Shown here in pieces: positions 1 to 64,000 of a stretch of 64,000 nt of DNA. Source of the stretch: Eretmocerus hayati. Its lineage: Eukaryota > Arthropoda > Insecta > Hymenoptera > Aphelinidae. The stretch spans positions 87,968,748 through 88,032,747 of the forward strand of contig CM056742.1 of assembly GCA_029851415.1 (NCBI GenBank), written 5' to 3'. The notes under the pieces are model-generated. The model did no database searches, had not been told where the DNA came from, and saw only the letters and a list, made by a program, of their open reading frames with translations. Position 1 is the first letter of the stretch; every line of letters begins with the position of its first letter. The translations under genes were made by a program, and so were the position numbers.

Positions 1-1580
1 GCTCTCAATCATACCATAATACCTCCGCGCAAGTTGGCAGGAAAATCGTCAGAGACGGAGAATAGATTGTGCTAATATTCGAATATCAGCGAAGAGAATT
101 GATAATTCTCCCAAGCCAGCCCGATGAGAGATGTTCCATCCTTATAGAGTTACTGTGTCACCCGGATCACATGTACACGTGAGTCATTCTCTTTAATATC
201 GCCAGCTTTTGTGTCCCCGCGGGTCAGGGATTTCTAAGATGGAGAGCTTGCGTGCTGCAGTAATCAGGCCCCGGAAGTCATCCGGGTGAATTAGGCGCCC
301 TACTTTTGTTCTTGAGATTTGTAAAGAATTCGATTTTTCGAATTCTTGATGAAATTCTCACCAGTGTAGAACCCGGTAAGAGAGTCATCGAAGACACATA
401 TTTCGACGTGAAAGAAGCTGAATTTCACGGAAAAGATACTTTCATATCCGTTCAAGCTGAACATGACTCCGAAAAAGTAGTTCCTTCCAAGAAAACCCGA
501 TTCTCGAGCATTAGGCCCTATTCTATCGCGAATTTGACATTCTCATCGAATTTCTCCTCAAATTTTACCTCGAAGCCCGTTTTACAAAGATTGAGTTGAG
601 GATGGGTTTGGCCATCATAATGATAACTTGCGGAGCAGGATCGTAAAAATAGCGCCAAATTGTTCTTTCCCGGAGGGACACTTATTACACTGGGCATCAA
701 AATATTGGGTCAGAAGTAGCGCATCGACCAGCAAATGACTCATTTGGGTATTTTTCGACGTAGAAACCGAATTCGAAACCAGTTCCGGACCTAGATATCA
801 GGTATTCTTCTGAATCGCGAAATACTGAACTTCTGAGTATATGTGTTTCCAGTGTTTTTGCTGATTTTGTAAGCACATGATCTTGATGGTGCAACCTTGG
901 AGCGGGGACATATCCGAAGTATGAATTTTCACGTATCGTGGCCTACTCAATACGATGGTAGTAGGTTTTAGAATGCTAGAATGCGTTTGAAACGAAGGAC
1001 AACCTGATTGTTCGAGTCGCTATGAGGAAAGTTTGGACAATTTCGCTATTACTCGCAAAGTGCTCACGAAATTGATCAGGAACATCTTTTCGAACCTTAT
1101 GAAAGTGCATCGTTTCGGATTTGTACATACAGCACGGGAAAAAAGTTGCAATCGACTAGAGTTGGATGAGTCGATAGATGCATGAGATGAGATGAGATAA
1201 GATAAGATGACCTTTCATTCGCTTTATAGCAAAAGTTGACAAAATCGTACAATACTGATTCCCTCTTGTGAATCAAGAGAAAAATCACATACAATGCGAG
1301 CTCAGGTGAATATATCGATCAATATATGGATGAATATCTTCATTTGGTCAAGGTATATCACTTGTGTCATCGACACAATTCGTCAGTCTCGATCACAGGA
1401 AACGTGTCAATTTGTCAAGGCTAGAGATGACGTAGAATTGGAAATATTCTAAGGAAGACTCATAACATATACATGGAAAAGGTTACTCAAAAATATGAAA
1501 GTCACAGTAATGGGGAATCGGTCTTTGTTCAAATCTCAACGGATTTGAGCTCGCCGTTTGAGTACGAGCGAGCTGGTCAG

Positions 1581-1583
<3 letters not shown>
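1..1583. other. No gene recognised
   Basis: Open frames here are short and show no recognisable family, repeated structure or convincing splice pattern. A short GATGAGATAAGAT-like simple stretch lies near 1,185-1,210. It may be decayed transposon or non-coding DNA; nothing more can be supported. Confidence 0.5.

Positions 1584-1631
<48 letters not shown>
1584..1631. repeat. (GA)n microsatellite
   Basis: Uninterrupted GA dinucleotides, directly followed by GATT repeats that belong to the 3' tail of the adjacent minus-strand retroelement stub. Confidence 0.95.
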
Positions 1632-2537
<906 letters not shown>

Positions 2538-2935
2538 TCATGCACCAACAGTCTTGAAAGGAGAAGCCTCCAGACTACAGAGAAGCCCTTGAAGATTGGA
2601 AAATTGCCCAGTGTCCACATTCATTTTTGCAGGAGGGAGTGTCATCAGAAACTCCTTCACTGCCCGTTTGAACAAAGAAATGTCTTTCACCTGCCGGAGT
2701 CCATACGGGAGAAAATTCCAAAACCGAGCGCATTGACTTTGGAAAGATTTGAGTCCACAGTCAAGGCGCATTCTTGGAATCTTGAGTACGTGAGCTCCTG
2801 CCTCACCTCGCAGAGGGCGCTCGGATTGGTACCTGGTAAACATCGCAGCAAGGTAGCCAGGTTCTTCCAAGAGCACAATCTTGTGCATTCCCGTGTAGAA
2901 ATGAAAAGGACGTGGTCCCCCGGGACCACGTCCAA
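2538..2935 (-). pseudogene. Second non-LTR retrotransposon RT C-terminal fragment
   Basis: The minus-strand frame contains a conserved non-LTR RT tail: a basic segment with the pattern LKIPRMRLDCGLKSFQ, then CARFWNFLPYGLRQVKDISLF and a lysine-rich helix. It matches the RT C-terminal pattern of [A/S]-x-x-WN-x-LP-x-x-[IL]R. It differs enough from the stub at 1,908-2,035 to be a different family. No reverse transcriptase catalytic box or endonuclease lies upstream, so it is a 5'-truncated copy. The frame begins inside or next to a GGGACCACGT minisatellite, which marks the truncation point. Confidence 0.7.
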
Positions 2936-3027
2936 CAGGAGGACGTGACCACGTACCTCTCGGGGACATGATCCCGCGGGACCACGTCCCTCTCGGGGAC
3001 ACGATCCCGCGGGACCACGTCCCTCAT
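2909..3027. repeat. GC-rich minisatellite, unit about 33 bp
   Basis: Two close copies begin near 2,956 and 2,988 (CCTCTCGGGGAC ... GCGGGACCACGT), with a partial third unit and degenerate flanking copies containing CCCGGGACCACGTCC. Confidence 0.8.
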
Positions 3028-3052
3028 CAGGATGGGATTCTGGCCAATCGGG

Positions 3053-6000
3053 GACTGAAAAGTTCCAAAAAGTAGGAACACAGGAATAAGATCGCAAACG
3101 AACGAATAAGAGTGAGAGTGGCTGATGGAATTGAAAGAATAGATAATAGTTACGCAAGCTGTGGGAATCCATTCACATAATGATCGGAGCCCAATCAATG
3201 GAAGAGAATTTTTCAAGTTACCTTTAGAATTTCATTCGTAGTGCTGTCAGCATGAATGTATGAGGGGGTGGTTTCAGTGTTACATGAATTTATTCATTAT
3301 ATTACAAGTTCACATCATCATTATATCGAATACATCTAAGGGTTCGGAGAACAAAAACAATCTATTCTCATAAGAATTCATTATATGTCAGTACTGTTAT
3401 TTCCTATGGAGGAGCAAACATTCTCATGCCAAGATTTACTGAAGCTGAAGCATTGAAAAATATCCTAAAGCCGAGCTGCCTCCAAAATTGTCTCAAGATG
3501 AGAATTTTGATTCGGACAATTATGACTGAAGCTCCCATTCGAGTCGTCATTTCTCTGCTGAGCGAAATTGGAGTCACGCTCAAGACCGCCTGAGCCTCGT
3601 CATCACGGGTTAAAAGGATAAAAATTCCTGTTTTGAGCTCGTCAAATAGGACTCCTATCAGCTTGCCTCCGACTCGAGACTCGTCTTTGGGAAAGTTGAC
3701 ACTTATTTAGGGAGTTGAGGGAGAGATTCAATACGGTTTTGGTGTGTATCGGTTCAGATAGAGGTGTCTGCGAGCAAGAAGAATGTTTTTATGAGGAAGT
3801 CGGAAAAAGGTGTATCTAATATGACTCACCTCGTTTATTTGTAGGACTAATATCGAAGAGCATTTCCTCCTAGTTTTGGGGAATGGGAATGAAGAGCGAT
3901 TATTCAAAATCGAGCTTACAGGATAGCGTTTTCAGGAAATCGCTCGACTTCAATCGTAATTCCGACGGTAATTCCTGATGATCGACGTTCACCAGTGATT
4001 AACTTGTGGATCTTTTCAACGCCTTTTATGATGAGTACTCATGAAAGAAAACGTTCACGTCGATTCCGTTTCGAGATGTCGAAATATGATTGTTCTCTGA
4101 GTTTTTGGGCTCAAAAATTTTGATTCGTCAACACAGACTCATTTTTGTGGCAATAGCCACAAAAATTTTGGTATTTTTCAGGGTAATAACCCTGAAAAAT
4201 ACCAAATCCAGACTGTGCCACCTTTAGACTGCTTCAATCAGTTCTGATTTTTCAGAAAGTATTCGAGAAATGTTTCGAGAATACCCATGAATTAACCACT
4301 CGTAGAAACTCTAATGAGCTCTCCGGGCTTCTCCAAGGAAATTTGTCTACGACTTCCTTGACCTATGAGTATTTTGATTCCTCAAAGATATTTCCCATTT
4401 ATTTGGCAGATAATTATCTCGCCTCACAAGAACTTTCAGCCAGTCCTTGGGCGCGTTGAGCTTCCCACGGCGTTTTTTTGAGAGCTGAAAAATCTTGGTA
4501 AATAAGAAGTCACGTTTCTTTTCTCTTAAGACACGTTGGCAAAATCTTGGAAGCTCTCACCAACGTGTTTTTCGAGTTCTCTTTTGATGAATGAATCATA
4601 CTATTCATGCATCCTCCAATCGTCAAAAAGATTCAACTAGCAATAGAACAATTCCAAGTCAATTTCGAATCATTACTCAGCATTTCCTGAGCATGCGCGA
4701 TTTCCTACGCCTCCAAAATTATTATAAATCAATAGCCATCGTCACCTCTTTCAAAATGATTCCTTGCGGGGGTCGAATGATGCAGTACAACCGAAAATAT
4801 AGTTGTTATGATGCGAGACAAGATTCAATGCACTAAATCCGCGGGCCCAGAAAGTCTTCGACGATTTCCGCAATCATTGAGAGCGCGCAATTCCGCCACT
4901 ACTCCATTAAATTGACTTCGATAAGTGGTCGTCCGAAAGGAAATTGAATAAGTCAATCACAATGAGTTACAAAAATCAATTAACTCGAACTGGCGTGGAG
5001 AAACTCTTGAAAAGGAGAGCTCAAAGAAGTATTACAAGCCGATTCATTCAAATATTCTTGAACCTGAAGCTCTGACGCACCACAACATTTCTCGACTGAC
5101 TTCAGCTATTCTCGAACCTTATCACAAGAACTGTAGCTCAGGTTGAAACGTGTTTGGATTTTAATAAGTACCCTGTTCTCACTAAACGAAATATTCTACT
5201 CTTACTAGGGCTGGCTTTTATTTTTCGATAGCAAATCAAAGTTTATTCTTGAGCCTCCACATTTTTCCACGTAGTTCGCAGTCTATTTTGAGGTATTTGT
5301 AATGAGCTTCGGTGTTGAACCGCGATATGGAATATGAAGTTGAACTTGAATTAGGAGCTACGGAAGTCTCAATTTGCTATTGACAAATAAGAAGAAACAG
5401 GCCTGGGAAAAACAGTAAATTTACTCTTGTAAATTGAAGATATTTATGAAAATTCATTGAGCTTCAATCAGTGTCACATTTTCTGTAATAAATTTTAAAA
5501 CGAACTGAAGTATAGCGAGAAGTATTGAAATGCACCAGAGCTAGAAGTTTGACGAACAATGATTTTCCACTAGGAAAACTCCTGCTTTTTCGAGAAAATG
5601 AAATCTCCACCTCTTGAGTATGGAACGTCTCAGCTTATTTTGACTACAAGCGAATGTAATCTATCTCATCTCCAAGCTCTTGTCATTATCTACCAAATAA
5701 GCTAAGATGCATTTGAAGAGTTAGTATGTGTCGATACAGGACATTGGTCGAGGAAAACATCGATCACGATACACATTGGTACGTAATTCACGTGGGATTT
5801 CTCGTTCAAATGCTCAACATCACACCACTCGAACAAATGAGCAGCTAGGATCTCCTGCAAAACGGGATTTTGATTTGTTCAACTTCTAAAAGACCTCGTC
5901 CGTAGGGATCATTTTCATATAGCTTACTTTCTCTTTTCTGGCAACCCGCATCCTACAAGTTAGTTTGACTTGAAGTAGCGACTTAAACTATAGTATTTTT

Positions 6001-7080
6001 TACTACTCTGGGTAGAAGATGCCACGTCGAATCGCGATTTCACGATTTTTGTAATCAAAAAATGTATCGACACTTAGCTTGCAAGCTCATTACGGGAATA
6101 TACTATTTCGAGATGCACTATCGACTGGTTGAACTGAAAATCCGTTGAAATCAATGTAAACATTATTCAAGTACAACGTTTTTCCAAATTTTTCATTTTC
6201 GCTACACTCAGAATACAGGAAGTTTGAATCCAAATCCTCTATCAACCAATATTTTGATAAAAAGGGCAGAAATCCATCGATAGAGCATGCTAAAATAAAG
6301 TTTGTGTGGAATAGCCAAACTTCCGTGAGGACGTAGCCGCGAAAAATATGTGGAAATGACACAAACTGGCAAGATTGTTTTCATCGTTTAAAAATATTTT
6401 TCTCCACGACTTCCTCGCGTGAGTTTGATTGACCTCAACAATAAATTCTTAGGGATATCTCAACGATGAATTATAAGATTCTTCTCCAATTTTGTTGGCA
6501 TGATTCAGAGTGAAATTTTTCTTGAAAATCCCAGTTTTTCGAAGAAGCAAGATAAATGAGGATCCAATCAAAATCCCATCGTTTAGTTAATCCAGAAGAA
6601 AATTTTCTAAGTGGCTTGAACTCATGCCACGGGGAAGTCGTAGAATAAGATATTCGTGTCTGAAGAAATACATTTTGGGGAAAGTGTTGGAATTTTAGTT
6701 CGAACATTTCGTAAAGTGAGAACGACTGGAAAGAGCGAGTTAGGGAATGAGTGCTCTCGTCTTCTGATGACTAGAGCGGAGTCTGTAAACAAATCCTGTA
6801 AATTTCGAAGTGAGATATTGCATGACGAACAGAAAAGGTTGGCCTTATAGAAATACAACACATACGACAAATCTCTACGAAGATGACAATGGGAGATATT
6901 GTAGATTTTTCGGCCTTGATGATAAATATTAAAGTTGGTGGACACCAACTTCAATATCTACGAAGATGAGTTTCCTATCGATTTGGGAGGGTGATGAGGC
7001 AAGGAGTATTCCCTGAAATCGATATCATTCAACACGAAAAATAAGATTATCCAAGTTCCACGAGGGTGAAATTGGAACAA
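3053..7080. other. No gene recognised; AT-rich, degenerate sequence
   Basis: About 4 kb with only short open frames and no recognisable protein. Two hairpins lie at 4,142-4,206. I found no exon chain or transposon protein motif. Confidence 0.45.
4142..4206. repeat. Two adjacent perfect hairpins
   Basis: The first is TTTTTGTGG, a short loop and CCACAAAAA (4,142-4,165). The second has a perfect 18-bp stem around a 4-base AATA loop (4,167-4,206; the stem reads GGTATTTTTCAGGGT inwards). Together they look like the remnant of a small inverted-repeat element. Confidence 0.75.
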
Positions 7081-7143
7081 TTAGAACAATTGAACAATTA
7101 GAACAATTAGAACATTGTTCTAATTCAATCAATTAGAACAATG
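7081..7143. repeat. AATTAGAAC short tandem and inverted repeat
   Basis: ATTAGAACA occurs several times in direct orientation, followed by an inverted copy (TGTTCTAAT), giving a small cruciform-capable block. Confidence 0.7.
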
Positions 7144-7385
7144 ATCTGGGTAGGCCATTCAATTCTCGATTTTATTCAGCCAATTCGACACACCCTTTTT
7201 TGCTTCGATCTGAACAAATGTGCACCAATCTGTGTCGAATGACTCCCCAAAGTACCCCCAAACATGTAGAAAAACTTCTGAAAGCGAGCCTGGAATCAGA
7301 TCCGGACTGGAGGTTCTATCCACGAGTCAAATATGGGCATTAATTCGTCTATTTGGACGCAGGTGAGCGTGAGAGGGATGCTAGT

Positions 7386-7671
7386 CATTCTAGCTCACAA
7401 ATGAGATGTGTGGATGGAGAAAGGATCCAAATATGTACTTCCGACTAAAAATGACCATCTTAACACGATATGGTGGTCAGATAGACTCTGAATAATCATC
7501 TGAAGCCACTTCACTGGAAAACGTGTAACAAAAGTGGTTCCTAGTCTGAGAGCAAGTGTCAGTATTTTGAAGCCAAACTGACCCTCAGGTCGTATCCCGA
7601 ATGTCATTTCGAATCGGGAGAACATGTTGGATCCTTTTTCTAGACGCACGTCTCATTTGTGAGCTAGAATG
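7386..7671. mobile_element. MITE-like element, 286 bp, 3-bp target duplication
   Basis: The termini are inverted copies of about 25 bp (left CATTCTAGCTCACAAATGAG, right reverse complement). AGT flanks both sides (7,383-7,385 and 7,672-7,674), consistent with a 3-bp target duplication. The interior has no transposase. The superfamily is uncertain; 3-bp duplications are known in CACTA and PIF/Harbinger groups, but these termini are not diagnostic. Confidence 0.7.
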
Positions 7672-7794
7672 AGTAAAATAGATTAGAGATAGAGATTAGT
7701 GGCATACTGCTGGTGCAGCCAAAATACGGTATTCGCGTGAGCAGCCCGTCCATCGCGAACCATTTTTTGGATTCACCGGCAGTATGCCGCTCAT

Positions 7795-8066
7795 CTCTTG
7801 GTGCCCTCGGTTCCATTTGGAATATCTGAATACATCATTTCGACGTAAAATTCGACGAGGAATAGGATAAAAATATCAGATTTGAGCAACAAGTCGACCC
7901 CAGCACGGTATAGGTCATTTTTCGAAAAGTCGTTAATACCAAGCAAGGGACACTGTAGAGCTCAAAATTGATATGTTTATCGTACTCCTCGTCAAATTTC
8001 ACGTCAAAATGGTGTATTCGGATATTTTAAATACAACCAAGGGCACCAAGAGATTAGAGACATAGT
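7795..8066. repeat. Inverted repeat with arms of about 110 bp
   Basis: The left arm (TCTCTTGGTGCCCTCGGTT..., 7,795-7,905) is the imperfect reverse complement of about 7,955-8,066 (ending AACCAAGGGCACCAAGAGA). The spacer is about 50 bp and there is no coding potential. It looks like an old foldback or MITE copy. Confidence 0.7.
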
Positions 8067-8549
8067 GCCGGAGCAGACAAACTGCGGGATCCGCGCGAAC
8101 AGCGCAGCGCGTCCAGCGCGAGGTTGTATAGTCAGCCTTAATGTTCCATAATTGCCCTACTCTGTCCTACTTTAGAACACAACGTTGAGCGCTTGTAACT
8201 CCTGTCAGGAAATCCAGATAGACTTTGATAGCCGCAAATTGAGAGCGGGAACTAAATGCTCTCGATGGACCACATAATTGATGCATCACACATCGCACGT
8301 CTCATCTAAGATGCTTGAAGCCCCGCAAAAAAAGTTCAGACCTAACCTCCAAACTACATAAACTCTATGTATTCACAAATTTCACTTTTCGAACTTGAAT
8401 CGTCCTCTCATATGAATCAATGATATTAAATTCGTGAATCGTTATTGGAGGACTAATTTTTATTTCTCTATTGGAAAAACGATTTCTTCATAGAAATCGA
8501 AAAGAACGTGGATTGACCATCTCATCGTGCCTCCGGTTCATTATACATC
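8067..8549. other. No gene recognised
   Basis: Short open frames only. This is the sequence immediately upstream of the non-LTR retrotransposon. Confidence 0.4.
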
Positions 8550-8735
8550 AAAGAATGTCGGGGGGGGGGGCGCTTGCCGCGGATAGTTACTCTTCAGTTA
8601 TCTTGCGGATTACTGTTGTCAATACAACAACAATCAAGTATTTAGTGTCTTAAATTGTGCACATTTTGTACTATTGCATCTGTTAGTGGCATCGAACAAT
8701 AACACTGCAATATCGTCGAACTTGAAACAATCATA

Positions 8736-9516
8736 TTGTTTGAAATATCAGTGTTGACCTACAAATTGACACGCGTTTGGCAATTTGACAGTTTGAAGTG
8801 CAACATTGAGTTACTGAATGGAAGCTTCTCCAGAGATATAACCAATCTCAAGAGTGAATTGAAATCTATCAAAGAATCTTGTGCAACCATTAACTCTCTG
8901 AGTGTTAACATTGATCCAGCTCAGGAGGATATTGAAAATCCAAAACCTTCTGTCAACAAAATTCACAAACTTCATCAAGATATAGCCAATATTGGAGCTG
9001 AAATGTCAAAATCTCTCTCTTCTCAATTAATGCCTGGCATCAATGCTACTAATATGGAGGAACTAAATCATGAGGCTCAGCAACGTATGGTGAGATCAAG
9101 GAACCTGTTATTCTTTAGTATGCCTGAATCTGATAACCTGTCAGCTGATCATGGTATAAGCATTAATCTTCTTTGAGAGATCCCTGTTGATACTAGAAAT
9201 CTTGTCTCATCAAGAATTGGCAATCCCTCGAGTAACCATCTACGTCCTATTGCTGTTACCTTTTCTAATAATCGAGATCCACACGTTGTTATCAGGAATA
9301 GGAAGAAGATTCCTTGAATTGTTGGATTTGACAGAACTAAGAACCAACGGGCACAGGACAAAGAAGCTGCTGTCAAGCTCGAAGCTCGCTTGGATAGTGG
9401 TGAGAGTGGCCTAAGTATACGCTACATTAAAGGTGTTTCTACTATTGTCAAATCTGATGCTGCACAGTCATTCAACCAACTGCAAAACTCCCATAGGGCT
9501 TCTGGAAATTTTTGAG
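8736..9516 (+). pseudogene. Non-LTR retrotransposon ORF1 (nucleic-acid-binding protein), broken
   Basis: The first part encodes a heptad-like, coiled-coil-prone segment (KIHKLHQDIANIGAEMSKSL) and then a region around RSRNLLFFSMPES typical of ORF1 proteins of CR1/Jockey-type elements, which bind the element RNA. A stop at about 9,176 and later ones interrupt the frame. Beyond it the same frame continues with the pattern ISSRIG-like ... RPIAVTFSNN, still recognisable as ORF1. It lies directly upstream of the endonuclease ORF and slightly overlaps it, as expected. No zinc knuckles were seen. It is non-functional as read. Confidence 0.65.
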
Positions 9517-10557
9517 GACTATTTACTATCAGAATGTACGCAGTATACGCAACAAGCTGCACTTAGTAAGAAACAATATACACCTGCTATCTTATGCACC
9601 TTACTTGATTGTTCTGACTGAAACTTGGCTTCATAGTGGTATCTCTAATAGTGAAGTGGGTCTTGATAACTATAATATCTCCAGAAGAGACAGATATGAT
9701 TTGATAGTTGATGCCCCTGGTCGGGGTGGTGTTTTTATTGCAATACACAAATCTCTGCACTCCAAAAGTTGCCCATCCACCTCTGAAGATCGTGAACAAG
9801 TCTACGCAGTGGTTACTTTTCTATCAAACAAGAAGCTCATCATCGGCTGCACTCATTCACCCCCAGCATCTTCACCATAGATTCATAAGGAACATATCTC
9901 TGCTGTACATCAAATATCTGAAATTCATGGTGACTGTGACTGGATTGTTTTAGGTGACTTCATGTGCCTGGTATTAATGGGTTTAACATGCCCAACTCAG
10001 AGTATGACTTTGTTGGTAGTAAGTCTGCTAGAAATGCTGTGTGTGCGGATATCATTCGGAATGATTACTCTTTCATGAATATGAAGCGATACTTCCCAGT
10101 GCCTGATAACAACAGTTATTATTCTCTTGATCTATTTTTTAGTAACATAAACTTTGTTGCCCGAGAAACCCTATCAACAGTTGATGATCATCATACACCT
10201 ATCATCTTTAAAGCTGAACTTACAATTGATGTTGTGCATGATAAAGTGTTCCCTAAGGATGAACAGTTTAACTTTTCTCAAGCTAACTATGAGCGAATTG
10301 ATTCATACCTTTCTCAAGCAAACTGGGAGAACATTTTTTCTAAGAGTGATGGTATTGAATCTAATCTACAGGATTTTTATGATACAGTTGCTCTGCCTAT
10401 CAATGAGTTTGATCCAACTAAGAAGTTTCATTCTCCTAATGATAGCTATCCCAGATGGTATACTTCTGAACTGGTCTCTCTGATTATTGATAAAAAAACC
10501 CCAATACTCACGAAATAGAAACAGTTGAGAGAAAAAAAATATCACATTGAGTTAAAA
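9512..10557 (+). pseudogene. ORF2 N-terminus: APE-type endonuclease domain, broken
   Basis: The frame opens with YYQNVRSIRNK, the metal-binding start of the apurinic-like endonuclease of non-LTR retrotransposons (usually NVRSL-x-x-K). It continues with LTETWL (catalytic Glu region), GRGGVFIAI and the YxPP-like CTHSPPASS. After a frameshift near 9,880, the DCDWIVLGDF pattern (GD-N motif region) reads in another frame; the following segment from about 9,964 ends in a TVDDHHTPI-like stretch (SDH region). This domain nicks the target for reverse transcription. The reading frame runs up to the giant hAT insertion at 10,558 and resumes at 46,367 in the same frame once one 8-bp target copy is removed. 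Frameshifts and a stop near 10,516 make it inactive. Confidence 0.8.
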
Positions 10558-10558
10558 C
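10551..10558. repeat. Left target-site duplication of the giant hAT (GTTAAAAC)
   Basis: Identical to 46,359-46,366. Eight bases is the diagnostic duplication length of hAT transposition. The site lies inside the ORF2 coding frame of the host retrotransposon. Confidence 0.9.
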
Positions 10559-10800
10559 CAGGGCTTTCTCCAAAACAAAACAACACAGTAAAAATCGGTT
10601 TTGTTTCGTTTTGAAATCCAGATCGAAACGAAAATACTCATTGATTACGTTTCGTTTTGCCGAACCGAAACATTATCAACAACATGGTCGTCAAAGTTAC
10701 GCATAAACGAAACTAAACTCTTCAATTTTGTTTTGTTTCTTCATTCACTATCACGAATATGTTTTGGTCTGATTTTGTTTCAATTTGTCGATACATAACC
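10559..10800. repeat. Left terminal inverted repeat and subterminal motifs of the giant hAT
   Basis: The first about 22 bp match the inverted right end with one difference. The next 200 bp hold several copies of TTTTGTTTCGTT/CGAAACGAAAA in both orientations. Clustered subterminal motifs are the usual transposase-binding sites of hAT elements; binding here is inferred. Confidence 0.8.
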
Positions 10801-12040
10801 AATTCGTCACTATTTTTGTTTTTGTGGTTAACTTCCAAAACAAAATCAAATGTGTTCTGCCTAATGTTATATGAAAATATGAGCCAAAATCTATGCATAC
10901 TCTTCTACCTAATCACATGGTAACCGAGTATTTCTTCTCACAAATTAGATTTCCTCGCCACGAAACAGAACTGAGTATCTTGATGAAATTCTCTGAAATC
11001 TCAGATCATAATTGAGATCAATATCCCATTTGATTGACGTTTGTAGGATTCTGCAAAGAAAATATGTCACCGTCGGCAAGAACAAATGCATGGACTACGC
11101 ACAAACCATTTTCGATTGGTGTTGCTCGCACCCAGTGCTATGAATGAATTATTCTATAGCCCAAGCATACACGGCTCATCCATAAAGCTGCTCGTACATG
11201 GAGATGCAGTTTAAATCTCGAGCATAGATTCGCTCAAAATGAGAGCGATGGAGCGCAATGAATTCTACCTTGGATGATTCCGAAAATCTAATCTGACACT
11301 GCTGAGCGTTCGTAACATGTCACCTAGTTCTGACTCAAGTCGCTGCGGGGGTGTGGCGATTCGGGTTGCCAAAAACTGATTTTAGTGGGAACTGGTGTTT
11401 CTTTGATATTTCAAAGGCACTGAGCACGAATTTGGCGTTGTCGAGCTTCGATATTGTGTCGCGTAGGTGACTGCGGGGGTGGAGCTTTGGGCGTTAGAAT
11501 TTGATGTCGCGTCACTAGAAATAGTATTTTGGTGTCATTGCAGTCACGTTCATGCTGCCCAAAGTCTTTCTAATTACTTGAAAAGAGTGTTTTACATCCA
11601 AAAAATACTGATTTAAGAAACATATAGGATCAAATCGAAAGAAAATGACAAAATTAACAATATTATTAGGAATGAAAGAGCATGGAATCCCCCAATACAT
11701 GTAGATGAGTGCAAAGCACAGACTGTCTTGGAAAATTTTGTGTAAATTGTGTCCATCATGACAATTCTGTCAGTGAAGAGTATTATTCGAAACCTGTAAA
11801 GGTCGAAAATTCGAATTCGAAGGACTGCGTGTTACTTATGCTTCTGGGCAAAACAAGAGCGTTTCGATGATTTCACATTCCTCAGAATATCCATCTGGAT
11901 ATCCACATCATTTTTATTCAAGATACATTCGAAAATGATCTACATGAATAGTTTATAGCCTAAAATTAAATAACTTCACATCACAGTCATATTACATCAA
12001 CTAGACACACAAATTATGCATAATTGATTCTCATTTCAAA
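10801..12040. other. Region between the left hAT terminus and the transposase 3' end, no gene recognised
   Basis: Short open frames only. Two related CTGCGGGGGTG-containing stretches near 11,340 and 11,470 suggest a degenerate local duplication. Confidence 0.35.
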
Positions 12041-12316
12041 CCCTCAGCTGGCACACTCCCGCCAAATAACATAGCTGGCACTGTGGGGTCGATTTGACCC
12101 CAATAGAAGAATTTGTGCTGTTACCGTCACAACCTATATTTTGACTTGAAACTTTCTTATAGCATCTTTGGTATATATTTGATCGTACAATGTACCCAGG
12201 TTTTTTCCAAGAACAAATAAAAAATTAAGAAAGAACAAATGGCTGGAAGAATGCAAAAAATGACTGTTTTTGCTTAAAAAATGAGGCTCATTCGACCCCA
12301 CAGTGCCAGCTAAAGG
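12041..12316. mobile_element. piggyBac-like MITE, about 276 bp
   Basis: The left end begins CCCTCAGCTGGCAC. The right end reads GTGCCAGCTAAAGG followed by TTAA, giving inverted termini that also contain a GGGGTCGA / TCGACCCC pair. The TTAA on the right and a degenerate CAAA on the left fit the TTAA target of piggyBac-type elements. There is no transposase inside. It lies just downstream of the hAT transposase stop. Confidence 0.65.
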
Positions 12317-12570
12317 TTAAATAGTATTTTTGATGAAACAACAAGGGAATTCAGATAATGTTCAGAGGCCTCTTCGACTTTTTACACTTCAGTGTGACAT
12401 TTTGATCATCACAATTATAACATTGAGAACATAGTAATTCCACTACGAAATCACCGCAATACAAGAACCATCAATAATTGTGCTGGAAGGAACAGTGAAG
12501 CAATAAACTCAAGATAAAAAAAACTTGCCAAGACTTTCTTAACAATGGGTAGAGCTTTCGGTGAGAATTT

Positions 12571-13080
12571 TCAAGTTGAACTTGGTGAGACCGAGCGTGA
12601 TGTGCTTGTTGAAGTGGAAGACGTACTATTTGCCGTGTTTGGCAAAATCGAGGAAGTATTGTCAGCCTCACTTTGATTCTTTCGTTTACGGTTTTGGTGT
12701 TTCTTAACATAAATTCCATTACAGCGAAGCATTATAATGTCATCAACTCGATCAGATGCTAAGCATGAGCGCTGATCTGAAAGTAGAAGTTTTAAAACTG
12801 AGAACAATCTCTCCACGCTCACTGATGTCATTGGCAACGAATTCGCAATCAGAGCCAGTTGACATAGAACGGGTGAAGTATTTCTTCTGCTCTCCCAGAA
12901 ATGAAGTATATTGACTTTTCGGTCTAAACTGGGCTCGAATTGGAAGTCAAGCAAGAGTTTTTCCAAGGCTGTAACTTCACTTTGAGTTTGAGTCACATCG
13001 TTCGGTTCGCTATCAACTCTTGGCTGGATTCCATCAAGGAAAGCTTGAAAAACATCGTCATCTTCGAGAGACGTTTCCTC
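12571..13080 (-). CDS. Transposase exon E: C-terminal dimerisation domain and stop
   Basis: The acceptor is TCTTTTCGTTCCAG|GAGGAA. It has 169 codons plus stop. It starts with an acidic linker and then carries the hAT family dimerisation domain: a WES segment, ALIANSLPMTSVSVERLFS, and SDRVDDIIMLRCN. This region holds transposase oligomers together. The last about 45 residues are a basic then Ser/Thr-rich tail (KKHQNRKRKNQ) that may be a nuclear-localisation signal. A small piggyBac-like MITE lies 250 bp beyond the stop. Confidence 0.88.
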   Translation of the reverse strand, partial: EETSLEDDDVFQAFLDGIQPRVDSEPNDVTQTQSEVTALEKLLLDFQFEPSLDRKVNILHFWESRRNTSPVLCQLALIANSLPMTSVSVERLFSVLKLLLSDQRSCLASDRVDDIIMLRCNGIYVKKHQNRKRKNQSEADNTSSILPNTANSTSSTSTSTSRSVSPSST

Positions 13081-16000
13081 CTGGAACGAAAAGAGCCAAA
13101 GGTCATTTCATACGTTCATGAGAGAGGTTAGCAAGTCCATTCGAAATCATATTCGTTTAATGCCAATCTCTTGAATGATTAACAGACTCGGAATTTCCGG
13201 AAGATTGAGAAGTGGAGATCAGCAAATCGACAAAATTTCAATTTCAACCAAAGGATTTTGAGACAAGATATCATCATATTGAGAATTTATGAGTTTTTCG
13301 ATGAATATTTCAATCTGAAACTCATCAAGAATCAAAGTCATGCAGACAGGACTCGCAAGAGTCACTCGTTTTAAAACCTTGAGCCAAGTATTTTAAGTGC
13401 CTTCCTTATTTCCCACCTTCTATCTCGCTAGCTCTGAATCAAGTTGTGGCACATGGTACATGCGCACGGAGATCTCGATTTGCGAAAAAAGCAATCGACG
13501 TCTATTTTAGATGGAACCGTATCGATGGAGGGGATGTTGACCGTGATTTGTGACTCTAAATGCTCACGAATTTTTAACCCTCAGTTGAAACACTATCTCC
13601 AAATACATAGTTGGCACACCTGGGTCGATTTAATTCAGGTTGAAAATCTGATGCTGTGGCCTCTACAGTCAGTCTCATGGCCTCAGAATTTATTGTAGCT
13701 CTTTTGACATGAATTTGATGAACCAATGTATCCCAATATATGCTAAGGTCACATGAAAAATTCCAAGTAATGCAAATGTCCCAAAAAATCCAAAAAAGCC
13801 TTTTTTCCCTATAAAATTCTAGAGGACACAATTTTTGATGCAATGAGCTAAATATTCAACTCAGTCATCACAAGATGAGGTGGATTTGGGGAAAGAATAG
13901 TGCAAGAGTGGCTCTTGGAGAAAGACTATTCATTCTGGCATGATTGGACACATAAATTGAGGATTCTTATTGTAACCTCCTATGTCGGAATGAATACCTT
14001 GCTCCATAGATCGACTAATGCGTTGTTCTTCTCTGATATATCATTGATTTCGAGATTACTCAGGGGATTTTCAGCTCTTTCCGCCAAAAAATGTGTTCTC
14101 TAGAATGTTTTTTTTTTTTTTTTTAGTGAAAAGACCATTTTTGCTTTTTTGGAACGATTTGTGTGTAAGAAATCCAATTTTTTGCACTTTGTCGTTCTTC
14201 TTTCGCATGGCTGTCAAATATATGATATTTGGCTGTATGGACGCAAATTCAGAGAAGAAGACAACGGATGTAACCGAAAACTATAAGTAGTTATGCGTGC
14301 ATACCCAATACACTTGAGTCCATTTGACCCATCTGTTATTTTGCTCGGCTATGGCGGAGTGAGTTTGGTCGGTGGCAGCGGCCACATGCAGCAAAACATT
14401 TGGCGCGAAAGCGCAATGGGAATTTGTATGGCCGCTAGGGCAAAGTCGCAAAGTCTTTCGCGATTCTCTTCATTTCAACTCAGCTGCAGTTATGGCTCTT
14501 TTAAATTTGGAAGGCAGTACAGGCATTGACACTCTGGCCACATGTTTGAACTTTGTAGGATTATTCTGGATCGTGAAACTTATGATTGGCTCAGGAATAA
14601 ATCACGAAAGCGCTCATCGGACTTGAATTTTTAGATCGTTCCCTTCACATTTCAGTATTTTTAAATGTATTCAAAATCGCACGAGATACCACGTGGTGAT
14701 CCTCACGACCGGAATGAATGTAGAATGGACTCTGATCGAACGACTGAGCAAAAATTACTTGAGAGCTTGTACTGCTTTGCGATGGCATCGGGTCACTTGG
14801 ATCCTCAGCAGCGTTTGGACTTTTTTTGATGTTTTCCACAGCTTTCAACTGGAGATACAGTTTTTTCAATTTATTCTGCGCTTTCAATTTTCTTTCCTGT
14901 CTGGTAGCTTCGGGTACCGCTGGATTATTGAACAGTACCATATAGTACCTAGGATCCAGGTAAATAGCTGCCAAGAAAGCGTCGTTCTCTAGGAGAGCTG
15001 GTTCTCTCGTCTCCATGGCGCGGTGTAGCTCTTGCGCGATCACTGTCTCCTGTTTTACCACGGTGAGCTTGCATCTGTACCAGGCTTCGAGAGCATCACC
15101 CGGAGTTAACTGCTCACCCTAGAACAATAGTTCGAGAATTCTAAATGACCTGTAGCCGTAATCAAGTCGGCTTGAGTCTTTCTTTGGTTACTGAATTTGA
15201 AACTCTATTGCTGAGAAAAATATATTGAAGTAAATGAGTGTCATGCAATCTCTTGGGATCTAATTTTTGCGATGCCAGATCAATCAATCAATCTACTTCT
15301 GAATCTGATGTGAAAAAATCAATTTCGTTTCATCAAGGAAAATTTGTGACCGATATCTCATCCCGCATGACAGTGAACAAGATATTGCTCCAGATTCGTA
15401 CTCAGTGGATTCAGAAACACAAGTAAATTGTATTTCATCATCCTTCCACGTTTTGACTCTTTTCGAGCTCCGATATTTCAGCAAAACCAATTAGATTGGT
15501 TGAAACCGACCTTGGATTTGGGATAGCCACCCATGTGTAGCACGGGTAGTGTGCTATTGCAGACTTTCTTTTTTGTGCGGCTGTTTAATTGAAAATGGCT
15601 ATGAGAAACAGAAAAGGTCACACAGATTCCAATACCCTGACAGCGTTATAAAACCAGTAATTGTGGAATTGGAAATTTTTGCGCGGGTCCACAACGATTG
15701 AGGAAGTAAGATCACCGAAAAATTCCGGGCAATTCCTTATAGCTCCGATTTAAGGAGTGAATAGTGCGATGGTCGTAAATTACCGTGTCTGAACTGGTAA
15801 AAGTCGTCTTCGACGTGAAGTTACACGGGAAGGAGAAAGAAGTTCAGAAGCCGAAAGATGGTCAAAGAACTTCACAGCTACTCAGCCAATACAGATGCAT
15901 GTTGACGACCTCAATGCATTGCGGAATACGTAGATAAACAGATGAGTTTCGCTTTCAGGCCACGTCACTCTTTTAGATAGATGGAAGGTGTAATAAGGTC

Positions 16001-19000
16001 ATATTTTGACGTATTCTTCAATATTCCAGCTTTTTGGGCCGAAAAGACCCCTCATGAAAAACTACTAGGAGCTGTGGATCTCTTGTAGCCGGAATTCGTC
16101 GTTAATTCAAGGTGGATGAACAGCCGACTGGATCTGATAATAAGACAGTTGTAGCTCAAGAAAATCGATTCATAAAAACACTGCACCGCTGCTGGAGCGA
16201 TCGAGTTGAAATTATTCACAGAAGTAATCCTATTGATCCAAATTAATCGAGAAATCAGAACATGTGCTCCAAATCCTTACAGGACGATTGATTTTCCTAA
16301 GAAATTAGATTACTCTATGCGCACTGAAGTTGCAAAAGAGCGAGAAATTTATTCATGTTTGTCGTATGGTGATAGCAAAATATAACTACTATCAAGACCA
16401 CGCGGGAGTGTATTCAACTTCCAAACCAAAGATGAATGCATTGTTCTCTGACACGAAAGAATATAATTTGATGGCTCACAAAAACCGGATTAATCGCTTA
16501 TTCACTGCGGTTGGCACTTTATATGCGGCAAACAAGACAAAATACTCAGATCAGAATGATTTGAAAATATTACGACGTATGATTCATCCTATAAACGACA
16601 TACTAACCGTACCTATAATGATCGCACGCCAAGAAGTGGTCCAGCATCAGATAGTCTAGCTGAGCGTCGCATAATTCGAAAATTTTGACAAAGGTAAACG
16701 GCACGAGCAATCAAAGCATGCAGGGAATTTTGGCTCGCGAAAGTCATTTGATTGCAAATATTGATGACATCTTACAGACCTGTAACTTTTTCGATGCTGC
16801 TTCAAATGGAGCCAAAGCGTTCAAACAGTTGTTGATGTTCTCCCACTCTGGAGCAGTGATCCGAAATTCCGGATGATCAGTAGCTAAATGAGCGCACAAA
16901 GCTCTGGCTCTTACTACACCCTTAAACATTTTGCAATTCGAGTTCCACCTCGTTACAACATCCAAAGGTGGTCTTGGTACTCCGAACTCTTCCCGGTGTT
17001 TATTCATAGATTCTTGTCTGAGGTTTTTAGCAACTTGCCGCACCTTTTTAAACAAAATAATATAATGTGCATAAGTTTCACTCATCAGCTCTTAATTCTC
17101 CTCTTTGACGTGATTTATATAAAAAAAGAGGTGTACAACGTTCACAACTTGTAAATACTTCATTTATGAAATTATGATGAATTTGATTGTGAAGCTAGAA
17201 TTTTTTTACGGCCCTGGAGAGACTGATAGCGAGGTCGGTAAAATGTTGATAATCGAGGAGGAATAAATGAATAGTCGAGAAAATTCACACACTTTGATAT
17301 CAATACGAATCAGTCATTGTTTGACTCACTCGGGGCGTGCACTGCTTTAGGTTCACTCGTTAGTGTATGCATATTGTCAAATTATATAGTAAGTTGAAAG
17401 CTCCTCGATCAAATTTAGAGAATTTTGAGGAGCAAACTCTTGAGGTTCAACCACTGCGTACTCGAAGCTCGATCAGATATTCCGTATGAAGCAACCCCAA
17501 AACCCAAGATGGCGAACCAACCCGCAAATAACTGGATGCTCTGGTTCCGATTCCGGTCGGTGAACAAAAATCAACCCAAAACCCAAGGAGCCAATCAAAC
17601 CCGCAGATAACCATACGCACGGATCGAAAAATCTGCCGAAGTAAATGAGCCTCAAATTCTGCAAATGATTGGATGCTTGGATTGGGAATTCGGTCTGAGG
17701 AAAGATCAACTCGAGAACCAAGGGAGGTAATCCAACCCGTAAATGACCGGATGCTCAGATTCGGAATAATATCGGGGATGAAATCAACCCCAGAACCTAG
17801 GAAGGCGATCAAACCCACAGATCATCGGATGCTCGGATGGAGAATTATGTACGGGGACAAATCTATCCCGGAACCTTGAGAGGCAATCAAACCCGTCGAT
17901 AACCGGTTGCTCGAACTGGAAATTATGGCGGAAGAGTTTCGACTCCGAAGTCTAGGGTGACGATCATATCCACAGATTACCATATGCTCGGATCGATGAA
18001 TCTGCCGCTGTAAAATCAATCCCAAAACTCGGAGCAGCAATCAAACCCGCAGGTGACCGGGTGCTTTCACCAAAAAATTCCGTCGAGAGGGGAGGGGAGG
18101 GGAAGATTTTCTCATATCCCAGAGAGGCAATCAAACCTGCAAGTAATGCTTGGAATGGAAATCATGTCGGAGGGGGGGGGGCGGGGTTAGCTCCAGAAGA
18201 AGGGAATTAAATACGCAGATAACCGCATACTCCGGCGAGGAATCCTCTTGGTGCGGAATCGACCCCATGAACCTGGGAAGGCAAACTAAACCACAGGTTA
18301 TACAATGCTAGAATTCGGAATTCTGTACGGAGAAGAACCAACCGTTGAACATAGGAAGACAATCGAACCCGGAAGTAACCTGATACTCGGACTTAGAATC
18401 ATATTGAGGAGATAATCTACCTCAAAATAAAGGAAGCAAATGAAACCCGCAGATAACCGTATGCTGAGAATCATGGAAGCAGTCAAATCTACAGGGATCT
18501 GAGACGGTTGTGGGGTTGCCTACACACAGGCACTTTTTATTCCAAGATGGCCGATGAAGGGGGTAATTTTAACATTGCGTGCATAGGCCGGTACGTGATT
18601 TCAAGTTCCTAGCTCACCCGGGTCGTCAAATCCCCATAGAACGCAGAATTCAGAAGAGCAGATCGTAACATAGATGTTCTGTGTTAGACCGAGTGAAAAG
18701 AGACGTCGATGAAGCAAACCCCTATCTTACCAATGCTAAATCTGTTCCGTTACGCAGCCATTTCACTCCTGTTCCCAGGCAACCCGACATCGATGTCAGA
18801 TCCCTATCCCAAAGCCTCACGAGCTGATCGAACCCGCTGATGACTGGATGCCCGAGATGGAAATCATGTCGGGGGAAAAGTCAACGCGCAAGCCTAGGAC
18901 GGCAATCAAATCCACAAATAATTGAATACTCGGACCGATCAATCTGCCGCTGCAAAAACAATCCCAAACCCCGGATCGGCAGACAAACCCGCAGATAACC

Positions 19001-22000
19001 GCATGCTCCAACGAGAATTCTTTAGAGCGAAGGGGGGAGGGGGTATCAACACCAGAACCCAGGAAAGCAGTCATACCCGCAGGTAATAGAATCCTTGGAC
19101 TGGGAATTATGTTGGGGGAGGAATATATTCCAAACCAGTAAGGCAATTAAATGAGCAAGAGACCGTAAAGTTCAGCGGGGAATTCCCTCGTGCCAAATCA
19201 ACTCCATAAACCCAGGGAGGCAATCCAAACCATAAGTAACCCAATGCAGAATTCGAAATTCTGTTCGGAAAAAAACCAATTGTTGAACCTGGGTAGGCAA
19301 TCAAATGCGGAAATAACCGGATACTCGGACTGGAAATCATATCGAAGGAACAATTCACCTAAAAAAGAAGGAAGCACATGAATTTCGCAGATAACCGAAT
19401 GTCGAAAATCATAAATGGAATCAAATCTATCCCAAAGCCTCACCAGCTGATCAAACCTGCTGATAACTGGATGCCCGAGATGGAATATACGTCGGGAGAA
19501 AAGTCAACCACCAAACCTAGAAAGGCGATCAAATCCATGGATGAAACTATATGCTCAAACCGATAAATCTGCCACTGTGAAACCAATACCAAGAGCCGGA
19601 GAAGCAATCCAACTCGTTCATTCCAAACCCTTGGACTGACAATTCTGTCATGGGGCAAGTCAACCCCATAACTCGGAGGGGGGGGGGGGTCATACGCGAA
19701 AATAACCGGGCCCCGGGACGGAAATCCTGTTGGAGGTATGTCAACTCCAGGAAGAAGTCAACTAACCCCGCAAATAACCGTACGCTTGGACCGAAATGCT
19801 GTCGATGCAAAATCGACCCCAAAAACTCTGGGAGGCAATCAAACCCGCTAACAATCAGATTCTCAGACTGCATATCCCTCCCTGGAGAAAATCAACCTCA
19901 GGACCCAGGTGGACAATTCAACTCCCAGATGAGCGGATGCTCGGGCGGATAATTCTGTTAAGGTGAAATTGACCCGATGTACTTGAAAAGGCAATCTAGC
20001 CTATAGGTAACTCGATGCAAGGATTCAGAATTCTGTCAGGAGAAAAATCAACTGTTCAACCTCAAAAGGCAATCAAACCCGCAGATAACCGGATGCTCAG
20101 ATTGAGAATCAGATGGAGGGGATAATAGATCACGAAACTTAGGAAACCCAATGGAACCCGCAGACAACCTCATGCCGGGACTGAAAATTATGTAAGAACA
20201 CGAATCTATCCCGAAACCTTGGAAGGCAATGAAACCCACCGATAACCGGTTGCTCGGACTGTGAACCATGCCGGGAAAAAATCAATCCTGAAGCCTAGGG
20301 AGGCGATCAGATCCAAAGACAACCATACGCTCGGATCGATGAATCTACCGCTGTAAATCTAATCGCAAAATCCAGAGAGACAATCCAACTCGCGAATCCC
20401 AGACCCTAAGACTGAAAAGTCAGTCGGGTGAAAAGTCAACCCCATGACTCGCGGGGGGGGGGGGGGTCGAACCTGGAAGTAATCGGGTCTCCGGATCGGA
20501 AATTCTGTTGGAGGTGTATCTTCTCCAGAACCTAAGAAGTCATCCAAACCCACAAGTCACCGTATGTGTGGACCGAAAATTCTGTCGGTGCAAAATTGAC
20601 TGGAAAAACGCTGGAAGGCAATCGAACCCGCAAACAAGCAGATTCTCAGACCGTGAATCTCTCCCGGGGAGTAATCAACCCCAGAACCCAGGAGGGACAT
20701 CCAACCCATATATAACCGGATCCTTGGGCGGGAAGTCCTGTTGGCGCAAAATTGACCCCATGAACCCAGAAAGGCAATCCAACCCACAGGTAACCGATTG
20801 CTATGGTTCGAAATTCTGTCAGGTAAAAAATCAACCGTAAAATCTAGGGAAACAGTTCAAACCGCGTGTAGCTGGATAATCCGGCTAATAATTCTGTCGG
20901 GGGAAAAGTCAACGCCAGAACCCAGCAGGGTGATCCGACTCGCTAATAACCGACTAGAAATCATGTCGTGATAGAAATCAACTCCAAAACCTCGGGAAGG
21001 CAATGAAACTCGCAGGCCAATTTGACCGGGTACATCTAGGATATGTATTACATTCTATGCGTCTACCTCTGCTTTCGCCGTCGCATCATTTAGGGGTCGA
21101 CACAGAGATTGCATTGAAAGTCTCTTGATTTCCTGAATGAAGCCAGAGCCACTCTCTTGGGATCTCTTCACATCATGCCATCAGAATCGGATGATTTCGC
21201 AGTTCACCATACTCTATGTGACCACGTGATATAAGATATCCATTCTCCTTCAGCCTGTGCATTCTGTGGAGGACTCCACAATGATCCAGAGTGAACACTT
21301 CTCACGAGACGGCATAAAACTCAACGGTGTTGGATTTTTCGTTCATTGTCAAGAATTGAATTTTCATAATGTTAGTATAAGCAAATCGCAAAACTATTCA
21401 TCACATTACCATAACCTCTATTAAATCAGAGTGTTTCCACGGAGATCGAATGGATAACTCCGCGTCATAAAATTTTGAAACAGTGACGCAATCAACGAGT
21501 GGAATCCAGAAGTACTGTGTCAACAGAGTTTAGTTAAATTCGCACATACATGGATGAGTGTGCCCGACTTGCCACTATCAAACCATTTTTTCAACAATTC
21601 TGTTCTTTGTCAACATATTCCAATTTGTTTTCAGATCATTTTGAAGCTTCTTTCGAGGACTTTGGGATGAGTGAAAGTGCCCCTGATGTAGAAGGAGTGG
21701 AGTTGATCTATCTTCATTCCCTCTGACAGAATTTACGGGCTGAGCATCCGGTCATTTGCAGTTTTGATTCCTCTCATGAGTTTTGGGGCTGATATGCCTT
21801 CGACAGGAATCTCGATCCGAACTCTCGGCTATTCGCAAGTTGGAGTGCCCCACGGTTCTTGAGCTGGATTTGTCACAATCAGATTCTGTACTCTCAGGTT
21901 CGATCTCCTTCCTAGAATTCGAGGTCTCGCGAATTGGACGGCAGTCCCCGGTTTTGGAGTTAAGTTTCTCATCGACGTAATTTTGGTCCGAGTATCCGGT

Positions 22001-25000
22001 TCCGGGGTTGATTTCTCCCCCGACATGATTTTCAGCCTGAGTATCCGGTTATTCGCCAGTAGGATTGCCCTCCTTGACACAGGGATTTAAGTTCCAGATG
22101 TGGCTACGTGGCCGTAAATATCGCACGCGAACGACCACATTCGCGTTCACAAATTCCCCCACGTATTCAAGCCCGAGAGCTGTCCCGTTCGCGTACACAA
22201 CCAGGCGTCTCAGAGTGCCCTAGACTCACGATTCGCGTACGCAAATTTGAGACAACGATTGGAACTACTCGAATATGCGTATGCTCATGGTAAAAGCACC
22301 CAAAATTCGCGTATGTAACCGATTTTTAAAAGTTCGCGTACGCGATTCACCTGATGCACCGATACCAATCCATCCGCATACGAATGGTCTCAAAAAGATT
22401 CGCATACGCGAATTCGTGTATGAGGCATTTGCCTCCAGAAATCGCGTGCGTGAACCACAATTCCATTATCCGCGTACGCTGACCGACTTTTAGAGATTCG
22501 CGTGTAAAATCTTTCCAACCGGAATCAGCGTGCAATAACAAATCCATCGGGAGTCACGTGCGTAAACCGTCTCGCAGACATTCGCGTGTGGGCCTCTCCT
22601 TTCAGAATTCACGTGAATGAACCACGATTTCATTATTCGCGTACGCTAACCGACTCATGGAGATTTGCGCACACGACTTCACGTATAAGGTCACTCCTCC
22701 CGAAATTCGCGTGCGATCGACAATCCGCCGATTAACGCGTACTCGAAGTTGCGTATGAATCTCTCCTTCCAGGATTCATGTGAGTGGACTACAATTTCGT
22801 GATTCACGTACGCTAACCAACTCGTAGAAATTTGCGCACGCGAATTTGAATATGATCCGCTTAAGGATAGTCGCATACGCGAACCATCACGCGGAGATTT
22901 GCGCACCCGAATTTGCGTATGAAACTGCTCATGGACTGCCGCGTACGCAAACAGTCTCGCAGATATCCGCGTACGCGAATCCACGTATAGCGCAAGAATT
23001 AATACTGCAGAATCCCCGTTGATAGACCACAATCTTGATATTTCCGTATGCTAACCGACTGGTAGAGATTCGCGTACAAGATCTCTCCTCCCGGAACTCA
23101 CGGGTAAGAACCAGGGAGCTAATATTCGCGTACGCACAATGACCTGTAGAAATTCGCGTGCGTGAATAAGCCTTTAAAACCGCTTTCTACAGAATTAGCG
23201 TGTATGAGCCTCAATCCCATCGTTCGCGTACGCTAACCAACCCGTAAAGCTTTGCGTATGCGAATTCGCGTATGAGATCTCCCTCTGCGGAACTCGGAAG
23301 CGATCACCAATACATCGATCGTCACAGACGCGAGTCATCTCGCGAAGATTCGCAAACGTGAATATCTGGCCAAGATTCACGTACGCGGGATTTCATGTGT
23401 GAACCATAGCTCCATTGTTCGCGTACGCTAACTGACTACGATACATTCGCGCACGCGAATTTGCGTATGAGAACAACAATTCCGTTATTTGTGTGCGCTC
23501 ACTGACTACTGAGAATTTTCGTACGCGAAATCTTGGTCAGATCTCACCGTCCAGGATTCGAGTAAGTGAATCACAATTACATTATCCGCGTACGCTAAAC
23601 GACATGTAGAGATTCGCGTATAAGATCTTCCCAAGCGGGATTCGCGTGCAATTACAAATCCATCGGTAGTCACGTGCGTGAACCGTCTCGTAGAGATTCG
23701 CGTGTGGGCCTCTTTTTCCAGGATTCACGTGAATGAACCACAATTCCATTATTCGCGTACGCTAACCGACTCATAGAGATTCGCGTACGCGACTTCACGT
23801 ACAAGATCGCTCCTCCCGGAACTCACGGGTAAGAACCAAGGAGCTAATATTTGCGTACGCGCAACGACTGGTAGAGATTCGCGTGCGCGAGTAAGCCTTT
23901 AAAACCGCTCTCTACAGAATTAGCGTGTGTGAGCCACAATTCCATCGATCGCGTATGCTAACCAACTCGTAAAGCTTTGCGTATGCGAATTCGCGTATAA
24001 GATCTCCCCTTACAGAACTCGCAAGCGATCATCAATACATTGATCGTCACAGACGCGAGTCATCTCGCAAAGATTCGCAAACGTGAATACCTGGCCAAGA
24101 TTCACGTACGCGGGATTTCATGTGTGAACCACTCTCTCAACATGAATCAGCTAACACGAACGGATTTTGACTGAAAATCAGATATTTTAGCTGATTCTCA
24201 GCTATTGTAGCTGATTTTCGGTTAAGATCCGTCCACGTTAGCTGAAAATCAGCTAAAATAGCTTATTCATGTTGAGAGAGCACAGTTCCATTGTTTGCGT
24301 ACGCTAACTAACTACGATAGATTCGCGTACGCGAATTCGCGCGTGAGTACAACAATCCCACTATTTATGTGCGCTCACTGACTACCGAGAATTTTCGTAC
24401 GCGAAATCTTGGTTAAATCTCACCCTCCAGGATTCGAGTGAGTGAACCACAATTACATTATTCGCGTACGCCAACCGACTAATAAGGATTTGCGTAAGCA
24501 AGTTGAGGAATGAGATTCTTCCGCCCGGAATTTACTTGTAAAAAAAAGAACCCTAATATTCGCGCACGCAGATATTGGCGTTCTGCTCCTTACACGCGTT
24601 CTGGAACTGAGAGAGATCCATACGTGAATTCGCGTACGCGAATTTTCACAAGCCGGTTAGCGTACGCGAACAATGAAATCGTTGTTGTCATACGCGAATA
24701 TTCAGGTGTCAGTTTGAGTATGCGATGAACGAAACTGTGGCTCACATACGCGAATTCGGAAGAAAGCGGTTCTAAACGGTTTCCAATCTCTGCGACTTGG
24801 TTAGCGTACGCAAATAATGAAATTGTACTTCACTCGCGTGAATTCTGGAACGAGAGACCCATACGCCAATTCGCGTACGCGAATCTCTGCTAGACGCTTC
24901 GCGTACACGACAATCGATGGATTGGTGATCGCACTTGAATTCCGGAAGGAGAGATTTCGTATGCAAATTCGCGTCCGCGAATCTTTACAAGTCGGTCAGC

Positions 25001-28000
25001 ATACGCGGATGATAGAATTGTGGTTCACTCACGCGAATTCTGGTGGGAGATGTCTCATACACGAGTTCGAGTTAGACCATTCGCATACGCGAATATCCAC
25101 GAGTCGGTTAGCGTACGCGAATAATGTAATCGTGGTTCTCATACGCGAATAATCATGTGTCAGTTCGAGTACGTGATGAACGAAACTGTGGCTCACACAC
25201 GCGAATTCGGGAGAAAGCGCTTGCAAACGGTTATACGCGAAGTCACGTACGCGAATCTCTACGACTTGGTTAGCGCACCCAAATAATGAAAAAGTGGTTT
25301 ACTTGCGCGAACTCTGGAGGGAAACACCTCATATACGAATTCGTGTACGCGAATCTCTTCGAGGCTGTTCGCGTGCGCGACTATCCCTGGATTGGTGTAG
25401 GTGCATCAGGTGAATCGCGTACGCGAATTCTCAAAGCTCGGTTACATACACGGATTTTGATAGCTTCCATCATTAACTTACGCGAGTTTGGGTAGTTTCA
25501 ATCATTATCTCGAATTTACGTACGCGAATAGTGAGCCTAGAGCACTCTGCAAGGCCTGGTTTTGTACGTGAATGAGACAGCTCTCGGGCTTAGTTACATG
25601 GGAGAATCTGCGTGCGCAAATGTCTCGTCCGCGCATAATAGCTACGGTCGCGTAGCCACACCGTAATTTCTCCCAAAGCAGAATTTTCAGTCTGAGCATC
25701 CGGTTCCTTGCGGGTTTCGAGGTTCATTTTTCACCGGCAGATTTTTCGGATTAATCCTACGATTATCTGTGGTTCTGATCGCCTCCCTAGGTTTCGGGAT
25801 CGATTTTCCCCCGGATATAATTTTCAGTTTGAGCATCCGGTTTTCTGCGGGTTTGATGGCCTCCCTAGATTTTGAGGTTGATCCTTCCCCCGACAGGATT
25901 TTCAGACGAGCATCCGGTTATATCCAGGTGTGATTGCCTTCCTATGTTTCGGGGTCGATACTTCCTTCAACATAATCCCCAGTCCGAGTATCCAGCTATC
26001 TACGAGTTTGATTGTCTTCCTAGCTTTTCGGATTGATTCCCCCTCCGCCCTAATTTTTAGTCCGATCGTCAGGTTATCCGCAGATATGATTGCCTCTCTA
26101 GCTTCTGGGGCATTTTTCTCTCACCGACAGGATTCTGAGTCAGATCACCCGATTAGTTGTGCGTTGGACCGCTTTCTTGGATTTTGGGGTTGCGTTATAC
26201 GGTATGTCTGATTCGAACATTGAGTATGCATTGGTTAAATCCTAACAATTAGTCCTTCAAAATCGTCAAAATTCGGTCTAGGAGCTGTACATTATAATCC
26301 ATATCTCAACAATATGCATGCTAACGTGTGAGCGTAAATTAGGGTGTGTCCACAAATGAAGCGGATGGCGCAGCTCACAGCACACGCGCTGGCGCTCACT
26401 TCACCGGCCTACACGCTTTCTATGCCCCAAAACTTCCTGAGTTAGTGAATTTTCTATAATTTAGCCATAACCCCATGCATCAACAAGTTATGATGCATAT
26501 GGGAAACATATGAAACCGCTCAGTGAGCCCACGTCACACGGCGCAGCTCACGGCTCACGCGCTGGGGCTCACTTGGACAGCCACATACGTTTCCCATGCA
26601 TCATAACTTTCTGATGCATGGGATTACGGTTGGATTATAAAAATCTCCCCACCTCAAGAAGTTTTGAGACATCGAAAGCATACAGACCGGCGAAGTAAGT
26701 GCTAGCGGGGATGCCGTGAGCTGCGCCATGCGCGGTGCGCTGCACCATGTGCTTCATTTGTGGACACACCCTAACAGCATGTACGCTAGCTCACTGGGCC
26801 GGCCTATATGCACCACAACTTTTTGATGCATGGGATCATGGCTAAATTATAGAAATATCACAACTTCAAAGACTTTCGAGGCATGAGATACGTATAGGCC
26901 GGTGATACGAGCGCCAGCGTGATTGCCGTAGGCTGCGCTATTTGTAATGCACGTCAGCCAGTCAAAGCGCGTGGCGAGCCAGTGATCAACCCGTTGAAAA
27001 CTCGTGACTATATCTCGTCGAGTATTTAGTGCAAATTCATGTAACTTCGCTAATCGCCCAAAAGCGAGGAACCTCGTAGGCAGTGCGCGAATTCTATTTT
27101 TTACAAAGTTGTTATCACCCAAACAACGGAGAATTACCAAAAAAAATGATGGCCTGTTCTATCACAGTATGCATCGAAGAAAAATCTAAGATTCTTTCCA
27201 AACCCAACTGGTGACGAAAATTTGCAACAACTCAAGATCATGTATTGAACTAATCTGTGCTTGTGCTTGTAAAAATTTAGCTCATCTAATCATATCTCAT
27301 AATACCTTGTTCGAGGTTTCAGTCATATTTTTCTTCATCACGTCCAGAACGCACAACTGTAGCGTATGAGCAGCACACCTCACACTTTCAATTTGGCCAT
27401 CGTTAAGGGATATCTGGAGGTGATCCGAAGCATTATCATCTTCGCTCTCTCGTTCCACCTCTTCATCGTCAGTGTCACTGTCATCGTCGTTTTCGGAACT
27501 TATACCTTCATACTCGATGAATCGATCCGTTTGAGCTGAACGAAGTAATTTGGCTAACTTCACCACGTTTCGTCCGTTGTCGCTAGTGAGTGTGTAAATT
27601 TGCTGGACTATTATACCGAAAGGTTTCAAGATATCCATGGTAACTTCTTGTAAGTGCTCCGACGTATGTCTCGCAGTAAGTACTTTAACACCCAGTGTTC
27701 TTATCTGCAACATTCTATCTTTTACGAATTGCACATTCACTGCGACATAGGACTTATCATGCCGAGTAGCCACATCAATCTTCAAACTGAAAACTTGTAT
27801 CTGGAATAGAAAATTTCTCATTGAGTAGGATTTAAGGGCATGTCAAAGTCAACTCTTACCGACACTTTAAATCTTCACTTATTACATTTTTTCCACAAAA
27901 TCTACGAGATATATGAAAAAAGTGCTCCCAAGAAGCCCTGCTACGACTTCAAATCTATCGTTTAAAAAAAAAGATACCAGTGGATTGAGTGAATATAGCT

Positions 28001-28824
28001 TTCACAATCAACTTTTGGAGATTACAATTGAATGGAGAAATCTGCACTTTAGGGCCTCGACAAAAAGTGCGCATTTTCTCTTTTTCGCTATTTCTCTTCC
28101 CGTATATGAGCATAAACGCTGTAATTCCATTGCGCGCCATGGGCGGACAATGGCGCTAGCTCCATGGGGGAAAAAGAGCAAATGCGCACTTTCTGTCGAG
28201 GCCCTTACCGACACCCCAAATTTCGACTTATTCAATTTTTCCCACAAAATCTGCATAATGATATATCAAAACTGCTTTCAAGAAGCCCCACTTCGACTTC
28301 AGATCTATCGTTCAGAAGGAGAATCGATCCGATTGAGTGAATGATGATCACAATTGATCAAAGTTGACTTCGACATTCCCTTAACGTAATTTTGGTGATA
28401 TCTTTGAGCGATGGAATGGTACAAGTAGATTCCGGTGCATCCAAAGGAGATGTTAGACAAGAAGTGAGATACTACATACCTCGTTCAAGACATCTGCAAT
28501 TTCAGATCGTCGTTTTGTTGATTCGAGAGTTATCTGCTCTCGAATATAATTCCTGGACAACGAAACTTCCGGCATGGCGTTGAGGTACGGTTGGTAAAGG
28601 CGCTTGAAACCTTTATCTCCAAGCATACTCAAAGGTCGGGCATCCTCGCCGAATATTTCAACCATTATTAATCGCAAAGTTTCTTTGTCCATTTCAACTT
28701 TTATTTTCTTCCGAGTCGGTTCCGGTGCTCCAGATTGAAGGCTATCTTTTAAGATTATATATTCCTTATATTTTTCGGGGTGCACTCGGTGCAGATGCGA
28801 TGTCAAGTTTCCAGGGTGTTTGCC
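12571..28824 (-). CDS. hAT transposase gene, five recognised exons
   Basis: The exons, in minus-strand order, are 28,824-28,480; 27,800-27,306; 17,043-16,780; 15,118-14,759; 13,080-12,571. Every exon length divides by three and every intron has GT...AG borders, so they join in phase 0 into 657 codons plus stop with no interruption. In order the product shows the end of a BED zinc finger (H-x-x-x-H, residues 9-14 region), the RNase H-like DDE core split by the hAT insertion domain (candidate Asp124, Asp189 and Glu361; CxxH at 257-260; TRW at 311-313), LDPRY at 422-426 and the C-terminal dimerisation domain (about 526-608). The Cys pair of the BED finger and the start codon must be in a further upstream exon, not identified. 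It catalyses cut-and-paste transposition of the surrounding element. Intact frame suggests recent activity or selection; domestication is an alternative. Confidence 0.85.
13578..13830. mobile_element. Degenerate second copy of the piggyBac-like MITE
   Basis: It begins TTAA|CCCTCAG and continues with sequence collinear with the copy at 12,041 (for example ACATAG-TGGCAC, then GATGAACCAATGTA against GATCGTACAATGTA). The right end is eroded and its position approximate. It lies in the intron between transposase exons E and D. Confidence 0.55.
14759..15118 (-). CDS. Transposase exon D: GEQLTPGD to LDPRY region
   Basis: The acceptor is ATTGTTCTAG|GGTGAG and the donor CAA|GTAATT. The 120 codons read from GEQLTPGDALEAWYRCK through AAIYLDPRYYMVLF (a hAT hallmark near the start of the C-terminal half) to a Lys-rich helix and a Ser/Pro-rich linker. 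An alternative acceptor nine bases downstream (GAGCAG|TTA) would also keep frame. The weakest point is the donor, which lacks the consensus G at +5. Confidence 0.82.
16780..17043 (-). CDS. Transposase exon C: TRW motif and third acidic residue
   Basis: The acceptor is TTTGTTTAAAAAG and the donor CAG|GTCTGT. It has 88 codons starting VRQVAKNLR. LDVVTRWNSNCKMF is the conserved hAT block around Arg-Trp, and LAPFEAASKKLQ supplies the candidate catalytic Glu. The upstream exon ends SNK, so the join SNK/VRQ reproduces the usual helix in this family. The next exon continues KLQ/GEQLTPGD, again as the family expects. Confidence 0.88.
17480..21010 (+). repeat. Satellite A: diverged tandem array, monomer about 75-78 bp, higher-order units
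   Basis: The monomer core reads GGCAATCAAACCCGCAGATA then ACCGGATGCTCGGA, a GAATTCTGTCGGGG-like stretch and AAATCAACCCCA. A variant monomer (GATCGATGAATCTGCCGC) recurs near 17,624, 17,996, 18,940, 19,560 and 20,337, indicating irregular higher-order units of roughly 620-780 bp. G-homopolymers occur near 18,170, 19,677 and 20,451. The array lies inside the long transposase intron. Open frames here are chance products. Confidence 0.85.
18490..18800. other. Non-satellite interruption within satellite A
   Basis: About 310 bp without the monomer; the array resumes with CCCTATCCCAAAGCCTCACGAG. It looks like an insertion or an older unique segment. I saw no termini or coding potential. Confidence 0.5.
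21011..21720. other. Unique spacer between satellite blocks
   Basis: About 700 bp with no monomers, no long open frame and no recognisable element. Confidence 0.45.
21721..22085 (-). repeat. Satellite A monomers in inverted orientation (short block)
   Basis: Reverse-complement monomer features appear (GAGCATCCGGT, GTTTTGATTCCTC, GGTTGATTTCTCCCCCGACA), so orientation is opposite to 17,480-21,010. Confidence 0.75.
22086..25660. repeat. Satellite B: CGCGTACGCG palindrome-rich tandem array
   Basis: The array is built of diverged units of about 45-60 bp, each containing TTCGCGTACGCTAACC or ATTCGCGTACGCGAATT. CpG is very high compared with the surroundings. Orientation is forward up to about 24,500 and reversed after about 24,590 (GGTTAGCGTACGCGAA). 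A higher-order duplication of about 725 bp pairs 23,041-23,400 with 23,766-24,130. It lies in the transposase intron. Confidence 0.85.
24132..24280. mobile_element. 149-bp MITE inserted in satellite B
   Basis: Inverted termini CTCTCTCAACATGAAT ... ATTCATGTTGAGAGAG; the interior is itself rich in AGCTGATTTTCAGCT-like palindromes. CA occurs on both sides. The paralogous satellite unit at about 23,397-23,420 lacks it and gives the empty site (GTGTGAACCA then TAGCTCC), which confirms an insertion with a 2-bp duplication. Confidence 0.8.
25661..26215 (-). repeat. Satellite A monomers in inverted orientation (second block)
   Basis: About seven monomers appear as reverse complements (GAGCATCCGGTT, GCGGGTTTGATGGCCTCCCT, TTCCCCCGACAGGATTTTC). 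With 17,480-21,010 they bracket satellite B in an inverted arrangement. Confidence 0.8.
26342..26771. mobile_element. MITE with TA target duplication, 430 bp
   Basis: Inverted termini GGGTGTGTCCACAAATGAAG ... CTTCATTTGTGGACACACCC are flanked by TA on both sides (26,340-26,341; 26,772-26,773). The interior contains further inverted GCGCAGCTCAC and GATGCATGGGA motifs. There is no transposase. The TA target suggests a Tc1/mariner-group non-autonomous element. Confidence 0.85.
26774..26945. repeat. Partial, diverged copy of the preceding MITE
   Basis: GCTCACTGGGCCGGCC, TTTTTGATGCATGGGAT and GGCCGGTGATACGAGCGCCAGC repeat internal parts of the 26,342-26,771 element. It has no terminal repeats of its own. 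Confidence 0.6.
27306..27800 (-). CDS. Transposase exon B: RNase H-like core, first and second Asp
   Basis: The acceptor is TTTTCTATTCCAG and the donor AAG|GTATTA. The 165 codons contain SLKIDVATRHDKSYVAV (first catalytic Asp candidate), TLTSDNGRN (second Asp candidate), a very acidic loop of about 25 residues rich in Asp/Glu/Ser, and the hAT hallmark C-A-A-H-TLQLCV. The acidic loop lies between the second Asp and CxxH, near where the hAT insertion domain begins. The following intron is about 10.26 kb and contains the satellite arrays. Confidence 0.88.
27840..28335. repeat. Duplicated intron segment between transposase exons B and A
   Basis: Sequence around 27,848-28,020 (ACCGACACTTTAAATC, CCCACAAAATCT-like, AAGAAGCCC, ATCTATCGTTTA) recurs at about 28,206-28,335 (ACCGACACCCCAAATT ... 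ATCTATCGTTCA). A MITE separates the copies. Confidence 0.7.
28052..28204. mobile_element. 153-bp MITE with TTA flanks
   Basis: Inverted termini of about 37 bp: GGGCCTCGACAAAAAGTGCG ... and the near-reverse complement ending TGTCGAGGCCC. TTA flanks both sides (28,049-28,051; 28,205-28,207). The duplicated intron segment at about 27,855 shows the uninterrupted TTACCGACAC, which acts as an empty site. Confidence 0.75.
28480..28824 (-). CDS. Transposase exon A: BED finger end and linker
   Basis: The acceptor follows a pyrimidine-rich tract (ATCTCCATCTCGATAG) and the donor is GAG|GTATGT. The first residues, PGNLTSHLHRVHP, are the typical second half of a BED-type zinc finger, which binds the element ends. 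A basic segment (TRKKIKVE) and a hAT-typical helical segment (RLIMVEIFGEDARPLSMLGDKGF) follow. An in-frame stop immediately upstream of the acceptor supports this as a true exon border rather than a start. The coding length is 115 codons. Confidence 0.85.
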
Positions 28825-29820
28825 CTATCGAGATGGAGATATAGGAGCCGAATCAATACAAACTACTTTTTCAATGACGAATGTGAGGATGGAAAACCAA
28901 CAAGGAATCGGACAGCTTGTAAAATGCAAAAGTATGCGTTGGATAATATTGATCAGATTCAAGAATAACTTCGCAATTGCGGGGTCTCATGTCGAATATC
29001 GTCCTCACAGAATTTGTAAGGTCTTCAATGAATAATGTGGGCAATCATGTGTTTCCTAGGTAGGGGCTAAAATAATCTCAAAGAGCAGTCACTCTCTGGA
29101 ACTAGTCACTTGGTGTTACTCCTCGTATTTTTGTGACATTTCAAAATCTCTGAATCCAAGAACGAACATTGAAGAAATTTGTATGATGTATGTAATACGA
29201 TGTATGGACTATCTCAAAGAATTGAATCTTTACGATAGAAGGCCATTGCTAATATGAATTTCCTACTCATTATGAAAGGATAAATAAGATTGTTTTGAAA
29301 TTCCTTCCAAGGATACGTTGAAGTTCACCACTCACGCTTCAGCGATGGAACCATTTTTAGGAAGAGATGGATAGGAGAACATTGGTGCATACTTTTATCC
29401 AGCCCTGAGGACAGTTCGGTTCGTTGCAATGGCTCTTGTCATCTCCTTCTTGATACGTGTAGAACTGATGGATTGGATTCGATCGTGGTCTACCGCAGGG
29501 TTTCCTTGAATCTGGACTGGATTTGGATTTGGAAATAGATTATTTTCGTAATCCCAAGAATCGATATGAAATTTTGTTTGTCTCTCCAAGGATATTTCAG
29601 GAACAGTGCTATCATTTTAAGAAATATTTCAGAGGCAAAACGGACTGATCTGTATCATAAGAGGGTCGATTGCGGTTCCATAGAGAGCACTGCGCTCGAA
29701 CAGGTACAGTTCTTGTGCGTTGATAATCTCGTCTGCGATGGGCTACATGAGCCCATGCTCCAATCGTGATTTTCAAAAGTATCGCATAGACACTCTGGAG
29801 GCCTCCATATGGGACTCGAT
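28825..29820. other. Upstream of transposase exon A; first exon expected but not found
   Basis: The Cys pair of the BED finger should be encoded on the minus strand upstream of 28,824. I found no Cys-x-x-Cys segment followed by a donor in this stretch. It may lie further upstream, beyond the microsatellite, or be lost. Confidence 0.4.
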
Positions 29821-29821
29821 G

Positions 29822-29857
29822 CCGGCCGAAATGCTCCAAGCGGAGCATTTCGGCCGG
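29822..29857. repeat. Perfect GC-rich hairpin
   Basis: A 16-bp perfect stem (CCGGCCGAAATGCTCC) with a 4-base AAGC loop, within a weaker outer inverted repeat involving CCTCCA/TGGAGG. Confidence 0.85.
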
Positions 29858-30049
29858 GGCCATCTTGGAGGGCTATGGAGGAATCCGAAGAGTTTTTGAA
29901 GGTGGAACCTTCTGAGCCGACAACTCACATCCGGATGTGAATCCGTATGGATAAACGAGACTTTATTCAGAGTAGAGCGTCCGTGACAGTAACGAGTTCG
30001 TGCCAGTGACCATCCATCCATCCAGCCACCCACACTTTCACTCATCGAA

Positions 30050-30263
30050 TCGATGATAAATCATCCACCCATTCATACATCCATTGATCCATGCATCAAG
30101 CCATCCACCGATTCATTCATCCATTCAACCATCGAAGCGCCTGTACATCCATCCCTCGATCCATCCATCCACACATCCATCATCCATCCATCCATCCATC
30201 CATCCATCCATCCATCTATCCATCCATCCGTCCGTCCGTCCGTCCGTCCATCCATCCGTCCAT

Positions 30264-30297
<34 letters not shown>

Positions 30298-30419
30298 GTC
30301 CGTCCGTCCCTCCGTCCATCCGCCCGGTCATCCGTCCATCCGTCCATCCATCCATCCGTCCGTCCGTCCGTTCGTCCATCCATCCATCCATCCATCCATC
30401 CATCCATCCATGCATGCAT

Positions 30420-30453
<34 letters not shown>

Positions 30454-30479
30454 GTCCGTCCATCCGTCCATCCGTCCGT

Positions 30480-30512
<33 letters not shown>

Positions 30513-30690
30513 GGTCCGTCCGTCCGTCCGTCCGTCCATTCATCCATCCATTCCTCCATCCACCATCCATTCATCCCTTGATCCATCCACCCATTCACTA
30601 TCCATCTATCCTCCCATCTATCCATAAATCCATGCATGCATCGATCCATTCATCTACCCATCCATCATCCATCTATCCACATGCGCACCC
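30050..30690. repeat. (CATC/CGTC)n tetranucleotide microsatellite, about 640 bp
   Basis: Long runs of CATC alternate with runs of CGTC. The period is four, so all three frames stay open and give His-Pro-Ser-Ile or Met-Asp-Gly-Trp repeats; these are not genes. Confidence 0.97.
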
Positions 30691-31398
30691 ATCCTAGCCT
30701 TGCTTATCACTCGGGCCGAAAAGAGATCACTCTGAAGCGAGCCACAACCTCACGAACTTGGAGTGAAATATACTATCTCGCGTCCGAGTGATAGCTTTCC
30801 GGCCCGAGCCTCAGCCTAGGGTGGGAATCATCACGAGGCTGCGAAAAGTCGGTGTTATTACCGTGTATTGGACCATACTTTTCGATATACTGTGCGTAAA
30901 AGTCGACAAACTGTGCGCAAATCACACTTCAACGCCCAGTGTATCGCACAGTCGATCATCATACTTTTCATAAAAGTGACAGTTGTTACAAGTTGAGCAG
31001 CTTCGTTGAAATGCCAAATTCTGAGCTTGATTTTAGATTATTGTTATTCCTTCTTCGACCCCAAACCTGTGCGAATACCTTTCTTGGTACAAAAACTATG
31101 AATTAGGACAAAAATTTGATTTTATTCTCGATTTTATCCTACCAATTTCAAACCACCCTTTGTCGATTTTCTGCTAGAAATGGCTTCACGCAGATGGCTC
31201 GGATTTGCTTCCATCCAAACTAATGTGTACCAATCTGTGTGGAATTATTACTCTCCAATTATCTCTAAATATAGCAAACTTATGGAGGTTAGCCTCAGGC
31301 GAGAAGTGGGCTGGAGATCCTATTTTGCAATCGTCTGTGCGCAAATGAGTCATTTGCACTCTGGTTATCGATATTCGTTTGCGTACAGAAGCTCACAA

Positions 31399-31744
31399 TA
31401 GTATATTATGATACAAGGGCGCAAACGATGGTTGTCGCACTTCAAGTGACTTTTTTAAGCCCAAGCCGCAGGCGAGGGTCTAAATAGTCGCGAGAAAGCG
31501 AGAACCGTTGTGCCTGAGTCTCATACTATTTTATTTTGATCTTCTGTGAGCAAATGAAAAGCGACAAACAGTGTGCAAATGACTCATTTGCGAACAGACA
31601 ATAAAAAAATACCATAGTATGATACTCGGGCGCAACGGCTTTTGCCCTCTCGTGACTCTTTAGACCCTCGCCTGCGGCTCGGGCCTAAAATCGTCAATCG
31701 GAGTGCGAAAACCATTATTTGCGCGCATGTATCATAATATACTA
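31399..31744. mobile_element. Inverted-repeat element, arms about 135 bp
   Basis: The left arm TAGTATATTATGATACAAGG ... CATACTATT is the imperfect reverse complement of about 31,612-31,744. The arms contain GCCGCAGGCGAGGGTCTAAA and its complement. No coding sequence. It abuts the next inverted repeat at ACTAG. Confidence 0.8.
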
Positions 31745-32042
31745 CTAGCGTAATGCCTCGCGTTGCTCGGCTTGTAAATGTTTCCGATAGGCGTATTAGT
31801 TTTCCAAAATGCTCTTCCAAATCAAATGAGAGTACGTTTTTCAAAAATTTTATATATTTAGTTAAGCGGCGGTTTCTCACATGGGTCTGAACTCATAAAG
31901 ACCATGAAAGTTATCATTATATAACTCGATATGTGAAAATGGTACAGAACATATTTTCATTTGATTTGAAAGAGCATTTTGGTGAACTGATACGCTTCTC
32001 GGGGACTTTTAAAGGGCGAGCAACGCGAAACATAACGCTAGT
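31744..32042. mobile_element. Second inverted-repeat element, arms about 100 bp
   Basis: ACTAGCGTAATGCCTCGCGT ... against its reverse complement ending ACGCGAAACATAACGCTAGT. The arms share AAAATGCTCTTCCAAATCAA-type sequence. The spacer is about 90 bp and there is no open frame of note. Confidence 0.8.
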
Positions 32043-32239
32043 GTTTAATTATAAGAATACGGAAGTTTTCTATTGGAAATTCAGAAATATGATGTTGCAA
32101 AATATCGTTATGCTCAAATAAAGTGATTTCTAGTAGGCCAAAGAGATGTACATCGATTTGACGTGAATTAATTACTCAGTTGGTTACAGGGATAAAAATA
32201 CAAGTGACACTCAAAATTTTCATTCTGGGCCTTACTTCG

Positions 32240-35200
32240 TACTAAGATCAATATCACCAATGTCACCTGCTTGAGCCCATCGCGGATACACGTACTCTTT
32301 GAAGTTTAGCGAGTGTAAGAACAGTCGACGCAGAAAGAGGTGAGCTGCACAATATCATCGTGGACATTCACATCTGAAGAAAACATCGTAAGCGCAAATA
32401 ATTCCATCAATATTTTGATTACTCGTTTTTCTGAAATCGATAGAATTGTGGGAACAGGAAAGTCGAAGGTGTTCGAATGATTCGAATAGAATAGGAACAT
32501 AATGAATAGAAAAACAGAATTTTCTCCGAGCCTTCAGAAAAAAAGAAAATGTAAGAGATGAAATTTTTCCGGGCTTCGACAAAACAAATATATAAAAATG
32601 AAAATTGAAAAATTTCTCGGGATTTTGAAAAAACAAAAATATAAAAAATTATTTTATTTTCCAAAATATTTTTCCGGAAATTATCAAAATTTCCCACCGT
32701 GAAGCACATCCTGAACTTGCCTTCATTCTTCTTAGTCTCACTTAGAGGAACGCTCAAACAGAGCCACAGTCGTCTCCTCGCTGCCTTCAAAAACACATAC
32801 GCGCGCGAGAAGCATCAAACAACGTGACACCAGAAAAGGAAAGGGAATTCTTAGTGATGCGCGCTCTCTCAACAGCCCGCAGTCATCTTCTCAAGCCCGT
32901 CGCGAACACACGTGCTCATAGAAGTTGAGCGAGTATAAAAACAGTTGACACATAATGAGGTGAGCTTGCAGAATATTATCGTTGACATCGACATATAGGA
33001 AAAACATCGTACGGGTAAGTAATTCCATGGATAATTTGATTAATCGTTATTTCTGAAATCAATATAGAACGAAAATATATTGGATAGAAATCCGGAATTT
33101 TTTCCGGACCCTCAATAGAAAGAAAATGTGGAGAATGAAAATTCAAAAATTTTTTGGAAATTGAATGAAAATTTTTTCCGGGGCTTCGACAAAACAAATA
33201 TATAAAAAATGAAAATTCGAGAATTTTTCGGGACTTTGAAAAAACGAAAATATAAAAAATTGTTTTTTTTTCAAAAAATATTTCCAAAAATTTTCGAAAT
33301 TTCCCACTCTGAGGCACATGCTGAACTTGCTTTAATTCTTATCAGTTTCAGTTAGAGAAACGCTCAGGCGTTGGAGCTCTCTACTGAAGCCGCATTCTCC
33401 CCCTCCCCGCCTTCACAGACACAGACACGCGTCGAGAAGCATCACGACACCAGAAGAGGAGAGGGGATACTTAGTATCGCGCGCTCTCTCAACAGTTCGC
33501 AGTCTTCTTCTTGTGCCCAGCGCAAACACGCGTTTTCTATGGGGTCGAGCAGGTATGACAAAAGTCGACGCGGAACAGAGTCAGCTTACAAGATGGCATC
33601 GAAGAGATCAACATACATAGAGGACATCATGAAGGTAAGTGATTTCAACCTAAATCTCGAAATTCATTCTTTCCGAAATCATTAAAACTAAGGAAACGAT
33701 AACGTCGAGAATTCCAATAGTTCAAATTATCTGAATGTATGTAACATGAAATTTGAAAATTTTTTGCGACGTTTCGACAAAACAAATATATGAAAAATGA
33801 ATATTCGAAAATTTTTCGGGACTCTGAGAAAACAAAAATATAAAAAAAAGGTTTTTTTTCTCGAAAAATTTTCCCAAAAATTTCCAAAATTTCCCACTCT
33901 CAGGCACATTCTGAACTTGCCTCAATTCTTATCAGTTTCAGTTAGAGAAACGCTCAGGCATTCGCGCTCTCTACTAAAGCCGCATTCTCCCCCTCCCCGC
34001 CTTCACAGACACAGACGCGCGCCGATCATGTCATGACACCAGAAGGGGAGAAGGGATACTGAATGATGCGCGCTCTCTCAACGGCCCGCAGTCATCCTCT
34101 GGAACCCGTCGCGAACACGCGTACTCTATGCGGTTGGGCAATCATAAGAAGAGTCAACGGAAAATGAGGTGAACTTGCAAAATATCATCGTGGACACACA
34201 ACATTTATAGAATGGCTGAAGGGTGAGTAATTCGATCATTTATTCAATTACTTGTTTTTCCTTGAATCGTTAGAGTTACGAGGACATAAACGTCGAGAGT
34301 TTTGATGATCTAAATAGATGAAAGATACAATGAAAAAATTTCAAGATTTCGTCCGGGGCTTTGAACACAAAGATATGAAATATAAAAATTAGAAATATAA
34401 AAAATTGATTTATTTTTGAAAATTTTCCCCAAAAATTTCCGAAATTTCCCACCATGAGACAATTCCTGAACTTGCTTCCATTCTCATCAGTTTCAGTGAA
34501 AGAGACGCTCAGATATACGCGCTCCTTATCGGAGCCGCAATCTTCCCCTCGCTGCCCTCGGAGACACACACGCATCGAGAAGCGACAACGTCACACCGAA
34601 AAAGAGTGGGGATACTTAATGATGCGCGCTGTCTCAACGGCCCTCAGTCATCATCTAGAGCCCGTCGCGATCACACGTACTCTATCAAGGGGGGCAATCA
34701 TAAAAAGAGTCGAATAAAATGGAATACACTTGCAGAATACCATCGTGGACATCAACATTCATAGAACGTCTAGAAGGTGAGTAATTGCATCATTAATTCA
34801 ATCACACGTTCTTCCTCAAATCGTTAAAGTTGTAATATCGTGAACGTCGAGAATTTTGATGATCTGAATAGATTAAAGATTTAATGGAAACATTCCAAGA
34901 TTTTGTCCGGGGCTTCGAAAACAAAGAGATAAGAAATAAAAAATTGGAAATTTTTACGGGATTTTGAAAAAATAAAAATATAAAAAATCGATTTTTTTTC
35001 GAAAAATTTTCCCGAAAGTTTTCGGAATTTTCCACTCTAAGACACATCATGAGCTTGAGTTCATTCTCATTAGTTTCAGCGGAAGAGATGCTCAAACATA
35101 GGCGCTCTCGACCGAAGCCGCAGTTTTCCCCTAAATAGCCTCACAGACACACGCATCAAGAAACGACAACGTCACACCGAAAAAGAGCGGGGATACTTAA

Positions 35201-38200
35201 TGATGCGCGCTCTCTCAACGGCCCTCAGTCATCCTCTGGAGCCCGACGCGATCACACGTACTCTATGCAGGTGGGCAATCATAAGAAGAGTCGAATACAA
35301 TGGAATGAGCTTGCAGATATCATCGTGGACATCAACATCTATAGAACGTTTGAAGGGTGAGTAATTCTATCATTTATTTAATTACCCGTTTTTCCTTGAA
35401 TCATTAGAGTTATGAAAACATAAACGTCAAGAATTTTTAGTGATTTGAATAGATTGAAGATATACTGAAAAAATTTTGAGATTTTGTCCGAAGCTTCGAA
35501 AACAAAGATATAAAAAATAAAAATTCGAAATGTTTACAGGATTTTGAAAAAACAAAAATAAAAAAAATTATTTTTTTTTCAAAAAATTTTCCCAAAAATT
35601 TCCAAAATTTCCCACTCTGAGGCATAAGCTGAACTTGCCTTGATTCTTATCAGTTTCAGTTAGAGAAACGCTCAGGCATTCGCGCTCTCTACAGAAGCCG
35701 CATTCTCCCCCTCCCCGCCTTCACAGACACAGACGCGCGCCGATCATGTCATGACACCAAGAGAGGAGAGGGGATACTGAGTGATGCGCGCTCTCTCAAC
35801 GGCCCGCAGTCATCCTCTGGAGCCCGTCGCGAACACACGTACTCTATGCGGTTGGGCAATCATAAGAAGAGTCGAATAAAATGGAATGAGCTTGCAGAAT
35901 ATCATCGTGGACATCAACATCTATAGAACGTCTGAAGGGTGAGTAATTCCATCATGTATTCAATTACTCGTTTTTCCTTGAATCATTAGAGTTATGAAAA
36001 CATAAACGTCAAAAATTTTTAGTGATTTAGATAGATTGAAGATATACTGAAAAAATTTCAAGATTTTGTCCGAAGCTTCGAAAACAAAGATATAAAAAAT
36101 AAAAATTCGAAATTTTTACAGGATTTTGAAAAAACAAAAATAAAAAAAATTATTTTTTTTTTTCAAAAAATTTTCCCAAAAATTTCCAAAATTTCCCACT
36201 CTGAGGCATAAGCTGAACTTGCCTTGATTCTTATCAGTTTCAGTTAGAGAAACGCTCAGGCATTCGCGCTCTCTACAGAAGCCGCATTCTCCCCCTCCCC
36301 GCCTTCACAGACACAGACGCGCGCCGATCATGTCATGACACCAAGAGAGGAGAAGGGATACTGAGTGATGCGAGCTCTCTCAACGGCCCGCAGTCATCCT
36401 CTGGAGCCCGTCGCGAACACACGTACTCTATGCGGTTGGGCAATCATAAGAAGAGTCAACGGAAAATGAGGTGAACTTGCAAAATATCATCGTGGACACA
36501 CAACATTTTTTGAATGGCTGAAGGGTGAGTAATTCGATCATTTATTCAATTAATTGTTTTGACTTGAATCGTTAGAGTTACGAGAACATAAACGTCGAAA
36601 GTTTTGATGATCTGAATAGATTAAAGATTTAATGGAAACATTCCAAGATTTTGTCCGGGGCTTCAAAAACAAAGAGATAAGAAATAAAAATTTGGAAATT
36701 TTTACGGGATTTTGAAAAAATAAAAATATAAAAAATCGATTTTTTTCCGAAAAATATTCCCGAAAATTTTCGGAATTTCCCACTCTGGGACATATCATGA
36801 GCTTGAGTTCATTCTCATTAGTTTCAGCAGAAGAGACGCTCAAACATAGGCGCTCTCGACCGAAGCCGCAGTTTCCCCCTAAATAGCCTCACAGACACAC
36901 ACGCATCGAGAAACGACAACGTCACACCGAAAAAGAGCGGGGATACATAATGATGCGCGCTCTCTCAACGGCGCTCAGTCATCCTCTGGAGCCCGTCGCG
37001 ATCACACGTACTCTATGGAGGTGGGCAATCGTAAGAAGAGTCGAATAAAATGGAATGAGCTTGCAGAATATCATCGTGGACATCAACATCTATAGAGCGT
37101 CTGGAGGGTGAGTAATTCTATCATTTATTTAATTACTCGTTTTCCGTTGAATCATTAGAGTTATGAAAACATAAACGTCAAGAATTTTTACTGATTCAAA
37201 TAGATTGAAGATATACTGAAAAAATTTCAAGGTTTTGTCCGAAGCTCCGAAAACAAAAATATAAAAAATAAAAATTCGAAATTTTTACGAGATTTTAAAA
37301 AACCAAAAATAAAAAAAAATATTTTTTTTTCAAAAATTTTCCCAAAAATTTCCAAAATTTCCCACTCTGAGGCATAAGCTGAACTTGCCTTGATTCTTAT
37401 CAGTTTCAGTTAGAGAAACGCTCAGGCATTCGCGCTCTCTACAGAAGCCGCATTCTCCCCCTCCCCGCCTTCACAGACACAGACGCGCGCCGATCATGTC
37501 ATGACACCAAGAGAGGAGAGGGGATACTGAGTGATGCGCGCTCTCTCAACGGCCCGCAGTCATCCTCTGGAGCCCGTCGCGAACACACGTACTCTATGCG
37601 GTTGGGCAATCATAAGAAGAGTCAACGGAAAATGAGGTGAACTTGCAAAATATCATCGTGGACACACAACATTTATTGAATGGCTGAAGGGTGAGTAATT
37701 CGATCATTAATTCAATTACTCGTTTTTCCTCGAATAGTTAGGGCTTCGAAAACGAAAATAAAAGAAATAAAAATTCGAAATTTTTACGGGATTTTAAAAG
37801 AACGAAAATATAAAAAATTGTTTTTTGTTCGGAAAATGTTCCCAAAAATTTGCGAAATTTTCCACTCTGAGAAAATTCCTGAACTTGCCTTTATTCTAAT
37901 CAGTTCCAGTGGAAAAGACGCATAAGCATACGTGCTCTCTCCCGGAGCCGCAGTTCTCCCCTCGCTGCCTGCACAGACACACATAAGCGACGAGTAAGAT
38001 CAAACAACATTTCAACAGAAAAAGAGAAGACAATTAGTGATACGCGCTCTCTCAGCAGCCCACAGTATAGCCCTTTGCACGGTCACGAACATTCGTACGC
38101 CAAAGAGAAAATCAAATCCAAGAAAATCCTATGTGGATATATAAGAAGAACTTATAAAATACCATCGTTAACATTGACCTCTACTACACAATAATGAAAA

Positions 38201-38205
38201 GGTAA
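32240..38205 (+). repeat. Tandem array of about 11 units of 555-620 bp, each with an exon-like border
   Basis: An anchor (CGCGAACACACGTACTC) recurs near 32,281, 32,901, 33,520, 34,110, 34,664, 35,249, 35,829, 36,413, 36,998, about 37,578 and, diverged, 38,086. About 100 bp after each anchor lies a splice-donor consensus on the plus strand (GTAAGT or GTGAGT in ten units, GTAAGC in the first). About 290-330 bp later most units have a pyrimidine-rich tract ending TTTCAG before AGAGAAACGCTC. Unit 2 has a TATA-like GTATAAAAACAG at about 32,933. An ATG lies a few bases before the donor in several units. I read it as a repeated promoter/first-exon or exon unit. No long coding frame exists within a unit. 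Confidence 0.75.
38138..38145 (+). promoter_or_regulatory. TATA-like box upstream of the small candidate gene
   Basis: TATATAAG about 55 bp before the ATG at 38,194. Its position matches the TATA-like box of unit 2 of the array relative to that unit's donor. Promoter function is inferred. Confidence 0.4.
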
Positions 38206-38708
38206 GTAATATCTATCAAAACATCATTTCCCATGTTCTCTAAAATTGATAATAGAACCAAACATCAAAATACAAACCTTTTCCGTAATTTTATAAAATC
38301 ATGTACATGATAGATAAAAATTCAATTTTTTTCCGAAATAAAATCGAGAAGTGAATTAGATTTCCATAGTCCCAATCGAAACTGATGAGTTACCTCCAAA
38401 GACAGAATTTCCGGGCTCTACGATTCCAATTATTAAGTTTTTCCACAATAGAGATATCTTGTAATATCACGAAATTCAGTTGAATTGACAACTCATCCAT
38501 TAAATTGACCCCAATGAGGAGTTCAGTTTCATATCAAGGTCTATCATCCCACAGGCATCCAGATATCAAATGTGAGAATCACCCAGTGAAGGATTTACAA
38601 AAAGTTTTCAACTCAACGTGTTACAACCGTTCCAGAAAGATCAACAAAATCAAAATTACAGTCAGATGGCATGGATCCAAGCACAAGAGAATGACAAAAA
38701 TCAAATAA
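38194..38708 (+). CDS. Candidate two-exon gene for a 53-residue basic peptide
   Basis: Exon 1 coding part is 38,194-38,201 (ATGAAAAG|GTAAGT). Exon 2 is 38,555-38,708, after CTATCATCCCACAG. The join keeps frame and gives 53 residues: two Cys (9 and 25), about one third Lys/Arg/His, a KVFNSTCYNRSRKINKIK core, no obvious signal peptide or membrane segment. A TATA box (TATATAAG, 38,138-38,145) lies about 55 bp upstream of the start, and AATAAA overlaps the stop. It uses the last unit of the upstream array as its first exon. I recognise no family. It could be a cargo gene of the giant hAT, or a chance frame; there is no expression evidence. Confidence 0.35.
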
Positions 38709-39118
38709 AACAAGGGAATCCATAACACCTCTGGAATCGAATCAACTTCCGAAGACATCAAATGTGAGTTTCATGTATCAACCCGTGTGACTCCTTATTG
38801 TGAAATATGTATAGAATTTTAATTAGATATAGATCTATGGAAATTTTTCGAATATCATGATTCTATGAAATCGTCGTCGGAACATTAGATTCATTAGTTT
38901 TTCAAAGAACGTAAGCACATAATAGCCTTTATTTCTTTACTAAATTGGTATGCATGGTATCTCACAAATGTATCCTTGATCTTACAATTTCATTTGAGGC
39001 TAATTTTGATTACAAAAAAAATCAAATCATCTTCGTCACACATCTCAACAAATGATTCCCAACAATACACATCACTTACATATCCAAGTGCAATCGAATA
39101 CATTTACAAGTTGTAACA

Positions 39119-39330
39119 GGACTGTATGATGCCATGGCTCACATAGAGATCGAGACTATCATCTCTGAGATCGACATACTACAATCTCCTGTTGCCAAGC
39201 TGCTGTAAATGTAGGGTATTCTTCCAAAAAAACAACACAACACACTTACACCACTCTTCGGAAACATGTTGTTGGATTTCCTCTGATCTGAGCGCCGCTT
39301 TGGTCCCGACACTGGTAAACCAAATCGACG
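39119..39330 (+). other. Exon-like block, copy 0 of the duplicated segment
   Basis: The acceptor-like TTTACAAGTTGTAACAG is at about 39,103-39,119. The donor CGACGG|GTGAGT lies near 39,330. One frame (LYDAMAHIEIETIISEID...SPVAKLL, then stop) shares DA[ML]AH and PVA[KQ]LL-stop with copies 1 and 2, although those have an internal stop. It may be an old terminal exon. Confidence 0.35.
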
Positions 39331-40335
39331 GGTGAGTCTCATATGATCATGTCTCCTTCAACCTCTGTGATGGAGAGTTACATTTACACTGAAACGATAT
39401 ACACGGACCGATTCACACTCAATTTCACTCCATATCACACAACGACGATGATAGATCGATATTTTTGTTCATTTCAATAAAATCTTCCGCAAATATCACC
39501 AGTGGTTATAAAAATATAGATCAAGGTATTGTTAAAATTAGTGCGTTCCTAGAATCGTATATCAAATATCCATAATTTCATTTATATATTCGTTTGTTAT
39601 CGAATATGATTGAGGATTATCATTGATCAATGTAGTGACTCCCATATGCGTTTCTCAATATTCAATCTTTTGTTATGACAATTCTCATTCAATTTGTACG
39701 ATGACTCAATTTTATCAACAAAACGGCAACAAACGATTCCCATACGATTGTATATCTCTCTATTATAAGTAATCAGGATGTAAGCATATAATTGTAATAA
39801 TGTATGATGAAACTTTTGTTTAGAATATCACGTTCCATACTCTATATGTGAATATGTTCAATATGGATTGTATCAATATCTGAATCTCCTGAAACTCGAT
39901 AAATAAAATCAAATGGTTGGGGAAATTGCCCCAACCATCCCCGTGTCGATTCATTTACTATAGAATAAGCATTCGAAAGAAGTACAACTCATTAAGCGAT
40001 ATTTTCGTACAATCTTCAATTGTACATTCTTTCAATCTCGAGTTAAAACATATGCTATTCATTATGAAATTCATACGAATTTTCAAAGAGAGCATGACTG
40101 ACTTTTTTAATATATTGAAGAATTTTGAGTACTAATTCCTGCTCATCTTGAATCAATTTCAAATCATTGAGAGAAACATATATGAATCCACTATCACTTA
40201 ACAAGATGAAATCATCGTCCCAATTTCATCAAAGAGTAAATGCATTCAAGTAACCTTCATTAACAGGATCCAATTCAAAACTTTGCTAATTACATATCGA
40301 TTCAACTCATCCTCGTCATACTTACTCAAAACTAC

Positions 40336-42023
40336 CACACCACACTTTTACGAGTTGCAACAGCACATGATGCCTTGGCTCATATGGGAGTTGGGTTTCT
40401 CATTCCCGAGTGCGACAGAGTGTGACTCCCTGTTGCCCAGCTATTGTAAAACAACAACACAATACTAACGCCACTCTTCGGAAGCATGTTGCTGGATTTC
40501 CTCTGATCTGAGCGCCGCTTTGGTCCCGACACTGGTAAACCAAATCGACGGGTGAGTCTCAACAGATCATGTCTCCTTCAACCTCTGTGATGAAGAGTTA
40601 CATTTTCACTCTGAACATAAAACACTCCCCAGTTTCAACTCAATTTCACATCATAAACACAAAACGAGGATGATGAATATCGAGGTCATTCCATCCAATC
40701 AAAGACTTCTCAAAAATTCAAATCTTGCGACGTAAATGCTCAATATGAAAACAAAGAACTTTCCTGATCAATGAACCCCAATAATCAATCTTAATGGCCG
40801 CGTTGCTAAAACCATCACAATGCATCAATTCAATTCTTCCCTCACGATTGCATCAAGCGAGTGATATTGGATTCATCTATAAAAGTCATTTTTAATACTC
40901 TATACGATACCGTTCCGCAATGTCAATTATCTATCCCTAAATCTTATGAAAATTACTTAAATCTTAAACTGGTCCAGAGAATTCTCTCAACCACTCCCCA
41001 ATAAGAATGACGCCCTCTAATGTAAACTTACAATCTTTAATTGAGTATTCTTTCAATCTCAAGTCAGAAAATATTCTAATCATCATTAAATTTCTACAAA
41101 TTTCCAGAAAAAGCATAACTGAATTTTTGAATAGATTGGGAAATTTTAAAAACCGATTTCAACTCAGATTGAATCGAATTACGAATCATTTAGAGAAATG
41201 AATATGAATCCACTATCACTTGACAAAATAAAGTCATTGTCCCAATTTCATCAAAAAGTACATACATTCACGTGATTTTTATCAACAGGATCCAATTCAA
41301 AGTTTTTCTGATGAGAAATATATTCAACTCATCCTCGTTATACTCACTCGAAAATACCACACCACACTTTTACGAGTTGCAACAGCACATGATGCCTTGG
41401 CTCATATGGGAGTTGGGTTTCTCATTCCCGAGTGCGACAGAGTGTGACTCCCTGTTGCCCAGCTATTGTAAAACAACAACACAATACTAACGCCACTCTT
41501 CGGAAGCATGTTGCTGGATTTCCTCTGATCTGAGCGCCGCTTTGGTCCCGACACTGGTAAACCAAATCGACGGGTGAGTCTCAACAGATCATGTCTCCTT
41601 CAACCTCTGTGATGAAGAGTTACATTTTCACTCTGAACATAAAACACTCCCCAGTTTCAACTCAATTTCACATCATAAACACAAAACGAGGATGATGAAT
41701 ATCGAGGTCATTCCATCCAATCAAAGACTTCTCAAAAATTCAAATCTTGCGACGTAAATGCTCAATATGAAAACAAAGAACTTTCCTGATCAATGAACCC
41801 CAATAATCAATCTTAATGACCGCGTAGCTAAAACCATCACAATGCATCAATTCAATTCTTCCCTCACGATTGCATCAAGCGAGTGATATTGGATTCATCT
41901 ATAAAAGTCATTTTTAATACTCTATACGATACCGTTCCGCAATGTCAATTATCTATCCCTAAATCTTATGAAAATTACTTAAATCTTAAACTGGTCCAGA
42001 GAATTCTCTCAACCACTCCCCCA
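40336..42023 (+). repeat. 1,022-bp tandem duplication carrying an exon-like block
   Basis: Sequence from about 40,336 to 41,000 is nearly identical to about 41,358-42,022 (offset 1,022), with more diverged flanks. Each copy holds an acceptor-like CACTTTTACGAGTTGCAACAG, about 190 bp of exon-like sequence and the donor CGACGG|GTGAGTCTCA (near 40,551 and 41,573). Copy 0 at 39,119 is older. The minus-strand 60-codon frame identical in both copies is explained by recent duplication. Confidence 0.85.
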
Positions 42024-42029
42024 TATGAA

Positions 42030-43040
42030 ATGACGTCCTCTAATATCAGCATGCGAGATAGACGTGAACCGCTTCTCTTTTCATATTTTCATAAGTTCGA
42101 ATTTCAAAAGAACGTTTAATTTCTCCTCCAAATAGAAATAAATTCAAAAACTCCAAAGTATTACGTAGGTTCACACTCGGTATGAGTAGAAATACGAAAA
42201 TCGTCATCTTCAAAGTCAAATAAGAAATTCCTCGAATTTATTCAAAAAAGTTTCAAAAATTTGAAATCCATTCGTATGTATCATATATTCAAAATCAACG
42301 AAATAACAACCTCTCGATCTTCAACATTCCATCACTTTGTCAGTACGATTCGACTTCATCGTCACTCTATCACTTATTTCATTCGAAATCAACCAATACT
42401 CATGCGGATCGATCTATCTCTAACGAAAAATTAAAATGAAAACCATTAAATAAAGCTAACTCGAACACCAAAATTAATTCACATCTGAAAGTGAGGCGGC
42501 CTTGTCAACCGTAAAAAGTTACTCGGCTACCTTCGATGTTGAAAATGGCGGTGTCTCGAATTTTCTAATACGCTTCACTAAAATACGCCATAAAATGACT
42601 CCCAGCATGCACTTAATACGAAAATAGATAAACGAAACACATAAAAATCGATTGCTCCTAACCTTCGCCAACGGATTCGGAAGCTTGGGCAGTGTTCGAA
42701 AGGGCTCCGTGAGACCGATCAGCGACCGTCTTCACGGCAAGAATTAGCAGCAAATCGAATATATAATATCAACGTATGAATACATATAAACTGGATTGGA
42801 AATACATATAAAAAACTCAAAAATACGTCAAAAATACGTAAACGACACTCAAACACGTGTTCTATACATCGCGGAAAAATCTAGGGACATTTGACCTGGT
42901 CTAGGGACTTTTCGTGCCGTCAAGTTGGCAACACTGATTCGATTTTATGTTGGCAACCCTGATATAGGGATTCCGTGGGGGAATAGGCACCTTGTGTCTC
43001 TTAATATAATAATTGTGCTACTCTGAGCGCAAAATTGGGC
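42030..43040. other. No gene recognised; possible minus-strand exon near 42,670-42,750
   Basis: A CTAGGGAC motif is repeated at about 42,891 and 42,921. On the minus strand an open stretch ends at GGCGAAG|GTTAGG, a weak donor, but it has no start codon. Nothing firm. Confidence 0.3.
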
Positions 43041-43049
43041 GTGAATGGC

Positions 43050-44495
43050 CATTTACACGCTTGTGTGTTATGTGATGGATTCCATTTGGAAACGACACAT
43101 GAAAGATAGTGATGTCTCAGGTCGGTTTCTCGTAATTCTTATCCGATTCTATGGTCCATACTATCCCACTTGGAGGACCCGAAAAAATTTTGGAGACGCA
43201 TGCGAAGCTATTTTTTGTTTTGCTTTTTGATTCCACCAGAGAATGAAAATCATGTACCTTTCACAATGAATTGTATTCATCTCGAGTTTGGCTCAAGATA
43301 ATGCAACGTGGCTTGCGCCAATCGGAAGATCTTGAAAGAACCTATCGAAAATGACCACGAAAATTTTCGTTCAGCTATTTCAGGCCCTGATCAGGCAATA
43401 TCCGGAAAAATCAGGTTAGCTTGATTGTCTGGAAGAGCAATTTTTTCTATCTTTCCTCAAATATGATTCCTCATGCCAAATTGCGCGATCTTTGCGATGG
43501 AATCAGTCGGAAGTTGTTTTTTTGCTGTTTTATGTATTTTTTGGTCAATTTTTTGATATTTCATTCTCTGACCCATCAAAGCATAGCGATTTCGGCGCAT
43601 GCGCGTGGTTCTACGAATCCCAAAGTACTCTCAATCGAGAGCTGAGAAAATTTCCCTGCTCGAGATGACTACTTCCCGAGATCAATTTTGTCCAATGGGA
43701 CTGGAGATACACGTCTCTCTAGACATCAAGGTTATTCATATCACCAACACCATGGACGCAGAGGAAGGGCTTAAATATAAAGCTCCGGCCCAGGGTAGGT
43801 AGGCCATCTCGCTCCAACCATTCCTCTTTTCCAATCAAACTGTGGTGGCTACTAATTGAGGACATGAAATCGACTTGGCAAGGGGGCATTTTGAAGGAAA
43901 TTTCCTCAGCTTTTTATTGAGACTACTTTGAAATTAGTAGAACCACGCGCATGCGCAGAATTCACTATTCTCTGATTGGTCAGAGAATGAAAAATCAAGA
44001 AATGTGCCAGAAAACGCATAAAACAGCAAAAAAACAACTTCCGATTAATTCTATCGCGGAAATCGTGCAATTTTGTATCAGGAATATTATTTTAAGAAAG
44101 TTGAAAAAAATTGCTTTTTCAGATAATCAGGATACCCTGATTTTTCCGGAAAATAGCTGAGCGAAAATCTTCAAGGTGGTATCCGATAGAGTTTTTTAAG
44201 ATCTTTCGAATGGCTTGAACCGCGTTTCATTATCTTGCGCGAAATTCGAGATAAATGCGATTCATTGAAGAAAGATCACCTGTGATTTTCATGCTCTGGT
44301 GGAATCAAAAAGTCAAACAAAAATAGCCCCGCAGGTGTCTCCGACGTTTTTTCGGGCCCCCCAAATGGATGAAAAGTTCGTATAATGGACCATACAATCG
44401 GATGAGAATTACGAGAAACCGATCTGAGACATCGCTATTTTTCATGTATCATTTTCAAATGGAATCCATCATGTGCACATGGCGAATAGCGTGCA
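43050..44495. mobile_element. Long inverted repeat (arms about 640 bp), family P copy 1
   Basis: The left arm (GATGGATTCCATTTGG at 43,074 ... GCTGAGAAAATTTCC at about 43,645) is the imperfect reverse complement of about 43,850-44,470; centre near 43,772, loop about 150 bp. The arms contain CGGCGCATGCGCGTGG near 43,590 and its complement near 43,945. The inner arm matches the palindrome at 62,210-64,000, so both belong to one family. No protein is recognised. Confidence 0.8.
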
Positions 44496-44499
44496 CAAT

Positions 44500-46149
44500 G
44501 GTGGAAACTGTGCGCAAATATTTTCTTGCACACGTCGCAAACCGCCAGTTGCAAGTCGGTCATTTGGCAAAGCCGCAAAAGAAAATCCATGCGCCAATTT
44601 CGTTTGCGCGTGGAAAATATGATCTCTTTGAACTGAAAATTAAACTTGGAACCGTGTTTTCGAGAATGTGGAGTGTGAGTAGAAAATCAATGGCATTTTT
44701 CCGAATTACGACGATTTGATTCCCGTTGCCCCTCATTTCGACCAGTGTCGTGTATATGGCCAAAAATCGAATCGAATGGCCCTCTCAGATTGTTGCCCCA
44801 ATAGATAATATTTGTATCTCAGAACATGTTCGCACTGGTTTGAGGTCGAAGAAGACAAAACTATTTTTTTTGATCGAGCTCAAAGCATGTCATAATTCAC
44901 GAAACTGCTCAACTTGTAACGACTGTAACTTTTATGAAAAGTACGATGATCGGCTTTCACCAGTGGTCGAATTGTAGGTTATTTCAAGACCATGAAAATG
45001 GGCACTGGTGAACGTCAATTATCACATGTCCAGTAGGAGCTAGATCACTCTGGAGCAGGCCCAAGAATCGCTAAAATTTTCTCTCAGTCGATAGCTTCTG
45101 AAAGTTGTTAGGCTTGATGACCGATCTTAGACATTTCTCTCCTAGAAAGTACTAGTTTTTACAAAAAGAATGTACTCAAATACGTTCAAACAGGTTGAGT
45201 CTATTCAGAGTTATGATTTTCTAAAATTATAGTACAAAGGGGCCTAAAATGGACCATTTGCGGCCGTCTGGCCCATAGAAACTTTTGAAAAAATCCAGAA
45301 AAGGTTGTAAATACGATCTCAAAAAAATTTGGGATTTTTTCCGGTCCTGGTAACGGCCCTGAACCAGATACTCCGAAATCGCCTACATACGTTCCTCGAT
45401 TTTCGTAGGTTTAGAAATGCCGTGAATCATCACTGAAAATTTACGTGATACGTCAAAGTTTTCAATTACACCAAGCAAGCCACCACGTTCTAATTGAAGC
45501 TGCAAACAAAACTCAGGGCGATGATTGTCGGAATTATTTTAAACAACAACCATCTTTCTGGGTCAATAATTTTTCATGGGAAATTCAAAGTGAAGGATCC
45601 ACGTTTTTGAAACCTTCGTGGAGTTTCAATGATTCAATGGCATGATTCGAGTACTAAGGGGTTATGTTTCCTGGTTAGAGGTTGACATTGCAGACAATAT
45701 TTTGATGTGCGCCAAAGCAAAATGTATCCGAGTGCTTAGCGCTCACTCCGATCTCCGCACTAATATTGATGCAATCCATATCCTTGCAGAGACTTGCAAA
45801 TTTACTAAATATTTTTGAGGGGATATGATATAGAGGAGGCAACACCCGACACAAATATCGAGTTTCTCTAGCATTAAAATGAAAATTAGTTGTACTTACT
45901 CATCCATGTTATTTGCCTCACTCCGGCATATAAAGGTCTTGATCTCAAAATGATCACACGGGATAATATTTGAGTCAATGAAACTCCTAAAACATCCTTC
46001 ACTTAAGCGTCGATCAATATCCACAAACACCACTCACAGATTTCACCGCGCATCAAATTACTCAAACTCTGAGAAATTTGTTTTGGTATCAATCAACGTT
46101 ACCCCCGCCGATTTCCTTTCTGTTTTGTCTCGCTGCCCCAAATCTCTCA
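44500..46149. other. No gene recognised
   Basis: Low-information sequence with short frames only, between the palindrome and the right subterminal region of the giant hAT. Confidence 0.4.
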
Positions 46150-46358
46150 ATCGGCTTGGTTATGTTTTGATAAATAAACCATTGGAGAATCAAAACAAAA
46201 CTTGAATCAAAACGAGGCTAGTTTTCGTTCGGAAACGATATCAAAACAAGAGGTGTTTTGTTTCGTTCAAAAAAAAACGAAACCAAACTATAACATGATC
46301 GAAATTGATTCGATCTGAAACGAAATGAAACATAAATTTTGTTTTGAAGAAAGCCCTG
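46150..46358. repeat. Right terminal inverted repeat and subterminal motifs of the giant hAT
   Basis: It ends AGAAAGCCCTG. Several CAAAACAAAAC/GTTTCGTT motifs (for example near 46,200, 46,257 and 46,300) mirror the left subterminal region. Confidence 0.8.
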
Positions 46359-46366
46359 GTTAAAAC
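46359..46366. repeat. Right target-site duplication of the giant hAT (GTTAAAAC)
   Basis: Exact copy of 10,551-10,558. ORF2 of the host retrotransposon resumes immediately. Confidence 0.9.
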
Positions 46367-46941
46367 GACTTCGTGCTAAATGTATTAGACTGTCTAGAGT
46401 CCTCTATAGGAACTACATTGATAAAGTTGGAAGTAATCTAAGGAATGATTCCAAATCGTTTTGGTCGTATGTTAATAAGCTCAGAAAGTCATCTTCTGTT
46501 CCCAATAATATATCATGGAAGAATAGAATAGGTAACTCTCCAGCTGACAATGCGAGCATTGTTTCTGGTTATTTTGGTTTACAAATGATGATTATTATTG
46601 ATGATGATCATTATTATTGTTGATGATGATATTGATGATGATTATTATTGATGATGACTGATTATTTCTGTTCACAATAACTCCAATTCGAGCTGTGATT
46701 TGAGAGATTCCACTGAGATTGATGTGGATTTGCATATTTCGAAAAATGATGTTATTAGAGCCATTAGTCATAAGAAAGACTCTTGATTTGTTGGTTATGA
46801 TGGTATTCCGAAGCAATTCCTGAGACAATGTAGCGCCGACTTAGCGGACCGTTTACAGTATCTCTTTAACAAATATGTCAAGGGAGGGGTTTTCTTTCGT
46901 CGTGGAAATCGTCGTATGTCACACCGATCCATAAAGGTGGG
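46367..46941 (+). pseudogene. ORF2 middle part: linker to the start of the reverse transcriptase
   Basis: The frame resumes with LRAKCIRLSRVLYRN, then FWSYVNKLRKSS, the usual region between the endonuclease and RT of non-LTR elements. After a GATGAT-type microsatellite (about 46,584-46,660) it continues with VIRAISHKKDS and GYDGIPKQFLRQC (the K-[KS]-S-x-G-x-DGI-P motif that starts the RT domain), then an HKG-type end just before the next insertion. Stops and a frameshift are present. Confidence 0.75.
46584..46660. repeat. (GAT)n/(ATT)n-type microsatellite inside ORF2
   Basis: Degenerate GATGATTATTATT repeats replace or expand coding sequence at this point. Confidence 0.85.
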
Positions 46942-47965
46942 CACGGTCGTCCTGAACCAAGTCTATCCTCCGCTGACGACAGCAAGTAAGATTCTCGTTA
47001 GATATGGTTCGTGACATCTGTGGGATCACAACCTACTAAGAATCAAAATCCCCAGATGAGCCGTTTTTTGAAAAAGGCGAAGGAATGTGTTTTTTCGATG
47101 ATTCCCCCTTTTTCACCCTCAAAAATTCGAAAGGAACGCATTTTATCGAAAAATATGAGCAACTTTTTGTAGATCTTAAAACGATGAACAAGGAAGATCT
47201 CTATACATTCTTCCATATAAGACCTCCTGTTTCTGTAATAAACGTATTCCGTCTGAGACTCGTATATTATCTGTCATTTTTCACGGTTTCGACCCCGTAA
47301 CTCGAAAGGAACACATTCCATCAAAAAATATGTACATTAAATATTTGTAGATCTTCAAAGTATAAACAAGAAACATATGTACATATTCTTTCATGTAAAG
47401 CCTCCTGTTTCTAATACGAGTCTCGGGCGAAAAAACGTTTACTACGGGAACGGACGACCTTGTATTGAAAAAGGTGTTGAGACCTTTTTGATTCGTTTTT
47501 CAAAGATCTACAAAAAATTACTCTACCATTCCTTCAATAGTTTCTTAGTAAACGCTTAGAACGCATCATCGAAATTTTTTCGATAAAAGGCGTTCCCTTT
47601 GAGTTATGGGGTCAGAACCGTGGAAAATGATAGATGAAATACGAGTATCAGACGAAAATACGTTTATTACAGGAACAGGAGGTCTTATATGGGAAAATGT
47701 GTGAGGACCTTTTTTGTTTATCGTTTCAAAATCTACAAAAAGTTGCTCCACATATTTTTCGATAACATGCGTCCCTTTCGAGTTTTGGGGGGGGGGGAGG
47801 GAATAACATCAAAAAAACACGTTTTTTCGACTTTTTTAGAGAACGGCCAGAGTGGCGATTTTGATTCTTAGTAGGTTGTGATCCCACAGATGTCCCGAAC
47901 CATATCCAACAAGAATCCTACTTGCTGTCGTCAGCGGAGGGTAGACTTGGTTCAGGACCACCGTG
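46942..47965. mobile_element. 1,024-bp inverted-repeat transposon within the RT gene
   Basis: Termini CACGGT[C/G]GTCCTGAACC are inverted over about 100 bp (including CCGCTGACGACAGCAAGTA). TGGG flanks both sides (46,938-46,941; 47,966-47,969), a 4-bp target duplication. Internal GACCTCCTGTT and AACTTTTTGTAGAT motifs occur repeatedly in both orientations. It has no transposase, so it is non-autonomous. CAC termini with 4-bp duplications would fit a CMC/Chapaev-like group, which is inference. Confidence 0.85.
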
Positions 47966-49184
47966 TGGGATAAGGACTCCTGCTCCTAATTATCGTCCTA
48001 TTTACATAACTGGAGCTATTGCTAAGCTCCCTGACAACATCATATCTGATAAACTTCATTCTGTTATTTGTGATCGATTGATTTTGAATCAGCATGGCTT
48101 TATTGAGGGTAAATCTACGATCACTAACTTATTGAATTTCTACGATTATACTATTAATAACCTAGAGTGCCATCTTCAGACTGATGTGCTATATCTTGAT
48201 TTTCCAAAAGCGTTTGACAGCGTTGATCACTAGTCTCTACAATGTAAATTGCATAATATAGGTGTGCCGAAGATGCTTGTCAAATTGATTAAATCGTACC
48301 CGACTGATAGGTACCAAGTTGTGAAACTCTGTGGAGCTTTTTTTGATCCAGTATATGTCAAATCAGGTGTTCCTCAGGGGTCTCATCTTGGCCCTCTCTT
48401 GTTCAATGTTTTTGTTAATGACATTATCAAAGTTGTCAGGAGCTCTAAGTGCCTAATATATGCTGATGACATCAAACCCTTCATGAGCATCAGTTCTCCA
48501 CTGGACTGTAAGTTCCTCCAAGATGATTTGTCTAGTATTGTTGAGTGGTCGATACGCAATGGGTTGAAGTTGAACATTGAGGAATGTGAATCGATGTCTG
48601 TAAGCCGTTATTTTCCCCCAAATCACTATGTCTACTCCATCTCATCGCAAAAGTTGGAGAGAGTCATCAATTTTAAAGATCTCGGGGTTATTTTTGACAG
48701 TGAGCTTGATTTCGGTAGCCATATCAGTTAATCGGTCTCTAAAGCTTTCAGAAACCTTGGCCTCATTAATCAAAACACGCAAGATTTCAGCAATCCAAAA
48801 TCCTCTCTCAACTTATACAAAAGTATCGTTGTTCCCTCCCTTACTCATGCGTCCATCATATGGAGTTCTTACTTGGAATATCGAATTTGAGAGTTAGAGT
48901 CCGTCCAAAGGAGATTCCTTCGAAGTTTGTCTTATTGCTTAAGCTCACCTATGAAAAGATTGAACCACGATTTCACTGATATTCCTCGGAATCATAAGTT
49001 ATGCACTATTAAATCCCTACATCACTTCAAAGACACAGCGTTTGTTTGGAATATTCTTAAAGGTAGGATAAATTGCTCATTCATTGCCTCACTTATTCAA
49101 TCTAAGAGTAATCCGTACCCAACTAGAGATCCAAGACCAATATCGGTTGATCCTTTCAGCAGCAATTTGAGCTTTGATTCGGTA
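47966..49184 (+). pseudogene. ORF2 reverse transcriptase core
   Basis: The frame shows the ordered RT boxes: NYRPIYITGAIAKL, QHGFIEGKSTITNLL, DVLYLDFPKAFDSVDH (first catalytic Asp region), SGVPQGSHLGPLLFNVFVND, CLIYADDIKPF (YADD catalytic box) and GLKLNIEECESM, then an LGVIFDSELDF segment. A stop after DHxS at about 48,231 and others from about 48,729 break it. The remaining C-terminal part continues to 49,184, where the next DNA element is inserted. The RT copies element RNA at the nicked target. The overall pattern suits the CR1/Jockey group. Confidence 0.9.
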
Positions 49185-50224
49185 CACTGAAAAACTTGTG
49201 GTGCACGCGTGCGCCACGCTGTTGGTGCAGCCGCGCTCCACGGTGTGCTGCATATCTGAGCCACTGTGCTTCACCGATGCGCCACAGGGAGGGAATGCCC
49301 TGTTGATGCATTTGTGCGCCACAGTTGAGCATATTTGCACCACAGCGTGCTGCATATTTGCAGCACAGGAGCAACTCTAAAATTTCGGTGACTCTACGCT
49401 GTTTCGCGCGAGGAATCAATGGAGTATAGTTATTTCATGTTCTTCAACATTCTTTATGAGGAGTTATGCTCTGTGAAGTTGCCTTGACGATCCCCGGGGA
49501 TACAAAAGCCGGGATAGCAATACGTTTTGTGAGCTTGAAGGTGCTCTCAGATAGGATATAATCTACGCATTTGGAGGTTAAGTTGTTTAATGATGATTTT
49601 CATGGTTAAAACTTGGAATATTGCTTTACCGAAGATTGCATAGCACCCAAGCGATTTGAGGACCAATACATAATTTTTAGGATAACTTTTAAATTTGAAG
49701 TTGGAATATTAAACAAAAAGTTATACATGACAATGGATTTGTAGACCAATCTAGCGATTATACTGTATAAAATGTGCCTGTGAATGGTTGCTGATTGATC
49801 TACCCACTTAATATCAAAATTAGACTTGTACTTGTTACAAAAATCTACTCAAAAGGCCCGCTCCATCGACTTTTAGTTCATCATCTCATATTCAGCCCTA
49901 GTTTTGAAGTCTAAGTAGTGTGAAGATATTGGATTACAATTTGAACATGAAATCCTCGGTTAGCTTCAAAAAATTCAGTCCCCAACACTTTTTGCCCTCG
50001 CAAAGGTACGCAGCACGCTGTGTTGCACGCCGGCGACACAGTGTGCTTCAGATATGCGCCACAGCTCTTCTCGACCTTTTGGTAGGGGAGAGGCTGATGT
50101 GCCGACTATATGAAGCAACGCGTGCAGCGTAGCTGCACAACTGTGGCTCATATCTGCACCAACAGCGTGGTGCATGCGCCGATGCGGAATCGTGGCGCAC
50201 GCGAGCACCACAAGTTTTTCAGTG
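49185..50224. mobile_element. 1,040-bp TA-target element with repeat-rich termini
   Basis: Termini CACTGAAAAACTTGTGGTGC ... inverted at the right end (GCACCACAAGTTTTTCAGTG), flanked by TA (49,183-49,184; 50,225-50,226). About 190 bp at each end is built of short GTGCGCCACAG / GCTGCATATTTGCAGCAC-like repeats. The central about 600 bp is unremarkable and has no transposase. Confidence 0.85.
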
Positions 50225-50336
50225 TAGTTGCTAGATTAAGGCGCAGATGGAATGATCTGCCAAGTTATATTAGGAATCATGATTCGTATCTGTCATTCAA
50301 ACAAGATGCTATGCAAAATGTGTGCGAGTATTACTA
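50225..50336 (+). pseudogene. ORF2 C-terminus
   Basis: The frame resumes as VARLRRRWNDLPSYIRNHDS, the conserved [R/W]WN-x-LP-x-x-IR tail of non-LTR RTs, and ends at a natural stop (about 50,335). It joins to FDS at 49,182 when the element at 49,185-50,224 is removed. Confidence 0.85.
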
Positions 50337-50700
50337 AGTCTCTCAATTTGGTTGCGCGAGTCACGTTGTTCATTTTTCACAGCAAATTTAAATTCTAAAT
50401 TGAATAGTCGTTAAATGGTTCGATGACCGTTTGCTCATATGTGTGCATGTATGTGACATCGCGGGATGTCCCTACCTCTTGAAATTCATGTACTTGCTCG
50501 AGTCTGGCTTTTCGGCTGGCCCGGGAGCCGTTAGTTTTCAGTTTAGCGCACGACAGCGCAACAGAAAGATCGAGATACCTTTCAGTTTTCGTGCGATGTT
50601 CCCGCCTTTTGCGGCATCGCAAAATTTCCTCGAGCCTCGGACGGACCCCGAATTTTTCATAGTTCGATCCATGGAATTAGTTTAGTTTTAGTTTAGCTAA
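50337..50700 (+). other. 3' UTR of the non-LTR retrotransposon
   Basis: Non-coding sequence ending in TTTAGTTTTAGTTTAG (about 50,680-50,697), possibly the simple-repeat tail. The exact end is uncertain. Confidence 0.5.
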
Positions 50701-50785
50701 GGTTCCTCTGAATGAAGAGAACCTTATTTTTCTCACCAAAACTCGTGAGTGTTTATTTCAAGATCTCACCTCAGACCTTCCTCAG

Positions 50786-50831
50786 AATTGCAAAGTGCAC
50801 TTCATTATATTGTTTACAATTCACACCATCA
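50786..50831 (+). repeat. 46-bp copy of the BEL/Pao pol segment found at 61,487
   Basis: GAATTGCAAAGTGCACTTCA and the following 26 bp match 61,487-61,532 with few differences, in the same orientation. Confidence 0.7.
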
Positions 50832-51272
50832 TTTTTTCTGGTTCTCCGAGCCGGATGATCTGTGCCTAGGATCATCCGGTAGAGGAAGTCGAGGTTGAAT
50901 TCACTCGTGAAATCCATGCGCGCCAAAATTTCGGCGCAATTCGGGTCCGTCTCGCGATCGTGATCGAGTCGACGATCCATATCGCGAGTGCACTGTATAG
51001 TGTTGTGTGTGATTGGCTTTTCATCGTCGCCTTTCTGCGATCGAGTTCTCGAAAACCTGTTGAGGACTCAGCCATCACCCGGTGCACCGTGTCAAGAGGA
51101 CAATCGTGCGCAAGGGCATCATCGGGGCTGCGATCGAGTCCTGACTGTGGCATTTCCAGCCTCCAGGACTCAACGGATCGCACCTAGGAGGTAGTGGAGC
51201 CTTGGACATCGTCAACGAGGCATCCCCACTATCCACATCACACGATCCAGCAGTTGCGAGTTGGAACGGGCG
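50832..51272 (+). other. Possible left part of a BEL/Pao LTR or leader
   Basis: No coding content recognised. It would join to 57,324-57,840 once the foldback-like element and one GGGCG copy are removed. I could not confirm LTR ends, because no 3' LTR lies in the window. Confidence 0.35.
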
Positions 51273-54200
51273 CACTATAGTCGTCACATTCCAACTCTGG
51301 CCAAAAATCGCTTCAAAATTTGTTTCAAGCTATCGGGATGAGCCAAACGGCATTCTCTTTGTAATCGACAGGGCTAGGAGATGTGCTAATCTGATTTTGT
51401 CTCAGACAAAGGCGGCAGGGGTGGGGGGGGGGGTGTTGAACGCGAAATGGGGTTGAAGATCGATATTTCGCCGGAATGAAACTCACGCGTGGCGAGTCAG
51501 TAGTTCTACTGCCGATCCGCAACCACTTGGAGTACCTGCTAGAGGTAGATGGCAGTATTTCAAACTCAACCCCAAGTCTGAGGATCACGCAATCAGCTCT
51601 GAGGTCGATTCTGAGCTGAGAAAAGGTGATAAATGCTGCGAATTCGTCGATTATACTGGATTCTGAGTCGAAAATGATTCTACTGCCAACTCTCAACTCT
51701 TTTCAAAACATTCCTCCATCGATTCTCAGGATTTTGAGTCTGGGCACAGCTCTAAGAATTGCTGCGGGGAATTTTGAGATCGGTTCAGATTCATTTTGTG
51801 GCGGGATTGTCTCTTCAGATCTGAAGGGACATTCGAGATGGTCGATTTTAGCTCAGAATGCGATATGCTGCCAGATGAAAAAGACTTTGGGTGTATTTCT
51901 AGAGCATTAAACATGATTTTTAGCCTGGTCTCAGGTCTACGAATTGTCGCAGAGGGATTTGAGATCAATATTCGTCCAGGAAAGGCTGTCTGGCCGCGCA
52001 GAATATTAGATAAATCGTTATATCTAGGTGGAGAAAGAGTGTACTGCCGATCTGTAATAACTTGGGGTACTTTTTGAGAGTGGGAAGCAGTATTTTGAGT
52101 TCATCCTCATGTACGGGATCCAACGCAATCAGCTCTGAGGTCGATTCTGAGCCGAGAAAAGTTGACGAGCCTTGATAATTAGTCGGGAATAGTGAATTCT
52201 GGGTCGAATCTAATCCTACTGCCGACTCAGAACCCGTTTCAACACATTCTCCCATAAATTTACAGAATTTTGAGCCGAAACACAAATCTGAAAATTGCTG
52301 AGGGAGGATTTGAGATCGATTCTGATCTATTTTGCGGCTAAAATGTCTGTTGAGATATGGCAGTCATCCGAGAATGGTCGATTTTACCACAGGATTCGAT
52401 ATGCTGCCAGGTCAGGAACATTTCGAGTGGGATCATAGAACATTTAATAGAATTTTGAGCCCAATCTCAAGTCTAGAAATTGCCGTAGAAGAATTCCAGA
52501 TCGATATTCGTCAAGAAAAATCTGCAGAACAGTGCAGATTATTCAAGAAACGGTGAGTTCTAGGTGACGAAAGAATATACTGACGATCTACAATGACTCG
52601 GGGTACATTCTAGGGATGCGAAACGATATTTTAAGCCAAAGCTCAGGTCAGAGAGTCACCGCAATCGGTTCTGAGGCCGATTCCAGAGCGAGGAAGAGTG
52701 ATGAGCGCTGCGTATTCGTCGAAAATAGTGGTTTCTAGATCGGAAACCTCTCTGCTGCTACCAGAAGAAGCTTTCTCGTGCATTTTACCATCACTCACCA
52801 GGATTTTGAGCCCAAGCACGGCTCTGAAAATTTCCGTGGACGAGTTTGAAATCGAATTCGATCTCTTCCGAGTCGGGAAAGTCTCATTAGCACAGGTTTC
52901 GATCAAGAGTGACCGATTTCAGCTCGGATTTTGATATGCTGCCGAGTCGAACAAACTTTGATTGAATTCCTCAAGTGCTGATCAGAGTTTAGAGCCTAAT
53001 CCGATGTCGAGAAATTACTGCCGAGAGATTTGAGAACGATATTCGTCCAGAAAAAGCTGTTCAGTAATGCAGATTATTCAAGGAATGGTGATTTTTCGGT
53101 GAATAAAAATTATACTGCCGATCAAAAAAAACTTGCAGTACATGCGGAAGATGTTAGGCAATATTTCAAGCCCAACTCCTTGTCTGATAATCACTGCAAT
53201 CAGCTCTGGGTTGAGTCTGAGCAACGAAAAAGCAATGGAAGGCGCGTATCAGTCGCGAATAATGTTTCATAAGTCGGAGACAGTCCTGCTGCCACCCCGA
53301 GGAGCTGTTTCATGCATTATACTCCAAATCCTCCGGATTTTGAGCCCAAACACGACTCTGAGAACAGCCGTGGTTGAGTTTGACATCGATTCTGATCCGA
53401 TTTCCCTGCCAGAAGCGTATCTCCAGTACCAACATGAATCAAATATAACCGATTTTAGCTCGGAAATCGATATGCTGCCGCTTCGAAAACACTTGGAGTG
53501 AATCTGTCCAGTATTGAACTGAATTTTGACCTTAATCCATATGCCAGGAATTGCCGCAAGGAAATTTGGGAACAACATTCGTTCAGGAAAAGCTGTCGAG
53601 TAATGCAGATTATTCAAGGAATGGTGATTTCTAGGTGGAGAAAAAATATACTGCCGATCTACAAATACTTGCACGACATGCGGAAAAAGTTAGGCAATAT
53701 TTCAAGCCTAACCACGTGTCTGAGAATCACTGCAATCAGCTCTGGATTGAGTCTGAGCAAAGGAAAAATGGTGAATGGTGCGTATCAATCTCGAATAATG
53801 GATTATAAGTCGGAGACAGTCCTACTGCCACCCCAAGAATCATTCGAATGGGCCAGGGCAAAGTGGTTCTTCTGCCACTCCAAAACAATTTGAAATACGG
53901 TCTGGGAGCACTCAACAAAATTCCCAGTTTTGATCACTGATATTTTGTCGACCAAGACTTCGGCACCCCCACTTGATTGACATTGTTCTTCAGTTCTTTC
54001 AGGCTGAATATTTATCTTGAATCTTTCGCCGGCAATTTTCGCACCGTATCTCTAGCATAGACATCTGCTGAACAGTCCCGGATCGAAACGTATATGATCT
54101 TGGATGGCATGGAAAGTATTTTACACTGCTACTCATGGTTCTTCAGCGGATTCGCACCACTCAACATCTTTCCATCGTCCAATGTCGATCTTGCAACTCT

Positions 54201-57200
54201 CTACGGTGATGCTCAGAGTTGCGTTCAAGCTCGATATTTTGGGAAATTATATTAGAGCCCATTCAAATGATTCTTGGGGTGGCAGTAGGACTGTCTCCGA
54301 CTTATAATCCATTATTCGAGATTGATACGCACCATCCAACGTTTTTCCTTTGCTCAGACTCAATCCAGAGCTGATTGCAGTGATTCTCAGACACGTGGTT
54401 AGGCTTGAAATATTGCCTAACGTTTTCCGCATGTGGTGCAAGTATTTGTAGATCGGCAGTATATTTTTTGCTTTTCCCGGACGAATGTTGTTCCCAAATT
54501 CTTGTGCGGCAATTCCTGGCCTACGGATTGAGGTCAAATTTCAGTTAAATACTGGACAGATTCACTCCAAGTGTTTTCGAAGCGGCAGCATATCGATTTT
54601 CGAGCGAGAATCGGTTATCTCTGATATATGCCAGTGTTTGAGATACGCTCCTGACAGGGAAATCGGATCAGAATCGATGTCAAACTCAACCACGGCTGTT
54701 CTCAGAGTCGCGTTTGGGCTCAAAATCCGGGGGATTTGACGTATAATGCATGAAACAGGTTCTTGAGGTGGCAGCAGGACTGTCGCCGACTAATAAAACA
54801 TTATTCGCGACTGATACGCGCAGTTCACTGCTTTTTCCTTGCTCAGACTCAATCCAGAGCTGATTGCAGTGGTTCTCAGACACGGGGTTGGGCTTGAAAA
54901 ATTGCCTATTATCTCCCGCATGTAGTCAAAGTATTTGTAGATCGGCAGTATATTTTTTCTCCACCTAGAAATCATCATTCCTTGAATAATCTGCATTACT
55001 CGACAGCTTTTCCTGAACGGATGTTGTTCCCAAATTTCCTTGCGGGAATTCCTGGCATATGGATTAAGGTCAAAATTCAGTTTATTACTGGACAGATTCA
55101 CTCCAAGTGTTTTCGAAGCGGCAGCATATCGATTTCCGAGCTGAAATCGGTTATATTTGATTCATGTTGGTACTGGAGATACGCTTCTGACAGGGAAATC
55201 GGATCAGAATCGATGTCAAACTCAACCACGGCTGTTCTCAGAGTCGTGTTTGGGCTCAAAATCCGGAGGATTTGAAGTATAATGCATGAAACAGCTTCTC
55301 GGGGTGGCAGCAGGACTGTCTCCGACTGATGAAACATTATTCGCGACTGATACGCGCCTTCCATTGCTTTTTCGTTGCTCAGACTCAACCCGGAGCTGAT
55401 TGCAGTGATTATCAGACAAGGAGTTGGGCTTGAAATATTGCCTAACATCTTCCGCATGTACTGCAAGTTTTTTTTGATCGGCAGTATGATTTTTATTCAC
55501 CGAAAAATCACCATTCCTTGAATAATCTGCATTACTGAACAGCTTTTTCTGGACGAATATCGTTCTCAAATCTCTCGGCAGTAATTTCTCGACATCGGAT
55601 TAGGCTCTAAATTCTGATCAGCACTTGAGGAATTCAATCAAAGTTGGTTCGACTCGGCAGCATATTAAAATCCGAGCTGAAATCGGTCACTCTTGATCGA
55701 AACCTGTGCTAATGAGACTTTCCCGACTCGGAAGAGATCGAATTCGATTTCAAACTCGTCCACGGAAATTTTCAGAGCCGTGCTTGGGCTCAAAATCCTG
55801 GTGAGTGATGGTAAAATGCACGAGAAAGCTTCTTCTGGTAGCAGCAGAGAGGTTTCCGATCTAGAAACCACTATTTTCGACGAATACGCAGCGCTCATCA
55901 CTTTTCCTCGCTCTGGAATCGGCCTCAGAACCGATTGCGGTGACTCTCTGACCTGAGCTTTGGCTTAAAATATTGTTTCGCATCCCTAGAATGTACCCCG
56001 AGTCATTGTAGATCGGCAGTATATTCATTCGTCACCTAGAACTCACCGTTTCTTAAATAATCTGCACTGTTCTGCAGATTTTTCTTGACGAATCGATCTG
56101 GAATTCTTCTACGGCAATTTCTAGACTTGAGATTGGGCTCAAAATTCTATTAAATGTTCTATGATCCCACTCGAAATGTTCCTGACCTGGCAGCATATCG
56201 AATCCTGTGGTAAAATCGACCATTCTCGGATGACTGCCATATCTCAACAGACATTTTAGCCGCAAAATAGATCAGAATCGATCTCAAATCCTCCCTCAGC
56301 AATTTTCAGATTTGTGTTTCGGCTCAAAATTCTGTAAGTTCATGGGAGAATGTGTTGAAACGGGTTCTGAGTCGGCAGTAGGATTAGATTCGACCCAGAA
56401 TTCACTATTCCCGACTAATTATCAAGGCTCGTCAACTTTTCTCGGCTCAGAATCGACCTCAGAGCTGATTGCGTTGGATCCCGTACATGAGGATGAACTC
56501 AAAATACTGCTTCCCTTTCTCAAAAAGTACCCCAAGTTATTACAGATCGGCAGTACACTCTTTCTCCACCTAGAAATAACGATTTATCTAATATTCTGCG
56601 CGGCCAGACAGCCTTTCCTGGACGAATATTGATCTCAAATCCCTCTGCGGCAATTCGTAGACCTGAGACCAGGCTAAAAATCATGTTTAATGCTCTAGAA
56701 ATACACCCAAAGTCTTTTTCATCTGGCAGCATATCGCATTCTGAGCTAAAATCGACCATCTCGAATGTCCCTTCAGATCTGAAGAGACAATCCCGCCACA
56801 AAATAAATCTGAACCTATCTCAAAATTCCCCGCAGCAATTCTTAGAGCTGTGCCCAGACTCAAAATCCTGAGAATTGATGGAGGAATGTTTTGAAAAGAG
56901 TTGAGAGTTGGCAGTAGAATCATTCTCGACTCAGAATCCAGTATAATCGACTAATTCGCAGCATTTATCACCTCTCCTCAGCTCAGAATCGACCTCAGAG
57001 CTGATTGCGGTGATTCTCAGACTTGGGGTTGAGTTTAAAATACTGCCATCTACCTCTAGAAGGTACTCCAAGTGGTTGCAGATCGGCAGTAGAACTACTG
57101 ACTCGCCACGCGTGAGTTTCATTCCGGCGAAATATCGATCTTCAACCCCATTTCGCGTTCAACACCCCCCCCCACCCCTGCCGCCTTTGTCTGAGACAAA

Positions 57201-57323
57201 ATCAGATTAGCACATCTCGTAGCCCTGTCGATTACGAAGAGAATGCCATTTGGCTCATCCCGAGAGCTTGAAACAAATTTTGAAGCGATTTTTGGCCAGA
57301 GTTGGAATGTGACGACTATAGTG
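51273..57323. mobile_element. 6,051-bp foldback-like element with arms of nested tandem repeats
   Basis: The left arm (51,273-about 53,930) and right arm (about 54,250-57,323) are inverted and very similar. Paired positions sum to about 108,597-108,599 over the outer arms. The ends are CACTATAGTCGTCACATTCC and its reverse complement, with GGGCG on both sides. Each arm consists of units of about 530 bp (CTGCCGATCTGCAA anchors near 51,513, 52,041, 52,583, 53,113, 53,651), each divided into about three related subunits of roughly 180 bp. The loop is about 320 bp. No transposase. The structure resembles Foldback-type elements of insects. Open frames in the arms are shared because of repetition, not coding. 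Confidence 0.85.
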
Positions 57324-57844
57324 GGGCGCCCCGCTCGGAGACCACCGAGAGGAGCGGGGAGAGAATAGAGAGAGCAGCAGTGGGAGACATATCTCTCGTC
57401 CGTCTTCACCTGTTCATCCGCCGAGCTTTCAAGCTTCGAGAGCCATTCGGTGACGTATATAAGTATCATATATCAATATCTCTCTCTCCCTCTCATATAT
57501 ACTTTTCATGTATACTTGCATTCCTCGCAAGTTTCTCCTCCGCGCGAGCCCCGTAATGCATGTATGCGTTAGCTCGCTCGCTCGCACTGTATATCGCATT
57601 ACAACAGCTGATTTTCAACAAGTTCATACACGGGTACATTTCGTTTCTGTTGTGTTTCTCGCGGAATCTATTCGACATATCCGAGCACGTAGCAACTTCT
57701 CCGCGTGCGTCTCGTTATTAGCCTAGATATCTCGCGCTCAGCAGACGTGTACTTGTAAATGTGCGAGTTTCTTTAATCTACTAAATTTCGAGTGAGATTC
57801 ACCTCGCGTTTCCTTCAGCCACTTGGTAATATAGCACTGTTATC
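57324..57844 (+). promoter_or_regulatory. BEL/Pao leader / 5' LTR-like region with TATA box
   Basis: TATATAAG at 57,456-57,463 lies about 390 bp before the gag start at 57,845. The stretch is rich in CT/GA and short palindromes (GCTCGGAGACCACCGAG-like). It is directly upstream of gag, where a 5' LTR and leader are expected. The LTR boundary and primer-binding site were not resolved. Confidence 0.5.
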
Positions 57845-59110
57845 ATGGCTATGTCTAAAGAATGGAAGGCCGAGCTGACTAACAAAATTATACGTCAGTG
57901 CCGGGAACTGGAGTTTATCAGTAATTTTCGAACCAATACGTCAAAACAAAAGGCTGATGATGCCTTCACGTTAGCAGATTATGAAATTCGAGATCGTCTT
58001 TTGGAGTCGTATTGGACGAAATTTCAGGATCGAGATTATAAAATACGACCTTATGTGGCTGAATTCAAAGATGCAGAATATTTCAAATCCGATCTGTATG
58101 ATGAAGGTATGTCCGCGTATGTCTAAATCTTGGCTACAAGAACGCATCTCTGAAAAGCGGGAGGTGTTAGATGCGGCGCGCCCACCAATCCATAACGTGA
58201 CACCCACCCCTCCAAATTCTCATTTGGAAAAAGTGAAACTTCCAAAGTTTGACGGGAATCAAAGGGACTGGCAAAGTTTCAAAAGTAAATTCTCAGCACT
58301 CGTTCTGAGAGATGTTGACATGAAAGACGTGGTCAAATTTCAACATTTATCCAACTGTTTGGAAGGGGCTGCTGCTAGCAAGTTGAAGGGTTTTGACACG
58401 GTGGAGGGCAGTTTTGCGTCGGCTTGGAAAGCATTGTGTAATTGTTATGACAATCGGTATTAGAGATTCTCAACTCATTTCAATACGATTCTGCGTCTTC
58501 TTGGTGCATCCAGTGAATCGGGTGAACTTCTGAATACTGCTAATGAGAGTCGTAACGTATTTACTTCACTTGAGCTTCCTGTAGAATATTGGGATGTGGT
58601 TTTCATTCAATGTATTGAATCGAAATTAGCACCTGCGACTTTCTTGGATTGGGCAAAAGTGCTGGAGAATATTGAAGATGGTGAGTTTCCAGCATTTGCT
58701 GTTTTCGAAGAAATTCTGGCAGACAATATCAAGACTTTGGACGTTGTAGAGGTTGATTTTGCAGCCGAATCGTCATCCCATTGCACGGAAAAATCGTCGG
58801 CGAAACATTCAAATAATCGCATGTCCAATCTAAACCGAAACAAGTATCGATGCATGCTACGTCTCAAAAACCAGAAAAGGAAACTGATCCTCGCGTCATT
58901 TGTCAGGGAGCCCATTACATTAGTAAATGCGAGGAATTTTCTTCTCATCCTCAGGTCAAGCGCAAACAGGTGGCTGTGTCAAAGGGTTTGTGCCTCAATT
59001 GCCTGAACACTCGTCACAAGGTTGATGCCTGCAAATCCAAGTTCCGGTGCTTCGTTTGTAGTGAAAAGCACCATACCAAGATTCATCTGGAAAATCAATG
59101 CTCAAAGCCT
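57845..59110 (+). pseudogene. BEL/Pao retrotransposon gag, broken
   Basis: It starts MAMSKEWKAEL and shows the Pao/BEL gag pattern: KLPKFDGNQRDWQSFKSKF, KFQHLSNCLEGAA, GFDTVEGSFASAWKAL, then LDWAKVLENIEDGEFP-like and a zinc-knuckle block CLNCLNTRHKVDAC (C-x2-C-x4-H-x4-C) followed by CFVCSEKHHTKIH. Gag forms the particle and binds element RNA. Frameshifts near 58,100 and 58,850 and a stop at 58,461 split it into at least three frames. Length and order are otherwise normal. Confidence 0.88.
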
Positions 59111-59169
59111 GGAGGGCAGTCTTCATCAACTGCCTCTGGCAAAACGAGCACGCATCTGACGTCGACGGA

Positions 59170-61640
59170 GACAACAGACAATTTTTCGACGTTTTGCAGC
59201 AACAGGCAACTTCTGGCAACTGCCGTTGTGATTCTTCAGTCGGAAAATGGCTTGTCTATAACGGCGCGTGCATTGCTAGATTCTTGTGCAGAGCAATGTG
59301 TGGTATTTGAATATGTTGCTCAATCTTTATCATTGAAGCGTGACTCCATTCGGGTTGCCATTAATGGCACTGGAGGCACAACAAATGCTGTATCTTGGAG
59401 CAAGGTATCGGTCTGTTTGAAATCATCGCGAGATTCTAATTTCACTTTGAATTTCTCAGCACTGTTTCTCAAGAAGGTTTCCAGTCTGTTGCCTCGCAAA
59501 CCTGTCAAGTACAATGGAGATTGGAGCCACTTGGAGGGCCTCGGTCTAGCTGACCCACACTATGGCGTTCCAAGCAGAGTCGAAGTCATTCTGAATTCTG
59601 CTGTCTTCGGATTCGCCGTCCTACCTGGTGTGCGAAAGCCAAGGATCCTCTCACGGCTCCAATTGCTCAGAAGACGGTCTTCGGATGGGTTTTGATCGGC
59701 AACACGGAGTCTGATGACTTTACAGTTGGTGTTGTTGCAATGCACCACATATCTGTGGACAATGCACTGTCGGATGCTGTGGCAAGATCCTGGGAAACCG
59801 AGGAAGTTCCCAAAACTTCTCAGCTCACTCCACAGGATCAAGAGTGTCTCGATCATTTTGAGCGAAAGTGCTACCGCAACGCTCAGGGACGTTACGTCGT
59901 GGAACTACCCTTTTACAAGCCTCCTGCATCTTGTGGGACGAAGGAAATTGCTTCAGCTTGCATGAGTCGGCTGGAACGGCGGTTTGTTCGTCATTCAGAG
60001 CTTGCATCAGCTTACTCCAACTTCATGCAAGAGTATATCGACTTGGATCATATGGAGGTAGTTCCTGATCATGAGGTAACCTCCAACCAAACTCACTATT
60101 TTACTCATCATCTAGTCTTCAAAAAAGAGAGTAATGAAATCAGAGTTGTGTTCAATGGTTCACAAAATGATGCTGATGGTCATTCTCTCAATTCTGTGTT
60201 TCACGCAGGTTCCAAACTTCAAGAGGACTTGGTAGTGGTTATTCGTCACTGGGCCTTTTTTTCGGTACGTGTTCACCTTCGACATAGTCACGATGTTTCG
60301 ACAAATCCTGGTGGATCGGAAGGATGTCGACTGGCAGCGTATCCTTTGGAGATTCTCGCCTGAAAAACGTCTGCAAGCCTACCGACTTCTCACCATTACT
60401 TATGGAACAGCGTCAGCTCCATTTGATGCCAATGCTACGCTACTTGATCTTGCAAGGAAGGAACAGAAAGTATTCCCGATTGGGTCCTAGGTTGTTCAAA
60501 AAAATCGATATGTGGATGATTTTTTAGCGGGGGGAGACACCATTGAAGAAGCTGAAGAGGCAAAGAAATAGACTGTTGGCATTCTCGCTTCAGCAGGCAT
60601 GTCTGTAGATAAATAGGCAGCAAATCATCCTTTGTTGACAGGGTCAGGTAATTCACTTCAGACTAGAGAACTGAATGACAAGGAAACAGTTTCTACTCTA
60701 GGTCTGAAATGGTTGCCCAATGAAGATGTTTTTTGTTTCAAGGTTCTGCTGCCTCCTACTTCTTCGAATATCACAAAACGATCTATACTTTCACAGGTGG
60801 CGACACTGTTTGACCCAGTGGGTTGGCTGGCACCTGTGGTGATTCGAGCAAAAATGTTGTTGCAATGCTTATGGTGACATGGCTTGGATTGGGGTGCAAG
60901 AATTTCGGGTCACTTCGAAGAGTCTTGGTTGCAGTACAAGTCTCAATTAAAAGAACTCGAAGATTTGAGGATCAATCGATGGCTGGACACTACCAAGGCG
61001 ACATCGTGGCATCTCCATGGGTTCTGTGACGCATCTGAACGAGCTTATGCAGCCGCTCTGTACGTTGTCATCCCAGGTGAAAATGGATCATCACAGCTTC
61101 TCATCGCTAAGTCGAAGGTCGCTCCCCTCAAGGTCGTAAGCTTGCCAAAATTAGAACTGAGTGGTGCTGTTTTGCTGGCACGCTTGATTGTTGGCATTCT
61201 CCCTCAATTAGAGTCGCAGCCAGAACAAATTCACTGTTGGAGTGATTCTAAAGTAGTTCTCGCTTGGCTACGTGCTCATCCCTCCAAGTGTAAACCCTAC
61301 GTAGCAAATCGTGTCAGTGAAATAACTTGTAATCTTCCCCAGGCTAACTGGCGTCATATACGATCACAGGACAACTCAGCTGATCTGGCAACTAGAGGGT
61401 GCACTGTACAGCAGCTCGAAGATCCAGACTCGTGGTGGAGAGGTCCCAAATGGCTGACTTCTCTGGATGATTGGCCCACGGGATCAGAATTGCAAAGTGC
61501 ACTTCATTATATTCTTCACAATACACACCACCACAATTATTTATATACAGTCCCTACCATAAATAATGAAACACGTAGGGTCTCACTCAAACAGCGATAT
61601 CTCCGATTTGATTGGTCGTACGGGAATTCTGAGAAGAGGG
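59170..61640 (+). pseudogene. BEL/Pao pol (protease, RT, RNase H), integrase missing
   Basis: Protease: ARALLDSCAEQCVV (the usual DSG is DSC here) and a GFAVLPGVRK segment. RT: YFTHHLVFKKESNEIRVVFN, MFTFDIVTMFRQILVD, NRYVDDFLAGGD (YVDD box at about 60,500). Connection: ATLFDPVGWLAPVVIRAK. RNase H: LHGFCDASERAYAAALYV, LPKLELSGAVLLARL, HCWSDSKVVLAWL, HIRSQDNSADLATRG. These are diagnostic of Pao/BEL pol. Several frameshifts (about 59,640, 60,265) and in-frame stops (60,488, 60,571, 60,616, 60,877) inactivate it. Homology ends near 61,620, just after RNase H, so integrase and the 3' LTR are absent. Confidence 0.9.
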
Positions 61641-62209
61641 TTTTGAAGAACACAAAAAAATCTATCGATTCATGGGTTTTATTAGTTTTTTACGTGCTTT
61701 TCAAGTGCCCGTACACGTGGTTGAAAATCAGAATAAATTCTCCTTCAATCAATCACCTACAATTTTAACGGGAGTGATTCAATCACAAAAATACGCACGG
61801 GATCTTGTAGATCGTTCAAAAATCCAAAAATTTGGTCCTCTGTAAAATTTTTGTACGACCCTTCCCGTCTGACTCACGAGCTACGAAAGAAAACTTCGTA
61901 CTAACATAGGGTGTTTATGGAGATACCGAGCCTGCCACCTGTTCAATTGTCTCTCGCTCTATTCAGGGGCATAATTGAATCGGAAAAATATCATGGCATA
62001 TGATTTCGACGTAAAATGTTCTGACCTTTCTGAATATTTCATCAGGTTTTGATTGAGATTTGAGACAACAACGATTTCTCGAAAGGGACTTGGCGGGTAA
62101 GCATGGTGAATCGGCCCTTGTCAGGTATGGCCCTGGAAGCAATTTCCCCCAGTTTCTAACGCCAAACTATGGGGAAAGCAATAGTTTTGAGGTCCCGAAG
62201 TCGCCCCCA
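61641..62209. other. No gene recognised between the BEL/Pao break and the terminal palindrome
   Basis: No integrase motif (HHCC zinc site or DDE) is visible in any frame. The last about 50 bp may already belong to the palindrome family. Confidence 0.4.
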
Positions 62210-64000
62210 TGTTTTGGGGCAGCCTGGAAACCCTCTGAAAAACGCTAACAATCGATGTTCCTTGTATTGGATCGCATTCTGACGCATCTCAATGAATCGT
62301 TCTGAAATTTTTTTGACGAACCTTCGAAACATTCACAATTCGAAGGAGAGTGGTTTCATCTCGACAACTTTTGATTCAAGCCCCGAAAAAAATTGTTGAA
62401 AAATGAAAATCAATTTTTAACCCTGTTATCTGTAATTAAGACGTTGGTGAACCATTTCATCGTATTTGTCGGTTCATTCTACGTCGGAAACCAATTTGAA
62501 ATATATCATTTTTGGTGGTGGAAAGTGGTCAAAAATCAATTTCAAAGCAAATTTTTTTTCAAAAACTAGCCTCTCCTGCGCATGCGCGTTGATTTACGAT
62601 CCTGAAAATATCTTCAATCGATAGCTGGTGTAATTTCCTCCAAAATGACCCCTTGCAAAAGTCGATTTGATCCAATTACAGCTGAGATATGACTGGTGCA
62701 GAAAATGGAAAAACCCAAGGTATCCAATCCGTGAATCCGCGCTTCCTTCAATGGCCTTGAAAAATGCGAATTTTGAATGGGGCCCTTTCTAACATGCGAA
62801 AATGTGTTTTTGATGTATTCTTTGACGTAGAAACCGAACACGTGGTCAGTTTTGTTCCAAACCTTCCGGATTCCTCACCAGACTCATAAAACCGACTCGA
62901 TAATGGATGCTCATCTTCAGCCTTTTTACACTTATTTGAGATGAATTGTCGGTGTCTGGGGAGGTTTGAGTGGATTGTGTACTAGACACAACTATGTCCC
63001 TTAACGTATCCTGACTAGCCGAAGACGATCCCGGTGGTTTTGAGGCTCGAGGAAGCGGTGGGAGTGAGATTGTTCGAGCTGGATTTTGTTGTTTAATTTC
63101 ATATGAGAAAACTATATCGACCAGCTTATATGAGGATAGCAGCGCTTCCTCGAGCGTCGAAACCATCACCATTGTCATCAGCTGTTCAGAATACATTAGG
63201 GAACATAGTTGTATCTGGTACACAATCCACCCAAACCTGCCCATACACCGACAATCCATCTCAAATGAGTGTAAAAAGGCTGAAGATGAGCATCCATTAT
63301 CGAATCGGTTTTATGAATCTGGCGAGAAATCCTGAAGGTTCTGGAACAAAACTGACCGCGTATTCGGTTTCTGCGTCAAAAAATACATCAAAAACACATT
63401 TTCGCATGTTAGAAAGGGCCCAATTCAGAATTCGCATTTTTCAAGGCCATTGAAGGAAGCGCGGATTCACGGATTTGATACCTTGGGTTTTTCCATTTTC
63501 TGCACCAGTCATATCTCATCTGTAATTGTATCAAATCGACTTTTGCAGGGGGTCATTCTGAAGGAAATTACACCAGCTATCGATTGAAGATACTTTCAGG
63601 GTCGTAAATCAACGCGCATGCGCAGGAGAGGCTAGTTCATGAAAAAAAATTTGCTTTGGAATTGATTTTTGACGTTTTTGACCACTTTCCACCACCAAAA
63701 ATGATATATTTTACAGTGGTTTCCGACGTAAAATAAGCCGAAAAATACGATGAAATGGTTCACTAACGTCTTAATTACAGATAACAGGGTTAAAAATTAA
63801 TTTTCATTTTTCAACAATTCCTTTCGGGGCTTGAATCAAAAGTTGTCGAGATGAAACCACTCTCCTTCGAATTGTTAATGTTTCAAAAGTATGTCAAGAA
63901 GATTCCGGAACGATTCACTGAGATGCGTCAGAATGCGATTCAATACAAGGAACATCGATTTTCAGCGTTTTTTAGAGGGTTTCCAGGCTGCCCCAAAACA
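62210..64000. mobile_element. Long palindrome (arms about 880 bp or more), family P copy 2, cut by window edge
   Basis: TGTTTTGGGGCAGCCTGG at 62,210 pairs with CCAGGCTGCCCCAAAACA ending at 64,000; positions sum to about 126,210, centre near 63,105. Both arms carry a CTGCGCATGCGCGTTGATTT segment near 62,578 and its complement near 63,615. The sequence GTAATTTCCTCCAAAATGAC is shared with the palindrome at 43,050-44,495. The two mirrored frames around 62,850-63,450 (containing VKRLKMSIHYR) look alike only because the arms are inverted copies. Confidence 0.85.

Follow-up and report, generated by a model that had tools for sequence, protein, structure and literature searches.

A 35.8-kb hAT transposon in Eretmocerus hayati, its two further giant copies and their nested mobile DNA

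The window analysed here, a 64,000-bp stretch of Eretmocerus hayati DNA, contains a hAT transposon of 35,800 bp (10559-46358) inserted into a retrotransposon (Table 1). The left terminus, CAGGGCTTTCTCCAAAACAAAA, starts at 10559 and the right terminus, read in reverse as CAGGGCTTTCTTCAAAACAAAA, ends at 46358. The terminal inverted repeats are identical at 21 of 22 positions, with a local score of 39, where 200 shuffles reached at most 31, and GTTAAAAC abuts both of them, confirming the matching ends and exact 8-bp target duplication reported in the initial annotation. When the flanks were joined with a single GTTAAAAC, they read ...KKYHIELK/RLRAKCIRLSRVLYRNY... in one frame. The proposed restoration of the retrotransposon frame on removal therefore holds, despite a stop 13 codons ahead of the junction, owing to which the interrupted ORF is in any case non-intact.

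Table 1. Features of the window copy, and the three complete copies of the element
Feature	Position	Strand	Details
Left target duplication	10551..10558		GTTAAAAC; 8 bp, exact, abuts left terminal repeat
Left terminal inverted repeat	10559..10580	+	22 bp; self-alignment of ends and genome-wide census
Exon E5	12571..13080	-	hAT dimerisation domain and stop codon; predicted acceptor TTCCAG/GAGG
Exon E4	14759..15118	-	120 aa; predicted acceptor GTTCTAG/GGT and donor CTCAA/GTAATT (donor by eye)
Exon E3	16780..17043	-	88 aa
Nested foldback element	17346..26338		about 9 kb; inverted ends, 78-bp and 98/167-bp satellite arms; exact limits uncertain
Exon E2	27306..27800	-	165 aa; SDNG and CAAH motifs
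Exon E1	28480..28824	-	115 aa; second half of zinc finger (NLTSHLHRVH)
Exon E0	29393..29510	-	first half of zinc finger (HCNEPNC); donor AAAA/GTATGC by eye; 5' limit approximate
CATC-type microsatellite region	29855..30876		missing in copy B; copy C likewise gave no chained match to 29855-30246
Nested Helitron-like element	31745..43012	-	11,268 bp; A/CTAG...AATAA/T, without target duplication
Palindromic repeat within the hAT	43073..44471		common to window copy and copy B
Right terminal inverted repeat	46337..46358	-	22 bp; end alignment and genome-wide census
Right target duplication	46359..46366		GTTAAAAC; 8 bp, exact, abuts right terminal repeat
Window copy	contig C2		35,800 bp; target duplication GTTAAAAC
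Copy B	C1:125964248-125988070		23,823 bp; target duplication CACTCGAT, exact 8 bp
Copy C	C4:107399010-107438898		39,889 bp; target duplication CTTGGATT, exact 8 bp

Six coding exons of a transposase gene (E0-E5) were recognised, and every one is open in the window copy. That the transposase is of hAT type, as first suggested, was borne out by the hAT C-terminal dimerisation domain (PF05699), found inside the element at E = 1.2e-14 and, with the exons joined, at E = 5.5e-14. Its best match among solved structures was Hermes (E = 2.6e-4). The SDNG and VERLFS motifs align with TDRG and SERTFS of Hermes, a comparison that covers putative sites of the DDE catalytic residues other than the middle D. 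Similarity to related hAT loci elsewhere in this genome, with E values of 6e-6 to 6e-7, revealed E0, and the CNEPNC...HLHRVH finger that is split across E0 and E1 is conserved in those loci. A zinc-finger first-exon candidate at 44.5 kb was dropped in favour of the conserved one at 29.4 kb. The joined exons, scanned without E0, gave no Pfam BED match, and a first exon with an ATG was not found.

The E2-E3 intron, which spans 10.3 kb in the window copy, houses the foldback element. Its ends align with each other at a score of 123 (shuffle maximum 26), and a 110-bp stretch of the end finds 75% matches in 18 inverted pairs elsewhere in the genome; genome relatives match only from about 17424-17438 onward. 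The element is present in all three hAT copies, with its left end deleted in copy B. The intron satellites travelled with the element, in line with the earlier proposal of a hAT carrying satellites. Eight ORFs of at least 150 aa lie within 10559-46358: three pieces of the transposase, four overlapping frames in the CATC-type microsatellite and a 157-aa frame of no known kind (27871-28344). The Pfam scan covered the three transposase pieces and the gene search covered ORFs of at least 150 aa, among which no host-gene cargo was recognised. The cargo that had been thought possible is not supported, the extra DNA identified being nested mobile elements and repeats.

A genome-wide census of the terminal repeat was carried out on one 692-Mb assembly, allowing up to two mismatches and counting convergent pairs within 40 kb. 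Of the 13 sites detected, only those bounding three giants of 23.8, 35.8 and 39.9 kb formed convergent pairs; no short two-ended copy was seen within these limits. The termini thus led to two more complete copies with 8-bp duplications and a common interior, and the initial annotation's caveat that all other copies might be short fell away. The target duplication is exact in all three complete copies and different in sequence at each, and the joined flanks read through in every case: the C1 flanks keep their satellite register (period 174/348 bp) and the C4 flanks form a 133-aa open integrase-like frame. The recurrence of the window element's ends at two further loci, each with an exact 8-bp duplication of another sequence, exceeds chance.

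Follow-up covered four of the seven single terminal-repeat sites. No matching 8-mer beside a CTG-like end was found beyond those at C3:162.58 and C3:50.65 Mb (about 39 kb each), C1:95.3 Mb (about 29.6 kb) or C4:116.9 Mb (about 1.6 kb). The remaining three, at C1:52.4, C2:41.0 and C4:114.7 Mb, may be very large or decayed relatives. A 75% match to the right end at C1:12.46 Mb was followed for about 1.6 kb.

The reading that we favour, with a probability of about 0.88 judged from sequence comparison, is that an oversized hAT gathered other transposons in its non-coding DNA and remained mobile. A common interior at three sites with independent duplications points to the movement of a unit of about 24.5-27 kb. 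Non-coding identities of the three copy pairs are similar (96.97, 96.34 and 96.56%), suggesting a near star-like relationship. Counting against this reading are the number of complete copies, only three, the weak constraint on the transposase, the broken transposase of copy C and the failure to find the first ATG exon; neither a polymorphic empty site nor an excision was seen.

The genome also contains related hAT loci, at about 34-52% protein identity, whose exons follow the same order (the ends of one, at C4:78.47 Mb, were looked for and could not be placed). The element might thus have been moved in trans by the transposase of another hAT, with its own gene a passenger. The window copy and copy B differ by 17 synonymous and 27 non-synonymous changes in transposase codons, suggesting weak constraint on the exons, as a passenger gene would show. 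The copy C gene is broken: its E5 is interrupted by an internal stop and carries an insertion, and its E2 is truncated. However, E1-E5 are open in both the window copy and copy B, and gap openings number 0 in 1,966 exon sites compared with 1.63 per kb outside the exons. Transposition in trans is therefore rather unlikely in our judgement.

The precise ends and target duplication enclose the entire 35.8 kb, as would be expected had all of it moved as one unit. Of the window copy's 35,800 bp, 24,158 have collinear counterparts, about 96-97% identical, in one or both of the other copies, so most of this claim stands. It fails for the 11,268-bp insert at 31745-43012, which neither copy B nor copy C matches collinearly and for which copy B holds the exact empty site (TTTACTA/TTGTGCTAC). 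This interior segment was not borne out as part of the moved unit, and the empty site led us to reject movement of the whole. The insert's right-hand 4.9 kb (38100-42990) also appears young, having at least 21 other full-length matches at 99-100% among 30 scored of 1,226 candidates, while the hAT copies are 3-4% different. Movement of all 35.8 kb as a single unit is thus very improbable. Instead, the empty site and the closeness of these matches indicate that the insert is a later, separate nested Helitron-like element.

Several features of the insert, which contains tandem units of about 583 bp, resemble those of Helitrons. It lies between A and T without a target duplication: the right flank is T in 5/5 copies read, window included, and the left flank is A in 4/4, one of these being the last base of a head-to-tail neighbour copy. 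On the minus strand its 3' end is CTAG, which fits the Helitron CTRR. As to a hairpin near that end, the last 45 bases fold only weakly (-5.7 kcal/mol, computed without a shuffle control). Unlike Helitrons, whose canonical 5' end is TC, the minus strand starts TTATTATATTAAG, that is with TTATT. No ORF of at least 150 aa, and so at that threshold no Rep-helicase gene of the kind that autonomous Helitrons carry, was found in 31745-43012. We hence name it Helitron-like only. Another copy of the insert (L042) resembles the window over about 160 bp of its left flank (97% identity) and differs in its right flank; we read it as a probable further insertion that hit the same palindromic repeat.

The abundance of nested insertions, one of them (11.3 kb) clearly late, would also fit a small ordinary hAT that landed at each site and grew there. 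Yet the same foldback and intron content occupies the same places at three unrelated sites with about 96-97% identity, and of the 24.2 kb of the window copy collinear with at least one other copy, 13,487 bp are collinear with both. This common interior led us to reject growth after insertion as the entire explanation, which we consider extremely unlikely. Segmental duplication or misassembly, a concern where assembly sequence alone is compared in a repeat-rich region, is scarcely credible, since similarity among the copies ends exactly at the terminal repeats, beyond which unrelated flanks begin, and every locus shows an exact 8-bp duplication of its own and a readable empty site.

Under the favoured reading of an oversized, mobile hAT, an element with a spliced transposase gene would have taken up mobile DNA in non-coding places, its main load being the satellite-rich foldback element of about 9 kb in the E2-E3 intron. 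The three copies show that hAT transposase then carried the element, at about 24.5-27 kb, as a single unit to at least three sites, creating 8-bp duplications; the copies would have diverged separately. Judging gain and loss of unshared segments from three copies only, the window copy would have gained the Helitron-like element, with an apparent loss of about 0.9-2.2 kb, several stretches would have gone from copy B, and copy C would have lost some and gained others. The mobilising transposase was presumably encoded by one of these copies, the predicted splice sites are probably in use and some copy may still be able to move. More tentatively, and on balance doubtfully, giant hATs might be a living vehicle, in which introns and other non-coding DNA act as landing pads, the load is moved by cut-and-paste and the 35.8-kb copy, whose ends are intact and whose transposase exons are open, is still mobile with its 11.3-kb insert.

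Although hATs are treated as small, the clean target duplications around three copies measuring about 24-40 kb show that hAT transposition in nature copes with a load several-fold above the usual size. That load includes satellite-rich foldback DNA, providing a concrete route for the bulk spread of satellites and transposons. We suggest that repeat annotation could break such an element into many seemingly unrelated pieces.

The hAT superfamily (Ac, hobo, Hermes, Tol2, BuT2) is described as having repeats of 10-25 bp, 8-bp duplications and, in BuT2, a five-exon gene (PMC3942097). The 22-bp repeats, 8-bp duplications, multi-exon transposase and dimerisation domain found here match this description, but the window intron is full of nested repeats and the copies far exceed the usual, non-defining hAT length of 2.5-5 kb given in the same source. 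In the literature searched, outside which lie most subscription papers and the repeat databases, no hAT of this size is reported. The hAT-like composite ToxhAT of wheat-pathogenic fungi, at 14.3 kb, is about half the size and bears a virulence gene, to which nothing comparable was recognised here; in another species its 25.6-kb repeat-to-repeat spacing is ascribed to a further insertion (PMC9594970). Very large DNA transposons are described in other transposase superfamilies, including KDZ, EnSpm and Sola-1 of Ectocarpus, some above 30 kb (PMC12477816), and the 180-kb Teratorn, largely derived from a herpesvirus (PMC5601938). Three copies uphold both the hAT identity and the giant size, while the 'new class of large mobile element' initially envisaged is too strong, an oversized variant of hAT being sufficient. 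Such a size is mechanically possible, since Tol2, itself a hAT, can integrate a BAC transgene of about 70 kb (PMC2768751), and the giant hATs would be a natural counterpart to laboratory Tol2 with BAC-sized inserts.

The termini proposed in the initial annotation of the 35,800-bp hAT element in the window were correct. CAGGGCTTTCTCCAAAACAAAA forms the left terminal repeat from 10559, its inverted partner (21 of 22 bases identical) ends at 46358, and GTTAAAAC adjoins the element directly outside on both sides. Joining the flanks restored a single retrotransposon frame across the site, with a stop 13 codons before it, and a reverse transcriptase domain lies downstream (48234-48731). Beyond it are a 6,051-bp palindromic element (51273-57323; 536-bp repeats, ends CACTATAGTCGTCACATTCC) flanked by an exact 5-bp duplication, GGGCG, and fragments of a BEL/Pao-type retrotransposon (57975-61768; PF05380, E 2.4e-31). 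At C3:50.65 Mb a single hAT-like end lies ~1 kb from DNA 83% similar to the palindromic element.

Genome searches with 300-bp queries found the left end at five places and the right end at six, the window included in each. Both ends were present at two further loci, copies B and C. Once joined, the flanks of copy B stay in register with a satellite (period 174/348 bp). In copy C they give an open frame of 133 aa whose left half matches the integrase core weakly (E 0.049), under Pfam's cut-off. A terminal-repeat census of the genome allowing up to 2 mismatches returned 13 sites, against one in the backwards control. Convergent pairs no more than 40 kb apart were limited to the three giants (window copy, B and C) and the other 7 sites were single, in a census that would overlook short elements with more decayed ends. 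A fourth, one-ended relative lies at C1:95.32-95.35 Mb; it has 1.6 kb of the right end at ~94.5% identity, interrupted by a 7-kb insertion.

Coordinates of the hAT copies, related loci and transposase coding exons (exons in window positions)
Feature	Location	Strand	Length	Remarks
Window	C2:87968748-88032747			692-Mb assembly, 17 contigs
Copy B	C1:125964248-125988070		23,823 bp	duplication CACTCGAT
Copy C	C4:107399010-107438898		39,889 bp	duplication CTTGGATT
Related hAT loci	C1:107.11, C4:78.47, C1:100.69, C2:168.35 Mb
E0	29510-29393	minus
E1	28824-28480	minus
E2	27800-27306	minus
E3	17043-16780	minus		acceptor weak
E4	15118-14759	minus
E5	13080-12571	minus

By blastn chaining of these three complete copies, the basis of the comparison, 24,158 of the 35,800 bp of the window copy align collinearly with one or both of the others, including 13,487 bp with both; its only partnerless stretches longer than 30 bp are 29855-30246 and 31745-42994. 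Copy B has gaps at 11464-12480, 17364-19280 and 29854-30877. Their junctions, examined by eye, show microhomology or filler without duplication, and we therefore read them as deletions in B. Conversely, ~0.9 kb within a ~2.2-kb stretch of B is common to B and C and missing from the window copy. Taken with the collinear interior, this indicates that the moved unit was ~24.5-27 kb, the upper figure being one we infer. Non-coding identities are near-star (96.97% window-B, 96.34% window-C, 96.56% B-C), the pattern to be expected had the three copies departed from a single source more or less simultaneously.

Part of this unit is an intron load. The E2-E3 intron of the transposase gene spans 10.3 kb, against ~430 bp between matched parts of the same exons at a related hAT locus in this genome; the load is thus an insertion older than the spread of the three copies. 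It occupies approximately 17346-26338, ends in inverted repeats (score 123, shuffle maximum 26) and carries 78-bp arrays, with 98/167-bp arrays inside. At 75% identity, 110 bp of its left end match at least 18 inverted pairs elsewhere, 1.7-6.3 kb apart, as well as single sites (at least 42 matches in all, with 40 of 188 candidates scored). These matches mark the load as part of a dispersed foldback family. Two short inverted-repeat (MITE-like) insertions (26339-26774 and 24133-24281) were seen by eye beside or inside it.

The 11,268-bp nested insert (31745-43012) lies between an A and a T without duplication, and copy B, one substitution aside, shows precisely these flanks joined at the corresponding place. 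With 38100-42990 as query, scoring 30 of 1,226 candidates gave at least 22 full-length matches (the query among them), each 99-100% identical. In four other copies the right edge stops at the same base. Three left edges could also be read: one is a head-to-tail junction, and another has to its left ~160 bp of the same palindromic repeat that flanks the window's insert (97%). Given its CTAG end, the insert looks like a non-autonomous Helitron relative with a non-canonical 5' end; none of its ORFs reaches 150 aa. The ~583-bp units, which make up some of the satellites noted in the initial annotation, lie in this insert. Seven of these units contain the splice-donor-like GGTGAGTAATT, and distances in three other copies imply approximately one, two and three extra units. 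In copy C, the ~15.7 kb from its position 22006 to 37755 contain a 519-aa open frame; by eye this resembles another, distinct hAT-type transposase, which suggests that a second DNA transposon is nested there.

For the transposase, six coding exons (E0-E5) were recognised; a hand-derived model gives them plausible predicted splice sites and frames joining in phase. In the window copy and in copy B alike, E1-E5 are open and E0 also reads open. Copy C has a stop and an insertion in E5 and a truncated E2, and E1 was not found in it. With E4 counted from 14764, exon identity is 98.2% for window-B (1,966 sites) and 97.9% for window-C (1,238 sites), with 0 gaps in either. Window-B codon differences number 17 synonymous and 27 non-synonymous (ORFs extending past the E4 donor), so constraint on the exons is weak at best. 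The related hAT loci (at least 46 matches among 70 of 195 candidates scored) have ~34-52% protein identity and identical exon order, and span ~5-7 kb.

By the defining features tested, the three giants belong to hAT. In the sources cited here, hAT length is given as 2.5-5 kb (PMC3942097), members above 30 kb occur in other superfamilies (PMC12477816), Tol2 can integrate a ~70-kb transgene (PMC2768751), and a review of giant eukaryotic transposons shows no match to 'hobo' in its text, nor to 'hat' among the listed matches (PMC6431247). As far as the literature surveyed shows, the three giants are new in size and in their mobile nested load. The largest hAT-like composite we met there is ToxhAT at 14.3 kb (PMC6737239); the elements described here measure 23.8-39.9 kb.
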